Positions 1 through 64,000 of a stretch of 64,000 nt of DNA are shown piece after piece. The stretch is from Sycon ciliatum. Its lineage: Eukaryota > Porifera > Calcarea > Leucosolenida > Sycettidae. The number at the start of each line of letters is the position of its first letter. The first letter of the stretch is position 1. The stretch lies in NCBI RefSeq assembly GCF_964019385.1, contig NC_088645.1, positions 17,538,180-17,602,179 of the forward strand. The letters are read 5' to 3'. The notes beneath the pieces were generated by a model, which was not told the DNA's origin, made no database searches, and worked only from the letters and a program-made list of their open reading frames with translations. The translations under genes and the position numbers were made by a program.

Positions 1-537
1 TTTACGGTATTTGCATCGAATGCAGTGATGATTTTAATACTGCCCACCAGTACCGGTACAACCAAGAGTACATAAACCAGAGTGTGCAACTGTGCATATC
101 AGATCTGAAACAGCGCAGTTCGTGCACTACGTCACCCTGATGAGGTCAGCCAAGCCGCGACTTCCGTACAGCTCAAATTTTCATGTTTCATAGCCCGGAA
201 ATCAGCCAAGTTTGCTTGATTTTAGACGTCCTGTTTCAGGATTTCGGTGTTTTGTGTGACTGTGTACGCTGCGTACATCCACCGACAAGCAAAGTCACCA
301 GGCTATCCGTATCGAAAAACCGAAATCAGGACAGACTCAGTGGACCTGCACCACCGCGACTGGTTACGCAACTTTTCACCATACCTGTGGCTTACCATGC
401 CGTCAGAAATGACGTACTGCACGAATTACGCTCCCACAGGAACCATCCCGAGTTGCACACTCTGGTTTATGTACGAGTACTTTTGGTACAACCAAGAGTC
501 CATAAACATATATATGCACTCTTGGTACAACGCATTA
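1..537. other. non-coding flank, no gene recognised
   Basis: No convincing coding exon was found. The first ten bases (TTTACGGTAT) match the end of the inverted-repeat element at 1005-1308, so the window may open inside a related element. The string TTGGTACAACCAAGAGT occurs twice, near 52-68 and 484-500, so there is a short local repeat. Open frames on both strands here show no family resemblance. Confidence 0.4.
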
Positions 538-984
538 GGGCCTGGTCAGACTGCGGCAAAATCGAAATAATCCTACGATTATAATCCGACTCTCCATAGT
601 TATTTGCCGCCAGAGCGGCAAAAGCGAGAGTTGACGCTCCAAAAAAAAAGTTAGAACGGGCCACGCTTTTCCGCTCCAAACAGGATTTGACGCTGATACG
701 CCATTGACGCTGATAATCACTGATTTTTTCATCTCGATATCAAGGAGCTAATTGGCCACGGACAACAACAAAACTCATAAGGATGGTTGCAAGGATTGCA
801 CTGAAGGTGTTGGCGATCCCAAGGTGAAGGAATTTGACGTCGTTCGTGGAGATTTCCACTTGACGCTCGAAATGAAGTTTGAATTTTCATTCTCCCCACA
901 TGTGTAGTGTGATCGCGATTCAAATTCTGGACGCTGTTCTTTTTCCGTCAGGCAACCAAAAGTTGCCGCAGTCTGACCAGGCCC
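538..984. mobile_element. MITE-like element with 22-bp terminal inverted repeats (PIF/Harbinger-like)
   Basis: The ends 538-559 and 963-984 are perfect 22-bp inverted repeats beginning GGGCCTGGTCAGACTGC. The bases just outside are TTA on both sides, a plausible 3-bp target-site duplication. A GGGCC-type end with a TTA duplication is what PIF/Harbinger (Tourist-like) MITEs have, so I assign it there tentatively. The 447-bp interior has no transposase frame, so it would be non-autonomous. Confidence 0.6.
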
Positions 985-1004
985 TTACCAGATTGGCATA
1001 ATTA

Positions 1005-1308
1005 TACCGTAAAGTACCGCCAGAGCGCCCCACCATCTCGTCCTTTCGTGGTCGCCTTGTGGAGGTGGATTGTGTCTGCAGGTCATACGACACGGACCTT
1101 GCACAAACATTGCACATTGTGCAGTCAATCCGTACCCAGTTTACCTTCGAGCTCCACATAAAAGCATACCAAGTGTGACCTTAGTACACGAAGGTTCTCA
1201 CGTCGTACAAACTTAGTAGCATTCTGCCATACGATTTTCTCCCCTTGGCTGTAAAATCAAGGTGTGGCGTTCTCGCGAGACGGGGCGCTCTGGCGGTACT
1301 TTACGGTA
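1005..1308. mobile_element. short element with 27-bp perfect terminal inverted repeats
   Basis: Arms 1005-1031 and 1282-1308 are perfect reverse complements (TACCGTAAAGTACCGCCAGA...). The arm begins with TA, so the real end may be two bases further in, with a TA target duplication as in Tc1/mariner-type MITEs. Directly downstream, 1318-1332 repeats the outer part (ACCGTAAAGTACT), which suggests a second, truncated copy. There is no coding capacity. Confidence 0.55.
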
Positions 1309-1399
1309 ATCATGAGAATACCGTAAAGTACTGTTGATCTGCCCCCCACGCCATGTCGCTTCCCAGCTGGGTTTTCGGCAGGGGGCTGGAATTAGGCTG

Positions 1400-1600
1400 T
1401 GTTTACATGAGGCGTTTCAACCCGGGTTGAGTTCGACCCGGATCAGATTTCAACCCGCCATGTGCACAAAGTGAATGGCGCGTTTACATGACGCATTGCG
1501 CTTGACCCGCGTTGAAATTTCGCCCGGGGTTGATTTCAACCCTCCCCCCAAGGGGAGGGTTGAAACCAACCCGGGTCAAGAAAATCGTACAAACGTACTT
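1400..1600. repeat. GTTTACATGA repeats and CCCTCCCC hairpin
   Basis: Two direct copies of GTTTACATGA(G/C)GC start near 1401 and 1485, each followed by CAACCCGGGTTGA-like words. A near-perfect palindrome at about 1529-1566 (TTTCAACCCTCCCC / GGGGAGGGTTGAAA) sits inside. The repeated words and palindrome look like remains of a foldback or MITE element, but I could not define its ends. Confidence 0.35.
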
Positions 1601-1694
1601 CTGTGCGTATCTCGCGCCAGGTTTGAACAGCACTGCAGATGCAAATTTCGCGCGAACGGATTCACGTGACCATGCAGGACTGTAGACAACTCCA

Positions 1695-2501
1695 TTGGTG
1701 TCAATGCCCTGCTGCCAGGGTCAGATAACAGTCAAAAGTGCAAGATGCTCGTGCAAGAGCTCCGGAAAGCCGTGTGTGGATTGTTATCTCGGCCGCAACG
1801 AACCACCAACCTGTCGGAATAGCGAGCAAATCACGGCTATGACCGTGGGGTCGCATATCGCGGTGCAGGGCATGGCTCCCGGGTCACAGGTCGTCGGGCA
1901 GGATGTGGCTCGATCGGGTGTGACCGTGGGTGCTGACCAGAGCGTTGATTGCCAAAATCAGCCTCTAGCCTGGTTGAGGAGAACATACCCAACAAGTGAT
2001 AATCCCGAGACACTAAGACCTCGCGCCAGGCACTTGTCATCTACAGCAGCGCCGACACCGTCGTCAGGAGGTGAGGATGTACCATCCCTTTTGCCCACAG
2101 CACCTCCTGTAAATCTGATGGACACCGGGGACTCATCTGATACAATGAATACTGGTCAGGAGAGAGTGGAACCTGCCCTTTCCTCTTCAGTCAGCAGGGG
2201 CCAAGGGATGCTGCCGGCTGCGAACCAGGCACAGCCTCCTGCAGAGGTAGAGCAGCGGCGGATTCTGCGCCAGGGCGACCCTCCAACGACTCCCGACTCA
2301 ATAAGACTGGCGTGTGACAAGATTGTCCACTGGAGGAAACTGTTCTTCAAGATTCCGACTGACTCCGCTGGCAAGGTTTTTGTGAACCTTCTGGCCACGG
2401 AGCTGCGGAGCTTCAGTGATTCCGGAGGAACTGACAACGGTGGCCCTTTACGGTTTCTCTGTACTGCCATGCCGACTGCTGCAGTCTACACGTCACAATA
2501 G
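1695..2501 (+). pseudogene. N-terminal segment of RT element (zinc-binding cysteine cluster)
   Basis: A 268-codon open stretch. Residues about 11-41 hold a cysteine-rich cluster (C, C, C, C, C spaced as in small zinc knuckles). The rest is low complexity and rich in Pro, Ser and Gln, like a linker. The frame leaves the conserved path before the stop at 2501: the neighbouring frame from about 2460 to 2628 carries the conserved LWRAGDLNALMSEG-type block. It makes sense only as the front of the element that follows. A free-standing gene is unlikely. Confidence 0.6.
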
Positions 2502-3084
2502 CAAGGCCAAGGAGAACGCTGAGCATCTACAGAGGCGAATAGCATTGTGGCGTGCCGGAGACCTGAATGCTCTGATGAGTGAAGGACTCCTTGTTCCGTC
2601 CGCACAAGGGTGGTCGAAGGTAAGGTGAAGAAGACAAGGCGCGTCGGTTCTCTGCCCTCATGTGCCAGGGCCGTGTGCATGGTGCCTTGCGCTGTTTGGA
2701 CCCGGACCAGCCGGGGGAGTCCGGCGGTGTGCTGAACATTTTTGGCACCATAACTCTCAGGGACGGCTCATCGGCCCAGGCGAAGGACGCACTGCTTGGA
2801 AAGCATCCCAAGGCGCAGCCGGCGGGTCCGGAGGCAATGTTGCCGGGTGATGCTGCGGCTGTGAACAGCATTCGCGTTGATGGCCTCACCGCTTAGCTAC
2901 TGAAATCCGTGGCATTGTAGTCGGAGGGTCCAGCTGGCCCCTCTGGGCTGGACTCAGCCTGTTGGAGGCGTATGTGCTCTGCCTTTGGCGGGGCCTCAAC
3001 AGGCATGTGTCAGGCCATCGCTGATCTTTCCCGCATATTGGCGGCTGGTCCTCTGCCCGTGGAGGAACTGGTTCCATTCCTGGC

Positions 3085-4335
3085 GTGCCGTTTGATTGCC
3101 TGGATAAACAGCCCGGCATCCGCCTGATCGGCGTGGGCGAGGTCTTAAGACGCATTGTGGCCAAGGCGATTCTGCGCATCGCCTCGCAGGATGTGGAATC
3201 AGCGTGCGGATACATACAGAAGTGCGCTGGGCTTCCCGGTGGAATCGAGGCAGCTGTCCACGCGATGCGGCAAATTTATGAGCAGCCCTCCACTAATGTG
3301 GTTCTGTTGGTAGACGCGAGTAACGCCTTCAACAGCATCAATACACAGGATGCGCTACACAATGTCCAGCGATTGTGCCCAGTCCGCCACACTTCAGAAC
3401 TGTTATCAGTCCAGTGCATGCCTGTTCGTCTCTGGTGGCGGGGAGATAGCTTCACACGAAGGCACGACTCAGGGAGATCCGCTACCTATGTCTATGCACT
3501 CGGGACGCTCCCCCTCGTCAACCACCTGCAACGGGAACACACAGACGTCAACCAAACTTGGTATGCGGACGACTCCAGCGGCGCAGGGAGATTGCGTGCG
3601 GTGCGGGATTGGTGGACTACCACAAAGGAGCGTGGGTGCCTCTACGGGTACCATACCAACCCAGACAAGACAACTCTGCTCGTCAAGCCAGACTTAGCTG
3701 AGGAGGCGTCCGAAGTGTTTGCTGGTACCGGGATCCGCATAGTGACCGGCGCATTCAAGTATCTCGGGTCATTTGTTGGTGAGCCTGAGGCGGTGGCTGG
3801 TCTCGTGAGGAAGAGGGTGGATGGTAGGTCGCGCGAGTTGCGGAAGCTGTCTCGGTTTTCCAAGACGGAACCACATGCTGTCTATGCAGCACTAACCCAT
3901 GGTTTACGGGGTAGGTGGGTGTACCTTTTCCGCACTGTGCCCATCCCGGATGAGTGCATCAAGAGCTTAGACAATATCATCGCTTTCGAGTTTCTCCCAG
4001 CACTGACGGGTCGTGGTGCATTCACAGAGGAGGACTTACGCATGCTGAGACTGCCCACCCGGTTGGGTGGTCTGGCAATCCCGTCGTTCAACAGGATGAG
4101 TCAGACGGAATTTGGCGCGTCAGTGAAGATAACAGAGGCTCATGTTGCTGAACTAGTCAATCAGAACAACACATCCTGGGAAAGACACCGGACTGAATGC
4201 ATAAGGGAGGCTGCTTTTAACGCAAAAAGATGCACCAGCAAGCAGCGAGTTGCAGCAAGTGAAAATGACTTCAAGCTGGTGGAGCAGGCTGCATCGCTCG
4301 ATGGGGCTCGTCGACTTGGGAACCTGGCGTCTTGA
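3085..4335 (+). pseudogene. reverse transcriptase core of the decayed element
   Basis: The frame holds RT motifs in order: GVGEVLRRIVAKAI, VVLLVDASNAFNS (catalytic Asp), WYADDSSGAG (catalytic Asp pair) and YLGSFVGEPEAV. The segment expected between them, SHEGTTQGDPLPM, is read only in another frame (about 3430-3495), so two compensating indels flank it. The C-terminal part (FLPALTGRGAF, LRMLRLPTRLGGLAIP) continues the same protein family. With the QGD loop out of frame it could not make active RT. Confidence 0.75.
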
Positions 4336-4338
4336 GGG

Positions 4339-5106
4339 GTGTCCAGCTGGCTCAACCCACTGCCACTGCGGGACCATGGTTACCACCTCTCAAAAGGAGA
4401 TTTCCGTGATGCTTTGGCGCTGCGGTACGACTGGTCACTGGCGAATGTCCCGTTAACCTGCTCCTGTGGCCGTCCATTTAGTGCAGCCCATGGCATGAGC
4501 TGCCCGACTGGAGGATTCCCGACAATACGGCATAACGAAGTGCGAGACATCCTGGCTGATTTGCTGACTGAAGTGTGCGTGGATGTTGCTGTGGAGCCAG
4601 TGCTCGCGCCACTCTCTGGTGAGGTGTTTGTCGCGGCGTCGACAAATACAGCGGATGATGCCCGGGCAGATATTCGCGCGGGGGGGGGGGGGGGGGGGGC
4701 TGTGGACCCGGGCCCAGAACGCCTACATGGACGTTCGAGTATTTCACCCTGATGCGCCTTCCTATGCTGCGAAGCCACTGGAGAAGCTTTTGGCCGAGCA
4801 CGAGCGCAGAAAGAAATCCGAGTATGCTGAACGCATAATCAATGTGGATCGTGGTACATTCACACCTCTCATTTTCAACACGGCCAGTTGTCGTGCGCCA
4901 GAGTGCTCGCGTTTCATCAAGCGTTTGTGTGGTCTGCATTCCATGGGAGAGAAAAGAAGTATGCGGAGATGCCGACATATGTACGCTGTCGCCTGGCCTT
5001 TGCACTATTACGGTCAGCTACTATGTGCATTCGCGGAGCTAGATCATCGTACCACCGACCAGTCAACGCACTGCGGGAGTTGGCTGTGGCTGAGGGCCGC
5101 CTGTGA
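4339..5106 (+). pseudogene. C-terminal part of the RT element, split by a 20-base G run
   Basis: From 4339 the frame reads SSWLNPLPLRDHGYHLSKG, CSCGRPFSAAHGMSCPTGG and IRHNEVRDILADLLTEVCVD, with a CxCx...HxxxC pattern that may bind zinc. At 4680-4699 a run of 20 G replaces the expected coding bases, and the family sequence continues in another frame (WTRAQNAYMDVRVFHPDAPSY). A further frame change near 4940 leads to YVRCRLAFALLRSATMCIRG and the stop at 5106. The order and content match the same family as the RT core upstream. Confidence 0.65.
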
Positions 5107-5988
5107 GTGGCTGAGAGACAATGACAGTTTACATCACATTCATAGGTCTGGATTTTGTATTGTTATTGTCTGAAGTTAGTTGTACTATGATTGGATTCGT
5201 TCCATGTTGGTTTTGGGCATTCCGCCTGGTTTTCTTCCGTCGTGCTGATTGTAGAGGTTGGCTTATTGAAGTTTTTTCCTTCATACAATTATTCTCTTCA
5301 TTTGTGATAACATCCTTCATCTTGGCAAATTGTGTTTTGTTGCCCGTAAAAGAGGCTTTTGGATCATCACAGCTTGCGTAGAACACCACAATAGACGCAA
5401 TAATGCATGTGTTGCGGAATGCATAGAGACTCTACCGTTGCTCAGGCTGTAACCACATTACAGTGCTATTCATTAATTTATTCTTTCAGACGTGCTATCA
5501 TGTCGAGGCGGCAACAGTCAAACACTGCACCACACTTGAACATTCGCATAACGGTGATTCCTGCCTCGATCTCTTCTGTCGACACCCTCATCTCCTTGTA
5601 TACGTAGATTTATCGTGATATGCACCAGTATTCCAGCTCGGACTTATAGATGAACGTGCAGGGATGTTGAAAATGATACACTTCTGCAAATGATTTGCAA
5701 GTAACGACAAAGTACAATAGTTCTACACACGACGGCTTTGGCGTCATGGCTTTATCTCATAGGAGAAATGAGATGGATATGTTCGACGTGTCGTTGGAAG
5801 CCGCTATCAATGACAACCTCGGCTAATGTGCCTTTTGGTTTCCCAAACATTTGCACTACCCATCTGTATAGTTGTTTGGCACAACAGCGGCCCATGGTCT
5901 CTAATGAATGGTGGAAAACAGATGGCAATATATTGAGGTCAGACACCAGATTGTGCATGTTCGTGTGGTTCACATGAATAGACTTCTC
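5107..5988. other. unassigned non-coding DNA
   Basis: No exon, RNA gene or repeat family was recognised. It lies between the end of the decayed retroelement and a MITE. Open frames on both strands are short, overlap each other and lack any known motif. Confidence 0.4.
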
Positions 5989-6451
5989 AGGTTACGTTTG
6001 GTTGGTCACATCCCCAAATGGGAATCACTTGGAATCACTCGGAATCATTCTCGCCCGTTTGGTTGGTCAAAAGGTACGTTAGGTTGGTCACATTCCAGAA
6101 TGGGAATCGCTGAGAATGATTCTTTTTGGAGAGTGACCATTCCACCTAACATGCTGGAATGAGCATTCTCATTCCGGAATCAAAAATTATAATGGTTGCC
6201 ACGAGCCAAACAATGTAGCATCAGGTTCAAGTGCCTCACATCGTGCACTCAGAAGTACCTTGACTCTCTCAAGGAAAGTAGAGTCGGGTAAAAGAGAATA
6301 GAGCCGCCGTTCCACAACGACATCATGGAGTTGTTATGTCAAGTGATTCCTAGTTGATTCTGGCGTGTTTGTTTGGTCAGGTGATTCTTGCCCATTCCCA
6401 TTCCAGAATAGTTGTCATTTACATTCTGAAAATGCCCAACCAAACGCAACC
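5989..6451. mobile_element. MITE-like inverted-repeat element (GTTTGGTTGG ends)
   Basis: The left end GGTTACGTTTGGTTGG (5990-6005) is the reverse complement of CCAACCAAACGCAACC (6436-6451) with one mismatch. The inner parts also pair loosely (GGTCACATTCC.. and CATTCCATTCCAGAATAG). A sub-repeat of the left end (GTTTGGTTGGTCA) recurs at 6057. There is no coding capacity. hAT-type MITEs often have CAGGTTGCGTTTGG-like ends, but I did not find a clear 8-bp duplication, so the class is open. Confidence 0.45.
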
Positions 6452-7217
6452 GCAGAGTGATTAGTAGTATGTAGTATGGTATCTAAAGAATGGCAGTGCA
6501 TGGGGAGTCCCAGTCACTGCTAGACGTTTAAGTAGGACCAATCTATAAACAAGCCTGATACCTAGCCCAAAAAACTGTTAGCGTGTGAGAGAGTGAACTT
6601 ATGCACTGATGGTTGTGTGTCCACATTTTGCGTGTATAAGTTACGTTGGCGTGTTACGAACTTCGTTAAAAAAATGGCAGTGCATTCAGTGGAGATTTTG
6701 CAAATGACGGTCTCATGTACGGAAAGGATTGAGCGAAGCAAAGCAAGCGTTTCAAAGAATGAGAATGGTACAGATCCTAAACAAGTCAAGGCTGATAGCT
6801 AGTGTCCGTCAGTTAAACCTATATTTGTTACAAATAATACCAGAGCTGATTGCTCTCGGATTGTTGCTAAACAGCTCATCGACGGTGGATTTTACACGTG
6901 TTCTTACTAGATTAATGGTTCTGTGTTACCGTTTCGTTATGTACGAATAAAGCAGCATGTACGATTGCTGTCTAAATAGTTACTGATGGCTGTACAGTTC
7001 CTTTGGCGTCAGTGATACTGCATCCGCTTGGTCCTGATTTGAATCGTGTGGTGTACCATCTGCGCACAATACCATGTACAGGTACTCGGTTAGCTTCTCT
7101 AACACTACCGTGGAGCTCCCTTAGTACGTACACCACTATGGTAGATTCTTGCTTAGAACGGATATTGTCCGCTGCACTGGTTGCATGATCCAAGCAGAAT
7201 CTTTTTTGGGTAGGCAT
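6452..7217. other. unassigned non-coding DNA
   Basis: No gene or repeat family recognised. AATGGCAGTGCAT occurs at about 6488 and 6674, a weak direct repeat of unknown meaning. Confidence 0.35.
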
Positions 7218-7315
7218 AGTGCTGGCAACTGAAATCCGACCCCCTGAGCGGTGGGTTCACACTCTTTGGGATGTGAGCGCACTGCTCAGGGGGTCGGATT
7301 TCAGTTGCCAGCACT
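7218..7315. mobile_element. 98-bp hairpin MITE, Tc1/mariner-like
   Basis: Arms 7218-7249 and 7284-7315 are perfect 32-nt inverted repeats with a 34-nt loop. The right end reads ..CAGCACTG followed by TA; the left has TA followed by GTGCTGG, one base short of the same end. This fits a TA target duplication with CAGTGCTGGCAACTG ends, as in mariner-type MITEs. As RNA it would fold into a long stable hairpin. Confidence 0.7.
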
Positions 7316-8277
7316 GTAGTACCTCAAATACTAGGTACACTTTCCTGCCACCCGTGTGCGTTCTTGCCGTTTTGGTGATACAGCTATGCTTAGATTCTCA
7401 TACCACTAGGCAAGGATTCCACTAGAGGATTAGAAGCTGACTTGGCCACGTTTGCAAACACGTTTCAGCAAGTTGAATGTCTAATCCTGTCTTCTGTATT
7501 CACATCAATCAACCATTGCACAGCAGCTCTATTGCTCTACCATAGCTCTTTGAGGCCTTACATGCATATCCTTAATGAAGTCAGAAGCTGATGATGCGAA
7601 TTAAAGCGAATTAAGAATGGCGTGAATTGTGATTCTGAGCATTTACAAACGTATTTTACACAAAGCTAACACTTGAATGGTGACATACATGTATTTACGC
7701 TCGATTCGAGCGGGTTGTATGCAGTAGCTGAGATCAAAGATAAAGACAAGAAATCAGGTGGAAAATATGAAGTCTTCAAAGTCTTGGAAAGCACTACTTG
7801 GTAGTTTTAAGTGTCTGGAAGGGTCAAAATGCACCGTACGTCTTACCGACCTTCACAGGAAACCTACTATCCGTTCATAGAGCTATGCATAATATTATTA
7901 ACTTTGAAGTGATGGAGCAGTTGTAGAAACAGTGCTCATGGCTCTAGGCACACAGCTCACTCACACATACTGGTTCACACATACAAGAACGCATGCACAC
8001 TCATGAATCCTGTTCGTTTCTGCTTCCCTTGTTGCCTTATGTGTTTCCTGTAATGCGAGTTCGGTCGCTGAGTGCTAAATTAAAGTGAAAGGAAAGTAAT
8101 TGGTCGCGAGAAAATAGTATTGAAAGGCTGGAAGATGTGCTAAACGTTGGTTATAATGTGAAGAAGATGTTGGTACGATATCGGCGATAGTTGGGGAAGA
8201 GTGTGTTGCTCCCTACAGGGGAGCTCGCGGTTTTCCTGCCGACTTGAATTCTCACTTGGTTATACTTCGTTGAATAG
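7316..8277. other. 3' flank of gene A
   Basis: Non-coding on both strands. The part next to 8278 should hold the 3' UTR of gene A, which runs on the minus strand. I did not find a clear AATAAA on that strand, so the poly(A) site is not placed. Confidence 0.4.
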
Positions 8278-9284
8278 CTAGGGTAACAGACAGTCGGAGG
8301 GAGAAAGATAGTCTGATGGAGTCCCTGGTGCCTTTTCTCTCGCCTTAGAAAACCTGCTTCCGCTCTGCTCCGAACCTGTCACGCGATAGGACTCATCGGA
8401 CAGTGGAGGTGGTATGCCAAGGAGAGCATTATTGACAGGAGGTCTATCCGCTCCAGGTAAGTAGTTAGGTTTGGAATCTTTTCTAGTCGCCATTGGTCTT
8501 CGATCTGCAGCTGGGGTGTTAGCCACTTGCATCTGATCAGATATGGATCCCGAGCTGCATGGTGTGGTCCTGATCTTGTGCATGGAAGTGCGAGCCGTGG
8601 CTAAAGCGTAGCCATAACCATCTGTACTCTCCACTATGCCGATTGATACAGCGCCCGCACATCTACCCGTGTGATCATCACATTTCCTGTCTGGAGCAGT
8701 GGCAATGGCATAGGCATACTCTACATTCTGCTCCATTTGGTCAGGAACACTAGCGTATTCGTTTGGCAATCCTTCGAGTATGTAGTCATTTTCAATTCGA
8801 TTCGGGGCCTGTGAGGGCATCTCTGTAGGGGGAACAGATCCAGTGCTTGAGCTCATGGCAAGGTCATACTCATGGTAATCACTTCGGTCAATCTCAATGG
8901 CAGCTCTAGCTTGTTGGTCTCCTCTCCCTGTGGATGTGCGGTGCGTGTGATTGCGCTGCGGGGACGGCATCTCCACCTCTGCACGGTCTGCCTGAAACGT
9001 ATCAACAGGTCCATCCCCAGCTGTCGTGGCCCGTCGAGCGGTTAAGCTGCGTCTAAGTAGTTTCAATATTTTCTCTCTCTTCCGGAGGAGCAGCGCCACC
9101 AACAAACCTATCAGGGTTACACAAATAGTTGACAGAGCCACAAGAACCGCCTTGCCGTTCTGCACTTTTCCTGATGACGAAATCGTCATTTGCGTCATTA
9201 CGTGAGATGTTGCAGATGTTGCTGTGGCTATGGTGGTGTTCAACGGATATTTTGTGCTCAATTGGATTGGAAGTTGTGACGCCG
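8278..9284 (-). CDS. gene A exon 3: transmembrane helix and tyrosine-rich tail
   Basis: Acceptor TTTTCCAG/CG at 9285 in phase 1; stop TAG at 8278-8280. A Ser/Thr-rich stalk precedes an apolar helix of about 22 residues and then a basic stop-transfer (LLLRKREKILKLLRRS). The tail carries YHEYDLAM, DYILEGL, NEYASV, EYAYAIAT, YGYALAT and SDYLSPSD. The YA(I/L)AT word also occurs twice in gene B. This looks like a docking tail for SH2 proteins; no kinase or phosphatase domain is present. Confidence 0.8.
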
Positions 9285-11723
9285 CTGGAAAACATGGAGA
9301 AATTCAGATACAAAAGCAGTGATGAACGCGAGGTGCACGTCAATCATAGCTCTAGGCTACTGAGATTATCATTCAAATTTTCGACTCCCAAAACATATCG
9401 TCCAACTAGCGACGCTCAAAGCTAGCAAAGAGTATTTGAGGGGTACAGCTCCCGTTAGGAGCTGCATCTCCCGCTAAGGTATACCTGGTGTTAGCGTCCG
9501 TCGTGGGTTCCTTCGGGAACGGACACGATCAATTACTTATTTACTTTGCAGCTCGCTAAAGGCAAATTTAACAACAAAGCAAAAAGACAACACCGTCGAG
9601 ATCAATATTGTCAGACGCCTCACACAGCTAGTTCTTCCCAACAAACCTCTTTATAGTGTCTTTCTCTCTCATCAGCGGAGCTCAGAGTTACGGACCGAAA
9701 GGATCCGCTTTGCGAACAACAAGGGTGAATAGAAATCGGACCAGAGTACCAATTTCAGAGGTTCCTAACGGCGAGGAAAACTGAGAGCTATTCACGAAAT
9801 CGGAATGATGTTATGAAGGGAACACCAACCTGGCTTAACTAGAAACTTGCTACTTAGAAGTGTGGAATGCCCTAGAAAATAAAGACCTGACTATATCAAG
9901 TCTCAAATCTCTCAATGGAGAATCCCCGCAGTCCCTATGTACTTTAGAAAATATTATAATTATCAATTCATGTTGGGGCCAAAGTGCAGTTGGCTTTTAA
10001 AGTACCAGTGGTATACTTTCGTTTTCAGAGGCCAATGGCGGAGGGTTGGTATGGAACCTTGGACACGCACAGTCACCTATTATGTTCATGATCTATAGCA
10101 AAGGGAGGCAATAGGACCTAAAGAAAAGGATTCTCTTTCCCCAATTATAGGTACATACATGTAGATAAAATCTCGTGATACGCTGTCAAGACGAAGAAAT
10201 TAACGCGTTCAGAGAAATCTTCGGAGACCTGGTAACTGTATGTTCAACTTTGGCCACCAGTTACCTTTCTACAGTGGGTGAATTTCTGGAGAATACGATA
10301 GGGAGGAGACATGCAACTAAACGGCAGACATTTACCAGATCACCAGGTCACCACATTGATGATCGCTTTTGGTGGAGTTTCAACTCGGAGTACCTAAACA
10401 TGTTCTCTGTCCCTTTTGTATCAGCACCCACACCTAGAGTGCTTAACACTCATCGTTGTGTGGACTACTTCGCTTGTGTTTTTCTTACCTTTGCATAACG
10501 TGCCATTTTGCGCGGGAGTAGCCGAAAATCCACTGGAGCAGTTACAATAGTAGGAACCAGGAGTATTCACACATTTTCCAGTTCCTTGATGCTGACTACA
10601 AAGATGAGGTACTAGGGCACATTCGTCGTTATCAATGCATCCAAAATTCTTCCTCTCCTGTACGCGTACTTCAAGTGCATACATAAATCCATTTTGACAA
10701 ACGCATTGATAAGATCCCAAGCTGTTTTCGCACTCTGCTACGTATTTACTGTTATCGTTCCAATGGCAGGGATTTCTATATAGTTCACACTCATTGATAT
10801 CGTTGCATGTAAACTCATGTTCATGTCCTACAACCAGTACAGGTTCATATCCTTCTTCACAGTCACATTTGTATGACCCCCACGTGTTGATGCATGTGGG
10901 TTTATTGCCATTTTTAGGATGATCACCGCAAGGATCCTTTGTGTGAAGACATTCATTGATATCTAACACAGCACACGGGAATAGATACACATGGACATGC
11001 ATTATCACATCATCCGTACATCATTTGAATTTTTGTGTTGGTGCACGACCCTATCTGATTCTCTTCACATCGTAGACATCACACTTGAAAAAACCCGTGT
11101 CAAGTAAATGCCTTACCTTCTTGAAAGAATAATCCAATGTACGGGTTTTTGTCTGCAGTCAAACGGGTGCTACATGTTTGAGACATTCCAGTCTCATTAT
11201 GGACGGTGAATATGATGCGAAGCTTAGCGGATGATGCCAATGCTAGTTGTATATAGCCTGGCATACGTGGGCCCACTGAAATGAAATGAGATTGCACATT
11301 CATAATGGACCATCCATTCTGCCCATTGTCGTGGAATTCTTCTGAGACTACGATTAACTGACATGCACCCTCTGTAGTATATTCTATTCCTGTGACATTG
11401 ATAAGACAGTTGCCTGGGAATTCGAAGGCTGCAGTAACTCCATCGGGCGGTAACTGTTGCCACATTGGTTGGCTGTTGAGAGCAACAATAGGAGACCAGG
11501 TTGTCCATTTGAAAACTTCAAGACCTCCAAAATGGCTTTCAATCACAGTTACGAGGTTTTCATTTCCTGGCACACATTTAGGCTGCACTTCGCCTGAAGC
11601 CAACGTTATTACCGACCACATTGTGACTATTAGGACAATCAAAATAACCTTCTGTCTTGCTAGACGAGTACCTGGGATATGAGACAGCAATAACGACAGT
11701 ACCAAAAAAAGCCATTGCTTCAT
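8278..11723 (-). CDS. gene A: EGF-domain transmembrane receptor, 3 exons, ~695 aa
   Basis: Exons 11723-11117, 10962-10489 and 9284-8278 join in phase 1 and give 2088 bases with one stop. Order: hydrophobic leader with two apolar stretches, a cysteine-bearing ectodomain of unknown family (FEFPGNC shared with genes B-D), three calcium-binding EGF modules, a transmembrane helix (AVLVALSTICVTLIGLLVAL) followed by basic residues, and a tail of about 260 aa rich in tyrosines (NEYASV, YAYAIATA, YGYALATA). It is the shortest and simplest gene of the tandem family and the only one with a plausible ATG in the first exon. A CCTTTCCAG acceptor lies just upstream of that ATG, so a 5' non-coding exon is possible. 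A second acceptor (CCCAG/GT at 11672) matches where genes B-D begin this exon, so the true start could lie in an unseen exon. Role: cell-surface receptor, ligand unknown. Confidence 0.75.
9425..9550 (+). repeat. 3'-end hairpin of a retroelement (GGGTTCC-TTC-GGGAAC family)
   Basis: Around 9500-9530 lies CGTCGTGGGTTCCTTCGGGA then ACGGACACGATC, followed by the T-rich tail TTACTTATTTACTTT. The same hairpin plus tail ends a short insertion with target duplication at 41912-41986, and a variant ends a LINE fragment at 58533-58773. This is therefore probably the 3' end of a related retrocopy lying in intron 2 of gene A. Its 5' end is not defined. Confidence 0.5.
10489..10962 (-). CDS. gene A exon 2: three calcium-binding EGF modules
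   Basis: A 474-bp phase 1-1 exon encoding three EGF modules with D-I/N-N/D-E-C starts (DINECLHT, DINECELY, DNDECALV) and the aromatic calcium-binding pattern (C.N..GSY.C.C). Acceptor is GTTAG/AT at 10963, donor AAAG/GTAAG at 10488. In genes B-D each EGF module has its own exon; here three share one exon, which implies intron loss or a separate history. Confidence 0.85.
11117..11723 (-). CDS. gene A exon 1: leader and novel ectodomain
   Basis: Starts at ATG 11723 (MKQWLFLVLSLLLSH) and ends at donor GAAG/GTAAGG, phase 1. The domain part starts at about residue 44 and holds four cysteines (KCVPG, PGNC, GACQL, QTCST). Genes B-D carry a fifth cysteine (LVCEG) where this gene reads GLFFQEG, so one disulfide is probably missing. 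I do not recognise the fold; length and spacing suggest a compact secreted domain. The exon borders match those of the paralogs, which supports homology. Confidence 0.75.
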
Positions 11724-11757
11724 TTCTGGAAAGGAAATTTAACCTACCAAAGATGTA

Positions 11758-12698
11758 CTTCCTCCGTATACAAAAACTTCGTGACTTTTTTGAAAGCTGC
11801 GCACAGCTCTGGAATTGTTCCGTTTGACTCGGAATAACACTCGTGGCATTGTCTAACCTGTTTACAAGCTATATACAAAGAAAAAAACAACTCAGACGAA
11901 TGAGATTGAGTTTTTTCAGAGTCTTCGTCGCTCATGTCATTGTCACCTGACGACGCCGACTCCGCATCGCCAAACGTCGCTGCTTCCGCTCGCATTTCGT
12001 TCAGATTCTTGTCACCTTTAGTGATGATCCGATGCTGGACTTTGGCTACGTCCTCTTCATCTCTAGAGCTGTGTACGAATCGGTGTCGGCTATATTCAGT
12101 CGTTCCAACCCGCGACCTCCATTATGCCGTGAAAAGAGTCGTACAAGCACATCCACACGCTTCGCATTTTCTCGCCAGGATAATCTACAATGGCTTCGAG
12201 GAGGTCCCTACCATTCCCCTTGGCGACAAAAGAGACGTCTGACTGGAGAGAGGCGAAGAAAGCTAGGCCATCGACATTCTGATCCTGAGTCTGCGCTGGT
12301 TGCACGACGACTGAAATGTTTCATCTTGCCGTGCGAGCGAAACAAATCTATGTTCTCACGCTGTGTAGATCTATGGGGCCGCGCACCGCAAGTACGAGCC
12401 TGGCCACTTGCAGGGCAGCGAGTGCCGAGTGACTCGACTCCGTGTTCCAGGCACGAGCTACACTTTGTCACTGTGTCAGTTTCGAGCAATTAAGTGTTAG
12501 TTTTTATTGCATTTGACTCTTGAGTTTCTGTCGGCAACGTCCTCACACGCGTCAGTGGAGAATCTGTTCGGGATCAACCAAACTAACCTCGACATGGACG
12601 TGAGTTGTCGATGACAGCCTTTGGCACCGTTCGTTGAGCAGGTTCTTGCTCAAAACACCGTTCAAAAAAAGTCACGAAGTTTTTGTATACGGAGGAAG
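11758..12698. mobile_element. 941-bp TIR element with TA duplication next to gene A
   Basis: Left end CTTCCTCCGTATACAAAAAC (from 11758) continues to about 40 bp and is the reverse complement of the right end up to 12698, with a one-base indel in a T run. TA flanks both sides (11756-11757 and 12699-12700). This is a Tc1/mariner-type signature. Interior frames (for example 11744-11995 on the minus strand) do not look like transposase. It lies only about 33 bp upstream of the gene A ATG, so it may supply promoter or 5' UTR sequence. Confidence 0.65.
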
Positions 12699-15600
12699 TA
12701 GTACAATGATGTAGACGTAAATATGCTCAGTCTAGGGACAGAACTGTTTGGTCCTTTGTGGACTCATCAGGGCACCACAGAGCAGTTAAATAAGGCCGAA
12801 CCGTAAATATTCGAAGTGGAATATTCTTAGAGGCATTACACGCTTTTACCAAGCACATTTTAAATGAATCCAGGCGACCTTTCCCCTTCATATACACTCA
12901 CAACTTACAATGTAGACCGGGTAACCACGTCATGGTTGCTAGGGCAATGTATCCACGAAGGCGAGGCTACGAGCCAGAAGCTAGTTTATGCTAGAATTGG
13001 ATACTGTTGATCGATAGAACACTGCCTTCGCTAAGATCTACACTTATTTGTCTCCCAGATAATTTCAGAAATGTTCTTCAATGCGCATCACTAGTGAAGA
13101 CCTCTTTGTCACCGCAGATTCCAATGACCAACTGTATCTTGTACTTCGAGCACTCCCACCGGATTACAGTAGGATAGATGATTATAACCGTGAAGTTAAA
13201 ATGCTTCATAAGGACTGATCTAATCAACAGAACACGTCAGAACGTGTCAGACATTATCTTATCTCGTCTACCAATCTCTGTTTTCATTTGCACAGACAAT
13301 CTCTCACATATATAACCTCAATTTCCTTTTTTTAAAGGGACGATAGACACTACTAATACTTGTACTCTCTGGCGCTAGTATTCCGAACAAGCCTAGCTAG
13401 CCTAGTTACATGACATTATTACTAGTCTAAGCAGCAACATTCATCAGACCCAATGACAGAACATCTCGTGTGTTACCGGAATCGAGCGAACAAATGTGGT
13501 CGAGACAACCCATACCATTAGTGTTATAGAAACCTGCTTCAAGTATTCGACACAAAAAAGGCATTGACAGCTTTCTTCTCTAACTAACATCAGCTTTTGC
13601 AAGTAATAGAGCTCCCGGCCCGAGAATGAGCCTGTCTATGTTTGGAAAACGTTGGTAGATCTACCTGGTTCCCTTTTCATTGGCCTCAACTAAAGAATAA
13701 CGGACTGGCTGGCGAGTTTACATCGCTGATAAGTTTCCCTTTCCTTTCTATGCAGTCACTATGAGAATTATAGACGCGTGATAACCCTGAGACTGAACGT
13801 ATAAAGCACTCTTCCAGCAATCGATGATCCCATTTGCACATTACTTGTTTCCTGGACACGAAAATTCACGGTTCGCGTGAGACTCCGCTGGAGGCCGAGT
13901 TTTAACCGTATCCGTACGAACGCCGCCACCTTCAAGGACCAAGGCGCAGATGCAGCTGCTCCTCAAACAACAGCGCAAAAAAAATCTTTGTAAAATCCTG
14001 GCCATAGAATGAAATTCAGTTTCCTGGTCATCAGCCTGTAAAAACGAAGAAAGGGTAAGGTTCAGATCTTCTGCTGATGATGATCGACACTCTGTTTCCT
14101 TTTAAAACATCACATTCGGCTTGTCTGTTTGCTTGGGTTCACTTCACTTCGCTCGCCCGGAACAAACAGAGAAACAAACGGAGTGTCCATTATAACAAGC
14201 AGAAGATCTGAGCGTTCTGTACCATGAACATAATTCAAATAGGGCACGCTGAACACTGCGACGCATTCCTTACAGTGACATGGCCAACAATGGCCCTTTG
14301 GGATTGAACGTACTTTATCTATGCATGGAATTGAATAATGAAACAATTATAATTATGTGGTGGATAAGAACTGTGTTTACACCTGGCGCCCCCAAGTGCA
14401 ACTTTTGAAATAGTGAGTTGAAGCAAATGTCGCGTGATGGGATTGACCACTGTGCTGGGAGAGGAGCACACAATCATATTGAGGTCATAATAATTACAGG
14501 TGCCCCAAACACTCCGAGTTGCGCAGCACGGATTCTTTGATACAATGCCGATTGTCTCGACTGTGATCGACATCCTAGCATTGTATGTGGCTTCCTGTTG
14601 TGACCTTAATGGTACTTCTAACTTCCATGTTGATTAGTGGTACAGCTATACGTATGTATGACAGATGGTGGAAGCATGTCCCACCGGGTGTGAAGTTAAA
14701 CAATGCGGTTTCCCTATGTGCTCGCTTGAAGTTGATCACTGCTGTTAACTGTAGTATCTAAAACTGCAGATACATGTACATGCATTGTGGTCAGGATTGG
14801 CATTGATAACTGAAACTGCTACTGCTGATACGAGAACAAGTACCTAAAAAGACAACACCATGCTACGTAGCCAACCCTGCCATTGCAGGCATCAGTCAAA
14901 GAACCATCTAAGCCACACAAGGTGCATGAATACCGCACTAGATCCACTCCTTACCTCGATAGAAATGTTCTGAATCTCTCACATTCACAACCAAATGTTC
15001 CTTCTACTCATGCTTCCGAAATTTAGCGCAATATACATGTACAATCACGCTGCGACAATGGCTAGGAATCACACCATACTCTGAAACCATTTCCCTTATG
15101 TATTTGCTCAAACACGCTAACGTTATGAATGTGATGTATGCACCTATATTAAATACCTTTACTTCCCCCGACCTTATTTTGAATATCCTCAGTTTCTTGT
15201 TCAAACGTTACGGGGATTGCATTAAGCGAGGGATCATCCCCACGCCTTTCGCCTTTCGGAGCATTTTAGTTTCATGTGGAGATGAGTACAACACCAAAAT
15301 GGAAATGTGTTTCAATGCATCGGTTAGCAGTGCGACAAGTAATAGAACCTATGCGATGACATTACAATGTACGTGGAAATATCGAACAGGAGGTAGGGCA
15401 GTAGCATTGACAGGGCAATGAGTCATACAATGTTTGGAATACTAATGAGAAAACGATGAAATTGGCGCACAGGCAAAACAAAGTTCTGAACGGGTTGAGT
15501 TGTAACGAAGGACGTGCCATATCCCAAGGGGTGCAAAATACATGAAGTCACACAGGGGAGAAAATGTTGTGCATTGGATAAAGCTAAATCATACTGCGAG

Positions 15601-15935
15601 TGGAAATGAACGTTGAGCTCATTCGGCGTAACGTCACCTGATGCATGAGGCGCCATACGGATAATACAGTCATCACCTTTGTGGCGTAAATGACATAGAC
15701 ATGCACAAGAGCAGTGAGGCAATGAGTGAGTAGGATGTCTTCCAAATGCATGAAGAAATGATCTTATTCGTGGATTGTCCGTCAAGGAGATAACTATGAA
15801 TGTAAACAAAGGTGAAACGAGGGTGCAAGTAAAGATTTTCGCCCATTGATCATCGTGGATTCAGACGTATGGCTACGTTTCGTACTGTGGTAGCGTCACG
15901 CGATGGATTTGTAGACGCACAAGAGATGTGTAAAC
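12699..15935. other. intergenic DNA between genes A and B
   Basis: About 3.2 kb with no exon I can support. It contains one interspersed repeat (13858-13965). Open frames such as 14319-14573, 15098-15421 and 15423-15809 have no domain, no splice context and no paralog in the other units. The part next to 15936 should carry the 3' UTR of gene B. Confidence 0.4.
13858..13965 (+). repeat. interspersed repeat also found inverted at 53130-53240
   Basis: The words TTCACGGTTCGCGTGAGACT, GCCGAGTTTT, GCC(G)CCACCT and AAGGCGCAGATG occur here in this order, and in reverse complement at 53130-53240. The second copy is absent from the equivalent place in unit C (near 32060), so it is a mobile insertion. 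A short hairpin (CTCGGCT-TCC-AGCCGAG in the other copy) lies in the middle. Class unknown. Confidence 0.5.
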
Positions 15936-16771
15936 TTAGGTCTGGCGTGTTGCCCGTGTTGGTGCGACGGCAGCATATTGCGTGTCTTGAACATGCAACT
16001 CGTCATAACGGAGATTCTGCGTCTGAGGAGTCGTCGAGTCATGAGATAGTTTGGTGTATTCATAGATGGGCACATCAGGAGCAGCAGCGGCGAGTTCAGG
16101 TAAATTGGAGAGATCTGTTCTCCAATTGGAGATCAAATTGGCATACGGGGTCGGTTTCTCTGGGGTTGCGCGAGTGGTTGAGGTGATCTGAGTTCCATGT
16201 GAGATCTCTGACACGCGTGGCTCCGATGTTCCACCTCTGGATTCACTTGACTCAGTTGCCAAGGCGTAAAAACCCAAGTCGTCTTCCCCACAGTCTTGGT
16301 TGCTTGGAGGTGCTGCGTTCCTGGAGGATATCGTGGCCTTGTTGATGGCTCTTCCCTGACTAGATTCAATAGGGTTAGAATACTCAGGTGCGTTTACCGA
16401 TCCATCAGTTGCAAGGGCATAGATCGAGTCGCGCTGCTCGGCGGCGTTGTCAAGACGTGTGTGAGATGTGGCACCAGCGCTTGCAACGCTATATTCATTC
16501 TCCTCTGGTCCATTTGCGCCCACAGTCTGGTAGTAAACTACGGCAGGCGCATTCTGGTGTAGCTCCGGCTTTTGATCGGAGGCGCTGACAGTGTCCACAG
16601 GCAGATCATTCTGTGTTTGGTTTCCTCTAGCAGCTGCAGCTTTCTGTCGTTTCCTGATGACGATGTAGGTGACCAGAGTGGCCAGAATCAAGACAACCAG
16701 ACCTGTAGATATAGAAACCGCAACTGTGGCCGTTGTACGGACATCAGTAGAGCTAGTAACACCAACCAGAG
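15936..16771 (-). CDS. gene B last exon: transmembrane helix and ITIM/ITSM-like tail
   Basis: Acceptor GTTACAG/CT at 16772 in phase 1. A Thr-rich stalk leads into the helix VSISTGLVVLILATLVTYIV and basic IRKRQK. The tail of about 220 aa has NEYSVA, SIYALATD, GFYALATE, TPYANL, YEYTKL, LRYDELHV and TQYAAV. LRYDEL fits the ITIM consensus and TQYAAV fits the ITSM consensus (TxYxxV/I); TPYANL is close. The open frame runs further upstream, but that part lies in a SINE and a GT repeat and is not coding. Confidence 0.8.
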
Positions 16772-19700
16772 CTGTAACAAAACACATATTCACACGCATA
16801 CCCCATACATGAACCCATACAAAATACACAGTCATAAAGACCGAAAAATGCATACATAACGCACACACCCACACACAAACGCACACTCGCAACACACACA
16901 CACACACACTTTGACCTTTGACGCCCGTCGCCGGAGGCGATGATAGCAATGCTACGGCAGAAGCCATAGCAACTTGTGCTGGGATTGCACCATTCAACAG
17001 CTTGCAAGGCTGAAGAATTGACCGTCACTATTCAGCCTGGTCTACACCATACAGCTATTTGAAGTGACTTTTTCTGGCCAGTGAATCCCTATTTTGGTCT
17101 TTTTTGGTCTTTTTTTTCTTTCTTTTTCCCGCACAAATATCACACCACATACTCCGGCATGCACTGGCTGTTGGTAACCACCCAGGAGAATGAAAGAAAA
17201 GTCAGGAAGATTCTAAGAAAGAGAAGAAAGACGTGTGTGACCATAATCGTCGGGAATCGAACCCGCAACCTATCGATTGGAAATCGCTGCACATACCACT
17301 GCGCCATATGGGACACACACACACACACACCCAAACGCGCACTCGCAACATTGTCTGAGCGATATCCCGTGTCGGCATATTCTGAATAGTTATCAAGTGC
17401 GAAAATCATCCTACCCTGTTTTTTACTTCTAGTACAGACTAACATGAGTGGCTAGAGAATGGAATTATGCATGATGCCATATGTCACCTGCTCACAGCTG
17501 TATAGCCTGGTGTGTAAGGAGAGTGGTCTCAATGCCTGTGGGGACAAAGTTCGAAGTCTAAATTATAAACGTAAATTAAAAAAAGCGACTGCTTTGCAGT
17601 TGTTGCCGCGGTCAGGCCAGTGAAGTCATGTTCTGTGAATGCCCGTATAAGGGGCTTAAAAACATTAACAGCGACAGATCAACCAGGTTTACAATAATGC
17701 TCACCAAGACCCCTCTTCTAGGCCCTTCCCTCAAAGACAGAAACGAAAAGGTGTTTTAAACAAACTATCCCAAACTGAAGCAAGGAGGCGATTTCCGAGC
17801 AGACACCTTTTTAAAGTAGATGGAATCTTTCGTCACCTATTATTACGTCGCCAGATTTAAAATGTGAAATCAGGAGTACGTGGACCATTGATAATCCCCA
17901 TATCTGGCATCTTCGAAGAATACGGTGGAAAATTAAAAGTAATAGCTGTCTTTCAGAGAGGAAAACATAACCGAACCTCATATCTCTACATAGCTATGTC
18001 ACTGTTGGGAATGGTGCAAATTGAAGTCATGCCAGCATCGTATACGTACGGCGTACTTAGGTGTCCATCTCATCCTTTGCCGCTGGTCATGCCGCCGATG
18101 AAATAGAAGTTGCAACCTTTGTTTTGCTATCTCGGAAACATCCTCATATACAATCAGTGGTCAGTGAACAGAGCACCTCCAGGGTGTCAGTCCCCACATA
18201 ACTTACCTAAGACCCAATCAGCTCTACTGGAAATCAAACAAACGTAAATGAAGCAATTGGGCCTCCTAACACACACATATTGCATGCCGCAATATGTCCT
18301 ACTACAAAGACATAGTCATTTTCAGTTGGCACAGCTTATGTATATCCACTGGTGTCTAACCTGAACAGTTGACGTCGTAATTCCCTGCCAAACATGGACA
18401 ATGGTAGGACCCGATCGTGTTTGAACAAGCTCGATTCTCATTGTTGATCTCGCCGCTACATACGTCAGCTTCATCTGTACATTCATTGATGTCTGTAAAG
18501 GATTAAAGACATGGTCCTGCTTTCTGAAGTACTTGCTGCACACGGTTTCTTTGAGGAGTGTATAATGCCGTTTTGCCGTTTCTTCTTTCACTAATAATTA
18601 TATCTCAGGTGTGTACCTGAAAGAAGTAGAATAAAAGTAATTATTGTTGATTTCACCGCGCCTACCACTCGGCTACCCATTACATTTACACTGGATTGAG
18701 GCTCCAGTCTCTCCGGAGGCGTGGGTTCGAATCCCACAGCTGCCACCAATGTAATGGGTAGCCGAGTGGTAGGCGCGGTGAAATCAACAATAATTACTTT
18801 TATTCTACTTCTTTCAGGTACACACCTGAGATATAATTATTAGTGAAAGAAGAAGCGGCAAAATAACTGACTTTCTCTCCGGTGCACACCTGGAGGTTGA
18901 ATAGCTCGTTATTATCAAAATCTCATCTTCTTCAAAACAGAAATGCGCAGCCGCTTATATGCAGCAGACGCTGTACGCTTACATACGGAGATACACTAAA
19001 TACACATCAGGCAAAGCTCCGTATTAGTTCCGTACTGCTTCCGTATTGGTCGGGCAGGGATACTACACTAACAACAATGTGAATGTGTTGCTAGGTTTGA
19101 TACATAAAATTTCTTCCTTGGCATGTGTCTTTGGTCCGTGATCCTAAAAGAAAGGTAATTCATGTCGTTATTACATAACACTAATCTGTAAAACTACTAA
19201 ACTTCTATCTCAAAATTATTGCTGAAGGTCGTATCGCATCAAAGGCACAAAACTGTATTTACAAAAGTGTTAGGTACCTCCTACCGTACCTTTTCTAGCT
19301 GGCCTGCATGCACTCGTGTACTCACCTTTTATCTCCTTTTGTTCCGCTGGCCTGGGTATCTACTTGCGCGCCCATAATTGCCATAGCTACCCAGGCCCTT
19401 TATCTTGCCGTTCAGACTTGATCTCTTCCTCTCTTTTCTCACTCTTCAATGTAGTCGTTTCGTTCGTCTTGGTCTCTTGTCTCGTCGTCTATAATAAATG
19501 TCGTTCCACCAACCTACCTGTTCCCGTTGTAATGTCTGGATAATAATATGTCGTCAGTCGTCCTTTTCGTATTCAACAAAAGCATCAATTATCAGAAAAG
19601 GTAATTGTGTACCTTCGCATGACAATCCAGAGTAGCCATCTGTGCATACACATTGGTAAGATCCAATTGTGTTTTGACAGTAACTGCGAGCATTCCCATT

Positions 19701-22700
19701 ACAGATATCCTTGTCTTGTTCGCACTCATCCACATCTGAGCATTGAAATAACAGATATAAAACAAGAATGTCAAAAATACGGAGACACTAAAATTGTCCT
19801 CTTGTCCTACCATCCGAAATCACAGTAGGTCGAGCACTCGAATGCAACGTGTAACTTGTACACTTTATGCATACTTCATTCCATTCATTCCTTGACAAGA
19901 TTATACTACAAGCATAATTATCCCGAAGTAGCATATAGCTCCTCCTTTCGCTTGCCATGAGGCAGGCTCTCCACCTTAGCTCATCGCTTGAGTACTGTTA
20001 AATTAAAAAAGGCTGCAGCTAGGAGGGGTGCTCTTTGTTGAAAAAAATATTTGATTATGCTAAAACCTATAGAGAACTACAATGTACAGTGTGTTGTTCC
20101 TCTTGTACCTTGACACGGAGGTCCAGTAAAGCCTCTTTTGCACGTGCATTCAAATGATCCTTTAGTGTTTGCACAATAGCTATTCTTAACATCAGTGCAG
20201 ACGTCCTTGTCTGTCTTGCATTCGTCAATATCTGTAGAAAACGAGGACATAAGCTTTATCATTTAAGTGCTCTTTTGAATACGTTAGACAGCTTGAAAAC
20301 ATTTTGATCGACAGTTCTCACATCTTTTCACGTCGATTACCCAATGGACTCATTTTGAAAATGCGTATGAGGAGGCTTGGAGTACACTTGAAATTTGAGG
20401 AAATATCGTACCATAAAATACCGTCCAGACAATCTTAGAACCCTTTCCTCCATCTAGGTCAATCTGCTGCTGTCTTACCTGAACAGTTTCCATCATACTT
20501 TCCTTCCACACATGGGCATTGGTAGGACCCGTTTGTATTATGGCAGATGCGGTTCTCACTATTCCGTAGTCCACTGCACACTTGATCTTCATACATACAT
20601 TCGTTGATATCTAACAAACGCAGAAATCAGATGGTTCGGGGCGTCAGTTCTGTGCATCTCAGAGCAATGTTAGTCCGATAGGCTGCTCACACTCCCACAA
20701 TTTCTGTGATGTGGTGTCAACAATAGATTATTGATTTATTATTATTTATTTCATTTTTTGCGTTGTCGGACTGTATCATTGCACAACGTTCATCACTACA
20801 CATATTTTCGAAACATCTATCCATGTGCATCACGGTGAGGTTTGTCCTCAAGCACATGTTGCATAGCTACTTCCATACCTTGGCATGACCATCCGGTAAA
20901 GCCAGATTTGCAAACACATTGAAATGAACCAATGGAGTTGATACAATGACTGTTGACAGCGTGCATGCAAATCTCTTCGACGTCCTCACATTCATTGATA
21001 TCTAATCATGAGAATGTGAAGTATAAAAAGGGAAATGACTGTAAGCAATGCTGATGGATCATAGGGCTAAAACATTAGGTTTCCTTCTCCTTTTCTGTGG
21101 CAGGTTTATGATCGAGGTGTTTCTGATTGGTTACAACAAATTATAGTTCGTGTGGGTGAGATTTTGTCATCGGGTAAATCCAGTGTGACCGTTTTGAAAA
21201 ATACAACAAATTGTTGACGGTGTATAATCTGAGGACTGTTCCCTCAGTGTGACCGGCCTAAGGCATTCATTTTGAAAATGCAAAATTGAACCCTTTTATC
21301 CTTCCTATATTGTCCACCTTTTGCTGTCTTACCTGAACAATGTTCATTATACTTGCCTTCCACACATGGGCATTGGTAGGACCCGTTTGTATTTCGGCAG
21401 ATACGGTTCTCACTATTCTGTAATCTACTGCAAAACTGATCTCCATGCACACATTCGTCAATGTCCAGCAAACACGGAAAACACAATGTTCGGGCGTCCG
21501 TTCTGTGCATTTCAGAGACATCACCGACAATAACTGATTCCAGCCTTATTTCCTTACCTTTCGTATCTCCAAGTTGTACTACATGGACACAGGACACAAG
21601 ATACTATTGTCCCCTGGTTGACCACATACTATTATCACAACTCCCAACCAAGAACCACATATTATTATTATGATGTTTTGAATGTGATGGTATGGGCGTT
21701 GGGGCGAAGAGCGAGTCAGTGTGGACCTTGTCGGTAAATAGTACGTCTATACTATTGTTGACTTTCTCCATATATCGGTATTAGTGTACAGTATCGCTGG
21801 TCTCAATGTAACAAACGCATGCTTGCTTCAGCCAAACTCGGCCGCCACTCGGCCGCCACGCAAGCAGCACGAGTCCACGTTGCAGTAGGTACTGGTAAAG
21901 TCTGAACACCTCCATATCGCAGCGTATCCCAAGCCTCCGTGTTAGAAAGCAGGATATGCGAAAGAGTAAATTTTGTCTTCTAGCTCGTTCAGAACTTACG
22001 CCAATTGCTCACAGTAAACACATGGAATATCTAAGAGTAAGATGCAGTGCATAATGGTGGTCCATCCCACAATATCCTGTGATGTTTTGTAAAATTATAC
22101 TTCAAGTACCAACATAGTATTCAATGTTTGCGTTGCGCGGACTGTATCGCTGCACAACGTCCATCGCTACCCATATCGGAGCAACATAATAATATAGTGA
22201 AAAAAGGAGAAGGACAAAATGTTACGAGTTATGACCAACTGCCCACCAACGTAACCAGATCTTATACAGTCAGTCAGTTCTTCTCCTTTTTTCACCATAT
22301 TTTAATTGGCTCACTATCCGAATTCCACATAATAATATGATTATATTCATGTGAATCACGTTGAATCACATTTGGTCTTAAGCACATGTTGCATAGCTAC
22401 TTCCATACCTTGGCATGGCCGTCCGGTAAAACCAGATTTGCAAACACATCGAAATGAACCGATGGAATTGTGACAATAACTGTTGACTTCTCTTTTGCAG
22501 ATCTCTTCGTCATTCCCGCATTCATTGATATCTAATTGCGAGAAAATGCAATTATATTAAAGTCGGGAAATGTAAGAAAAAACTTAGAAGTAGCGACAAC
22601 CTCGGCCATTTGAAATTAATTTGAACTGTCCACTTCTCAACACTGCGCTCTTGGCCCACATTCACAGAACCGTACTTCATAGCGAGGATGGTGGTTCTTG

Positions 22701-25700
22701 AATAGATGCTCCATATCCTCCTGACAGCGGTTTCGCTCATGATGAGCTCCTCAGTGGAGGAAGATAACGAATGAATAGCAGATGATAAATGAATGAGCAT
22801 ATTTATAGGGTAAAAATGGCGGAATTGCGCACTTTCTACATAGTAATTTGTGGCATACCGAAAGAAGTTGAAGGTGACAAAAGTTCTAAAGGTGATAACG
22901 AAACGCACAGTGCTGCTGGGACATGCATAAAGATGGCGCTAGAATTGAGACAAGCTCGTGATGCTGACAATCTATTAGAATGTCACTATGGGACCATTAA
23001 CTTCAGTCTATCATTGTGCATGTATGTGTGGCCACGTTCCACGACTTTTTTTATTGAAATCTGCCCCACTTTAAGTGAATAATAGCAAGAAGGCACAAGA
23101 GAAGAGTGCGGCCACGTTAGTGCTAGCTTCAAAAAACATACATTGGATAGTAAATAATAGGCCTAGAAAATAGTAGGGCTACAGCACAGGTTCGAAGGTT
23201 TGGTTTCTTATGGTTTCTGAATCCAGAAGAAAGAAGGCTGCCCTCAAAGAAAGGTTCTGAACCAGGCTTCTGTACATGCACATTATTACAATCTACTACT
23301 CCTGTTCTACCCTGGGATTGGATGCCAAGTGCATGAAACAACAAGAATGGCAACAAAAAAGTCTCACATACTGCAATACTTTCCACAGTTGCCTTCAAAT
23401 CTAGCACATGAATTCTTCACGCATAGCGTTTTCGCTCGATTACAGCCCTCTCTTTAATAATGCCCTGTCTCGAATAATGATTTCCAGATCAAAATCGCAG
23501 CTCTTTTTGCCTTTTGTGTTGAGTCGAGAAGGTTTACAAAAAATTTAGACTGCCTTTCTTTGCCATCTTCGTTTTTATGCTGGAAAATGGAAGTGTACCA
23601 GACCTGCATCGAACAGTGAAACAATGCACTCTCTTGAATACTGCCCCATCTTTGATGGACAATGCAAATATAGTGCCCCAGGGGCGCTAATCGAGCGATG
23701 CGGTAATTCCCTTTGAGAGGACGTGTATAGCTATGCCATGAAAATTGCTGTGAGATGCTACTCGTCATATATTAAACAGCCGAAAATGTTAGAAGCTTTG
23801 GTTGTTTAGATTTGAAGGATTCTTCAGCCATTGAGAACATGAATCGCTTGGCTTTGGTGCCTGACTGAGCATGTGATGATCGCGATGTGCACAATACCAT
23901 CGGTCCAATCTTGATTTTGCAAGCGGAACCCCACTGCCTTCTCTGTAGACATCGATAAGTCAGCTGGTCTCTTATAATAAATTATGCAGGCATCAGAGTC
24001 TCAAAGATGTATGAGACCGGCTCTGTGACCAAATACAAGATCCACTGCCTGCAGAAATCCACCACGAGAACCATCAAAGTACATGTATTACTAACCTTGG
24101 CATGTTCCGCCAGCCTGTGTAAACGAGGAGTGGCACACGCAGGAGTAGGAACCATAGTTGTTGAAACATCGGCCAGAATCAACTCCACTGTACGGATTGC
24201 ATGGATGTGGAGTTTCTGTACATTCATTTACATCTATACAAGCACCGATATTATAGGTATATGCAAGCATCAAGAGGATAGTGAACACTTAGTCGCAACT
24301 CAGATTTAAGATTCTCTTCAGACGATCACCGCTGCTTTTCCCTGTCAGAGATAACAATACACTTTTATGGTTCTGCAGCGTTGGGAGTAGTGTTCGAGTA
24401 GTAATGTCTCACTAGACGTCGCGAGGTGCCTGCTTTCCTGCTCAGGTATGAGGTTGGCCGTATTTCTGCATGGTGGAGTGGAAAAATTCAAAAATGTTTG
24501 TTTCAAGGAAACCCAATGCTGTAGACAGCAAGCTGTTTTGGCCATGGATTCCTTATCAGCACAGCTACGAGCTTTAAGTAAGCTATGCTACCAGCCATTT
24601 CATTAAAACCCAACAAGGATGATGGGGGGACATGTCTTCAGTGCTAGAGGAGGAGTTGGGCTATCTTCCCATGTATAGCTCTTGCTAATTGAATACGTAG
24701 CCCTTTTATCATCGCTTGTAAATTGGCGTTTTCAAAACGATTATTTGTCGGGGGCGATGGCTCTCGTCCTCTGGGATGCTGGCGTAAGCGGCGCTTCGTC
24801 AGGATCTCCTCCAAGGTGAGGCAATGTTAGCTTGATGGAAGTTTGTTCCTAGTTTGTATGTGTACACTGTGCCTGTTTATAGACCCATATATCATGTGAT
24901 GTTCCGACCATATTTGAGGTGTATGCCAGTTTCAAGCTTGAGAAACTTGTTCAAAGGCTTCGCACAGTCGGTGTACATCCCAAAAGACACCTATTTTGAA
25001 CTACCTGCAAAAGTTGGGCGAAATCGGAGAGATTGACTTGAGCACATTGTCTAGTTTTCTCAGACATACTCTCTTCTGATGTCACAAACAGAAGGATAAT
25101 TTTTTCCTTGTTTTACTATTCTGCTGTTGAAATCAGATAGTGAGCCAAGGAAAAATTGTAACACGGAAATTGTGGGCAGAAGTTATGCGATCGAGTCCAT
25201 CACCTACTAGTAAAGCAGATTTGGACTCGATCGCAAAACCTGTGCATACAATTTCCATGTTACAAAATTCTGCTGTTGCATGCGTATTAGCACCTCATTG
25301 ATCAAGCTTGTTCCTCATTCTTCATTCCATTTGGCCTAAGCGAAGATTAGCCAAGCTTGCTTGGCGTTAAAACGTGAAAAGGTAGATGATACTAATGATA
25401 ATTAACAGAAGGACGGACAGTTGCGATGTCGTAACTCTGAGTTTTACAAATGTAATCGATCATTAGACGTCCTAAGAAGAAGATTCGAGTCAGTTCGTGT
25501 AACTCAGAGTTGCGAAATCGCAAATGTTCGTCCTTCTGCTTGTGTATTACGCTCTTTGCCTTCTGCAAATCGAGCCCTCTACGAACGGTGCAATAACCCC
25601 ACACAGTTGACATTAATTTTCATCATGTTCCGTTCATGAAGTTAATTATTATTTTCGTAATTTCCACTGAAGGGTGGGACGCGCAAATAAAGACTCTAGT

Positions 25701-26344
25701 ATACGATCATCATCAAACGTACATTGTAGATTATACTGGTATACCTATATCTGAACTCTTACTGTTCATTTCTCTTTATAATTCAACACAGAAAAATTGG
25801 ACAATGATTTGTAAAAAGAACTTACCCTCGCAAACCAGAGATATGAATGGCTCAGTACCGACCAGGGGTGTGTGACATCCATTTCGGTTCCGTATTTTAA
25901 ATCTGATACGGGTACGTCTCACAATGGGTAGTACTATCCTTAGTTCATCGTACCACTTCGCTCCATTTCTATCATTATGCTGGTGATGAGAAAATTGTAC
26001 AGATGTCCAACTTGACCACACCTCTCCATTGTGCTGTTGACGTGTTACCCTTAAGTCACACAGACCTAGTGACGCGAACGAAATCTTACGAGCTACCAAG
26101 TTGCAATTCCCAGGATACTCGAAAACTACTGTGTATGGTGTGCTGGACGACAGCCTCGTTCGTGGTGTGCTTCTAGTAGCAGTAGCAGTAGTGTAAGAGA
26201 CGTAACTCTGAAGAACACTTTTATCGTTCTTAACCAGTTGAGTGGATCGATTGACGGCTCCACATGATGTTTCTTGGGCACATGTTGAGTATATCCAGCA
26301 CAATGAGGACAGTAAGCAGAATAGCACACTGGTTCTGTATGGAT
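15936..26344 (-). CDS. gene B: long EGF-domain transmembrane receptor with ITIM/ITSM-like tail
   Basis: Proposed exons: 26344-25826 (ectodomain), 24233-24096, 22531-22409, 21001-20879, 20610-20479, 20231-20109, 19735-19613, 18492-18361 (seven EGF modules) and 16771-15936 (transmembrane and tail). All are phase 1-1 except the last, and together they close in frame, about 748 aa without the initiator exon. A further EGF exon at 21464-21333 has lost its acceptor. The hydrophobic stretch TSVLFCLLSSLCWIYSTCAQ would be the signal peptide, but no in-frame ATG precedes it, so a short upstream exon is expected. It is the longest ectodomain of the family, with an internally duplicated EGF exon pair. 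Probable role: surface recognition receptor signalling through phosphotyrosine; ligand unknown. Confidence 0.7.
16892..17314 (-). mobile_element. SINE with tRNA-like head, 3' hairpin and GT tail
   Basis: On the minus strand the head starts at 17314 (GTCCCATATGGCGCAGTGGT), with an A box and a B box (GGGTTCGATTCCC). The body includes CTCCTGGGTGGTTACC and CACTGGCCAG. The 3' end is GCTATCATCGCC-TCC-GGCGA followed by GTCAAAGGTCAAAG and a (GT)n tail (16892-16910 as AC). Two plus-strand copies lie at 27841-28045 and 28051-28470. The acceptor-stem bases do not pair, so it is not a working tRNA. It sits in the last intron of gene B. Confidence 0.75.
18361..18492 (-). CDS. gene B membrane-proximal EGF module
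   Basis: 132 bp, phase 1-1, DINECTDEADVC start, acceptor TTTACAG/AC, donor TCAG/GTTAG. Counterparts are 32156-32287 in C and 53301-53432 in D. Confidence 0.85.
18571..18863. repeat. 293-bp foldback element carrying tRNA-Leu-like pieces
   Basis: Arms 18571-18686 and 18748-18863 are 116-nt inverted repeats with one mismatch, separated by 61 bases. The spacer (18691-18747) reads like the 3' half of a tRNA-Leu: anticodon arm CTGGA-TTGAGGC-TCCAG (anticodon GAG), a variable arm, T arm GGGTTCGAATCCC and GCTGCCACCA. The right arm adds a D-arm-like GCCGAGTGGTAGGC after the 3' half, so the order is permuted. Located in an intron of gene B. Such near-perfect long arms imply recent birth, gene conversion or an assembly artefact. 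Confidence 0.7.
19613..19735 (-). CDS. gene B EGF module (DVDECEQDKDIC)
   Basis: 123 bp, phase 1-1, acceptor GCTCAG/AT, donor GAAG/GTACAC. Counterpart intact in gene C (32866-32988) but wrecked in gene D. Confidence 0.85.
20109..20231 (-). CDS. gene B EGF module (DIDECKTDKDVC)
   Basis: 123 bp, phase 1-1, acceptor TCTACAG/AT, donor CAAG/GTACAA. Counterparts are 33359-33481 in gene C and 56138-56260 in gene D. Confidence 0.85.
20479..20610 (-). CDS. gene B EGF module (DINECMYEDQVC)
   Basis: 132 bp, phase 1-1, acceptor TTGTTAG/AT, donor TCAG/GTAAG. Sister of the damaged exon at 21333-21464 and of gene D exon 57561-57692. Confidence 0.85.
20879..21001 (-). CDS. gene B EGF module (DINECEDVEEIC)
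   Basis: 123 bp, phase 1-1, six cysteines, calcium-binding start DINEC. Acceptor ATTAG/AT, donor CAAG/GTATGG. Nearly the same module as at 22409-22531, the result of an exon-pair duplication. Confidence 0.85.
21333..21464 (-). pseudogene. gene B damaged EGF exon (lost splice acceptor)
   Basis: 132 bp, still open, encoding DIDECVHGDQFC and an intact EGF pattern, with a normal donor (TCAG/GTAAG). The acceptor reads TTTGCTGG/AC where the paralogous exon of gene D (57692) reads TTTGTTAG/AC, so the obligatory AG has become GG. Because the exon is phase 1-1, skipping it would keep the frame. Confidence 0.7.
22190..22335. repeat. MITE-like repeat (GGACAAAATGTTACGAGT family)
   Basis: AAGGAGAAGGACAAAATGTT followed by ACGAGTTATGACCAACTG and, further on, TTCTCCTTTTTTCACCATATT and GGCTCACTATCCGA. 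Related copies lie near 30845-30930, 35020-35130 and 54515-54660, partly in opposite orientation. The ends look like inverted copies of TCGGAT(G)GTGAGCCAA. Confidence 0.5.
22409..22531 (-). CDS. gene B EGF module 2
   Basis: 123 bp, phase 1-1, DINECGNDEEIC start and CVCKSGFTGRPC end. Acceptor AATTAG/AT, donor CAAG/GTATGG. Close sister of the exon at 20879-21001, including flanking intron sequence; no counterpart was found in C or D. Confidence 0.8.
24096..24233 (-). CDS. gene B EGF module 1
   Basis: 138 bp, phase 1-1. DVNECTET start, six cysteines and the SYSC.C.SSF pattern of a calcium-binding EGF. Acceptor TATAG/AT, donor CAAG/GTTAG. It is almost identical to the first EGF exon of genes C and D. 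Confidence 0.85.
25156..25265. repeat. imperfect inverted repeat in gene B intron, absent from C and D
   Basis: TTGTAACACGGAAATTGTG and GCGATCGAGTCCA on the left pair imperfectly with TGGACTCGATCGC and CAATTTCCATGTTACAA on the right. At the same place units C and D run straight through (GAAATGTTACAAAATTCCGC near 36597), so it is an insertion in the B unit. Confidence 0.5.
25403..25540. repeat. hairpin repeat present in all three units (B copy)
   Basis: ACAGAAGGACGGACAGTTGC with GTCGTAACTCTGAGTT pairs with AACTCAGAGTTGCGAAATCG and TCGTCCTTCTG. Copies at the same position in unit C (36757-36891) and unit D (59640-59783) show it was there before the duplications. Confidence 0.6.
25826..26344 (-). 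CDS. gene B leader and novel ectodomain exon
   Basis: A 519-bp phase 1-1 exon between acceptor GATTACAG/AT and donor GAGG/GTAAGT. It opens with an apolar leader, then a domain with five cysteines: SCGAVN, YPGNC, LGLC, NGCH and LVCEG. Strongly conserved words are VFEYPGNCNLVARKISF, WSSWTSVQFSH and YDELRIVLP, shared with C and D. The pattern of alternating apolar residues suggests a beta-sandwich, but I assign no family. Reading upstream reaches only GTG before a stop, so this exon is not the first. Confidence 0.75.
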
Positions 26345-26369
26345 CTGTAATCAATATGAAGATATTCAC

Positions 26370-27780
26370 ACGATATGATCAGTTGTGTTGCTGAGTCGCA
26401 TGCTGATCAGTGGAACGCTCATTGTATTTTAAAAGTGAACCACTCATGAACGTCCTACAGTTTGTTGGGCCTATATTCTGGATTCAGATGCAAGTAAGTG
26501 TACTGGGAAAGGTGACATTCTTTTTGGTGACTATTCACAAAAGCGGATAGACAAGTGCGAAAGCTGCTGACCTAGCCAATATCAATCTCGACCAGCCGAG
26601 TGAGAACATTGTGCAATTTCATGCACTTCTGTTAATCATTGACTTCCAATGTGTTATGAAAGAACGCATTATTAATACCTGTTCAGATATTAAAGAAATT
26701 CACTCTGTAAATATTGCGTCACCAGTACAGAGTTTCGTGCCATGATACTTTCTCCCATCTTTCCAGCCCTGCTCTACTGCACGTGCTGGGATTTCCTTTT
26801 GCTGGCTGAATAGCGCTTCACGAGATTTAGCTGAGGTTTTCGCTCCTAATGTACTACTTGCACGAGTATCTTCGCTGAACCAGTAGCACTGCCTTATTTC
26901 CACACATATACTTCAGAACATAATGAAGTAAAGTACAAACCAGCACGAAATATTTACCTAAGTCTGCTCGCAAAAACTCCAGTAGTAAATATAGCTGTCT
27001 GAGGTTTCCTCAAATGCGTGGAACAATTTCAAGTAAAAGCTTCCAACAGCCCTCCGCCTCCTGTGTACATGAAGAAATGTTCTAGAGACGTGACCATCTC
27101 TTTGTCTGAAACGATGCCACCTGCGGCCATGCTCGTGTGTAGAAGAAGTAGGAATGCACCAATTCTTCTCAGCCTCCCACCATTTCAAGAATCACACCCG
27201 TCCAACATTAGGCTTGCTACGTCGTGTGTGTAATGAGAACAAGACTCGGTGTGAATAAGTCTTCGCAGTCTACTTCGCCATTTACAAATGCCCGAAACGG
27301 CCTTGCAGACGGAGAGCGAGTAGTACAGGGCATCTCTTATTGCCTTCTTTTGGTGTGCATGATCGATTACAGACCTCAACGGGCTATGACATGTATTAGT
27401 GTACTGGCCATATTAGCAACGAAATGAACTTACTTTTACGATACGGCTTCTTGTTAATATCCATCATTGGGATATGGCTGCCGGTGTAGCGAACTCCGCA
27501 CAGAAGACGATCTCTTGTTGACAATACAGCATGTTCAAGAAATGGCAAACATGATCACGGTGCTGTCTATGTTTTATGGCTACTGTAGGAGCAAGGAAAA
27601 GGAGACGACCCCTGACTCGGATGGCTCTATTGTGCCAAACATGTACAGCCATCTGCTTGGTGTCTAAACACATTATTGGCCTTATGCGTACTTGCTTCGA
27701 GCACGTTTTCCCCCCCAAATGGGCCGCAATTCGGAACAAGTGTAATCAACTGTCAGCAAGCAGATCAAACCATACCAGTA
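26370..27780. other. conserved 5' flank of gene B
   Basis: This stretch is repeated upstream of gene C (38000-39240) and gene D (60840-62050). It should carry the promoter and the missing first exon of the B-D genes, but I could not settle on an exon with an ATG and a phase 1 donor. One copy of the 34-bp minisatellite unit lies at about 27717-27750. Confidence 0.45.
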
Positions 27781-27794
27781 AATAGATTGGTTCG

Positions 27795-27799
<5 letters not shown>

Positions 27800-27833
<34 letters not shown>
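27800..27833. repeat. (GT)n microsatellite
   Basis: Uninterrupted GT dinucleotide run of about 17 units, in the same relative place as the GT runs at 39859-39919 and 62481-62559 in the other units. Confidence 0.9.
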
Positions 27834-27837
<4 letters not shown>

Positions 27838-27840
27838 GAA

Positions 27841-28045
27841 AAAGACCAAAAGGTAGGGATTCACTGGCCAGAAAAGGCCACTTCATAGCTGTGTGGTGTA
27901 GACCAGGCTGAATAGTGGCGGCCAATTCTTCAGCCTTGCAAGCTGTTGAATGGTGCAATCCCAGCACAAGCTGCTATGGCTTCTGCTGTAGCATCGCTAT
28001 CATCGCCTCCGGCGATGGGCGTCCAATGGTCCAATGGTGTGTGTG
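27841..28045 (+). mobile_element. 5'-truncated SINE copy
   Basis: Starts in the body of the SINE (GGGATTCACTGGCCAGAAAA), continues through CCTTGCAAGCTGTTGAATGG and ends with CATCGCC-TCC-GGCGATG at 28001-28017 and a short GT tail. It lacks the tRNA-like head. Confidence 0.65.
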
Positions 28046-28050
28046 TTCGT

Positions 28051-28470
28051 GTCCCATATAGTGCAGTGGTATGTGCAGTCGATTTTCAATTGAGAGGTTG
28101 CGGGTTCAATTCCCGACGATTATGGGCGCACACGTCTTTCTTCTCTTTCTCATTCTCCTAGCTGTTCTTTATTTCTCCTGGGTGGTTACCAAAAGCCAGT
28201 GTATGCCGGAGTATATGGTGGGGCGTGTGTGTGTAAAAATAGAGATGCAAAAAATTAAAAAATTGGAAAATAGGAATCCACTGGCCAGAACAAGCCATTT
28301 CAATCAGCTGTGTGGTGGATACCAGCCTAAAATTAGTGGCGGTCAATTCATCAGCCTTGCAAGCTGTTGAGTGGTGTAATCCCAGCGCAAGTTGCTATGT
28401 CTAACATAGCTGTTCGCTATCATCGCTTCCGCGATGGGCAGATCTGAGGTCTGAGGTGTGTTCGCGTGTG
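28051..28470 (+). mobile_element. full-length SINE with tRNA-like head
   Basis: The head GTCCCATATAGTGCAGTGGT begins at 28051 and the B box GGGTTCAATTCCC lies near 28102. The body includes CTCCTGGGTGGTTACC and CACTGGCCAG. The 3' hairpin is CATCGC-TTCC-GCGATG (28421-28436), then a GT-rich tail. Same family as 16892-17314; the hairpin differs in sequence but keeps pairing. Confidence 0.7.
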
Positions 28471-28690
28471 TGCGTGCGTGAGTGCGTATATTTGTGTTCG
28501 TGCGTATAATTATGTGTGCGAGTGTGTGTGCGTGAGTGTGCGTATGTATGTGTGTGTTGCCTAGGAGTGAGCGGGCGAGTATGTCGAAATGTTCGTCTTC
28601 GTTTACGCGTGTATGTGTGCGAGTTTGTGGGTGTGTGGGTGTACAGGTATGTGCGTGTGTGGGTGTGTGTGTGTGTGTATTTGGTCAGGG
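28445..28690. repeat. degenerate GT-rich tract
   Basis: Imperfect GTGTGCGTGAGTGCG-type repeats. Similar tracts lie at the same position in the other units (40995-41240 and 63898-64000). Long Cys/Val frames here are translation artefacts of the repeat. Confidence 0.8.
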
Positions 28691-28739
28691 TCGTGGGTTG
28701 AAATTTCTAGTTTTACGCACTCATAGGTTCACGGAGAGT

Positions 28740-29913
28740 AGTCATTAGCCAGCATTTTCAGAATTATTTCCCAGTACACTGTATCGATGTTAGAGAGCTC
28801 TAGCAAGTGGTATTGAGCACTTTTTGAACAGCCTGAGCGGAAATTGAGCACGAATGTATGTCCACACCGTCATATGGTGGTGCACTTTGTTCCTCTGAGT
28901 TTCGTAGCACTAGGAACAATCATCAGAAGAAAGTGGACGTTGATTAGACGGTGCTCGGGAGTATACATGTAAATGGCGCGATGTGTTAGAAATTGCAATG
29001 GTAAAAGTGCAAACACAGAAATGAAACATGCGCATAAAAAATAGGCAACATGGAAAAGAAAATGATGTATGTACTTGTATGATTGCAAAATAAGCATCAA
29101 GAGAGGAAATGATCCTCGGCGATTGGAATGAGTTTGAAGTTATCAGTAGATAGTCGCAGGATCAGATTTGATTGGATATTTCCTGTGAAAGATTAATGGC
29201 GTACAGAAAGGTGATCACTGCTGCAAAAAGGAAAAAAGATCTCATTGCTTTCATATGAATACCCTCGGCCACGATTCACGTAAAACGTTTCATTCATGTA
29301 AATACTATTACACAAGGGGTGATTCCGTAAAGCCTTAAAAGGTCGCAATGCTATCGCAAGGGTCGAAGCCAGAAGGCCGCAATCTGTTCTACCTTTATAT
29401 CGGTATCATAACATTGGGCATGACTTCCTGTTTGACTTGCGATGTAGAATAAAAGTAAAATACAGAAGAAAACGAAAATACAATGCTCTAATCATGGTAT
29501 TGAACGCAGCAGCTATTCGAGTTTTTCGAATTATGCTTTCAAACTGATGTGAATAATGAATGGTACGAGAATACGTTTATTGCACAATGTGAAAGCTTCG
29601 AAAATTGGGTATGATTATGATTTTGGCAAAATTATCGTAGCAGCGATCGAGGTACACACAGCACAAAAACTTAAAATACCAAAACTTTAAATTCTGCAAT
29701 GTATTAAAGACTCGACATGCAAACTGGCGGTATGTGCTCGATAGCAGTAATTTGATAAAAGTCGAATTTTCAAATTCGGGTCAAAATTCTGCCAATGGTC
29801 TCATTATTGCAAATTTAATTCGTAGATGAGCGAAAAAGGAAATATTATTTTCTTTCTTGCACGTCTACTGGTTTGTATTACATATGTTGTGCATAGTCAA
29901 TCTGTGATAGGGA
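28740..29913. other. 3' flank of gene C, duplicated at 41260-42556
   Basis: Shared almost base for base with the flank below gene D (for example GTGGACGTTGATNAGACGGTG and CCTCGGCCACGATTCA). It includes the 3' UTR of gene C on the minus strand; TTTATT at about 29575 would read as AATAAA on that strand, a possible poly(A) signal not kept in the D copy. Confidence 0.5.
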
Positions 29914-30401
29914 TCAATTCTTTGGGAAAGCAATCACCTCCTCGTATTCACAATCAATTGGATTTGTTGTGGTGCTTCGCCCGTGCTTGGTCGGTGGTGG
30001 TGCAGTTTCTTCATACACAGGATTGACTGTCATGTAAACTTGGCTGGGACAGCTGGAAGACGCCATGTTGGTAACGTTCGAAAATCCCGTTGTAGCCGTG
30101 TTATTGACCACCAGTTGAGTAGTACAATCGGATAACACGTACAGTTCACTTGGCGTCAGCGTAGCAGCATCCTCTTGACCTTGGCGTGCTTCCCGTCGTG
30201 TTGTACCCCTACATACTGCTCCGGTTGTACATTGAGCTCGGGTTCTTTTCTTCCTCTTCACACAGTACACTAGAGTAATGACACTCAGAAGTACTGCAAG
30301 GACGGAAGTTGCTGCCACCAGAATATAGACCGTTGTGTGAGACATGGTAATCGTGCTCTCGTCCCCTGTTGTGATTGATCTAACAGTTGTAGTGCCTATA
30401 C
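29914..30401 (-). CDS. gene C last exon: transmembrane helix and short tail
   Basis: Acceptor CCTGTAG/GT at 30402 in phase 1. The stalk TTTVRSITTGDESTITM leads into the helix TVYILVAATSVLAVLLSVIT and the basic KRKKRTR. The tail has tyrosine motifs ELYVLS, QVYMTV, PVYEET and CEYEEV, ending at AFPKN. The gene D exon is nearly the same except for changes at two motifs. Confidence 0.8.
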
Positions 30402-33400
30402 CTACAGGTAGATACATGAAAAACAGGATCATTAAAAACTAAGTTTTTGAACAGCTGAAATATTCATCAGTTGAGGTCGTTGGCAAAGAGAAATATTCGA
30501 ACAAATATTGACGGTCACACCAGGACTCGATCTTTTTGTATTTCTTATGAAATAGAAGGTGCTGTGAAAAGTGTGGTAATTACTACTTAAATTTATACAA
30601 AGAGAAAACCAAGGAACTACAAGATACGCTATACTGTCCAATAACACCACCAGTTACTAAACAATCAGCTCATGCGACAACATTGCACGACACTGACCGA
30701 CTGTACTGACGTTCTATAACTAACTGGCTAACAGCTCTAGCACATCTTGGATGCGCACTCCAACAGCCTTCCAACTTGGAAGGTTCTAAGATAGAAATAC
30801 CATAAGGAGGCTCTCCATCTGAATCCAATTACTACTTTAGTTTTTAGCTAACTCGGATGGTGAGCCAATTAAATTATTGGTCATAACTCGTAACATTTTG
30901 TCCTTCTTCTTTTCACAATTATTTAGTTTTTAGTGTCAGGTAAAAGAACGTCCGTCTCTCATGTCATGCATTGGAGGCTATATTATTGATTTCGCCTACC
31001 CTTCACCGATTTATGCCTTCAGAAGGAGCAGATTTCCTCGCTCACACTTTTGAATGAAACATGAAATCTTTATGAGCTAAAACCCGTCACCACAACGCGC
31101 TCTCAGCCGAACAAATGCACTAAGCGTAAACATAGCTTGCATACAATGTATGCCAATGTTCTACTGTATAAGAACACATTTTTCGTTTAATACGAAATCT
31201 TTCGTTATATCACTCCACCAGCAGGCGTATCACGTCCTTAATTTCGTTTTTGGTCGAGGTCTGCCAAATGCTGCAGTCTGACGATCGCTGAAATGCGTGA
31301 AACTTGAAGTTACAGCTATAAAGCTTTTCACCTCCATTATATGTACACATCAAATGTATGCCACTGTTTAATCAGGTTGCAAAGCCTAAATTTTGCAATT
31401 ACGAGCCTGTTTCCATGCATGATAATTTCCAGTTGCCATGTGACAGAGGCACATTATGCAACTACTTCTCACGCACATAATGCCGTTGTTTCTTCCTTTA
31501 TTCTTTCTTTTGGCTTATCATGTTTTATCAGCAACCCAGAAGATCAGTCCTCTGTCAATTTTCGCATTGCTCTAAAGGCTCATTACTCTCAGCATAGATA
31601 TTCTCTGACTGGAATTCCGAACTTTTCCGTTTGAGAATTTTTTTTCCTTGAAATTAATCCTTGCTGGGTTTTTTCATCTAAATGTCCCGCTATTATCTGC
31701 AGAGGTGATTTCTTCCCTCGTCGATTTCTTTCCTGCTTTTATACCTCGATATTTAGGTACTTGTTTCCCTTCTTCCCATGCTTCATCTTCCACTCTCCTC
31801 TCCCCATTTCCCCATTTTTCTTGCGATATTTATGTGGGAGACTTCCGTGATAAGCATCCATTTGCTTTTGGAGAATCCTTTTAAATAAATACAATACAAT
31901 ACAATACAAGATGTTGATGAAAACATAATAATGTCCAGTCAGTACAGATAGCACCTCCAGCGGGTCAGTGGCCACATATTTTACATTGGGACCACATACT
32001 TTACATTGGGTCCAATTAGCTTTACTGCAAACCAGATGAATGCAAATGCAGTAATTTGACCTGGCACAAAAAAATTTGCATGGAGTGTGAATCTTGCTAC
32101 AAAAACACGACCATCCTCTCATTTGATAGGCAAAGAGTGCTCACTGGTGACTTACCTGAACAGTTGACGTCGTAATTCCCTGCCAAACATGGACAATTGT
32201 AGGATCCATCGGTGTTTGTACAAGCACGATTCTCACTATTGATCTCGCCGCTACACACGTCAAGTTCATCTGTACATTCATTGATGTCTGTAGGGAATAT
32301 AAGACATGGTCCTACGTCAGTACTTGATATACATGTAAAGGTACATGGTTTCTTTTAGGAATGAATCATGCTACCTAAACTGTGGATGTCTTGCCATGTT
32401 TAATGCATATACCGGTAAATTCGTCTGCTGCACAAGCTGTGTCGGAGGCTCAAGTCTAAATTTATGGTTTTTATTGATCCGTTTTTGAGGAAGTTTACTT
32501 TTTTATGCTGCTGCTCCTTGTGTGCTCCGTGTGCGGTTGTTTGGGTTATTTTCTTTAAGTTTGGGTTCTTTTCATTTGCTTTGGGTTCTTTTCATTTGCT
32601 TTGAGTTATTTACATTTCAAAATTGTTTTCGATTTAGGTGCATTTCTATCATTGATAAAGATGGTTTTTCCCCTTACAAGAGGCTTGAAACACTGTAAAT
32701 TCTCTCTTGCTATGTCTCCTTGGTATGTGAACATTCGTGACGTCATCACAGATTTATCTATGAAACTATTGTACTTCTATCTCAAAATTTCTTTGGGTGT
32801 GAAATCGCATCAAATGCACAACTTTGTATTTTAAACACCCACTCTCCGACAAGGCAATTGTGTACCTTCGCATGAAAATCCAGAGTAGCCGTCTGTGCAA
32901 ACACATTGATAAGATCCAATTGTGTTTTGACAATAGCTGCTAGCGGTGCCGTTGCAGATGTCCTTGTCCTTCTCGCACTCGTCTAGATCTGAGCATTGCA
33001 ATGGAAAGCAATAATACGGAGATTCTTAAAATTACCCTCCTGTCCAATCATCCGAACGCAGAGTGGGCCGAGCACTCTCATGCAAAGTACCACTTGTACG
33101 TGAACACCGTCTGCATGCTCTACTCCATGACAATATCACATACTTAGTAACTGTTAGCATAATAATCTCGATGTAGCGCACAACTCCTCCTTTTGCTTGC
33201 CGTGAGATATGCTCGCCACCTTAGCTTATATCCTCAGTACTGACCTATTTTTTAAATGAGCTTGTAGCTAGGTGGGGTTCACAAACAATAATGATCATGC
33301 TCAAACATGTACTTCGAAGTAGAGAACCACAATACATAATGTGTTGCTACTCTTGTACCTTGACACTGAGGTCCGGCAAAGCCTCTTCTGCACGAGCATT

Positions 33401-36400
33401 CAAATGATCCTTCAGTGTTTGTACAATTGCTATTCTCAACATCAATGCAGACGTCCTTGGTCGTCTTGCATTCGTCAAAGTCTGTAGAAAAATGAAGAAA
33501 AACAATGTCATTCAAAAGTGCTCTGTGCAATACGCTCGACAGCTGGATAACATGAATCGACAGTTATCACATCTTTTCTACATCAATCTACATGTAGTAA
33601 GAACCCGGTCACACGGAGGAAAATGTGGAAAAAATCCGTGGTTTCCATGGATATGAATTTTGTCGCTAAACGGGACATTTGAGCACTACCATACTAACTG
33701 ATGGCCTAACTCTTTCTTCTTTTGAAAAAAAATGTCAGCACCCACTCAATTCACACAGTTAAGTAAAGCCGAATTAGGACCGGAACGTTTCGTCCCTTTT
33801 CATCATTGGTAAGCACTAGTACAGGGAATAATGGAAAAATGTCAAAATACAACAACTTCTAGAGCTACAGCAAAAGCATAGGTCGTTGCTCTATAAGTTG
33901 CTATATTTTGGCATTTTCCCATTATTCTCTGCACTTAAGGTTGTTAGGTTGAGTTGGGTAACTCCGCTCTTCTTCCTCGCTCACCGGAGGAATTTCTCCA
34001 GTCTCCTCGCGCAACTGGGGAGCACTCCAATGGAGAGAGAAAGATTTTTATAGGGCGGCTTGGTGTGAGAGGTGGACTGAGACTTGCCGTGACGGCGCTA
34101 ACGGCGAATATCAAGACCTTACGGCCACGGAGCTGCGGGACTCTGCGCTGGTCGTCTATCCGTGTGGAGGCAAAGCAAACGCGGGCAACATTCTGCTGAA
34201 GCGAGCGTGGAGCTGAAGCTGGATTGGTGACTGACGTACCTGCTTACTCCACAACACCGGCGCATAATGATGTGCATGTACAAGACTTCGTGAGTATTCA
34301 ACTCAAATTCGTGTTCCGTCAGCGTCAGTATCAGCAAGTACAGTCATGTAGTACAATTTGTTCCCAAAATAACTTCGGGACAGTCTGTTCATGGTTTTCA
34401 TTTGTATTGGACTCGTTCTCTACACTTGCGATAATTTAGCGGCAATTCTAACGTTGTAGCGTTGTTCTCTTGTAATTTAGTGGAACCTGTATTGAGTACC
34501 TGAGTTTTATGTTTCGTTACATTTTCGTCAGATCTCCTGTGTACCGGTTTTGTGGCACAATGATTATAGCCATTATATTTGGTCGTCTCCATTCTTGTGC
34601 AATCATGCATTATGTAGGTTGGTTCTCTTCATGTTATTGTGACCAATTTCATAGATGTTGGTTGCCTTGTTGCTTTCTCTCCCCTCTCCTCTCACCCAAG
34701 CCATTCTGCATAAGCGAAGCTGTGGACGCAGCATACTGCTGCTACACTTCAACGCGGGAATGCGTATAATAATAATATAATAATTCGTTTGCTAAACTGG
34801 CTTTCCTTGACTGCGTGGATTGCGTCGGTACTGACACTTTTTTTCGAAATTGGAAGGATACTGAGACCTTTGGTCGGGGGAGTCCACAACGCCCACCTAC
34901 ACAGCTGCGCTAGTGGATACTAGTAGTCAGCCCTGACTCAATAGTTGTTTGTTCTGCCAAACCTCAACTTCTGTGTTCTAGTCGTTTCTTCGTTCTCCCT
35001 GTAACTTTGTTATCTGAAACTCGGATGTTGAGCCAAAAATAAATGTAGAAAGGAAAAGGACATATGGATACGAGTTAAGAGTAACTCTCCATAACTGTAA
35101 CCAGATACTATTATACAGTCGGAAAGTGCAACAACTGGGTACAAAACTGACAGAGGACGGAGACATTCGACGACCTGACACCTAGCTTCAACACATCTCC
35201 GTAGCGCTAACCGACAGCCTTCCAACTCGGAAGGTTCAAGGTGATGGAAAGACCGAAGAGGGGAAGGTAAGCGCAACGAACACGAGCACAAGCTACAGTC
35301 CCAACGGAACAAAGAATGTCGATTGTTATTGAACGATTACGAGACCAGTACGACATTTGACAAAGCAGTCTCACTACAATTCGAAGCAGCAACGCAGCAC
35401 ACCACCCAACTTGGGTGGGTCATAAATATCAAAGATAAGTAAAGAAGGTTGTTAAATATCCTACTGGTCTCGTCATCGTCCAGTAACAATCGACATTCTT
35501 TGTTCCGTTGGGACTGTAGCTTGTGCTCGTTTTCGCTGCGCTTACCCTCCCCTCTTTGGTCTTTCCATCACCTTAAACCTTCCGAGTCGGAAGGCTGTCG
35601 GTTACACCAAGTACAGGATACACTGGCTGCAGAAATCCACCGCGGGAACCATCAAATTATTACTAACCTTGGCATGTTCCGCCAGCCTGTGTAAACGAGG
35701 GGTGGCACACGCAGGAGTAGGAACCATAGTTATTGAAACATCGGCCAGAATCAACTCCACTGTACGGATTGCATAGATGTGGAGTTTCTGTACATTCATT
35801 AACGTCTATACAAGCACCGATATTATAGGTATATGCAAGCATCAAGAGGATAGTGAACACTTAGTCGCAACTCAGAGTTTCAGACACTCTTGAGACGAAC
35901 CTCGCTGCTTTCCCCTGTCAGAGTCAACAACACACTTTTTTGTTCTGCAGCGTCGGGAGTTGTGTTGGAGTAGAAATGTCTCACTAGACGTCGCAAGGTG
36001 CCTGCTTTCCTGCTCAGGTATGAGGTTGGACGTATTTCAGCATGGTGGAGTGGTAAAATTCCAAAAAGTTAATTTCAAGGAAACCCAATGCTGTAGACAG
36101 CAACATGTTTTGGCCGTACATGCCTTATCAGTACAGCGACGAGCTTTAAGTAAGCGAAGCTACCAGCCAATGGCTAATGAGTACGTAGGCCTTTCATCAT
36201 CGCTTGTAAATTGGCTTTTCATTATTTGTCAGGGACGATGGCTCTCGTCCTCTGGCATGCTTGCGTGGCTAAGCGGTGCTTCGTCAGGACCTCCTCCAAG
36301 GTGAAGCAATGTTGGCTTGATGGAAGTTTGTTCTTAGCTTGTTCGTTTACGCTGTTCCTGTTTGTAGACCCATATCTTATGTGATGTTCCGACCATATCT

Positions 36401-37939
36401 GAGGGGTATGCCAGTTTCATGCTTGAGAAACTTTGTCAAGGGCTTGGCACAGTCGGTCTACACCTATTCTGAATTACTGCAATATTTGGGCGAAATCGGA
36501 GAGATCAACGTGAGCACATTGTCTGGTTTTCTCAGACATACTCTCTTAAAATGTCACAAACAGAAGGATAATGTTTCATTTTTACTATTCTGCTGTTGAA
36601 ATGTTACAAAATTCCGCTGTTGCATGCGTATTAGCACCTCATTGACCAAGCTCGTTCCTCATTATTCATTCCATTTGGCCTAAGCGAAGACTAGCCAAGC
36701 TTGCTTGGCGTGACAACGCGAATAGGTTGATGATACTATAAATAATAATAATAAACAGAAGGATGAACAGTTGCGATGTCGTAACTCTGAGTTTAAAAAA
36801 TGTAATCGATCATTCGATGTCCTAAGAAGAAGATCCGAGTCAGTTCATGTGACTCAGAGTTACGAAATCGCAAATGTTCGTCTTTCTGCTTGTGTATTGC
36901 GCTCTTTGCCTTCTGCAAATCGCGCCCTCTAAAAACGGTGCATGAACCCCACACAGTTGACATTTAATCATGTTCCGTTCATGAAGTTAACAACATTAGC
37001 TTCATAATTTCCACTGAAGGGTGGGAAGCGAAAATGATGACTCTGGAATACGATCATCTTCAAACGTACATTGTAGATAATAATAATAATAACACAGATA
37101 CGCGTACAACATGCACAGCCGTGCCATACATGCTTCCGCTGCTGTTCTCTAGCTCTGTCCATTATGTATGTCAATATCCAGCAGTTGTGGCGACTCCTTC
37201 AAATTATCTGCCGCCATTCATTGCGATCTGCAGCAAACTGTCTTAGGTCGTCCAGATGGATTCGGCTCGAGAGGCCCGGCTTGCCTCTGCTGACATTATA
37301 TTGGTATACCTATGTCTGGACTCATTCCGTCCATTTCTCTACATAATTCAAAACGGGAAAATGGGATGATGATTTGTAAAAAGAGCTTACCCTCGCAAAC
37401 CAGAGATATGAATGGCTCAATACCGACCAGGGGTGTGCGACATCTATTTCGGTTCCGTATTTTAAATCTGATACGGGTACGTCTCAGAATGGGTAGTACT
37501 ATCCTTAGTTCATCGTACCACTTCGCTCCATTTCTATCAATATGCTGGTGATGAGAAAATTGTACAGATGTCCAACTTGACCACACCTCTCCATTGTGCT
37601 GTTGACGATGCACACTGAAGTCACACATACCTAGTGACGTGAACGAAATCTTACGAGCTACCAAGTTGCAATTTCCAGGATATTTGAAAACTACTGTGTA
37701 TGGTGTGCTGGACGACAGCTGAGTTTGCGGTGTGCTTCTAGTAGCAGTAGCAGTAGCAGTAGCAGTAGCAGTAGCATTAGCAGTAGTGAAAGAGACGTAA
37801 CTCCGAATGATACTGTCATCGTTTGTAACCCGTTGAGTGTATCGATTGATGGCTCCACATGATATTTCTTGGGCAGAAGTTGAGTATATCCAGCACATTG
37901 AGGGCAGCAAGCAGAATAGTACACTGGTTCTCAATGGAT
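29914..37939 (-). CDS. gene C: EGF-domain transmembrane receptor, four EGF modules
   Basis: Exons 37939-37391 (leader and ectodomain), 35805-35668, 33481-33359, 32988-32866, 32287-32156 (EGF) and 30401-29914 (transmembrane and tail) join in phase 1 to one open frame, about 516 aa without the initiator exon. It is the close tandem duplicate of gene D. The tail is short (about 130 aa) and unrelated to the A/B tails, with ELYVLSD, QVYMTVNPVYEET and CEYEEVIAF. No in-frame ATG precedes the leader. It lacks the EGF exon that D keeps at 57561-57692; a foldback element sits in that interval. The ectodomain has an expanded Ala-Thr repeat. Likely a surface receptor that signals by phosphotyrosine docking. 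Confidence 0.72.
30845..30930. repeat. MITE-like repeat (TCGGATGGTGAGCCAA family)
   Basis: CTCGGATGGTGAGCCAATTA followed by ACTCGTAACATTTTGTCCTT. Family members are at 22190, 35020 and 54515. In unit D this stretch is missing between 43250 and 43260, so it is an insertion in C. Confidence 0.5.
31545..31907 (+). mobile_element. 363-bp retroposon with (ATACA)n tail and AAGAT duplication
   Basis: Flanked by AAGAT at 31540-31544 and 31908-31912; unit D has a single AAGAT at the empty site near 52986. The insert ends in AAATAAATACAATACAATAC. Its first bases translate as FRIALKAHYS.., which resembles the end of a LINE ORF, so it is probably a 5'-truncated LINE. Confidence 0.65.
32156..32287 (-). 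CDS. gene C membrane-proximal EGF module
   Basis: 132 bp, phase 1-1, DINECTDELDVC start, acceptor CTACAG/AC, donor TCAG/GTAAGT. Confidence 0.85.
32866..32988 (-). CDS. gene C EGF module 3
   Basis: 123 bp, phase 1-1, DLDECEKDKDIC start, acceptor GCTCAG/AT, donor GAAG/GTACAC. The counterpart in D is broken. Confidence 0.85.
33359..33481 (-). CDS. gene C EGF module 2
   Basis: 123 bp, phase 1-1, DFDECKTTKDVC start, acceptor TCTACAG/AC, donor CAAG/GTACAA. The second residue is Phe instead of the usual Ile or Val. Confidence 0.85.
33925..34775 (+). mobile_element. insertion in gene C intron with (ATA)n tail, absent from D
   Basis: Unit D runs from TTATTCTCTGTACTTAA (about 56693) almost straight into GTTCGTTTGCTAAACTGGC, while unit C has about 850 extra bases between the same anchors. 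The insert ends in GTATAATAATAATATAATAA, a simple tail as in non-LTR retroposons. Short frames inside (33954-34199) are not recognisable. Confidence 0.5.
35020..35130. repeat. MITE-like repeat (TCGGATGTTGAGCCAA family)
   Basis: CTCGGATGTTGAGCCAAAAA, then GAAAGGAAAAGGACA and TACGAGTTAAGAG, the same family as at 22190-22335, 30845-30930 and 54515-54660. It directly precedes the foldback element and may be part of one composite. Confidence 0.45.
35209..35606. repeat. 398-bp foldback element in gene C
   Basis: The left arm starts ACCGACAGCCTTCCAACTCG at 35208 and runs about 137 bp. The right arm, 35462-35606, ends CCTTCCGAGTCGGAAGGCTG then TCGGT and is its imperfect reverse complement (GAAGGTAAGCGCA / TGCGCTTACCCTC; CAAAGAATGTCGATTGTTA / TAACAATCGACATTCTTTG). 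No coding frame. It occupies the region where gene D has an EGF exon. Confidence 0.65.
35668..35805 (-). CDS. gene C EGF module 1
   Basis: 138 bp, phase 1-1, DVNECTETPHLC start. Acceptor TATAG/AC, donor CAAG/GTTAG. One residue change aside, it matches the B and D first modules. Confidence 0.85.
37391..37939 (-). CDS. gene C leader and novel ectodomain exon
   Basis: 549 bp, phase 1-1, acceptor GATTACAG/AT, donor GAGG/GTAAGC. Leader SVLFCLLPSMCWIYS, then the five-cysteine domain with VFKYPGNCNLVARKISF and LVCEGK. A GTAGCA hexanucleotide array at about 37738-37782 (plus strand) encodes a run of Ala-Thr pairs, longer than in B and D, which explains the extra length. Confidence 0.75.
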
Positions 37940-39240
37940 CTGTAATCAATATGAAGATATTCACACAATATGATCAGTTGTCTTGCTGAGCGAAATACCA
38001 CTAATCAGTGGAACGTTCGTGAACATTCTACAGTTAGCTGTCCCTTGATTCTGAATTTGGAAACCAGCGCGGGGAAGCTGTCTTTCTTTCTGCTGACTAT
38101 TCAAACTCATACAAAAGCCTGGCGACCACGGGCTTGTCAATCTCGACCAGCGGCAGCGGCGTGTGAACATTGCGTAACTTCAAGTACAAACATTAATCAA
38201 TGAATTCCAATGTTATGAAAGAATGTATTGGGTCCTGAGGGAATACCTGTTCCAATATGGGAGAAATTCACTCTGTCAATATTGCGCCACCAGCACAGAG
38301 TTTGGTGCCATGATTCTTTTTCCCTTCTTTCCAGTCATGCTCTACTGCACTGGGATTTCCCTTTGCTGGCTGAATAACGCTTCATGAGATTTCCTGAGGT
38401 TTTCGCCCCTAACGTACTACTTGCACGAGTATGTTCGCTGACCAGTAGCACTGCCCTATTTCTACACGTACACTTCAGACATACGGATTAAAGTTCAAAC
38501 CAGCACGAAATAATTAGGTCGGCTTGCAAACACTCCAGTCATGCTCTACTGCACTGGGATTTAAATATACTAAATATAGCCGTCTGATGTTTCCAACAGC
38601 CCTCCGCCTCCTGTGTACGTGAAGCAATGTTCTAGAGAATTGACCATCCTTTTTTCTGAAGCGATGCCATCTGCGGCCATGCTCTTCTGTAGAAGCAGTA
38701 GGTATGAACCAATTCTTCTCAGCCTCCCGTCATTTCAAGAATCGAACCCGTCAAACATTAGGTTTACTACGTCGTGTGCGTATTCAGAACGAGGCAAAGG
38801 TGTGAATAAGTCTTCCAAGTCTATTTCGCTATTTACAAATGCATGGAACTTCTTTGCAAGCTGAGAACAAGTAAGTAGTACAGACCATCCCTAGTTGCCT
38901 TCTTTTGGTGTGCATGATCGATTACAGACCTCCACGGGCTATGACATGTATTAGTGCACTGGCCCTATTAGCAACGAAATGAACTTACTTTTACCATACG
39001 GTTTCATGTTATTATCCATCCTTGGGATATGGCCGGTGGTGTAGCGAACTCTGCACAGAAGACGATCTCTTGTTGACAATACAGCGTGTGCAAGAAATGC
39101 CAACCATGATCACGGTGCTGTCTATGTTTTATGGTTACTGTAGGAGCAAGGAAAAGGAGACGACCCCTTACTCGGATGGCCCTGTTGTGCCAACCATGTA
39201 TAACCATCTGCTTGGTGTCTAAACACATTATACGTGCTTG
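37940..39240. other. conserved 5' flank of gene C
   Basis: Duplicate of 26400-27700 and 60790-62040. A conserved small frame on the minus strand (38170 to 37961, about 69 codons, ending KTTDHIV) is almost identical in D (61036-60809), runs to a stop just upstream of the leader exon and could be an upstream ORF or merely young sequence. Confidence 0.4.
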
Positions 39241-39264
39241 CTTCGAGCACGTTTTCCCCCAAAT

Positions 39265-39806
39265 GGGCAGCAATTCGGAACAGGTGTAATCAACAAATGC
39301 GCCGCAATTCGGAACCGGTGTAATCAACAAATGGACCGCAATTCGAAACAGGTGTAATCGACAAATGGGCCGCAATTCGGAACAGGTGTAATCAACAAAT
39401 GGGCCGCAATTCGGAACAGGTGTAATCAACAGATGGGCCGCAATTCGGAACAGGTGTAGTCAACAAAACGGCCGCAATTCGGAACAGGTGTCATCACCAG
39501 TTGGGCCGCAATTCGGAACAGGTGTAATCAACAAATGGGCCGCAAATCGGAACAGGTGCAATCAACAAATGGGCCGCAATTCGGAACAGGTGAAGTCAAC
39601 AAAAGGGCCGCAATTCGGAACAGGTGTAATCAACAAATGGGCCGCAATTCGGAACAGGTGTAATCAACAAATGCGCCGCAAATCGGAAACGGTGCAATCA
39701 ACAAATGGGCCGCAATTCGGAACAGGTATAATCAACAAATGGGCCGCAATTCGGAACAGGTGTGATCAACAAATGTGCCGATATTCGGAACAGGTGTAAT
39801 CAACTG
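39265..39806. repeat. 34-bp minisatellite, about 16 copies
   Basis: Tandem unit GGGCCGCAATTCGGAACAGG plus TGTAATCAACAAAT, 34 bp, repeated about 16 times with a few point changes. The same array has 11 copies at 62059-62432 and a single copy at about 27717-27750 in the B unit. Confidence 0.9.
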
Positions 39807-39857
39807 TCAGCAAGGAGACCTAACCATACCAGTAAAATGTTATAGATTCGTTCGGCC

Positions 39858-39858
<1 letters not shown>

Positions 39859-39906
<48 letters not shown>

Positions 39907-39919
39907 GTGTGTGTGTGTG
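39859..39919. repeat. (GT)n microsatellite
   Basis: GT run with few interruptions, directly before the LINE C-terminal fragment at 39925. Matches 27800-27833 and 62481-62559 in the other units. Confidence 0.9.
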
Positions 39920-39924
39920 AACCC

Positions 39925-40354
39925 TCGGCATTGACTGTGATGTCGCTGACATCATCCGGGAATATCTACTGCGTTGGCTTGGCCATGTTGGCCGGATGAA
40001 CGACGACCGGATGCCGAAGCGAGTTTTGTTTGGGGAGCTCCCTGCAACACGCCATGGTCCACGCAAGCGGTAGCGTGACGTCATCGTGGATGATCTCCGC
40101 TCAATCAGCCCCCCTGTGCCTTCTGACTGCTGATTTGATGCCGCCCAGGATCGCTCTGCCTGGAGGCAGATTGCTCATCGTCGTCCTCCCGCCCGTGCTC
40201 CTTCTGATCCTGACTCTGGCTTCCGCTGCGCATGTGGAAAGGTCTGTCGTCGTCCAGGGGACCGCAAGCGCCACGCTCCGTACTGCAACGCTAGCAGATA
40301 GTCCCTTCGCTATCATTGCCATCGGCAATGGGCACGTTCAAGGTTCAAGATTCA

Positions 40355-40356
<2 letters not shown>
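39925..40356 (+). mobile_element. LINE 3' fragment with C-terminal zinc finger, 3' hairpin and GT tail
   Basis: One frame from about 39939 reads LRWLGHVGRMNDDRMPKR, VLFGELPATRHG, AAQDRSAWR and CACGKVCRRPGDRKRHAPYC. This is a typical LINE ORF2 C-terminus with a CxCx..Hx..C zinc-finger-like end. Two stops both fall at expected Trp codons (TAG near 40069, TGA near 40126), so it is dead. After the stop comes CGCTATCATTGCC-ATC-GGCAATGGGC (hairpin 40314-40330), GTTCAAGATTCAAGG and a (GT)n run to 40427. It is 5' truncated. Confidence 0.75.

Positions 40357-40427
<71 letters not shown>
40357..40427. repeat. (GT)n microsatellite, LINE tail
   Basis: About 35 GT units directly after the LINE 3' hairpin. 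Counterpart at 63256-63320. Confidence 0.9.
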
Positions 40428-40429
<2 letters not shown>

Positions 40430-40473
40430 CGGGCTCACTGGTGGGAGTTTTGATTGATATAGTTTTGGTATTT

Positions 40474-40830
40474 GTCAAGCTGACGGTCTGCCCAAGTGTA
40501 CCCTGTTTGGGGAGCTCTCTGCAACTCGACCTCAGCACGGCCGACGCAAGCGTTGGCGGGATGTGGTTGTGGACGACTTCAACCGCATTCATCCACCTGT
40601 CCCCGAGAAGGACTAGCTCGACACTGCCCAGAACCGCTCGGAGTGGGGGGAGGTCATCCACCGTTGTCCTCAGCCTCGTGATGTCTCCGCCGAGCCAGAG
40701 TATTGTTGTGCTTGCGGGAAGACGTGTCGCCATCCCGGCGATCTCAAGCACCACAAACCTTTCTGCCGGTTGCCGCCGAATTAGTCCTTTCGCTATCATT
40801 GCCTACGGCATTGGGCAAGTTCAAGGTTCA
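40474..40830 (+). mobile_element. second LINE 3' fragment with zinc-finger C-terminus
   Basis: The frame from about 40482 reads LPKCTLFGELSATRPQHGRR, RWRDVVVDDFNRIHPPVP, TAQNRSEW and CACGKTCRHPGDLKHHKPFC. It is a relative of the fragment at 39925, with one stop (TAG at a Trp position near 40612). A 3' hairpin TGCC-TAC-GGCA (about 40799-40810) and GGGCAAGTTCAAGGTTCAA follow. It stands in tandem with the first fragment in both units C and D. Confidence 0.7.
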
Positions 40831-40994
40831 AATGGGGAAAGACAAAGCGAAGCGAGGCTCAACCGAGGACAGGAGCTCGAGACGCAGCACTACTGAAGAG
40901 TGAAGTAGAAGAACCACACACTGTATGCAGACCAACCGCACAAACCAAGCAGGGTGCAAACGCACACAGCTAAATCGAAATGAATCTCACACGG

Positions 40995-41240
40995 CTTCGA
41001 GGTGTGTGTGTGTATGTACATGTGTATGTGCGTTTGTGTGTGCATGTGCGTGTGTGCGTGTGTGCGCGTGAGTGTGTATATTTGTGTGCGTGTGTATACG
41101 TGTGCGAGTGTCCGTGCGTGAGTAAGCACGTGTATGTGCGTGTTTGCCACGGAGCGAGCGAGCGAGTATGTGTGTATGTCGGAATGTTCGTCTACGCGTG
41201 TTTGTATACATGTATGTGTGTATGTGTGTGTATTTAGTCA
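40995..41240. repeat. degenerate GT-rich tract
   Basis: GTGTGTATGTACATGTGTAT-type repeats, counterpart of 28445-28690 and 63898-64000. Long Cys/Val or His/Thr frames here are not genes. Confidence 0.8.
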
Positions 41241-41259
41241 GGATCGTGGATCGATATTT

Positions 41260-42556
41260 CTAGTGTTACGCACTCAAAGGTTCACGCAGAGTTGTCATTA
41301 GCCAGCATATTCAGAATTATTTCCTAGTAGATCTACACTGTATCGATGTTAGAGAACTTTAGCCAGTGGTATTGAGGACTTTTTGAATAGCTGTAGTGGA
41401 AATTAGCCATGAAAGCATGTCCACACCGTCACGTGGTGGTACACTTTATTCTGTTGTTCCTCTGAGTTTCGTGGCAGAAGATTCAATCATCAGAAGAAAG
41501 TGGACGTTGATAAGACGGTGCTCGGGAATATACATGTAAATTGCGCGATGTGTTAGAAATTGCAAGGGTAAAAGTGCAAACACAGAAATGAAACATGCAC
41601 ATCAGAAATACGCAACATGGAAAAGAAAATGATGTATGTGCTTGTATGATTGCAAAATAAGCATCAAGAGAGGAAATGATCCTCGGCGATTGGATGGAGT
41701 TAGAAATCATCGGTAGATAGTCACAGGATCAGATTGGATTGGACATTTCCTGTGAAAGGTTAGTGGGGAACGAAAAGGTGATCACTGCTGCAAAAAGAAA
41801 ATCTCATTGCTTTCATATGAATACCCTCGGCCACGATTCATGTAAAACATTTCATTTGTTCATGTAAATACTATTACACAAGGGGTGAAGCCTTAAAAGG
41901 TCGCAATGCTAGGGTTTATCGGGTGTTAGCGGCCGTCGTGAGTTCCCTTCGGGAACGGACACGATAATTTACTTTTTTTTTACTTTAATGCTATGGCAAG
42001 GGTCGAAGCCTAAAGGCCTCAATCTGTTCTACCTTTATATCGTCATCATAACATTGGGCATGACTTCCTGTTTGACTTGCGATGTAGAATACAAGTAAAA
42101 TTCAGAAGAATACTAAAAAATACAATGCTCTAATCATGGTATTGAACGCAGCAGCTATACGAGTTTTTCGAATTATGCTTTCAAACTGATGTGCATAATG
42201 AATGGCACGAGAATACGTACATTGTGAAGGCTTCGAAAATTGGGTATGATTATGATTGTGGCAAAATTATCGTAGCAGCGATCGAGGTACACACAGCACA
42301 AAAACTTAAAATACCAAAACGTGAAATCCTGCATTGTATTAAAAACTCGACATGCAAACTGGCGGTATGTGCTCGATACCAGCAATTCGATAACAGTCAT
42401 ATTTTCAAATTCGGTTCAAAATTCTGCCACTGTTCTCATTATGCCAAATTTAATTTTAAAATCCGTAGATGGGCGAAAAAGGAAATATTATTTTCTTTCT
42501 TGCACATCTGCTGGTTTGTATTACATATGTTGTGCATAGTCAATCTGTGATAGGGA
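41260..42556. other. 3' flank of gene D, duplicate of 28740-29913
   Basis: Aligned by eye with the flank below gene C. The only large difference is the 75-bp insertion at 41912-41986. The part next to 42557 should be the 3' UTR of gene D. Confidence 0.5.
41912..41986 (+). mobile_element. 75-bp retroelement 3' end with 7-bp target duplication
   Basis: AATGCTA lies on both sides (41905-41911 and 41987-41993), while unit C has it once (near 29348). The insert reads GGGTGTTAGCGGCCGTCGTG, the hairpin GTTCCC-TTC-GGGAAC, CGGACACGATAATTTACT and a T-rich tail. It is a severely 5'-truncated retrocopy and shows that this hairpin marks a 3' end. Confidence 0.8.
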
Positions 42557-43065
42557 TTAATTCTTTGGGAAAGCAATCACCTCCTCGTACATGTGTTTAC
42601 ATTCAATTGTATTTGTTGCGGTGCTTCGCCCATGCTTGGTCGGTGGTGGTGCAGTTTCTTCATACACAGGAAAGTCATACACAGGATTGACTGTCATGTC
42701 AACTTGGCTGGGACAGCTGGAAGACGCTATGTTGCCAACGTTCGAAAATTCCGTTGTAGCCGTGTTATTGACCACCAGTTGAGTAGTACAATCGGATAAC
42801 ACGTACAGTTCACTTGGCGTCAGCGTTGCAGCAACCTCTTGACCTTGGCGTGCTTCCCATGCTGTTGTACCTCTACTTACTGCTCTGGTTGTACATTGAG
42901 TTTGGTTTCTTTTCTTCGTCTTCAAACAATACACTAGAGTTATGACACCAAGAAGTACTGCAAGGACGGAAGTTGCTGCCACCAGAATATAGACCGTTGT
43001 CTGAGACATGGTAATCGTGCTCGCGTCTCCTGTTGTGATTGATCTAACAGTTGTAGTGGCTATAC
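42557..43065 (-). CDS. gene D last exon: transmembrane helix and short tail
   Basis: Acceptor CCTGTAG/GT at 43066 in phase 1. Helix TVYILVAATSVLAVLLGVIT, then LKTKKRNQTQ, fewer basic residues than in C. The tail has ELYVLS, QVDMTV (Tyr in C), PVYDFPVYEET (a 15-bp duplication compared with C) and HMYEEVIAF. Confidence 0.8.
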
Positions 43066-46000
43066 CTACAGGTAGATACATGAAAAAGAGGGTTATTAAA
43101 AAGTAAGTTTTTGAACAGCTGAAATATTCATCAGTTGAGGTCGTTGGCAAAGGGAAACATTCGAACAAATATTGACGGTCACACCAGGACTCGATCTTTT
43201 TTGTATTTCGTATGAAATAGAAGGTGATGTGAAAAGTGTGGTAGTTACTACTAGTTTTTAGTGTCATGTAAAAAAAGCGTCCGTCTCTCATGCCATGCAT
43301 AGCAGGCTATATTATTGATTTCGCCCTCCCATCACCGATTTATGCCTTCAGAAGGATCAGATTTCCTGACCCACACTGTTAAATTAAACATGAAATCTTT
43401 ATGAGCTAAAACCCGTCACCACCACGCGCTCTCAGCCGAACAAATGCATGAAGCGTAAACATAGCTTGCATACAATGTATGCCAATGTTCTACTGTATAA
43501 GTACAATTTTTCGTTTACGAAGTCTTTCGTTATATCACTCCACCAGCAGGTGTGTCACGTCCTAAATTTCGTTTTTGGTCGAGGTCTGTCACCCCGAACG
43601 TTCAGAAAAAAAACTTTAGTAGGGTACAACCTTTAGTTATTTCGTGCCCCTTAACGAATATAGCGAAAGTTAAGTCTTTCTTTGGAACTGAAAAGTGAGG
43701 CACGCGTTTTTCGGGCTCTCCTTTTTTCCCCTTTTTTGCAGCCCAGCCGGCATCAGGCCGGACTGGAAGTAGACTAGATCAGTGATTAGAAGTAGAGTAG
43801 TGTCGGAAACTTGCCATGCCCGGAGCTACCACGAGAACTAACTCTCGTGTATCAGCCTTGACTGAATCTGAGACGAAAATGTTGGGCTCCCTGCCTAGTA
43901 TCGAGTCGGATGTATCGGCAGTGCTAAAAAGTCTGGCCGCACTTGTCTCCGAGGCCGCCGATCGCGAGGATCGCCTGAACAATAGGTTCGATGAGCTATC
44001 CAGACAAGTATCTGAGCTGAAGGAGGAGGTAGCTTCTCTCAAAGAATCCGCCATTGCCGCGGCGAAAGCTCCTCAGCCATGCCAGCCAGGACGTACTACG
44101 AACCCTGACCGTACCCGTACTGACCCCCGCACAGCCTGCAGGCAGTGTAGCATGAGTGCGAGTACGAGCAGATCTACCAGCTACAGCAGCGCGCTGAACC
44201 AAGGTCCAGCATCCGATGCGCCCCGTACTGAATTTGAAAATGATGTTGTTGTTGTTGTTGTTGTGTTTATTTTAATTCGCAAACCAAACGGGCAGATCTG
44301 CCCAATGAAAAGGTGGCGAATGCAGATAGAAAGCAGTAATAAATGAAATTGGGGACTGATGTAATTAGGATACAGGTGGAGAAAAACTAAGCCAGCTGAT
44401 CATCAAACAGGACGTTTGGTATTCTAGGTACTAAGGGTGTGCGGGATCATGCTGGCGCGGAACTGGCGGAGCGTGGAGATGGCACGTATGTCGCTGGGTA
44501 AGGTGTTCCACAGCTGGGCGCCCCGGAACGCGAGGCAACCCTTGCCGAACCTGGTGGAAACTGGCGGTTGGCGCAGACCCATGGTGGAGTGCAACCTAGT
44601 TGGGCCAGCTGACGAAGGAACTAGGAGGGCTTGCAGATCAGAACTTGCGTGCCCATTCCGAGACCTCCAGACCAGAACGATGAACTTCTGCCTGAATATC
44701 TCGGATACCCTGTAGGTGTCCAATTGCAGCAGGAGGGTACGCGCGGAGGTGTGATGCGAGAGTCCGAAAACAGCCCTTGCCGCCCGATTCTGCATGACTT
44801 GTAGCCGATCCAATTGGTTGGCAGTAAGAAGCGGGGAAAACTCATTGGAGCCGTACATCAGGTCAGACATGATGATCGCTTTAAAGTAGAGAACTCGGCT
44901 CTGATGAGTCAAGCAGCGACGCAACCTCCATAGTGCTCCGATCCTCTGGGCCAGTCGAGCGGTGCAGCGATCAACATGGGGCGTCCATGACAGATCCGAG
45001 TCGAGGAGCACTCCAAGATACCTGGCCGCAGTAACGACAGGAATCGGCGTTTCGTGACAGTTTACATTGATCGTATGCTGGGGCTGCTGAGGCTGCCTGT
45101 TGGGGTATACAGGGATCACGTGGCTCTTGGCTGCATTCAAAATGAGACCACGGGTCTGCAACCAGTCAGCAAGTGCAGAAACCGAGGCCGATAGCGTAGG
45201 AGATGCCGTGTTCAGGGATGTGCTGCTGCTGATCAGCGCGATGTCATCGGCAAATTGAACTGATGAAGACTGGTTAGCTATGGTTGGAACTTCGCGGGTG
45301 TAGATACTAAAAAGGATCGGTCCTAGAACAGAACCTTGTGGCACGCCACAGGATGGTGCAGAAATGGCACTCTGATCCCGTCCAATACAGATACGCTGAG
45401 TACGGCCCGACAGATAGGCGGAAAACCACTTTAGGGCTGTCCCTGTTATGCCGATATCGAATAGGTCCTGGAGTAGCCGTTCATGACGAACCTTGTCGAA
45501 TGCCTTTGACATATCTAGAAGGCATATGCCAGTACACAAACGCTTGTCCCGTGCAATAAGAATACGATTTAGCATAAGTACCAGGGCATCCTCCGTTGAG
45601 TGGCCTGCGCGGAATGCAAACTGAGTCGTGGGGAGGGTACCGGATATGTCCAGAAACTGGGCTAGCTTCTTTTGCACGACTTTCTCCAAGAGTTTTGATA
45701 ATATGGGAAGTAGGGACACTGGACGGAAGTTAGTGGGAATAGACGGGTCCCCAGCTTTGAACAGCGGGATAACGTGTGCGAGTTTGAAGGCTGTGGGGAC
45801 AGTGCCATTGACAAGCGAGGCATTAAACAACGTGGCCACGGACGCAGCTAGAATATCGGCACAGCACTTCAGAAGGTGACCAGGTATCCCGTCGCTTCCT
45901 GTTGCTTTGGCAGGATTGATTTGTCGGAGAAGCCGTTCTACTTCGCCAAAAGACACTTGCGGCAATTCTGACATTGCAGTCTGAGGCTGTGGACCTTGCG

Positions 46001-49000
46001 GTAGCGGGATGCTGTGAGGACGGGCATTGTCTGTTACTACTGCCTGGAAGACTGACGAAACTTCTTCAATGGGGCAAGTAGGCTCCACACGTACTCTCTT
46101 CCTGTTCGTAACGGAGTTTATGACGTTCCAGAGCTTACGCGGGTTCTGACTGGACGCGGCACATTGCGCTCGGAAGAAATCGTTGCGCTTTCGGCGATAG
46201 GCATGTCTGGCGCTTGAGCGTGCTTGCTTGAACTGTACGTGAAGATTCTGGTTTCCCTTATCGCGTAGCCACCGTCGGTGTAGCTGGTTTTTACGTTGGT
46301 TGAGCTTGTGGAGCTCTCTGTCGGACCAGGGCGGATGGGATTTGCGGTTGGAGGATACATAGCGGATGGGTGCATGCTTGTCCACGACAGCCAAGAACTT
46401 GGTGTGCCACGATGCCCACATGGTGTCCACATCCCGCGTGTTAGTAAAATCATCCAGCCCTGCGGAGCTGACATCCCGACGGAATTCGCAGAGGTTCACC
46501 GACCGAGTATTTCTCTGAGCTCGGACCCGCTCTACTGCCTGAGGTGACACGCTGCGAGAAACCTGAAGGTGCAGGTTAGCCTCAATCCCCAAGTGGTCGC
46601 TAATGGTCAAAGGCAGGACGTGGCACTCACTGATGTCTTGACTAGCTGAAAGAATGAGATCGATAGTTGTACCAGATGGGCACGCCGGTGAGATACGAGT
46701 CGGAGCATGAACGTGATTAGTGAGGCCGTAGCAGTTGCAAAGTTCGAGAAATTTCCGGGCGATGGGACAAGGTGGGTAGGGGGTTGAAACATTAACGTTA
46801 AAATCGCCAATGACTGTGATGCTTGGGTTGTCCACGAAAGCCCTGTGCAGCTGCTCTTCAAAATTCTGCCAGTACAAGATGGGCTCGTCAGGTGGCCGGT
46901 AAAAGCACCCAACTAGTTGTCGCCTTCGTCGTCCTTTGACTTCGATCCAGGACGATTCAATGTTAGCGTCGGAAAGCTCTGGGCGCGGTTTTACCTGGAG
47001 TCCGGAACGGAAATAAAAGCATACACCGCCACCTCTGCGCACTGGACGATCGTGCCGTATCACACAGTAACCTGGTATATCAATATCACTGTCTGACGTT
47101 GTGCTGTCAAGCCAGGTTTCTGCGACGCCGAATATGTCGAAGTTGTATTGCTGATGCTCGCCCAGCAGCCAGCCCTGGCCACAATGTGGACAGCGTGAGC
47201 GAGACTGACGCGGATGACGGTTTTCAGCAGCCACGGAGACGAAAGCGCAACAAGAGCACAAAGGTGTTGCAGCCCATCTCCGACGATGCATGGAAACTAA
47301 TTGCAGATGAGCCCCACAGAGCGAAGAGAGCTGTCGTATATGTTGGTAACCTCAGCAGGGAGACAACTGAAGACCGGTTACGCGAATTTGTTGATTTGCG
47401 TAGCAGGGCCGTCAACTCCGACACACCAGTAGTGCTCCACACCTGTAGCATGCATGTCAATGCTAGCGGCTGCATGTCTGCAAGAGCGTTTGTGGATGCC
47501 AGCTCCCTGCATATCCTGCTGGCTGCCAACTTCTGGCCAAGGCCACTTTATTGCAGGAGGTGGACCTTCCACACATCCGACACTCACAAGACAGTACCAG
47601 GGTCAGCTCAGCCTGGCTGCCCACCAACTGACACGCCAGAGACATCCCCATCCCTGCCCAATCCACTGCAAAGCGTAGGTAGCAACAAAAGCAGCAGCGC
47701 AGATACTGCAAGCAACAACAAAAGCAGCAGCGCAGATACTGCAAGCAAGCAACAATGAAAATCCTCCTTACAAATGCTGGTGGAATCATGTCCAAATTTG
47801 GAGAGTTTCAACACGCGCTTGTATCCTCCAAAGCTGATATCGCTGTTGTTACTGAAACCAAGATCACCGCAGAGAAATTCTCCCTTCACGAGTTAGCCAT
47901 CCCAGGGTACTCCGGCCCACTCCGGCGTGACAGGACTGAACATGGTGGTGGCATAGCAATCTGGATACGCAGCCCATTGGCGTACCATCATCTAGATCAG
48001 TACGACTCATCTGTTCACGAAGTAACTTGGCTCACAGTGCAGTCTGCCCATCATGGTAAGATAGTGCTGGGTGCTGTATACAGGCCAGGATCCGCCTCAG
48101 ACACTGATATCTCAACACTTGAGCACCTCGATGGCATCCTGGATAGCGTCAGAAAACACGGCACCCACACCATGCTGGTCGGAGACTTCAATGTCCACAA
48201 CACGGCTTGGCTCGGCAGCTCTAAGACCACCCGTGCAGGGGAGTACATGGAGGAACTAAGCGCTGCCCACAGCCTCATGCAGCATGTCCAAGAACCAACC
48301 CGAGGTCTCAACACCCTGGACTTAGTGCTCTCTGACTTCACTGGTACTGTGACCACCGGTATCTCGCCGCCGATAGGAAGGTCAGACCATTGTGTTGTCC
48401 ACGCTGTGCTCGCTCAAGCCCCGCTAGAAAATGAGCCCAGCACACGGAGGCGTGTGTGGCGATATGGCCAAGCCGACTGGAACAGACTGCGTGCCCACTA
48501 CCGTCGCATTGCCTGGGCAGCTGAGTTTCCGGAGGACCCAGAGGAAGCATGCAGCCTTGTTACTAGGCACATCGTGTCTGGGATGCTGCAGTTTATTCCC
48601 CACAAGATGCTGGAAACAAGGCCGTCCGATCCGAGCTGGTGGACACCAGAATGCACTGAGGCTCAACGTGCCAAAGAGAAAGCATGGAAGGCCTGGCGTC
48701 ACCAGGGGCCCAGCGAATGCCTGAAGCAGTCGTCCATGACAACTGTCACTCAATCTATTACAACCCAACATCGTGCACAACAAGCTGAAGAGCAGACAGT
48801 CCGAGAGCGTCTCACACGTGGTTCCATGAGAGACAAGGACTGGTGGAGGAATGTCAAGCGCGCCGCCGGTCTGGGTAGGACTACAGACGTGCCAACACTC
48901 ACTGATGCGGACGGGCACGAGCACAGTACATCGAAAGCCAAGAGCGAGTGCCTTGCTAGATTCTTTGCTGAAAAATGTAGCCTTGGGGATAATGACATCG

Positions 49001-50655
49001 ACAATGCTGAGTTACCAGCAACACCCCGCACTACCACTCCGGGCCTGCAGCGCATCCGCTTCCGCGTCTCTGAAGTCCAACAGTGCCTGAAGCGTCTCAA
49101 CACATCCAAATCCACTGGTCCAGATGAGATCCCAGGACGAGTACTCAAGGAGTGTGCAGCTGAACTAGCACATCCGCTGGCTAGATTGTTTCGCCTGTGT
49201 TTTGCAAATGGAGTCCAGCCACAATCATGGAAAATTGCCCGTGTCGTTCCAGTGCACAAGAAAGGACCCAAATCCATGATGAAGAACTACCGGCCTATAT
49301 CTCTCCTGACGATCATCTCTAAGATCATGGAAGGTATCATCAATCGGCAGCTTGTGAATCACCTGGAAACCCATCAACTCTTCTCCTCGTCCCAGTTTGG
49401 CTTCCGACGTGGACTGGGCACAAGTGACCTACTGACGGCTCTCCAGCATTCCTGGGCCACTACCCTGGCTGGCGGCGGTCTTGTGCATGCCCTGGCAGTT
49501 GACATTGCCGGGGCATTCGACAAGGTTTCCCACCCAGGTGTCCTTGCGAAGGCACAGCAATGTGGCATCCACGGCCAACTCCTGGCTTGGCTAAGGTCGT
49601 ATCTCCATGACCGAAAACTGACTGTAGTTGTTGGCGGTCAGTCCTCCCCACTGTTCCCGATCAAGGCTGGAGTGCCCCAGGGTAGCCTCCTAGGTCCCAC
49701 TCTTTTCCTGTTATATGTAAACGATGCAGAACAGTGTTTAGCCCCAGGCTCCAGTCTAGCTGTCTATGCGGACGATACAACACTCTATGCCATAATCAGA
49801 AACCCAGATACCATCGCTGCTGCTTGCAATAGCCTCCAAGCATCTATTGACCGCCTGCAGACTTGGGGTGCCCAATGGAAGATAAAGTTCGAGCCATCAA
49901 AATCTCAGGCAATACTCCTTGACCGCCACAGACCATCCCTGGATGTCCCACAGCTCACATTTGATGGCATGCAGGTGCCTGAGAGCCCTCAGCTCAAGCT
50001 GCTAGGAGTGTTATTTGACAGTACTCTCTCCTTCCGGGCCCACATCCGTTCCCTTGCCGTTAGAGCCAACCAGCGCTCCGAAAGGCATCTCCGATCCTGG
50101 ACAGTGCAGGGCGCCTAACTGTGTACAAAGGATTTGTACGGCCTATAATGGAGTACGCCCCTCTCGTCTGGGCAAGTGCGGCACATTGTCACCTCCATCA
50201 GCTGGACCTGGTCCAGCGTCGAGCCATGAAGGTTATTGGCCCCTCATTGCTCCCCAGCCTGGCAATCCGAAGGCATGTTTACGGGCTGTGCTACCTGTAT
50301 AAGCTGCAATGCATACCAGGTCCAGCTCTGCTCACCAACATGGTACCTCCCCCAGCAAGAGTTAACGCTGCACCCCGGACGCGCCGGCAACGCCAGTCCC
50401 TCGGTGGCCACTCTTTCCAACTCGCAACTCCTCTGCCAGCCTCCAGTCCAGAGTTCATCCGCCGCTCCTTCCCATACTTTGTCCTGGAGAGCTGGAACAC
50501 ACTGCCTGCCCCAATCCTCGCCGAACGCCCAACTCTCAAGAAATTGCCGACATTCAAGACCAAGGCCTACCATCACCTCCGCCAGACCAATTGGCTATGG
50601 GCCACTGAAGTCCACCAGCACTGAGAATAACCGGTTGTCTCTATTATTATCATTT

Positions 50656-50693
<38 letters not shown>

Positions 50694-53600
50694 TCTCCTG
50701 GGAAGTTCTTCATGCTCATTCTCCCTTTCTCTGTCCATTTCCCCTTCCTGATGCGTAGACCAACTGTTGAACCCGAGACCACTAGGTCGGGGGAGGTTGA
50801 CCTACCTCATCGGCACGCATGCCACGCTCCTCTGTGTTGTCAAAGTTCGCTTGTCCACTTTTGTCTACCTCCCCTTTTATGTTGCTGGCCAGTGCTTTGT
50901 AGTAAAAAAAAAAAAAAAAAAAAGTCTAGGCGAAAATTTGTATTTATACCGTATGTGAAGAGCGCGCACTTGCGCCCATGATCATCCTCTACACTCTACA
51001 ATATTTATTATCGTCATCATCAGCTGAGAGCGCATTGTGGTGACGAGTTTCAATAAATTGGAGCTTGGCCGAAAGCTCTGTCACAATATTTAACTGTGAT
51101 CTTTATGACCACTGTCTTAACATGTATCAGCCAGCATTTCTGCCAGCTAGCTGGCCTCTGCGTACACCGCAGACACACCCACGCACAACAGAAAGATACG
51201 GATCACAGCAGTAGTGTGGTCTTTGTTCACTCACGGTTGAAGATGGAAAAGGGTCTGACTTTACCGTAGTGTATACAGGAGCAAGAAGAAGGGCATGCCA
51301 CCTCACACAAATACATGTACACGTATGTACCAGACCAACATGATACAAAAACTGAACCACTGTGGTGAGTGGGGCCGTCGGATAATTAGCCAACCTGAAG
51401 CTGGCTGAAAAAACCTCAGGCCCCCGGCGGAGGCACAACCCTTAGGAAAAATCGGTTAGCATAACCCCATAAGATAAGTGAACAAAACGTAGCGAGCAGG
51501 ACCTATCCAGAAGTGAGAATAAAGGGGAGGGCGGGTGGGAAACTACAACGAAAAGAGAAAGACCACGATGAAGAGAAAAGTTTGAGAACACTGACAAAAA
51601 CCAGCTGACGCAATCCTGGTGCCGTAACTATGGTGAAAATGCTGGGAAAAAAATACATTTTTCGTTTCATTCGCTACGCTCAGCCACCACAAAATAACAC
51701 TTTACTTCTATTTTGGATACACATACTTCCAAGAACGTGACGTGTACTTAGTACATGCACAGTACACGTAACAAAGGTCGGAAGGGAAACGTCGTTTCCC
51801 TTACGACCTCTGCATGGTTGGAATGTTTGGCGGGAGATTAGCAAGTGATTTGTTGAAATGAGTAACAATGCTGAAAAACTATTCTGGACGGCTATGCGTC
51901 CTTCGCAAACATCATAGAACGATCTGTGGCAGTTTCTGAAAGCAAATTTCTAAGTCATAGTAGAAGGTAGTACCGTTCTCGATATGACTACCAAGACTAA
52001 GCTTTCCCCAAATCGGCCCGTTTTTTCGCCTACTCGGCTTTTCGCTCCGCTCAAAAACACATCAGATTCGGCTGCAAAATCAGCTGATTGTTCGAAAATC
52101 GGCTGCAAAATTGGAATATATTGGAAAATCGGCTAAAAGAATTGTTGGCATATTGCCTTCAATGGGTGAGATATTGGTAGATTTGGGTAGATTTTCAGGG
52201 GATTCGCGAATTAACCCTTCAAAATCGGTAAAAAGCTTCTCGTTTCCGGGGAATGTTTCGGCTGGTCGATTTGGGGATTTTACTAGTAGCGATCTTCCTA
52301 AAGGATAATGTTTATTTGAGAGGTCAAAGGGCACGAGACACACGACCTCAATGTTCTAGTACCACAAGTACTGATGTAGAGAGCTCTAGTGGTCATGCTT
52401 GCAGCAGCATCATTCGTTCGTAAACGCACTTTGCAACAACATTTGGTAGATTTTCGGCGATTCTCAAAGGAACCGTCCAAAATCAGCGAAAAACTTAGCG
52501 AGTTTTCGATAAGTCCCGTTTTGGGCCAATTTTTCGGCCGGCCTATTTGGGGAAGCCTATCCAAGACTCTGGCAACTACATTGGACATGTATGTCATTCG
52601 TGTACTTCAAAGTACTATAGCTATGGGACCACCAGATTGAGGTTTTGAAATACAATCCACACACCACAAACAAAGCCGGTCGAGGCAGCTCGAAGCAGTG
52701 AATGCCAAATGCTGCAGTCTGACGGTCGCTGAAATGCGTGAAACTTGAAGTTACAGCTATAAAGCTTTTCACCTCCATTGTATATGTACACATCAAATGT
52801 ATGCCACTGTTCAATCAGGTTGCACAGCCTTTCGTTTGCAATTACGAGCCTGTTTCCATGCATGATAATTTCCAGTTGGCATATGACAGAGGCACATTAT
52901 GCAACTACTTCTCACGTACATAATGCCGTTGTTTCTTCTTTTTTTTCTTTTCCTTTTGGCTTATCATGTTTTATCGGCAACCCAGAAGATGTTTATGAAA
53001 ACATACTCATGTCCAGTCTGTACAGATAGCACCTCCAGCGGGTCAGTGACCGCATATTTTACATTGGGCCCAATTAGCTTTTCTGCAAACCAAATGAATG
53101 CAAATGCAGTAATTTGACCACACACAAAGCACTTTACATCTGCGCCTTTGATCCTAGAGGGAGGTGGCGTTCCCACGCCGGATGCGGAAAACTCGGCTTC
53201 CAGCCGAGTCTCACGCGAACCGTGAAATTTTCTCATTCTTGCTACAAAAACATAACCATCCTCTCATTGGATAGGCGAAGAGAACTCACTGGTGACGTAC
53301 CTGAACAGTTGACGTCGTAATTACCTGCCAAACATGGACAATTGTAGGACCCATTGGTGTTTGCACAAGCACGATTCTCACTATTGATCTCACCGCTACA
53401 CACGTCAGCTTCATCTGTACATTCATTGATATCTGTAGGGGATATATTACACGGTCCTACATCAGTACTTGCTATACATGTAAATGTACATCGTTTCTTT
53501 TAGGAATGAATCATGGTACCTAAACTGTGAATGTCTTGCCAGGTTTGATGAATATAAATTCTCTCTTGCTATGTGTCACTGGTGTGTGAACCTGCAAGAT

Positions 53601-56600
53601 TGACTAATTTTGTGTCGTCATCACAGATTTATCTATGAACCTATTGTACTTCTATCTCAAAATCTCTTTTGGGTGTGGAATCGCATCAAATGCACAGCTT
53701 TGTATTTTAAACACCCACTCTCAGACAAGGCAATTGTGTACCTTCGCATGACAATCAAGAGTAGCCATCGGTGCAAAACATTGATAAGATCCAATTGTGT
53801 TTTGACAATAGCTGCGAGCGGTGCCGTTACTGAAATTACCCTCCTGTCCAATCATCAGAACTCACAGTGGGCCGAGCACTGTCATGCAAAGTGCCACTTG
53901 TACGTGCACACCGTCTGCATGCTCTACTCCATGACAATACCCCATGCATGTACTATTAGCATTATAATCTCGAGATAGCGCACACCTCCTCCTTTTGCTT
54001 GCCGTGAGGCATGCTCGCCATCTTAGTAGTTTTTATTATTTTACTAGGGGAGTCCCAACAGGCTACTGCGTTTTTACTGGGAACCCTAGGTGAAGTTTAA
54101 CCATATTAATGAACAGAGCAAGAGAGTGGGCCTGTCGACAGTCAGCTGTAATAGAGTTCCATCTGCCTGCCGCCAGAAAAGAAATAGAGCGCATGCCGTG
54201 CTGCATATAAACGAGTGGGAGAACTAAAGCTCTTTGTGCCTTGCCCCGGGTGCATGCCTGGTGACCAGGTGCAGTTGCCCGAAGCTGGTACAAAGACTGA
54301 AGAAAAGGACTAGCAAGATGCTGGGCTAAGCAGCGGTACACAAAAACATAGAGCTTGAGGCTAATACGCTGTTCCAAAGAATAGAGGTGATATAAGCGAA
54401 GAACTAGTTCAGTGGGTGTGGTACGATCGAGTCCAAACACTCTCCTCATTGCTGTGACTAACGGTCACAAACCTATTGTACAAAGTTGTGCTTAAACAAT
54501 GTAAATTTGAACTCGGATGATGAGCCAATATAATGTAGTTATGATGAAGAAAGGAAAAGGACAAAATGTTACGAGTCCTTGTCAGTTTTGTGCCATTTTG
54601 TTTGTCATAACTCGTAACATTTTGTCCTTTTCCCTTCTTCATTAAACAATTTAGTTAAGCATTACTGGCATAGTCTAGGGTAGACTGGATAATAGACAAG
54701 TAGAATGTTCCCTTTGCATCAGTTGTTAAATTTCTACGGCCATGTCGGAAAGCAGCAACTTTAGCAAAAACTGAGTTACACGATTTCTGGACCTGTGGAT
54801 GGAAGGTGAGATGGTCGTCTATCAATAAACCAAGGTATTTGGCAGTGCTCGTAGGGGTAATAGCCTTTCCTTTACAGGTTAAGGGCCGTGGCAACTGCGT
54901 TGCTGGAAGGCGGGACCGCTGCAGGATTAGAAATTGCGTCTTGTCGGGGTTCATGATGAGCCCCTTCAGATCTAAATGGACCTCCAGGGCAGTTAGATCG
55001 TACTGGAGATCCTGTAACATAGCAGGAAGGTCCAGTCCGATGATGAAGAAGGCAATGTCATCAGCATAGAGTTGTGACACGCTGTGCTTGAGAATTTCCG
55101 GCACCTTTCGAATATAAATGCAAAAGAGCAGGGGACCGAGGATCGACCCTTGCGGGTACAAAGACACAGTCCCACCATGCTCGCCATGCTCGCCATTGAC
55201 TATGACTTGTTGACTGCGGCATGACAGATAATCTGCAAACCACTGCAATACAGTGCCCCGTAACCCAACATTAGCTAGCTCATGGACTAGCTGCTGATGT
55301 TGAACGCGGTCAAATTTCTTACTCATGTCTGCAAACACTATTGCGCATCGTTGACCATCGTCCAATGCTCGGTTCCATCTATCAATGGAGAGAGCAAGGG
55401 CATCCTCACAGCTGTGGTTGGAGCGATATGCAAATTGTTCCGGTGGAAGGGCAGAAAGCTCATTGTGATCACTAAAGAACTCCACAACCTGTCGATGAAC
55501 AATTTTCTCCAATACATTGGAGGCAAGTGGGAACAGAGATATGGGACGTTAGTTTGTAGCTGACAGTTTGTCTCCGGATTTGAATAGAGGACACACATGT
55601 GCGTGCGTGTACGCTGTAGGAAACACACCCGAGAGGAGGGACTGGTTGATGATGGACGCTAGCGGGGCTGCAATAGACGCCTTACATGACTTAAACATGC
55701 ATGGAGGAATGCCATCCGAACCAGCAGACTTGTAGGAGTTAAGATTGGTCAGTATGTCCATAACTGTCTCCGCATTTATTAAGGCGAAATCAGTCAGGGT
55801 GCTCGTTGTGGCAGCATCTTTCGAAGCAGGTATCTGCAGTGGTTGTGGCCGGTTTGGATCATGAACAACTGCTGCAAACGTATCTGTGAGTTCTGGAAGT
55901 GGTGCGGCGGTAGTAGACTTTACAATGGCTCGGCCAGATAAGTTGTTTAGTCGGGACCACTATCCACGGGGATCACGCTTCATATTTCTTAGCTTATATT
56001 ATCAGTACGGTCCTATTTTAAATGAGCTTGTAGCTAGGTGGGGTGCACGTTTTTCATAAACAATAATGATTGATTATGCTGAAACATGTACTTCGAAGTA
56101 GAGAACCACAATACATAATGTGTTGCTACTCTTGTACCTTGACACTGAGGTCCGGCAAAGCCTCTTCTGCACCGGCATTCAAATGATCCTTCAGTGTTTG
56201 TACAATTGCTATTCTCAACATCAATGCAGACGTCCTTGTTCGTCTTGCATTCGTCAATGTCTGTAGAAAATAAAGAAAAGCAATGTCATTTAAAATTGCT
56301 CTGTGAAATACGCTAGACAGCTGGATAATATGAATCGACAGTTGTCACATCTTTTCTAAATCAATCTACATGTACTAAGGACCTGGTCACACGGAGGAAA
56401 ATGTGGAAAAAATCCGTGGTTTCCATGGATATTAATTTTGTCGCTAAACGGGAAATTTGAGCACTATCACACTAACTGATGGCCTAACTCTTTCTTCTTT
56501 TGAAAAAGGTGTCAGCACCAACTCAATCCACACGGTCAAGTAAAGCCAAATTAGGACTGGAACGTTTCGTCCCTTTTCATCATGGGTGTTAGTACTGGGA

Positions 56601-59600
56601 ATATTGGAAAAATGTCAAAATACAGCAACTTATAGAGCTACAGCAAAAGCATACGTCCTCGCCCTATAAGTTGCTATATTTTGACATTTTTTCATTATTC
56701 TCTGTACTTAACCAGAAGGAGAAGGGAACGAAAACGTTCGTTTGCTAAACTGGCTTTACTTGACTGCGTGGATTGCGTCGGTGCTGACACTTTTTTCGAA
56801 ATTGGATACGCCGCAAATATTTTAATTCTTCTTTCTTTCTTGTTCCCCCCCCCCCTGGTGCCCGTAGTGTGCAAGTATACCGAGACCTTTGGTCGGGGGG
56901 GGGGGGTCCACAATGCCCACCTACACAGCTGCGCTAGTGGATACTAGTAGTCAGCCCTGACACAATAGTTGTTTTTTCTGCCAACCCTTACGTTCTGTGT
57001 TCTAGTCGTTTCTTCGTTCTCCCTGCGACTTTGTTATCATTCTTGTCATTATTTTTTGTCTCGAGCCGGGTTTGTGTTCTTTGTAAACAATAAATAAAGA
57101 GTCCACTCAATGAGAATCAACTCGAGGATGTGCTTTTCCGCAGAAGACTATTATCATCCGCAGCTTCCACGGTAGTTGTTTGGGTTTCCTTGTTTTGCTA
57201 TTGCTTTCATGAAGTGGAGCGACACTCTAAAGCCTGCGCTGATGCAGCTCTGGCCAAGGACTGGGGCTGACAGACTGGCAGAAACGATCGGTTACGAAAC
57301 AATTATTATAGCTCGTGTGGTAGAGATTGTTTTCATCGTACAAGTCCAGTAAGACCCTTTTGAAAAATACAACAAAATTATTCACGGTGTATAATCTGAG
57401 GACTGTTCCCTCAGTGTGACCGGCCTGAGGCATTCATTTTGAAATGCGAACTTGGAGGCTTGTAGTACACTTTAAATAGGAGGAAATAGAGTACCATAAA
57501 ATGCCATCCGGATATCTTGGAACGTCTTTCTTCAATATTGTCCATCTGTTGCTGTCTTACCTGAACAATGTTGATCATACTTTCCTTCCACACATGGACA
57601 TTGGTAGGATCCGTTTGTATTTCGGCAGATACGGTTCTCACTATTCAGTAATCCACTGCACACGTGATCCCCATACATACATTCATCAATGTCTAACAAA
57701 CACGGAAAACACAAGGTTCGGGCGTCAGTTCTGTGCATTTCAGAGAAAATACCTATAATACCTGATTCCAGGTTTATTTCCTTACTTTTGGCATTTCCAA
57801 TTTGTACTACATAGACACGGGACGCAAGACACTGTTGTCCCCTGGGGTTGACCACTTACTATCATCACAGCTTCCAACCAAGAACCACATTATTATTATT
57901 ATTGTTATCATGATGTTTTGAATGTGATGGTATGGGCGTTGGGGCGAAGAGCGAGTCAGTGTGGACCGACATGGAAAGAAGGAAGAGCACCAAAAGAAGT
58001 TTCGTTCCTTTACATTTGAATGATTTTCCGGCATTGAGAACATGAATCCCTTAGCCTTGGTGCCTGACTGAGCACGTGCTGAGCGCGATGTGCACGATAC
58101 CATCGGTCCAATCTAGATTTTGCAATCGAAACCCCACTGCCTTCTCTGTAGACATCGATAAGTCAGCTGGTCTCTGTAAATAAAATTAGGCAAGCATCAG
58201 AGTCTCAGAGATGCATGCGACCAGCTCTGTAACCAAGTACAGGATGTACTGGCTGCAGAAATCCACCACGGGAACCATCAAATTATTACTAACCCTGGCA
58301 TGTTCCGCCAGCCTGTGAAGACGAGGAGTAGCATACGCAGGAGTAGGAACCATAGTTGTTGAAACATTGGCCAGAATCAACTCCACTGTAAGGATTGCAT
58401 GGATGTGGAGTTTCTGTACATTCATTTACATCTACACAAGTACCGATATTATAGGTATACGCAAGCATCAAGAGGATAGTGAACACTTATTCGCAACTCA
58501 GAGTTTCAGACATTCTTGAGACGATCACCGCTCACACCTATCTGCATTTTTAAGCCCAGCGGCCTTCGTGATCTCGGCACCTATGCCCGCGACAGAAAAC
58601 AATGGAGTAACATCTGCTCAGCCATTTAGTCTAGTACTGCTCTTCTTAAATTTGACCTTTATTACAAGACTCTTTTTTTCTTTTTCTTTTCGTTCTCCCA
58701 CTCTCACACACACATGCTCACAGTTAATTCTGCGTCGTAAGTCCCATTCGGGACGGATACGAGAAAAATAATAATCACCGCTGCTTTTCCCTGTCAGAGT
58801 AAATAACACACTTTTTTGTTCTGCAGCGTCGGGAGTTGTGTTGGAGTAGAAATGTCTGACTAGACGTCGCGACGTGCCTGCTTTCCTGATCAGGTATGAG
58901 GTTGGACGTATTTCAGCATGGTGGAGTGGAAAAATTCGAAAATGTTAATTTCAAGGAAACCCAATGCTGTAGACAGCAAAAATTTTTGGCCATGCATGCC
59001 TCACCAGTACATCTACGAGCTTTAAGTAAGCTAAGCTACCAGTCGGTGGCTAGTTGAGTACGTAGCCCTTTTATCATCGCTTGTAAATTGGCTTTTTCAA
59101 AACGATTATTTGTCAGGGGCGATGGCTCTCGTCCTCTGGGATGCTTGCGTGGCTAAGCGGTACTTCGTCAGGACCTCCTCCAAGGTGAGGTAATGTTGGC
59201 TTGATGGAAGTTTGTTCTTAGCTTGTTCGTGTACGCTGTGCCTGTTTGTGGACCCATATCTTATGTGATGTTCCGACCATATCTGAGGGGTATGCCAGTT
59301 TCATGCTTGAGAAACGTTGTCAAGGGCTTGACACAGTCGGTCTGCACGTATTCTGAATTACCTGCAATATTTGGGCGAAATCGGAGAGATCAACTTGAGC
59401 ACATTGTCTGGTTATCTCAGACATAGTCTCTTAAAATGTCACAAACAGAAGGATCATTTTTCCTTTTTTATTATTCTGCTGTTGAAAAGTTACAAAATTC
59501 CGCTATTGCATGCGTATTAGCACCTCATTGACCAAGCTCGTTCCTCATTATTCATTCCATTTGGCCTAAGCGAAGACTGGCCAAGCTTGCTTGGCGTGAC

Positions 59601-60787
59601 AACGCGAATAGGTTGATAATACTATAAATAATAATAATAAACAGAAGGACGAACAGTTGCGATGTCGTAACTCTGAGTTTAAAGAATGTAATCGATCATT
59701 CGATGTCCTAAGAAGAAGATCCGAGTCAGTTCCTGTGACTCAGAGTTACGAAATCGCAAATGTTCGTCCTTCTGCTTGTGTATTACGCTCTTTGCCTTCT
59801 GTAAATCGCGGCCTCTAAGAACGGTGCATGAACCCCACACAGTTGACATTTCATCATGTTCCGTTCATGAAGTTAACCAATAGCTTAATCATTTCCACTG
59901 AAGGGTGGGACGCGAAAATGAAGACTCTGGAATACGATCATCTTCAAACGTACATTGTAGATTACAATAATAATAACACAGATACGCGTACAACATGCCC
60001 AGCCGTGCTACACATGCTTCCGCTGCTGTTATCTAGCTCTGTCCATTATGAATGTCAATATCCGGCAGTTGTGGCGACTCCTTCAGATTATCTGCCGCCA
60101 TCCATTGCGATCCGCAGCAAACTGTCTTAGGTCGTCCAGATGGATTCGGCTCGAGAAGCCCGGATTGCCTCTGCTGAAATTATACTTGTATACCTAGATC
60201 TGGACTCATACTGTTCATTTCTCTACATAATTCAAAACGGGAAAATGGGACAATGATTTGTAAAAATAACTTACCCTCGCAAAACAGAGATATGAATGGC
60301 TCAGTACCGACCAGAGGTGTATGACATCCATTTCGGTTCCGTATTGTAACTTTGATACGGGTACGTCTCCAAATGGGTTGTACTATCCTTAGTTCATCGT
60401 AATATTTCGCTCCATTATTATAACGATGCGGCACATGAGAAAATCGTACAGATGTCCAATGTGACCACATCCCTCCATTGTGCTGTTGACGCATTACACT
60501 GAAGTCACACAGACCTAGTGACGCGAACGAAATCTTACGAGCTACCAAGTTGCAATTTCCAGGATACTCGAAAACTACTGTGTATGGTGTACCGGGCGAC
60601 AGCTGCGTTCGCGGTGTGGTTCTAGTAGCAGTAGCAGTAGTGTAAGAGACGTAACTCTGAATGATATTGTCATCGTTTGTAACCTGTTGAGTGTATCGAT
60701 TGACGGCTCCACATGATGTTTCTTGGGCACAAGTTGAGTATATCCATGAGGCCAGTAAGCAGAATAGTACACCGGTTCTCAATAGAT
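42557..60787 (-). CDS. gene D: EGF-domain transmembrane receptor enlarged by LINE insertions
   Basis: Exons 60787-60275 (leader and ectodomain), 58431-58294, 57692-57561, 56260-56138, 53432-53301 (EGF) and 43065-42557 (transmembrane and tail) join in phase 1 to about 514 aa without the initiator exon. The EGF exon that gene C has third is destroyed here (remnant 53743-53832). The last intron exceeds 10 kb because of a LINE nested in another LINE, and the intron between 56138 and 53432 holds a third LINE. Coding exons other than the dead one look intact, so the gene may still work. The tail is like that of C but with one tyrosine motif changed to Asp and a new YDFP word. Confidence 0.68.
43816..44245 (+). 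pseudogene. LINE ORF1, 5' part (coiled coil)
   Basis: ATG at 43816, then a heptad-like stretch (LPSIESDVSAVLKSLAALV, RFDELSRQVSELKEEVASL) that should form a coiled coil, followed by a Ser/Thr/Pro-rich linker. The frame is cut by the insertion after EFEND; removing 2911 bases (insert plus one TGATG) continues it exactly into 47157. Confidence 0.7.
44246..47151 (-). mobile_element. CR1/Jockey-like LINE inserted into ORF1 of the plus-strand LINE
   Basis: TGATG flanks the element at 44241-44245 and 47152-47156. The 3' end (plus strand 44246-44263) is GTTGTTGTTG.., that is a (CAA)n tail on the minus strand. The 5' end is truncated within the endonuclease domain. The remaining frame, 47151 to 44424, is open for about 909 codons, so this is a young copy. 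Confidence 0.85.
44424..47151 (-). CDS. LINE ORF2: endonuclease (truncated) and reverse transcriptase
   Basis: Order from the truncated start: FDIFGVAETWLD (endonuclease motif), GCFYRPPDEP near residue 85, GDFNVN near 117, a DLIL/SDHLG pair near 155-180, then reverse transcriptase with ATGSDGIPG near 419, FAFRAGHST near 510, LLDMSKAFDKV near 544, CGVPQGSVLGP near 602 and the catalytic FADD near 632. The C-terminus has the usual YGSNEFSPLL and LWNTLPSDIRA words. No stop interrupts the frame. The open frame extends upstream to 47291, but that part belongs to the host LINE read backwards. Confidence 0.85.
47157..47758 (+). pseudogene. LINE ORF1, 3' part
   Basis: Continues ORF1 after the nested LINE. 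A basic patch (RRRKRNKSTK) is followed by VVYVGNLSRETTEDRLREFV, which looks like an RNA-recognition-type beta-alpha unit, and a C-terminal tandem repeat (NKSSSADTAS twice) from a 33-bp duplication. ORF1 ends in CAACAATGA, whose ATGA starts ORF2. Confidence 0.65.
47755..50118 (+). CDS. LINE ORF2: endonuclease and reverse transcriptase
   Basis: ATG overlaps the ORF1 stop (ATGA). Endonuclease: LLTNAGGI at residues 4-11, TETKI near 37, YRPGSAS near 105, GDFNVH near 143, RSDHCVVH near 208. Reverse transcriptase: STGPDEIPGR near 454, FGFRRGLGT near 548, AVDIAGAFDKVSH near 582, AGVPQGSLLGP near 638 and the catalytic YADDTT near 670. An indel near 50075-50100 replaces the expected C-terminus with a short tail and stop; the proper continuation (RLTVYKGFVRPIMEY) is in the next frame. 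Confidence 0.8.
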   Translation: MKILLTNAGGIMSKFGEFQHALVSSKADIAVVTETKITAEKFSLHELAIPGYSGPLRRDRTEHGGGIAIWIRSPLAYHHLDQYDSSVHEVTWLTVQSAHHGKIVLGAVYRPGSASDTDISTLEHLDGILDSVRKHGTHTMLVGDFNVHNTAWLGSSKTTRAGEYMEELSAAHSLMQHVQEPTRGLNTLDLVLSDFTGTVTTGISPPIGRSDHCVVHAVLAQAPLENEPSTRRRVWRYGQADWNRLRAHYRRIAWAAEFPEDPEEACSLVTRHIVSGMLQFIPHKMLETRPSDPSWWTPECTEAQRAKEKAWKAWRHQGPSECLKQSSMTTVTQSITTQHRAQQAEEQTVRERLTRGSMRDKDWWRNVKRAAGLGRTTDVPTLTDADGHEHSTSKAKSECLARFFAEKCSLGDNDIDNAELPATPRTTTPGLQRIRFRVSEVQQCLKRLNTSKSTGPDEIPGRVLKECAAELAHPLARLFRLCFANGVQPQSWKIARVVPVHKKGPKSMMKNYRPISLLTIISKIMEGIINRQLVNHLETHQLFSSSQFGFRRGLGTSDLLTALQHSWATTLAGGGLVHALAVDIAGAFDKVSHPGVLAKAQQCGIHGQLLAWLRSYLHDRKLTVVVGGQSSPLFPIKAGVPQGSLLGPTLFLLYVNDAEQCLAPGSSLAVYADDTTLYAIIRNPDTIAAACNSLQASIDRLQTWGAQWKIKFEPSKSQAILLDRHRPSLDVPQLTFDGMQVPESPQLKLLGVLFDSTLSFRAHIRSLAVRANQRSERHLRSWTVQGA
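50121..50624 (+). pseudogene. LINE ORF2 C-terminal part after a frameshift
   Basis: MEYAPLVWASAAHCHL, RRAMKVIG and VLESWNTLPAPILAERPTLK are standard LINE C-terminal words, in the frame next to the main ORF2. The stop TGA is at 50622-50624. Confidence 0.7.
50658..50690. repeat. (CT)n microsatellite in LINE 3' UTR
   Basis: Uninterrupted CT run of about 16 units followed by TTCCTCTCC. Confidence 0.85.
50924..52703. other. extra DNA in gene D, no gene; inverted-repeat element inside
   Basis: Absent from unit C. At about 52002-52020 AAGCTTTCCCCAAATCGGCC pairs with GGCCTATTTGGGGAAGCC near 52539-52556, and words such as AAAATCGG and GGTAGATTTTC recur, so a MITE-like element of about 560 bp is likely. 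Part of 51020-51050 is an inverted copy of a sequence near 43410 (CGTCACCAC.. GCGCTCTCAGC). Confidence 0.4.
53130..53240 (-). repeat. interspersed repeat, copy of 13858-13965
   Basis: GCGCCTTTGATCC..., GGAACGCCACC (as reverse) and GAGTCTCACGCGAACCGTGA match the repeat at 13858 in reverse complement. Unit C lacks it at the same place. Confidence 0.5.
53301..53432 (-). CDS. gene D membrane-proximal EGF module
   Basis: 132 bp, phase 1-1, DINECTDEADVC start, acceptor CTACAG/AT, donor TCAG/GTACGT. Confidence 0.85.
53743..53832 (-). pseudogene. gene D wrecked EGF exon
   Basis: The 3' part of the EGF exon (compare 32866-32988 in C) remains with its donor (GAAG/GTACAC). The first third with the acceptor and the DxDEC calcium site is deleted: the sequence jumps from GCCGTTAC to TGAAATTACCCTCC. 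A base is also missing in GTGCAAAACATTG against GTGCAAACACATTG in C, which breaks the frame. Confidence 0.8.
54515..54660. repeat. MITE-like hairpin inside the LINE
   Basis: GAAAGGAAAAGGACAAAATG with TTACGAGT pairs with ACTCGTAACATTTTGTCCTT and TTCCCTTCTTCAT. Same family as 22190, 30845 and 35020. It sits between the two halves of the LINE C-terminus, so it arrived later than the LINE. Confidence 0.6.
54655..55761 (-). pseudogene. reverse transcriptase of the 54-56 kb LINE
   Basis: One frame through 55761-54655 apart from a single nonsense codon at 55549-55551. It holds all core RT motifs, including both catalytic Asp sites (ADMSKKFD and YADD). The QG motif reads YPQGS in place of VPQGS. It ends at LDYASNA where the MITE breaks the C-terminus; the rest continues at 54449. 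Confidence 0.75.
56138..56260 (-). CDS. gene D EGF module 3
   Basis: 123 bp, phase 1-1, DIDECKTNKDVC start, acceptor TCTACAG/AC, donor CAAG/GTACAA. Confidence 0.85.
56845..56906. repeat. C run and G run (homopolymers)
   Basis: A run of 11 C near 56845-56855 and a run of 12 G near 56895-56906. At the same G site unit C has only five G (near 34875). These are in a gene D intron. Confidence 0.8.
57561..57692 (-). CDS. gene D EGF module 2
   Basis: 132 bp, phase 1-1, DIDECMYGDHVC start, acceptor TTGTTAG/AC, donor TCAG/GTAAG. Gene C lacks this exon; gene B has one intact and one damaged relative. Confidence 0.85.
58294..58431 (-). CDS. gene D EGF module 1
   Basis: 138 bp, phase 1-1, DVNECTETPHPC start, acceptor TGTAG/AT, donor CAGG/GTTAG. 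Confidence 0.85.
58533..58773 (+). mobile_element. 241-bp LINE 3' fragment with 9-bp target duplication
   Basis: ATCACCGCT flanks it (58524-58532 and 58774-58782); units B and C have one copy of the site. It starts in a LINE C-terminus (SGLRDLGTYARDRKQWSNIC then a stop) and ends in a hairpin GTCCC-ATTC-GGGAC, GGATACGAG and an (AATA)n tail. The coding end resembles RTE-type LINEs. Confidence 0.75.
60275..60787 (-). CDS. gene D leader and novel ectodomain exon
   Basis: 513 bp, phase 1-1, acceptor GATTACAG/AT, donor GAGG/GTAAGT. Leader GVLFCLLASWIYSTCAQ, then the five-cysteine domain with VFEYPGNCNLVARKISF and LFCEGK. It is 12 codons shorter than in C, mainly because the Ala-Thr run is short. 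Confidence 0.75.
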
Positions 60788-62050
60788 CTGTAATCAATAT
60801 GAAGATATTCACACAATATGATCAGTTGTCTTGCTGAGCGAAATACCACTAATCAGTGGAACGTTCGTGAACATTCTCCAGTTCGCTGTGCCTTGATTCT
60901 GAATTTGGAAACCAGCGCGGGGAAGTTGTCTTTCTTTCTGCTGACTATTCAAACTCATACAAAAGCCTGGCGACCACGGCCTTGTCAATCTCGACCAGCG
61001 GCAGCGGCGTGTGAACATAACTTCAAGTACAAACATTAATCAATGAATTCCAATGTTATGAAAGAATGTATTGGGTCCTGAGGGAATACCTGTTCAAATA
61101 TGGGAGAAATTCACTCTGTCAATATTGCGCCACCAGCACAGAGTTTGGTGCCATGATGCTTTCTCCCTTCTTTCCAGTCATGCTCTACTACACTGGGATT
61201 TCCCTTTGCTGGCTGAATAACGCTTCATGAGATTTCCTGAGGTTTTCGCCCCTAACGTACTACTTGCACGAGTATGTTCGCTGACCAGTAGCACCGCCCT
61301 ATTTCCACACGTACACTTCAGACATACGGATTAAAGTTCAAACCAGCACGAAATAATTAGGTCGGCTCGCAAACACTCCAGTACTAAATATAGCCCTCCG
61401 CCTCCTGTGTACGTGAAGCAATGTTCTAGAGAATTGACCATCTCTTTTTCTGAAGGGATGCCATCTGGGCCATGCTCTTCTGTAGAAGCAGTAGGTATGA
61501 ACCAATTCTTCTCAGCCTCCCGTCATTTCAAGAATTGAACCCGTCTAACATTAGGTTTACTACGTCGTGTGCGTATTCAGAACGGGGCAAAGGTGTGAAT
61601 AAGTCTTCCAAGTCTATTTCGCTATTTACAAATGCGTGGAACTTCTTTGCAAGCTGAGAACAAGTAGTACAGACCATCCCTAGTTGCCTTCTTTTGGTGT
61701 GCATGATCGATTACAGACCTCAACGGGCTATGCCATGTATTACCATTTGCCACTGGCCCTATGAGCAACTAAATGAACTTACTTTTGTCATACGGTTTCA
61801 TGTTATTATTCATCCTTGGGATATGGCCGGTGGTGTAGCGAACTCTGCACAGAAGACGATCTCTTGTTGACAATACAGCATGTGCAAGAAATGCCAAGCA
61901 TGATCACGGTGCTGTCTATGTTTTATTGTTACTGTAGGAGCAAGGAAAAGGAGACGACCCCTGACTCGGATGGCCCTCTTGTGCCAACCATGTATAACCA
62001 TCTGCTTGGTGTCTAAACACATTATACGTGCTTGCTTCGAGCACGTTTTC
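60788..62050. other. conserved 5' flank of gene D
   Basis: Duplicate of 37940-39250. It includes the same small minus-strand frame (61036-60809) that ends just before the leader exon. No first exon could be settled. Confidence 0.4.
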
Positions 62051-62058
62051 CTCCAAAT

Positions 62059-62432
62059 GGGCAGTAATTCGGAACAGGTGTAATCAACAAATGCGCCGCA
62101 ATTCGGAACAGGTGTAATCAACACTGAATGGACCGCAATTCGGAACAGGTGTGGTCAACAAATGGGCTGCAATTCGGAACAGGTGTAATCAACAAATGGG
62201 CCGCAATTCGGAACAGGTGTGATCAACAGATGGGCCGCAATTCGGAACAGGTGTAATCAACAAATGGGCCGCAATTCGGAACAGGTGTAATCAACAAATG
62301 GGCTGCAAATCGGAACAGGTGTAATCAACAAATGGGCCGCAATTCGGAACAGGTATAATCTACAAATGAGCCGCAATTCGGAACAGGTGTAATCAACAAA
62401 TGTGCCGCAATTCGGAACAGGTGTAATCAACT
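62059..62432. repeat. 34-bp minisatellite, 11 copies
   Basis: Same unit as 39265-39806 (GGGCCGCAATTCGGAACAGG plus 14 bases), 374 bp in all. Confidence 0.9.
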
Positions 62433-62480
62433 GAGACCTAACCATACCAGTAAAATTTAATAGATTCGTTTGCCCTGTCT

Positions 62481-62484
62481 GTGC

Positions 62485-62555
<71 letters not shown>

Positions 62556-62559
62556 TGTG
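62481..62559. repeat. (GT)n microsatellite
   Basis: GT run with short interruptions (GTTTGTG, GCGCGC). Confidence 0.85.
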
Positions 62560-62564
62560 AACCC

Positions 62565-63253
62565 TCGGCATTGACTGTGCCGTCGCGAACATCATCCGGG
62601 AATATCTACTGCGTTGGCTTGGCCATGTTGGCCGGATGAACGACGACTGGATGCCGAAGCGAGTTTAGTTTGGGGAGCTCCCTGCAACACGCCCTCGCCA
62701 TGGTCCACGCAAGCGGTAGCGTGACGTCATCGTGGATGATCTCCGCTCAATCATCCCCCTGTGCCTTCTGACTGCTGGTGTGATGCCGCCCAGGATCGCT
62801 CTGCCTGGAGGCAGATTGCTCATCGTCGTCCTCCCGCCCGTGCTCTTCCTGATCCTGACTCTGGCTTTCGCTGCGCATGTGGAAAGGTCTGCCGTCGTCC
62901 CGGGGACCTCAAGCGCCACGCTCCGTACTGCAAAGCTACAGTCCATTTCAAAACTATAGACGCGTACCTAGGGAAAAACCGTTATGCCAGCATCTATACC
63001 ACATAATATCCGTGATCACTTTGTGCATACATTTTCCAAATTGGGCGTCTGTTATCCAATCTTTTAGAAACTATATGAGAGTAATTGTGGAGCGATCCTG
63101 AGCAATATTCCGAAAACTATTCTCAAAAAGTTCCATCCAAATTTGAAATATTTCAAAAACCCTACGCGTCTATAGTTTTGAAATGCACTGTACCAGATAG
63201 TCCCTTCGCTGTCATTGCCATCGGCAATGGGCACGTTCAAGGTTCAAGGTTCA

Positions 63254-63255
<2 letters not shown>
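62565..63255 (+). mobile_element. LINE 3' fragment with zinc-finger C-terminus, split by a MITE
   Basis: Counterpart of 39925-40356: LRWLGHVGRMNDD, then further stops (TAG at 62667 region), AAQDRSAWR and CACGKVCRRPGDLKRHAPYC. The 3' hairpin CATTGCC-ATC-GGCAATG is at 63213-63229. A 252-bp MITE (62939-63190) separates the coding end from the hairpin. Confidence 0.7.
62939..63190. mobile_element. 252-bp mariner-like MITE inside the LINE fragment
   Basis: 28-bp terminal inverted repeats with one mismatch (CAGTCCATTTCAAAACTATA.. at 62939-62966 and its complement at 63163-63190), flanked by TA on both sides. The C-unit copy of the LINE end has no insertion at the same point (GCTAGCAGATAGTCCC near 40290), so the empty site is known. 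Confidence 0.85.
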
Positions 63256-63318
<63 letters not shown>

Positions 63319-63320
63319 TG
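63256..63320. repeat. (GT)n microsatellite, LINE tail
   Basis: GT run after the LINE 3' hairpin; counterpart of 40357-40427. Confidence 0.9.
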
Positions 63321-63379
63321 AACGGGCTCACTGGTGGGAGCATTGATTGATATAGCTTTGGTATTAATGTTGTCAAGCT

Positions 63380-63740
63380 GACGGTCTGCCCAAGTGTACC
63401 CTATTTGGGGGGCTCTCTGCAACTCGACCTCAGCACGGCCGACGCAAGCGCTGGCGGGATGTGGTTGTGGACGACTTCAACCGCATTCATCCACCTGTCC
63501 TGGAGAAGGAATGGTTCGACACTGCCTAGAACCGCTTGGAGTGGAGGGGGGTCATCCACCGTCGTCCTCAACCTCGTGATGTCTCCGCCGAGCCAGAGTA
63601 TTGTTGTGCTTGAGGGAAGACGTGTCGCCGCCCCGGCGATCTCAAGCGCCACGAACCTTTCTGCCAGTTGCCGCCGAATTAGTCCTTTCGCGATCATTGC
63701 CTACGGCATTGGGCAAGTTCAAGGTTCAAATGGGGAAAGA
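63380..63740 (+). mobile_element. second LINE 3' fragment with zinc-finger C-terminus (D unit)
   Basis: Counterpart of 40474-40830, with KRWRDVVVDDFNRIHPPVL, the Trp restored where the C copy has a stop, but a new TAG replacing the Gln of TAQNR near 63526. Hairpin TGCC-TAC-GGCA near 63698-63708. Confidence 0.65.
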
Positions 63741-63897
63741 CAAAGCGAAGTGGGGCTCACCCGAGGACAGGAGCTCGAGACGCAGCACTACTGAAGAGTG
63801 AAGTAGACGAACCACACACTGTATGCAGACCAACCGCACAAACCAAGCAGGGTGCAAACGCACACAGCTAAATCAGAGTGAATCTCACACGGCTTCC

Positions 63898-64000
63898 AGG
63901 TGTGTGTGTGTGTGTACATGTGTATGTGCGTGTGTGTGTACATGTGCGTGTGTGCGCGTGAGTGTGTATATTTGTGTGCGTGTGTATACGTGTGCGAGTG
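63898..64000. repeat. degenerate GT-rich tract at window end
   Basis: Counterpart of 40995-41240. The duplicated unit continues past the window, so a further receptor gene may follow on the minus strand beyond 64000. Confidence 0.75.

Follow-up and report, generated by a model that had tools for sequence, protein, structure and literature searches.

A large cluster of putative membrane receptors with EGF modules and an uncatalogued four-cysteine head

Tandem receptor genes with variable outer domains are a common layout for loci that tell self from non-self, and the stretch analysed here raises the question of whether its genes belong to such a locus. The window, i.e., the whole 64,000-nucleotide stretch, covers positions 17538180-17602179 of contig C3 in an assembly of 313 contigs and 538.4 Mb. 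A first-pass annotation made from the letters alone described four receptor genes here and read them as a self/non-self or immune-type cluster. We rebuilt the genes, searched the genome for their relatives, compared their outer domains and tails, and weighed that reading against its rivals.

Gene models and the extent of the family

The four genes, which we call A, B, C and D, do share one orientation: stop-to-stop frames, a cysteine scan and inspection of splice sites place them all on the minus strand, as are all gene features given below. Their modelled proteins are 669, 759, 527 and 525 aa long, respectively, and each consists of a leader, a domain of ~150 aa (the head), EGF modules (3, 7, 4 and 4 in A, B, C and D), a transmembrane (TM) helix and a tail. 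The exon joins are models from genomic sequence rather than from transcripts. The head exon borders first given for B (26344-25826) and D (60787-60275) hold, the EGF exons are in phase 1, internal exon lengths are divisible by three, and each model closes as one frame. The proposed layout (leader, head, EGF modules, one helix, tail) likewise stands, but the end of the cluster at 60787 does not, because B, C and D start one exon earlier (27464, 39019 and 61813), which takes D past that point. This first exon is 31 bases long, conserved among the three genes and outside the exon list of the first-pass annotation.

Gene A begins with a signal-peptide exon (MKQWLFLVLSLLLSHIPG, 11672..11723) that ends in a phase 1 donor. 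Its four-cysteine head exon (11117..11593) is 24% identical to that of B at the protein level and is followed by a single exon with all three EGF modules (10489..10962), where the Pfam profile EGF_CA (PF07645) scores 92.6 bits against a cut-off of 27. The last exon (8278..9284) encodes a stalk, the TM helix and a long tail with 11 tyrosines, closed by a stop. Nine window exons were scanned with Pfam, and only EGF-type profiles exceeded their cut-offs, EGF_CA being the best. In B, C and D, by comparison, the EGF exons were identified by their cysteine pattern and D[IVFL][ND]EC starts, not by a profile scan.

Gene B opens with the start of a signal peptide (MDINKKPYRK, 27434..27464), followed by the head exon with the invariant cysteines and tryptophan (25826..26344) and seven usable EGF exons, the first at 24096..24233, the last at 18361..18492 and the others at 22409..22531, 20879..21001, 20479..20610, 20109..20231 and 19613..19735. 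One extra EGF exon (21333..21464) has a GG acceptor instead of AG and is probably skipped; D contains a similar exon with an AG acceptor. The final exon (15936..16771) encodes the TM helix and a long tail with YALAT repeats, LRYDEL, VYYQTV and YxN sites. Gene C has its first exon at 38989..39019, its four-cysteine head at 37391..37939, EGF exons at 35668..35805, 33359..33481, 32866..32988 and 32156..32287, and a TM helix with a short tail (ELYVL, NPVYEE, EYEEV) at 29914..30401. The corresponding parts of D are a first exon at 61783..61813, a four-cysteine head at 60275..60787, EGF exons at 58294..58431, 57561..57692, 56138..56260 and 53301..53432, and a TM helix with a short tail at 42557..43065. 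We rejected a receptor tyrosine kinase as the identity of these genes, since Pfam found no kinase domain in the four tail exons and the tails close with stop codons.

Other elements are interspersed with the genes. The introns of D hold LINE-type reverse transcriptase (RVT_1) frames at 44427-47351 (-), 47683-50115 (+) and 54658-55548 (-), the first two of which also carry endonuclease domains, and a further LINE-type RVT_1 frame at 3025-4332 (+) matches below its cut-off. Upstream of C and D are minisatellite-like direct repeats with a 34-base spacing (39260-39500 and 62054-62431). Imperfect palindromes lie in an intron of C (35208-35604) and an intron of B (18571-18863), with 83% and 89% self-complementary matches, respectively. 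Scans for Rfam families and tRNAs had no hits.

B, C and D align in DNA across exons and introns, the listed blocks being 75-96% identical and most of them 83-95%; A has no such match to any of the three. B and C are 96.4% identical in the first EGF exon and 91.9% in the head exon, but their DNA homology stops ahead of the tail exon, and the tail exons themselves have no DNA match. D lacks the first part, including the acceptor, of the EGF exon found in C at 32988-32866.

The window holds only four of at least 29 head copies in this genome. We searched the whole genome with the head of B (20 matches listed), with a divergent head (six, two of them new) and with the head of A (15, seven of them new), scoring 52, 27 and 28 candidates, so the 29 copies are a lower bound. 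All lie on contig C3 between 17,197,191 and 18,106,585, i.e., within 0.91 Mb, and none of the matches listed at E<=0.001 falls elsewhere. The minus strand carries 25 copies and the plus strand four. No stop occurs inside any of the 29 head matches, and one copy runs into N past the domain. In a tree of 22 heads, the clades correspond to physical blocks. A pattern scan of the 1.5-kb flanks of 22 distinct loci found EGF exons downstream of five (L018, L022, L023, L025 and L026); its misses are uninformative, because it also missed the known EGF exon of A and because those of B, C and D lie beyond 1.5 kb. We rejected an open frame of 1050 codons at 17234195 as an artefact, as it continues into a stretch of N. 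Dense EGF_CA groups also occur at C2:24.65-24.91 Mb and C14:22.759-22.764 Mb (150 of 3744 candidates scored), the latter inside a 2444-codon open frame.

The head domain and its divergence

The head had been described as a five-cysteine domain. Four of the cysteines are a conserved core: together with one tryptophan and the final glycine, they are invariant in all 22 aligned heads (out of the 29 copies). The fifth (LVCEG) is restricted to the clade of B, C and D. In the head at 17234195, which is outside this alignment, the tryptophan seems by eye to be absent.

That the head matches no known family was also part of the first-pass annotation, and sequence searches with Pfam (window exons and 20 members), NCBIfam and PDB sequences agree. 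No Pfam family matched more than two of 20 heads, ten families being matched by any member at E<=1, and the MAM profile matched none of the 20 at that threshold. The cysteine spacing is presumably also unlike that of the MAM domain (meprin, RPTP mu). Pfam gave neither an Ig nor a sushi match in the heads of A, B, C and D; among the 20 heads, one matched PF25788 (Ig_Rha78A_N) at E 0.00067, with the cut-off not displayed. NCBIfam, run on two heads and three tails, returned no family for the head, and a head profile had no match in viral contigs. The best PDB hit of four- and 20-member profiles, a 29-residue stretch of Smoothened at E 0.042, was taken as chance. These results support a head that fits no catalogued family at the sequence level.

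Two structure models, built from the four window sequences alone, reached pLDDT values of 57.5 and 50.7. Their best structural matches differ: galactose-binding-like and TNF-like folds for one model, and MAM, VP2, Elapor1 and GOLD for the other. Because the best matches of these two weak models disagree, we limit the claim to a beta-sandwich, a common fold, which the models suggest for the head.

The receptors were said to diverge quickly, and the heads do show an excess of protein change. By counting, head dN/dS is 0.86 for B-C, 1.22 for B-D and 1.58 for C-D. EGF exons mostly give 0.04-0.6, except that comparisons of B6 with C or D give 1.05-1.41; for the C-D tail the value is 1.17. We also fitted site models with purpose-written code to five heads of clade I and seven of clade II, leaving L018 out of the latter as too divergent. 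Under M0, omega is 1.83 in clade I and 1.46 in clade II, and in clade I a value above 1 is favoured over omega 1 (2dlnL 6.57). M2a improves on M1a by 40.4 in clade I and 17.0 in clade II. Naive empirical Bayes points to head positions that include domain residues 76, 87, 92, 96, 99-101, 106 and 117. When the clade I null was simulated 200 times, the largest value was 6.62 versus the observed 40.4, each simulation being fitted from one start with 40 iterations, i.e., fewer than in the real-data fit. The clade I signal is kept in both halves of the head (10.2 and 28.9) and under three other trees (52-66).

We chose the EGF exons of B, C and D as a control for this test. Their omega is 0.79, yet M2a improves on M1a by 12.3, so the site test may be inflated by segment exchange or clustered mutations. 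A clean contrast between constrained EGF modules and a selected head is therefore weakened.

Segments of the head exon do appear to have been exchanged. C and D are 98.0% identical over 595 positions at the end of intron 1 (its last 600 bases; 95.7% in a five-way alignment) versus 89.5% over 513 positions in the head exon (Fisher p 1.2e-9). Pairs with B reverse this order, the head exon (91.9% for B-C) being more alike than intron 1 (78.6%). Two further clade I copies, E (L013) and F (L012), are 96.3% identical upstream of the exon, 91.6% within it and 93.5% downstream of it. Informative sites localise the difference: across the whole head exon, 31 group B with C, 18 C with D and 17 B with D, and in one segment of C (37400..37579, minus strand), which groups with B and not D, the counts are BC 22, CD 0 and BD 3. 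Intron 1 has CD 167, BC 14 and BD 9 (Fisher p 2.4e-20 against the exon tract). A comparison of all five copies gives CD 23 and EF 29 in the upstream intron, versus BC 7, DF 6, EF 6, BD 3 and CD 0 in exon segments 4-6. Intron 1 and the exon tract differ in their site groupings, so the segments of the head do not all share one history. Judged from these sequence patterns, the cause is probably gene conversion, added to rapid protein change.

Both the EGF control and the exchange of exon segments between copies would also suit a plainer account, in which an ordinary family of adhesion or growth-factor-type receptors was expanded in tandem, with relaxed constraint in redundant copies and gene conversion producing the fast change. 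We consider this unlikely. Relaxation alone does not produce an omega above 1, and a decaying domain is hard to square with four cysteines and a tryptophan kept in 22 of 22 aligned heads and no stop in 29 matches. The tails bear on this account as well.

The tails and the best explanation

The tails had been called tyrosine-rich. By density this wording is loose: tyrosine makes up 3.3-4.6% of residues, and an excess of Yxx-hydrophobic sites exists only in B, with five sites versus a shuffle mean of 1.5 (0.75% of 2000 shuffles reached this number). The tails of A, C and D do not exceed their shuffles in such sites, and for these genes we no longer use tyrosine density to argue for signalling. 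What does stand is that three tyrosine islands recur in 12 short tails.

The short tail of C and D occurs at 14 places, all on contig C3 and none with stops. Thirteen are on the minus strand, each in a different interval between heads; the single plus-strand copy follows a plus-strand head at a distance of ~4 kb. We compared 12 of the 14, i.e., all except those at 17806088 and 17246382. Eleven of the 12 carry [ED]LYxL, and the remaining one has His for Tyr; NPVY is present in all 12 (by eye, as the alignment splits that of C), and so is Y[EML]E[VI], within divergent surrounding sequence. These are not 12 independent cases, because the tails fall into three sequence groups.

The long tail of B has relatives at three other places, listed only on contig C3, and two of the three contain stops. 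At L036 and L037 an intact short-tail exon lies ahead of long-tail remains, and at L038 a partial one does. A tail was found in the interval of 17 of the 29 heads and not in the other 12, a count that covers the short (C/D) and long (B) types. What may be a decayed short-tail fragment lies past the stop of A (6992..7069, minus strand; tblastn E 0.002, 46% identity over 26 aa), and its sequence suggests that A formerly had or neighboured a short tail. Candidates for the ITIM pattern [IVLS]xYxx[LIV] are VYYQTV and LRYDEL in the B tail, with none in the tails of A, C and D. By the gene models, B and C carry very similar heads on different tails, the arrangement that characterises paired receptors.

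For the adhesion or growth-factor account, the decayed tails and the dead EGF acceptor in B would signify ongoing decay, but the tyrosine islands have been retained. Fast ectodomain change and tandem copies would equally suit gamete-recognition proteins (egg-coat or sperm receptors) evolving under sexual conflict, an explanation we find improbable, as the retained intracellular islands and the change of tail type point to cell signalling. A tissue cell-identity code of like heads adhering to each other, as in neuronal clustered protocadherins, would fit a tandem array of similar heads that exchange segments but is very improbable, given tails that differ from gene to gene and an omega above 1, unexpected for a fixed internal code.

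The reading we prefer, and regard as probable, is that the cluster is germline-encoded and that its products are type I membrane receptors which recognise variable cell-surface partners. The idea of a recognition-type cluster gains from the 0.91-Mb array, the excess change in the heads, the histories of their segments and the pairing of similar heads with unrelated tails; it loses from the control that passes the site test. The cluster is real, large and for the most part intact, its head is uncatalogued, and its signs of recognition-type evolution are strong but not watertight. More specifically, the locus may be a complex for self/non-self or immune recognition in an animal. In this narrower version, which we advance tentatively, the four-cysteine head would be a new one that belongs to none of the named immune folds, selection and segment exchange would have diversified the heads, and the heads would be coupled to two or more kinds of signalling tail.

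If these are recognition receptors, the four-cysteine beta-sandwich head would bind a ligand that varies, and the EGF chain would be a calcium-stiffened stalk that sets its reach. Ligand binding would cluster the receptors, allowing Src-type kinases to phosphorylate the tail. YEEI-like sites are of a kind suited to Src-family SH2 domains, NPxY to PTB domains or endocytosis, and YxN to Grb2. In the short tail, the Y[EML]E[VI] island may dock SH2 proteins and the NPVY island PTB or endocytic adaptors. The long tail of B has ITIM-like and YxN sites, so similar heads may signal differently, in the manner of paired receptors. New heads would keep arising by duplication and segment exchange. The exact exons given here can be used for population and binding tests.

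Comparison with known recognition systems

The Alr genes of Hydractinia are clustered and diverse, with immunoglobulin-like heads, and the heads of Siglec, CEACAM and KIR receptors are also of the Ig type. The heads of A-D differ from those of Alr in having no Ig match in Pfam. Our literature search, which most subscription papers were beyond, found no description of the present gene family.

The nearest system in layout is that of the Botryllus fester co-receptors (FcoR) and the fuhc locus. As described in PMC12065747, the FcoRs are clustered germline type I receptors linked to recognition, whose tails carry tyrosine motifs and whose heads contain one V-type Ig, one sushi and two C2-type Ig domains. 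Clustering, type I topology and tail tyrosine motifs are shared with the present genes, but the A-D heads match neither Ig nor sushi in Pfam, so the likeness to the FcoR described there is one of layout and not of shown family membership. No counterpart was found of the sushi domain that FcoR has between Ig domains: the nine window exons scanned with Pfam gave no sushi match, and the rest are EGF-type by pattern. The same paper mentions Hydractinia Alr as candidate recognition genes with ITAM/ITIM-type motifs.

Paired receptors offer a second comparison. Siglec-11/16, CEACAM and KIR receptors (PMC5701461, PMC2832619, PMC12310515) have very similar ectodomains on different tails, and gene conversion among Siglec heads is also described. 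The Siglec-11/16 layout (PMC5701461) resembles the present cluster in setting similar heads on unrelated tails. Opposite signalling is described there for the mammalian pairs, whereas in the present cluster it would be a prediction from the layout. FcoR, fuhc-tm and Alr, the allorecognition receptors considered here, all have immunoglobulin-type heads. A clustered, diversifying family on another scaffold, with the layout of paired receptors and a retained tail of three tyrosines, would have arrived at the same solution via different parts.
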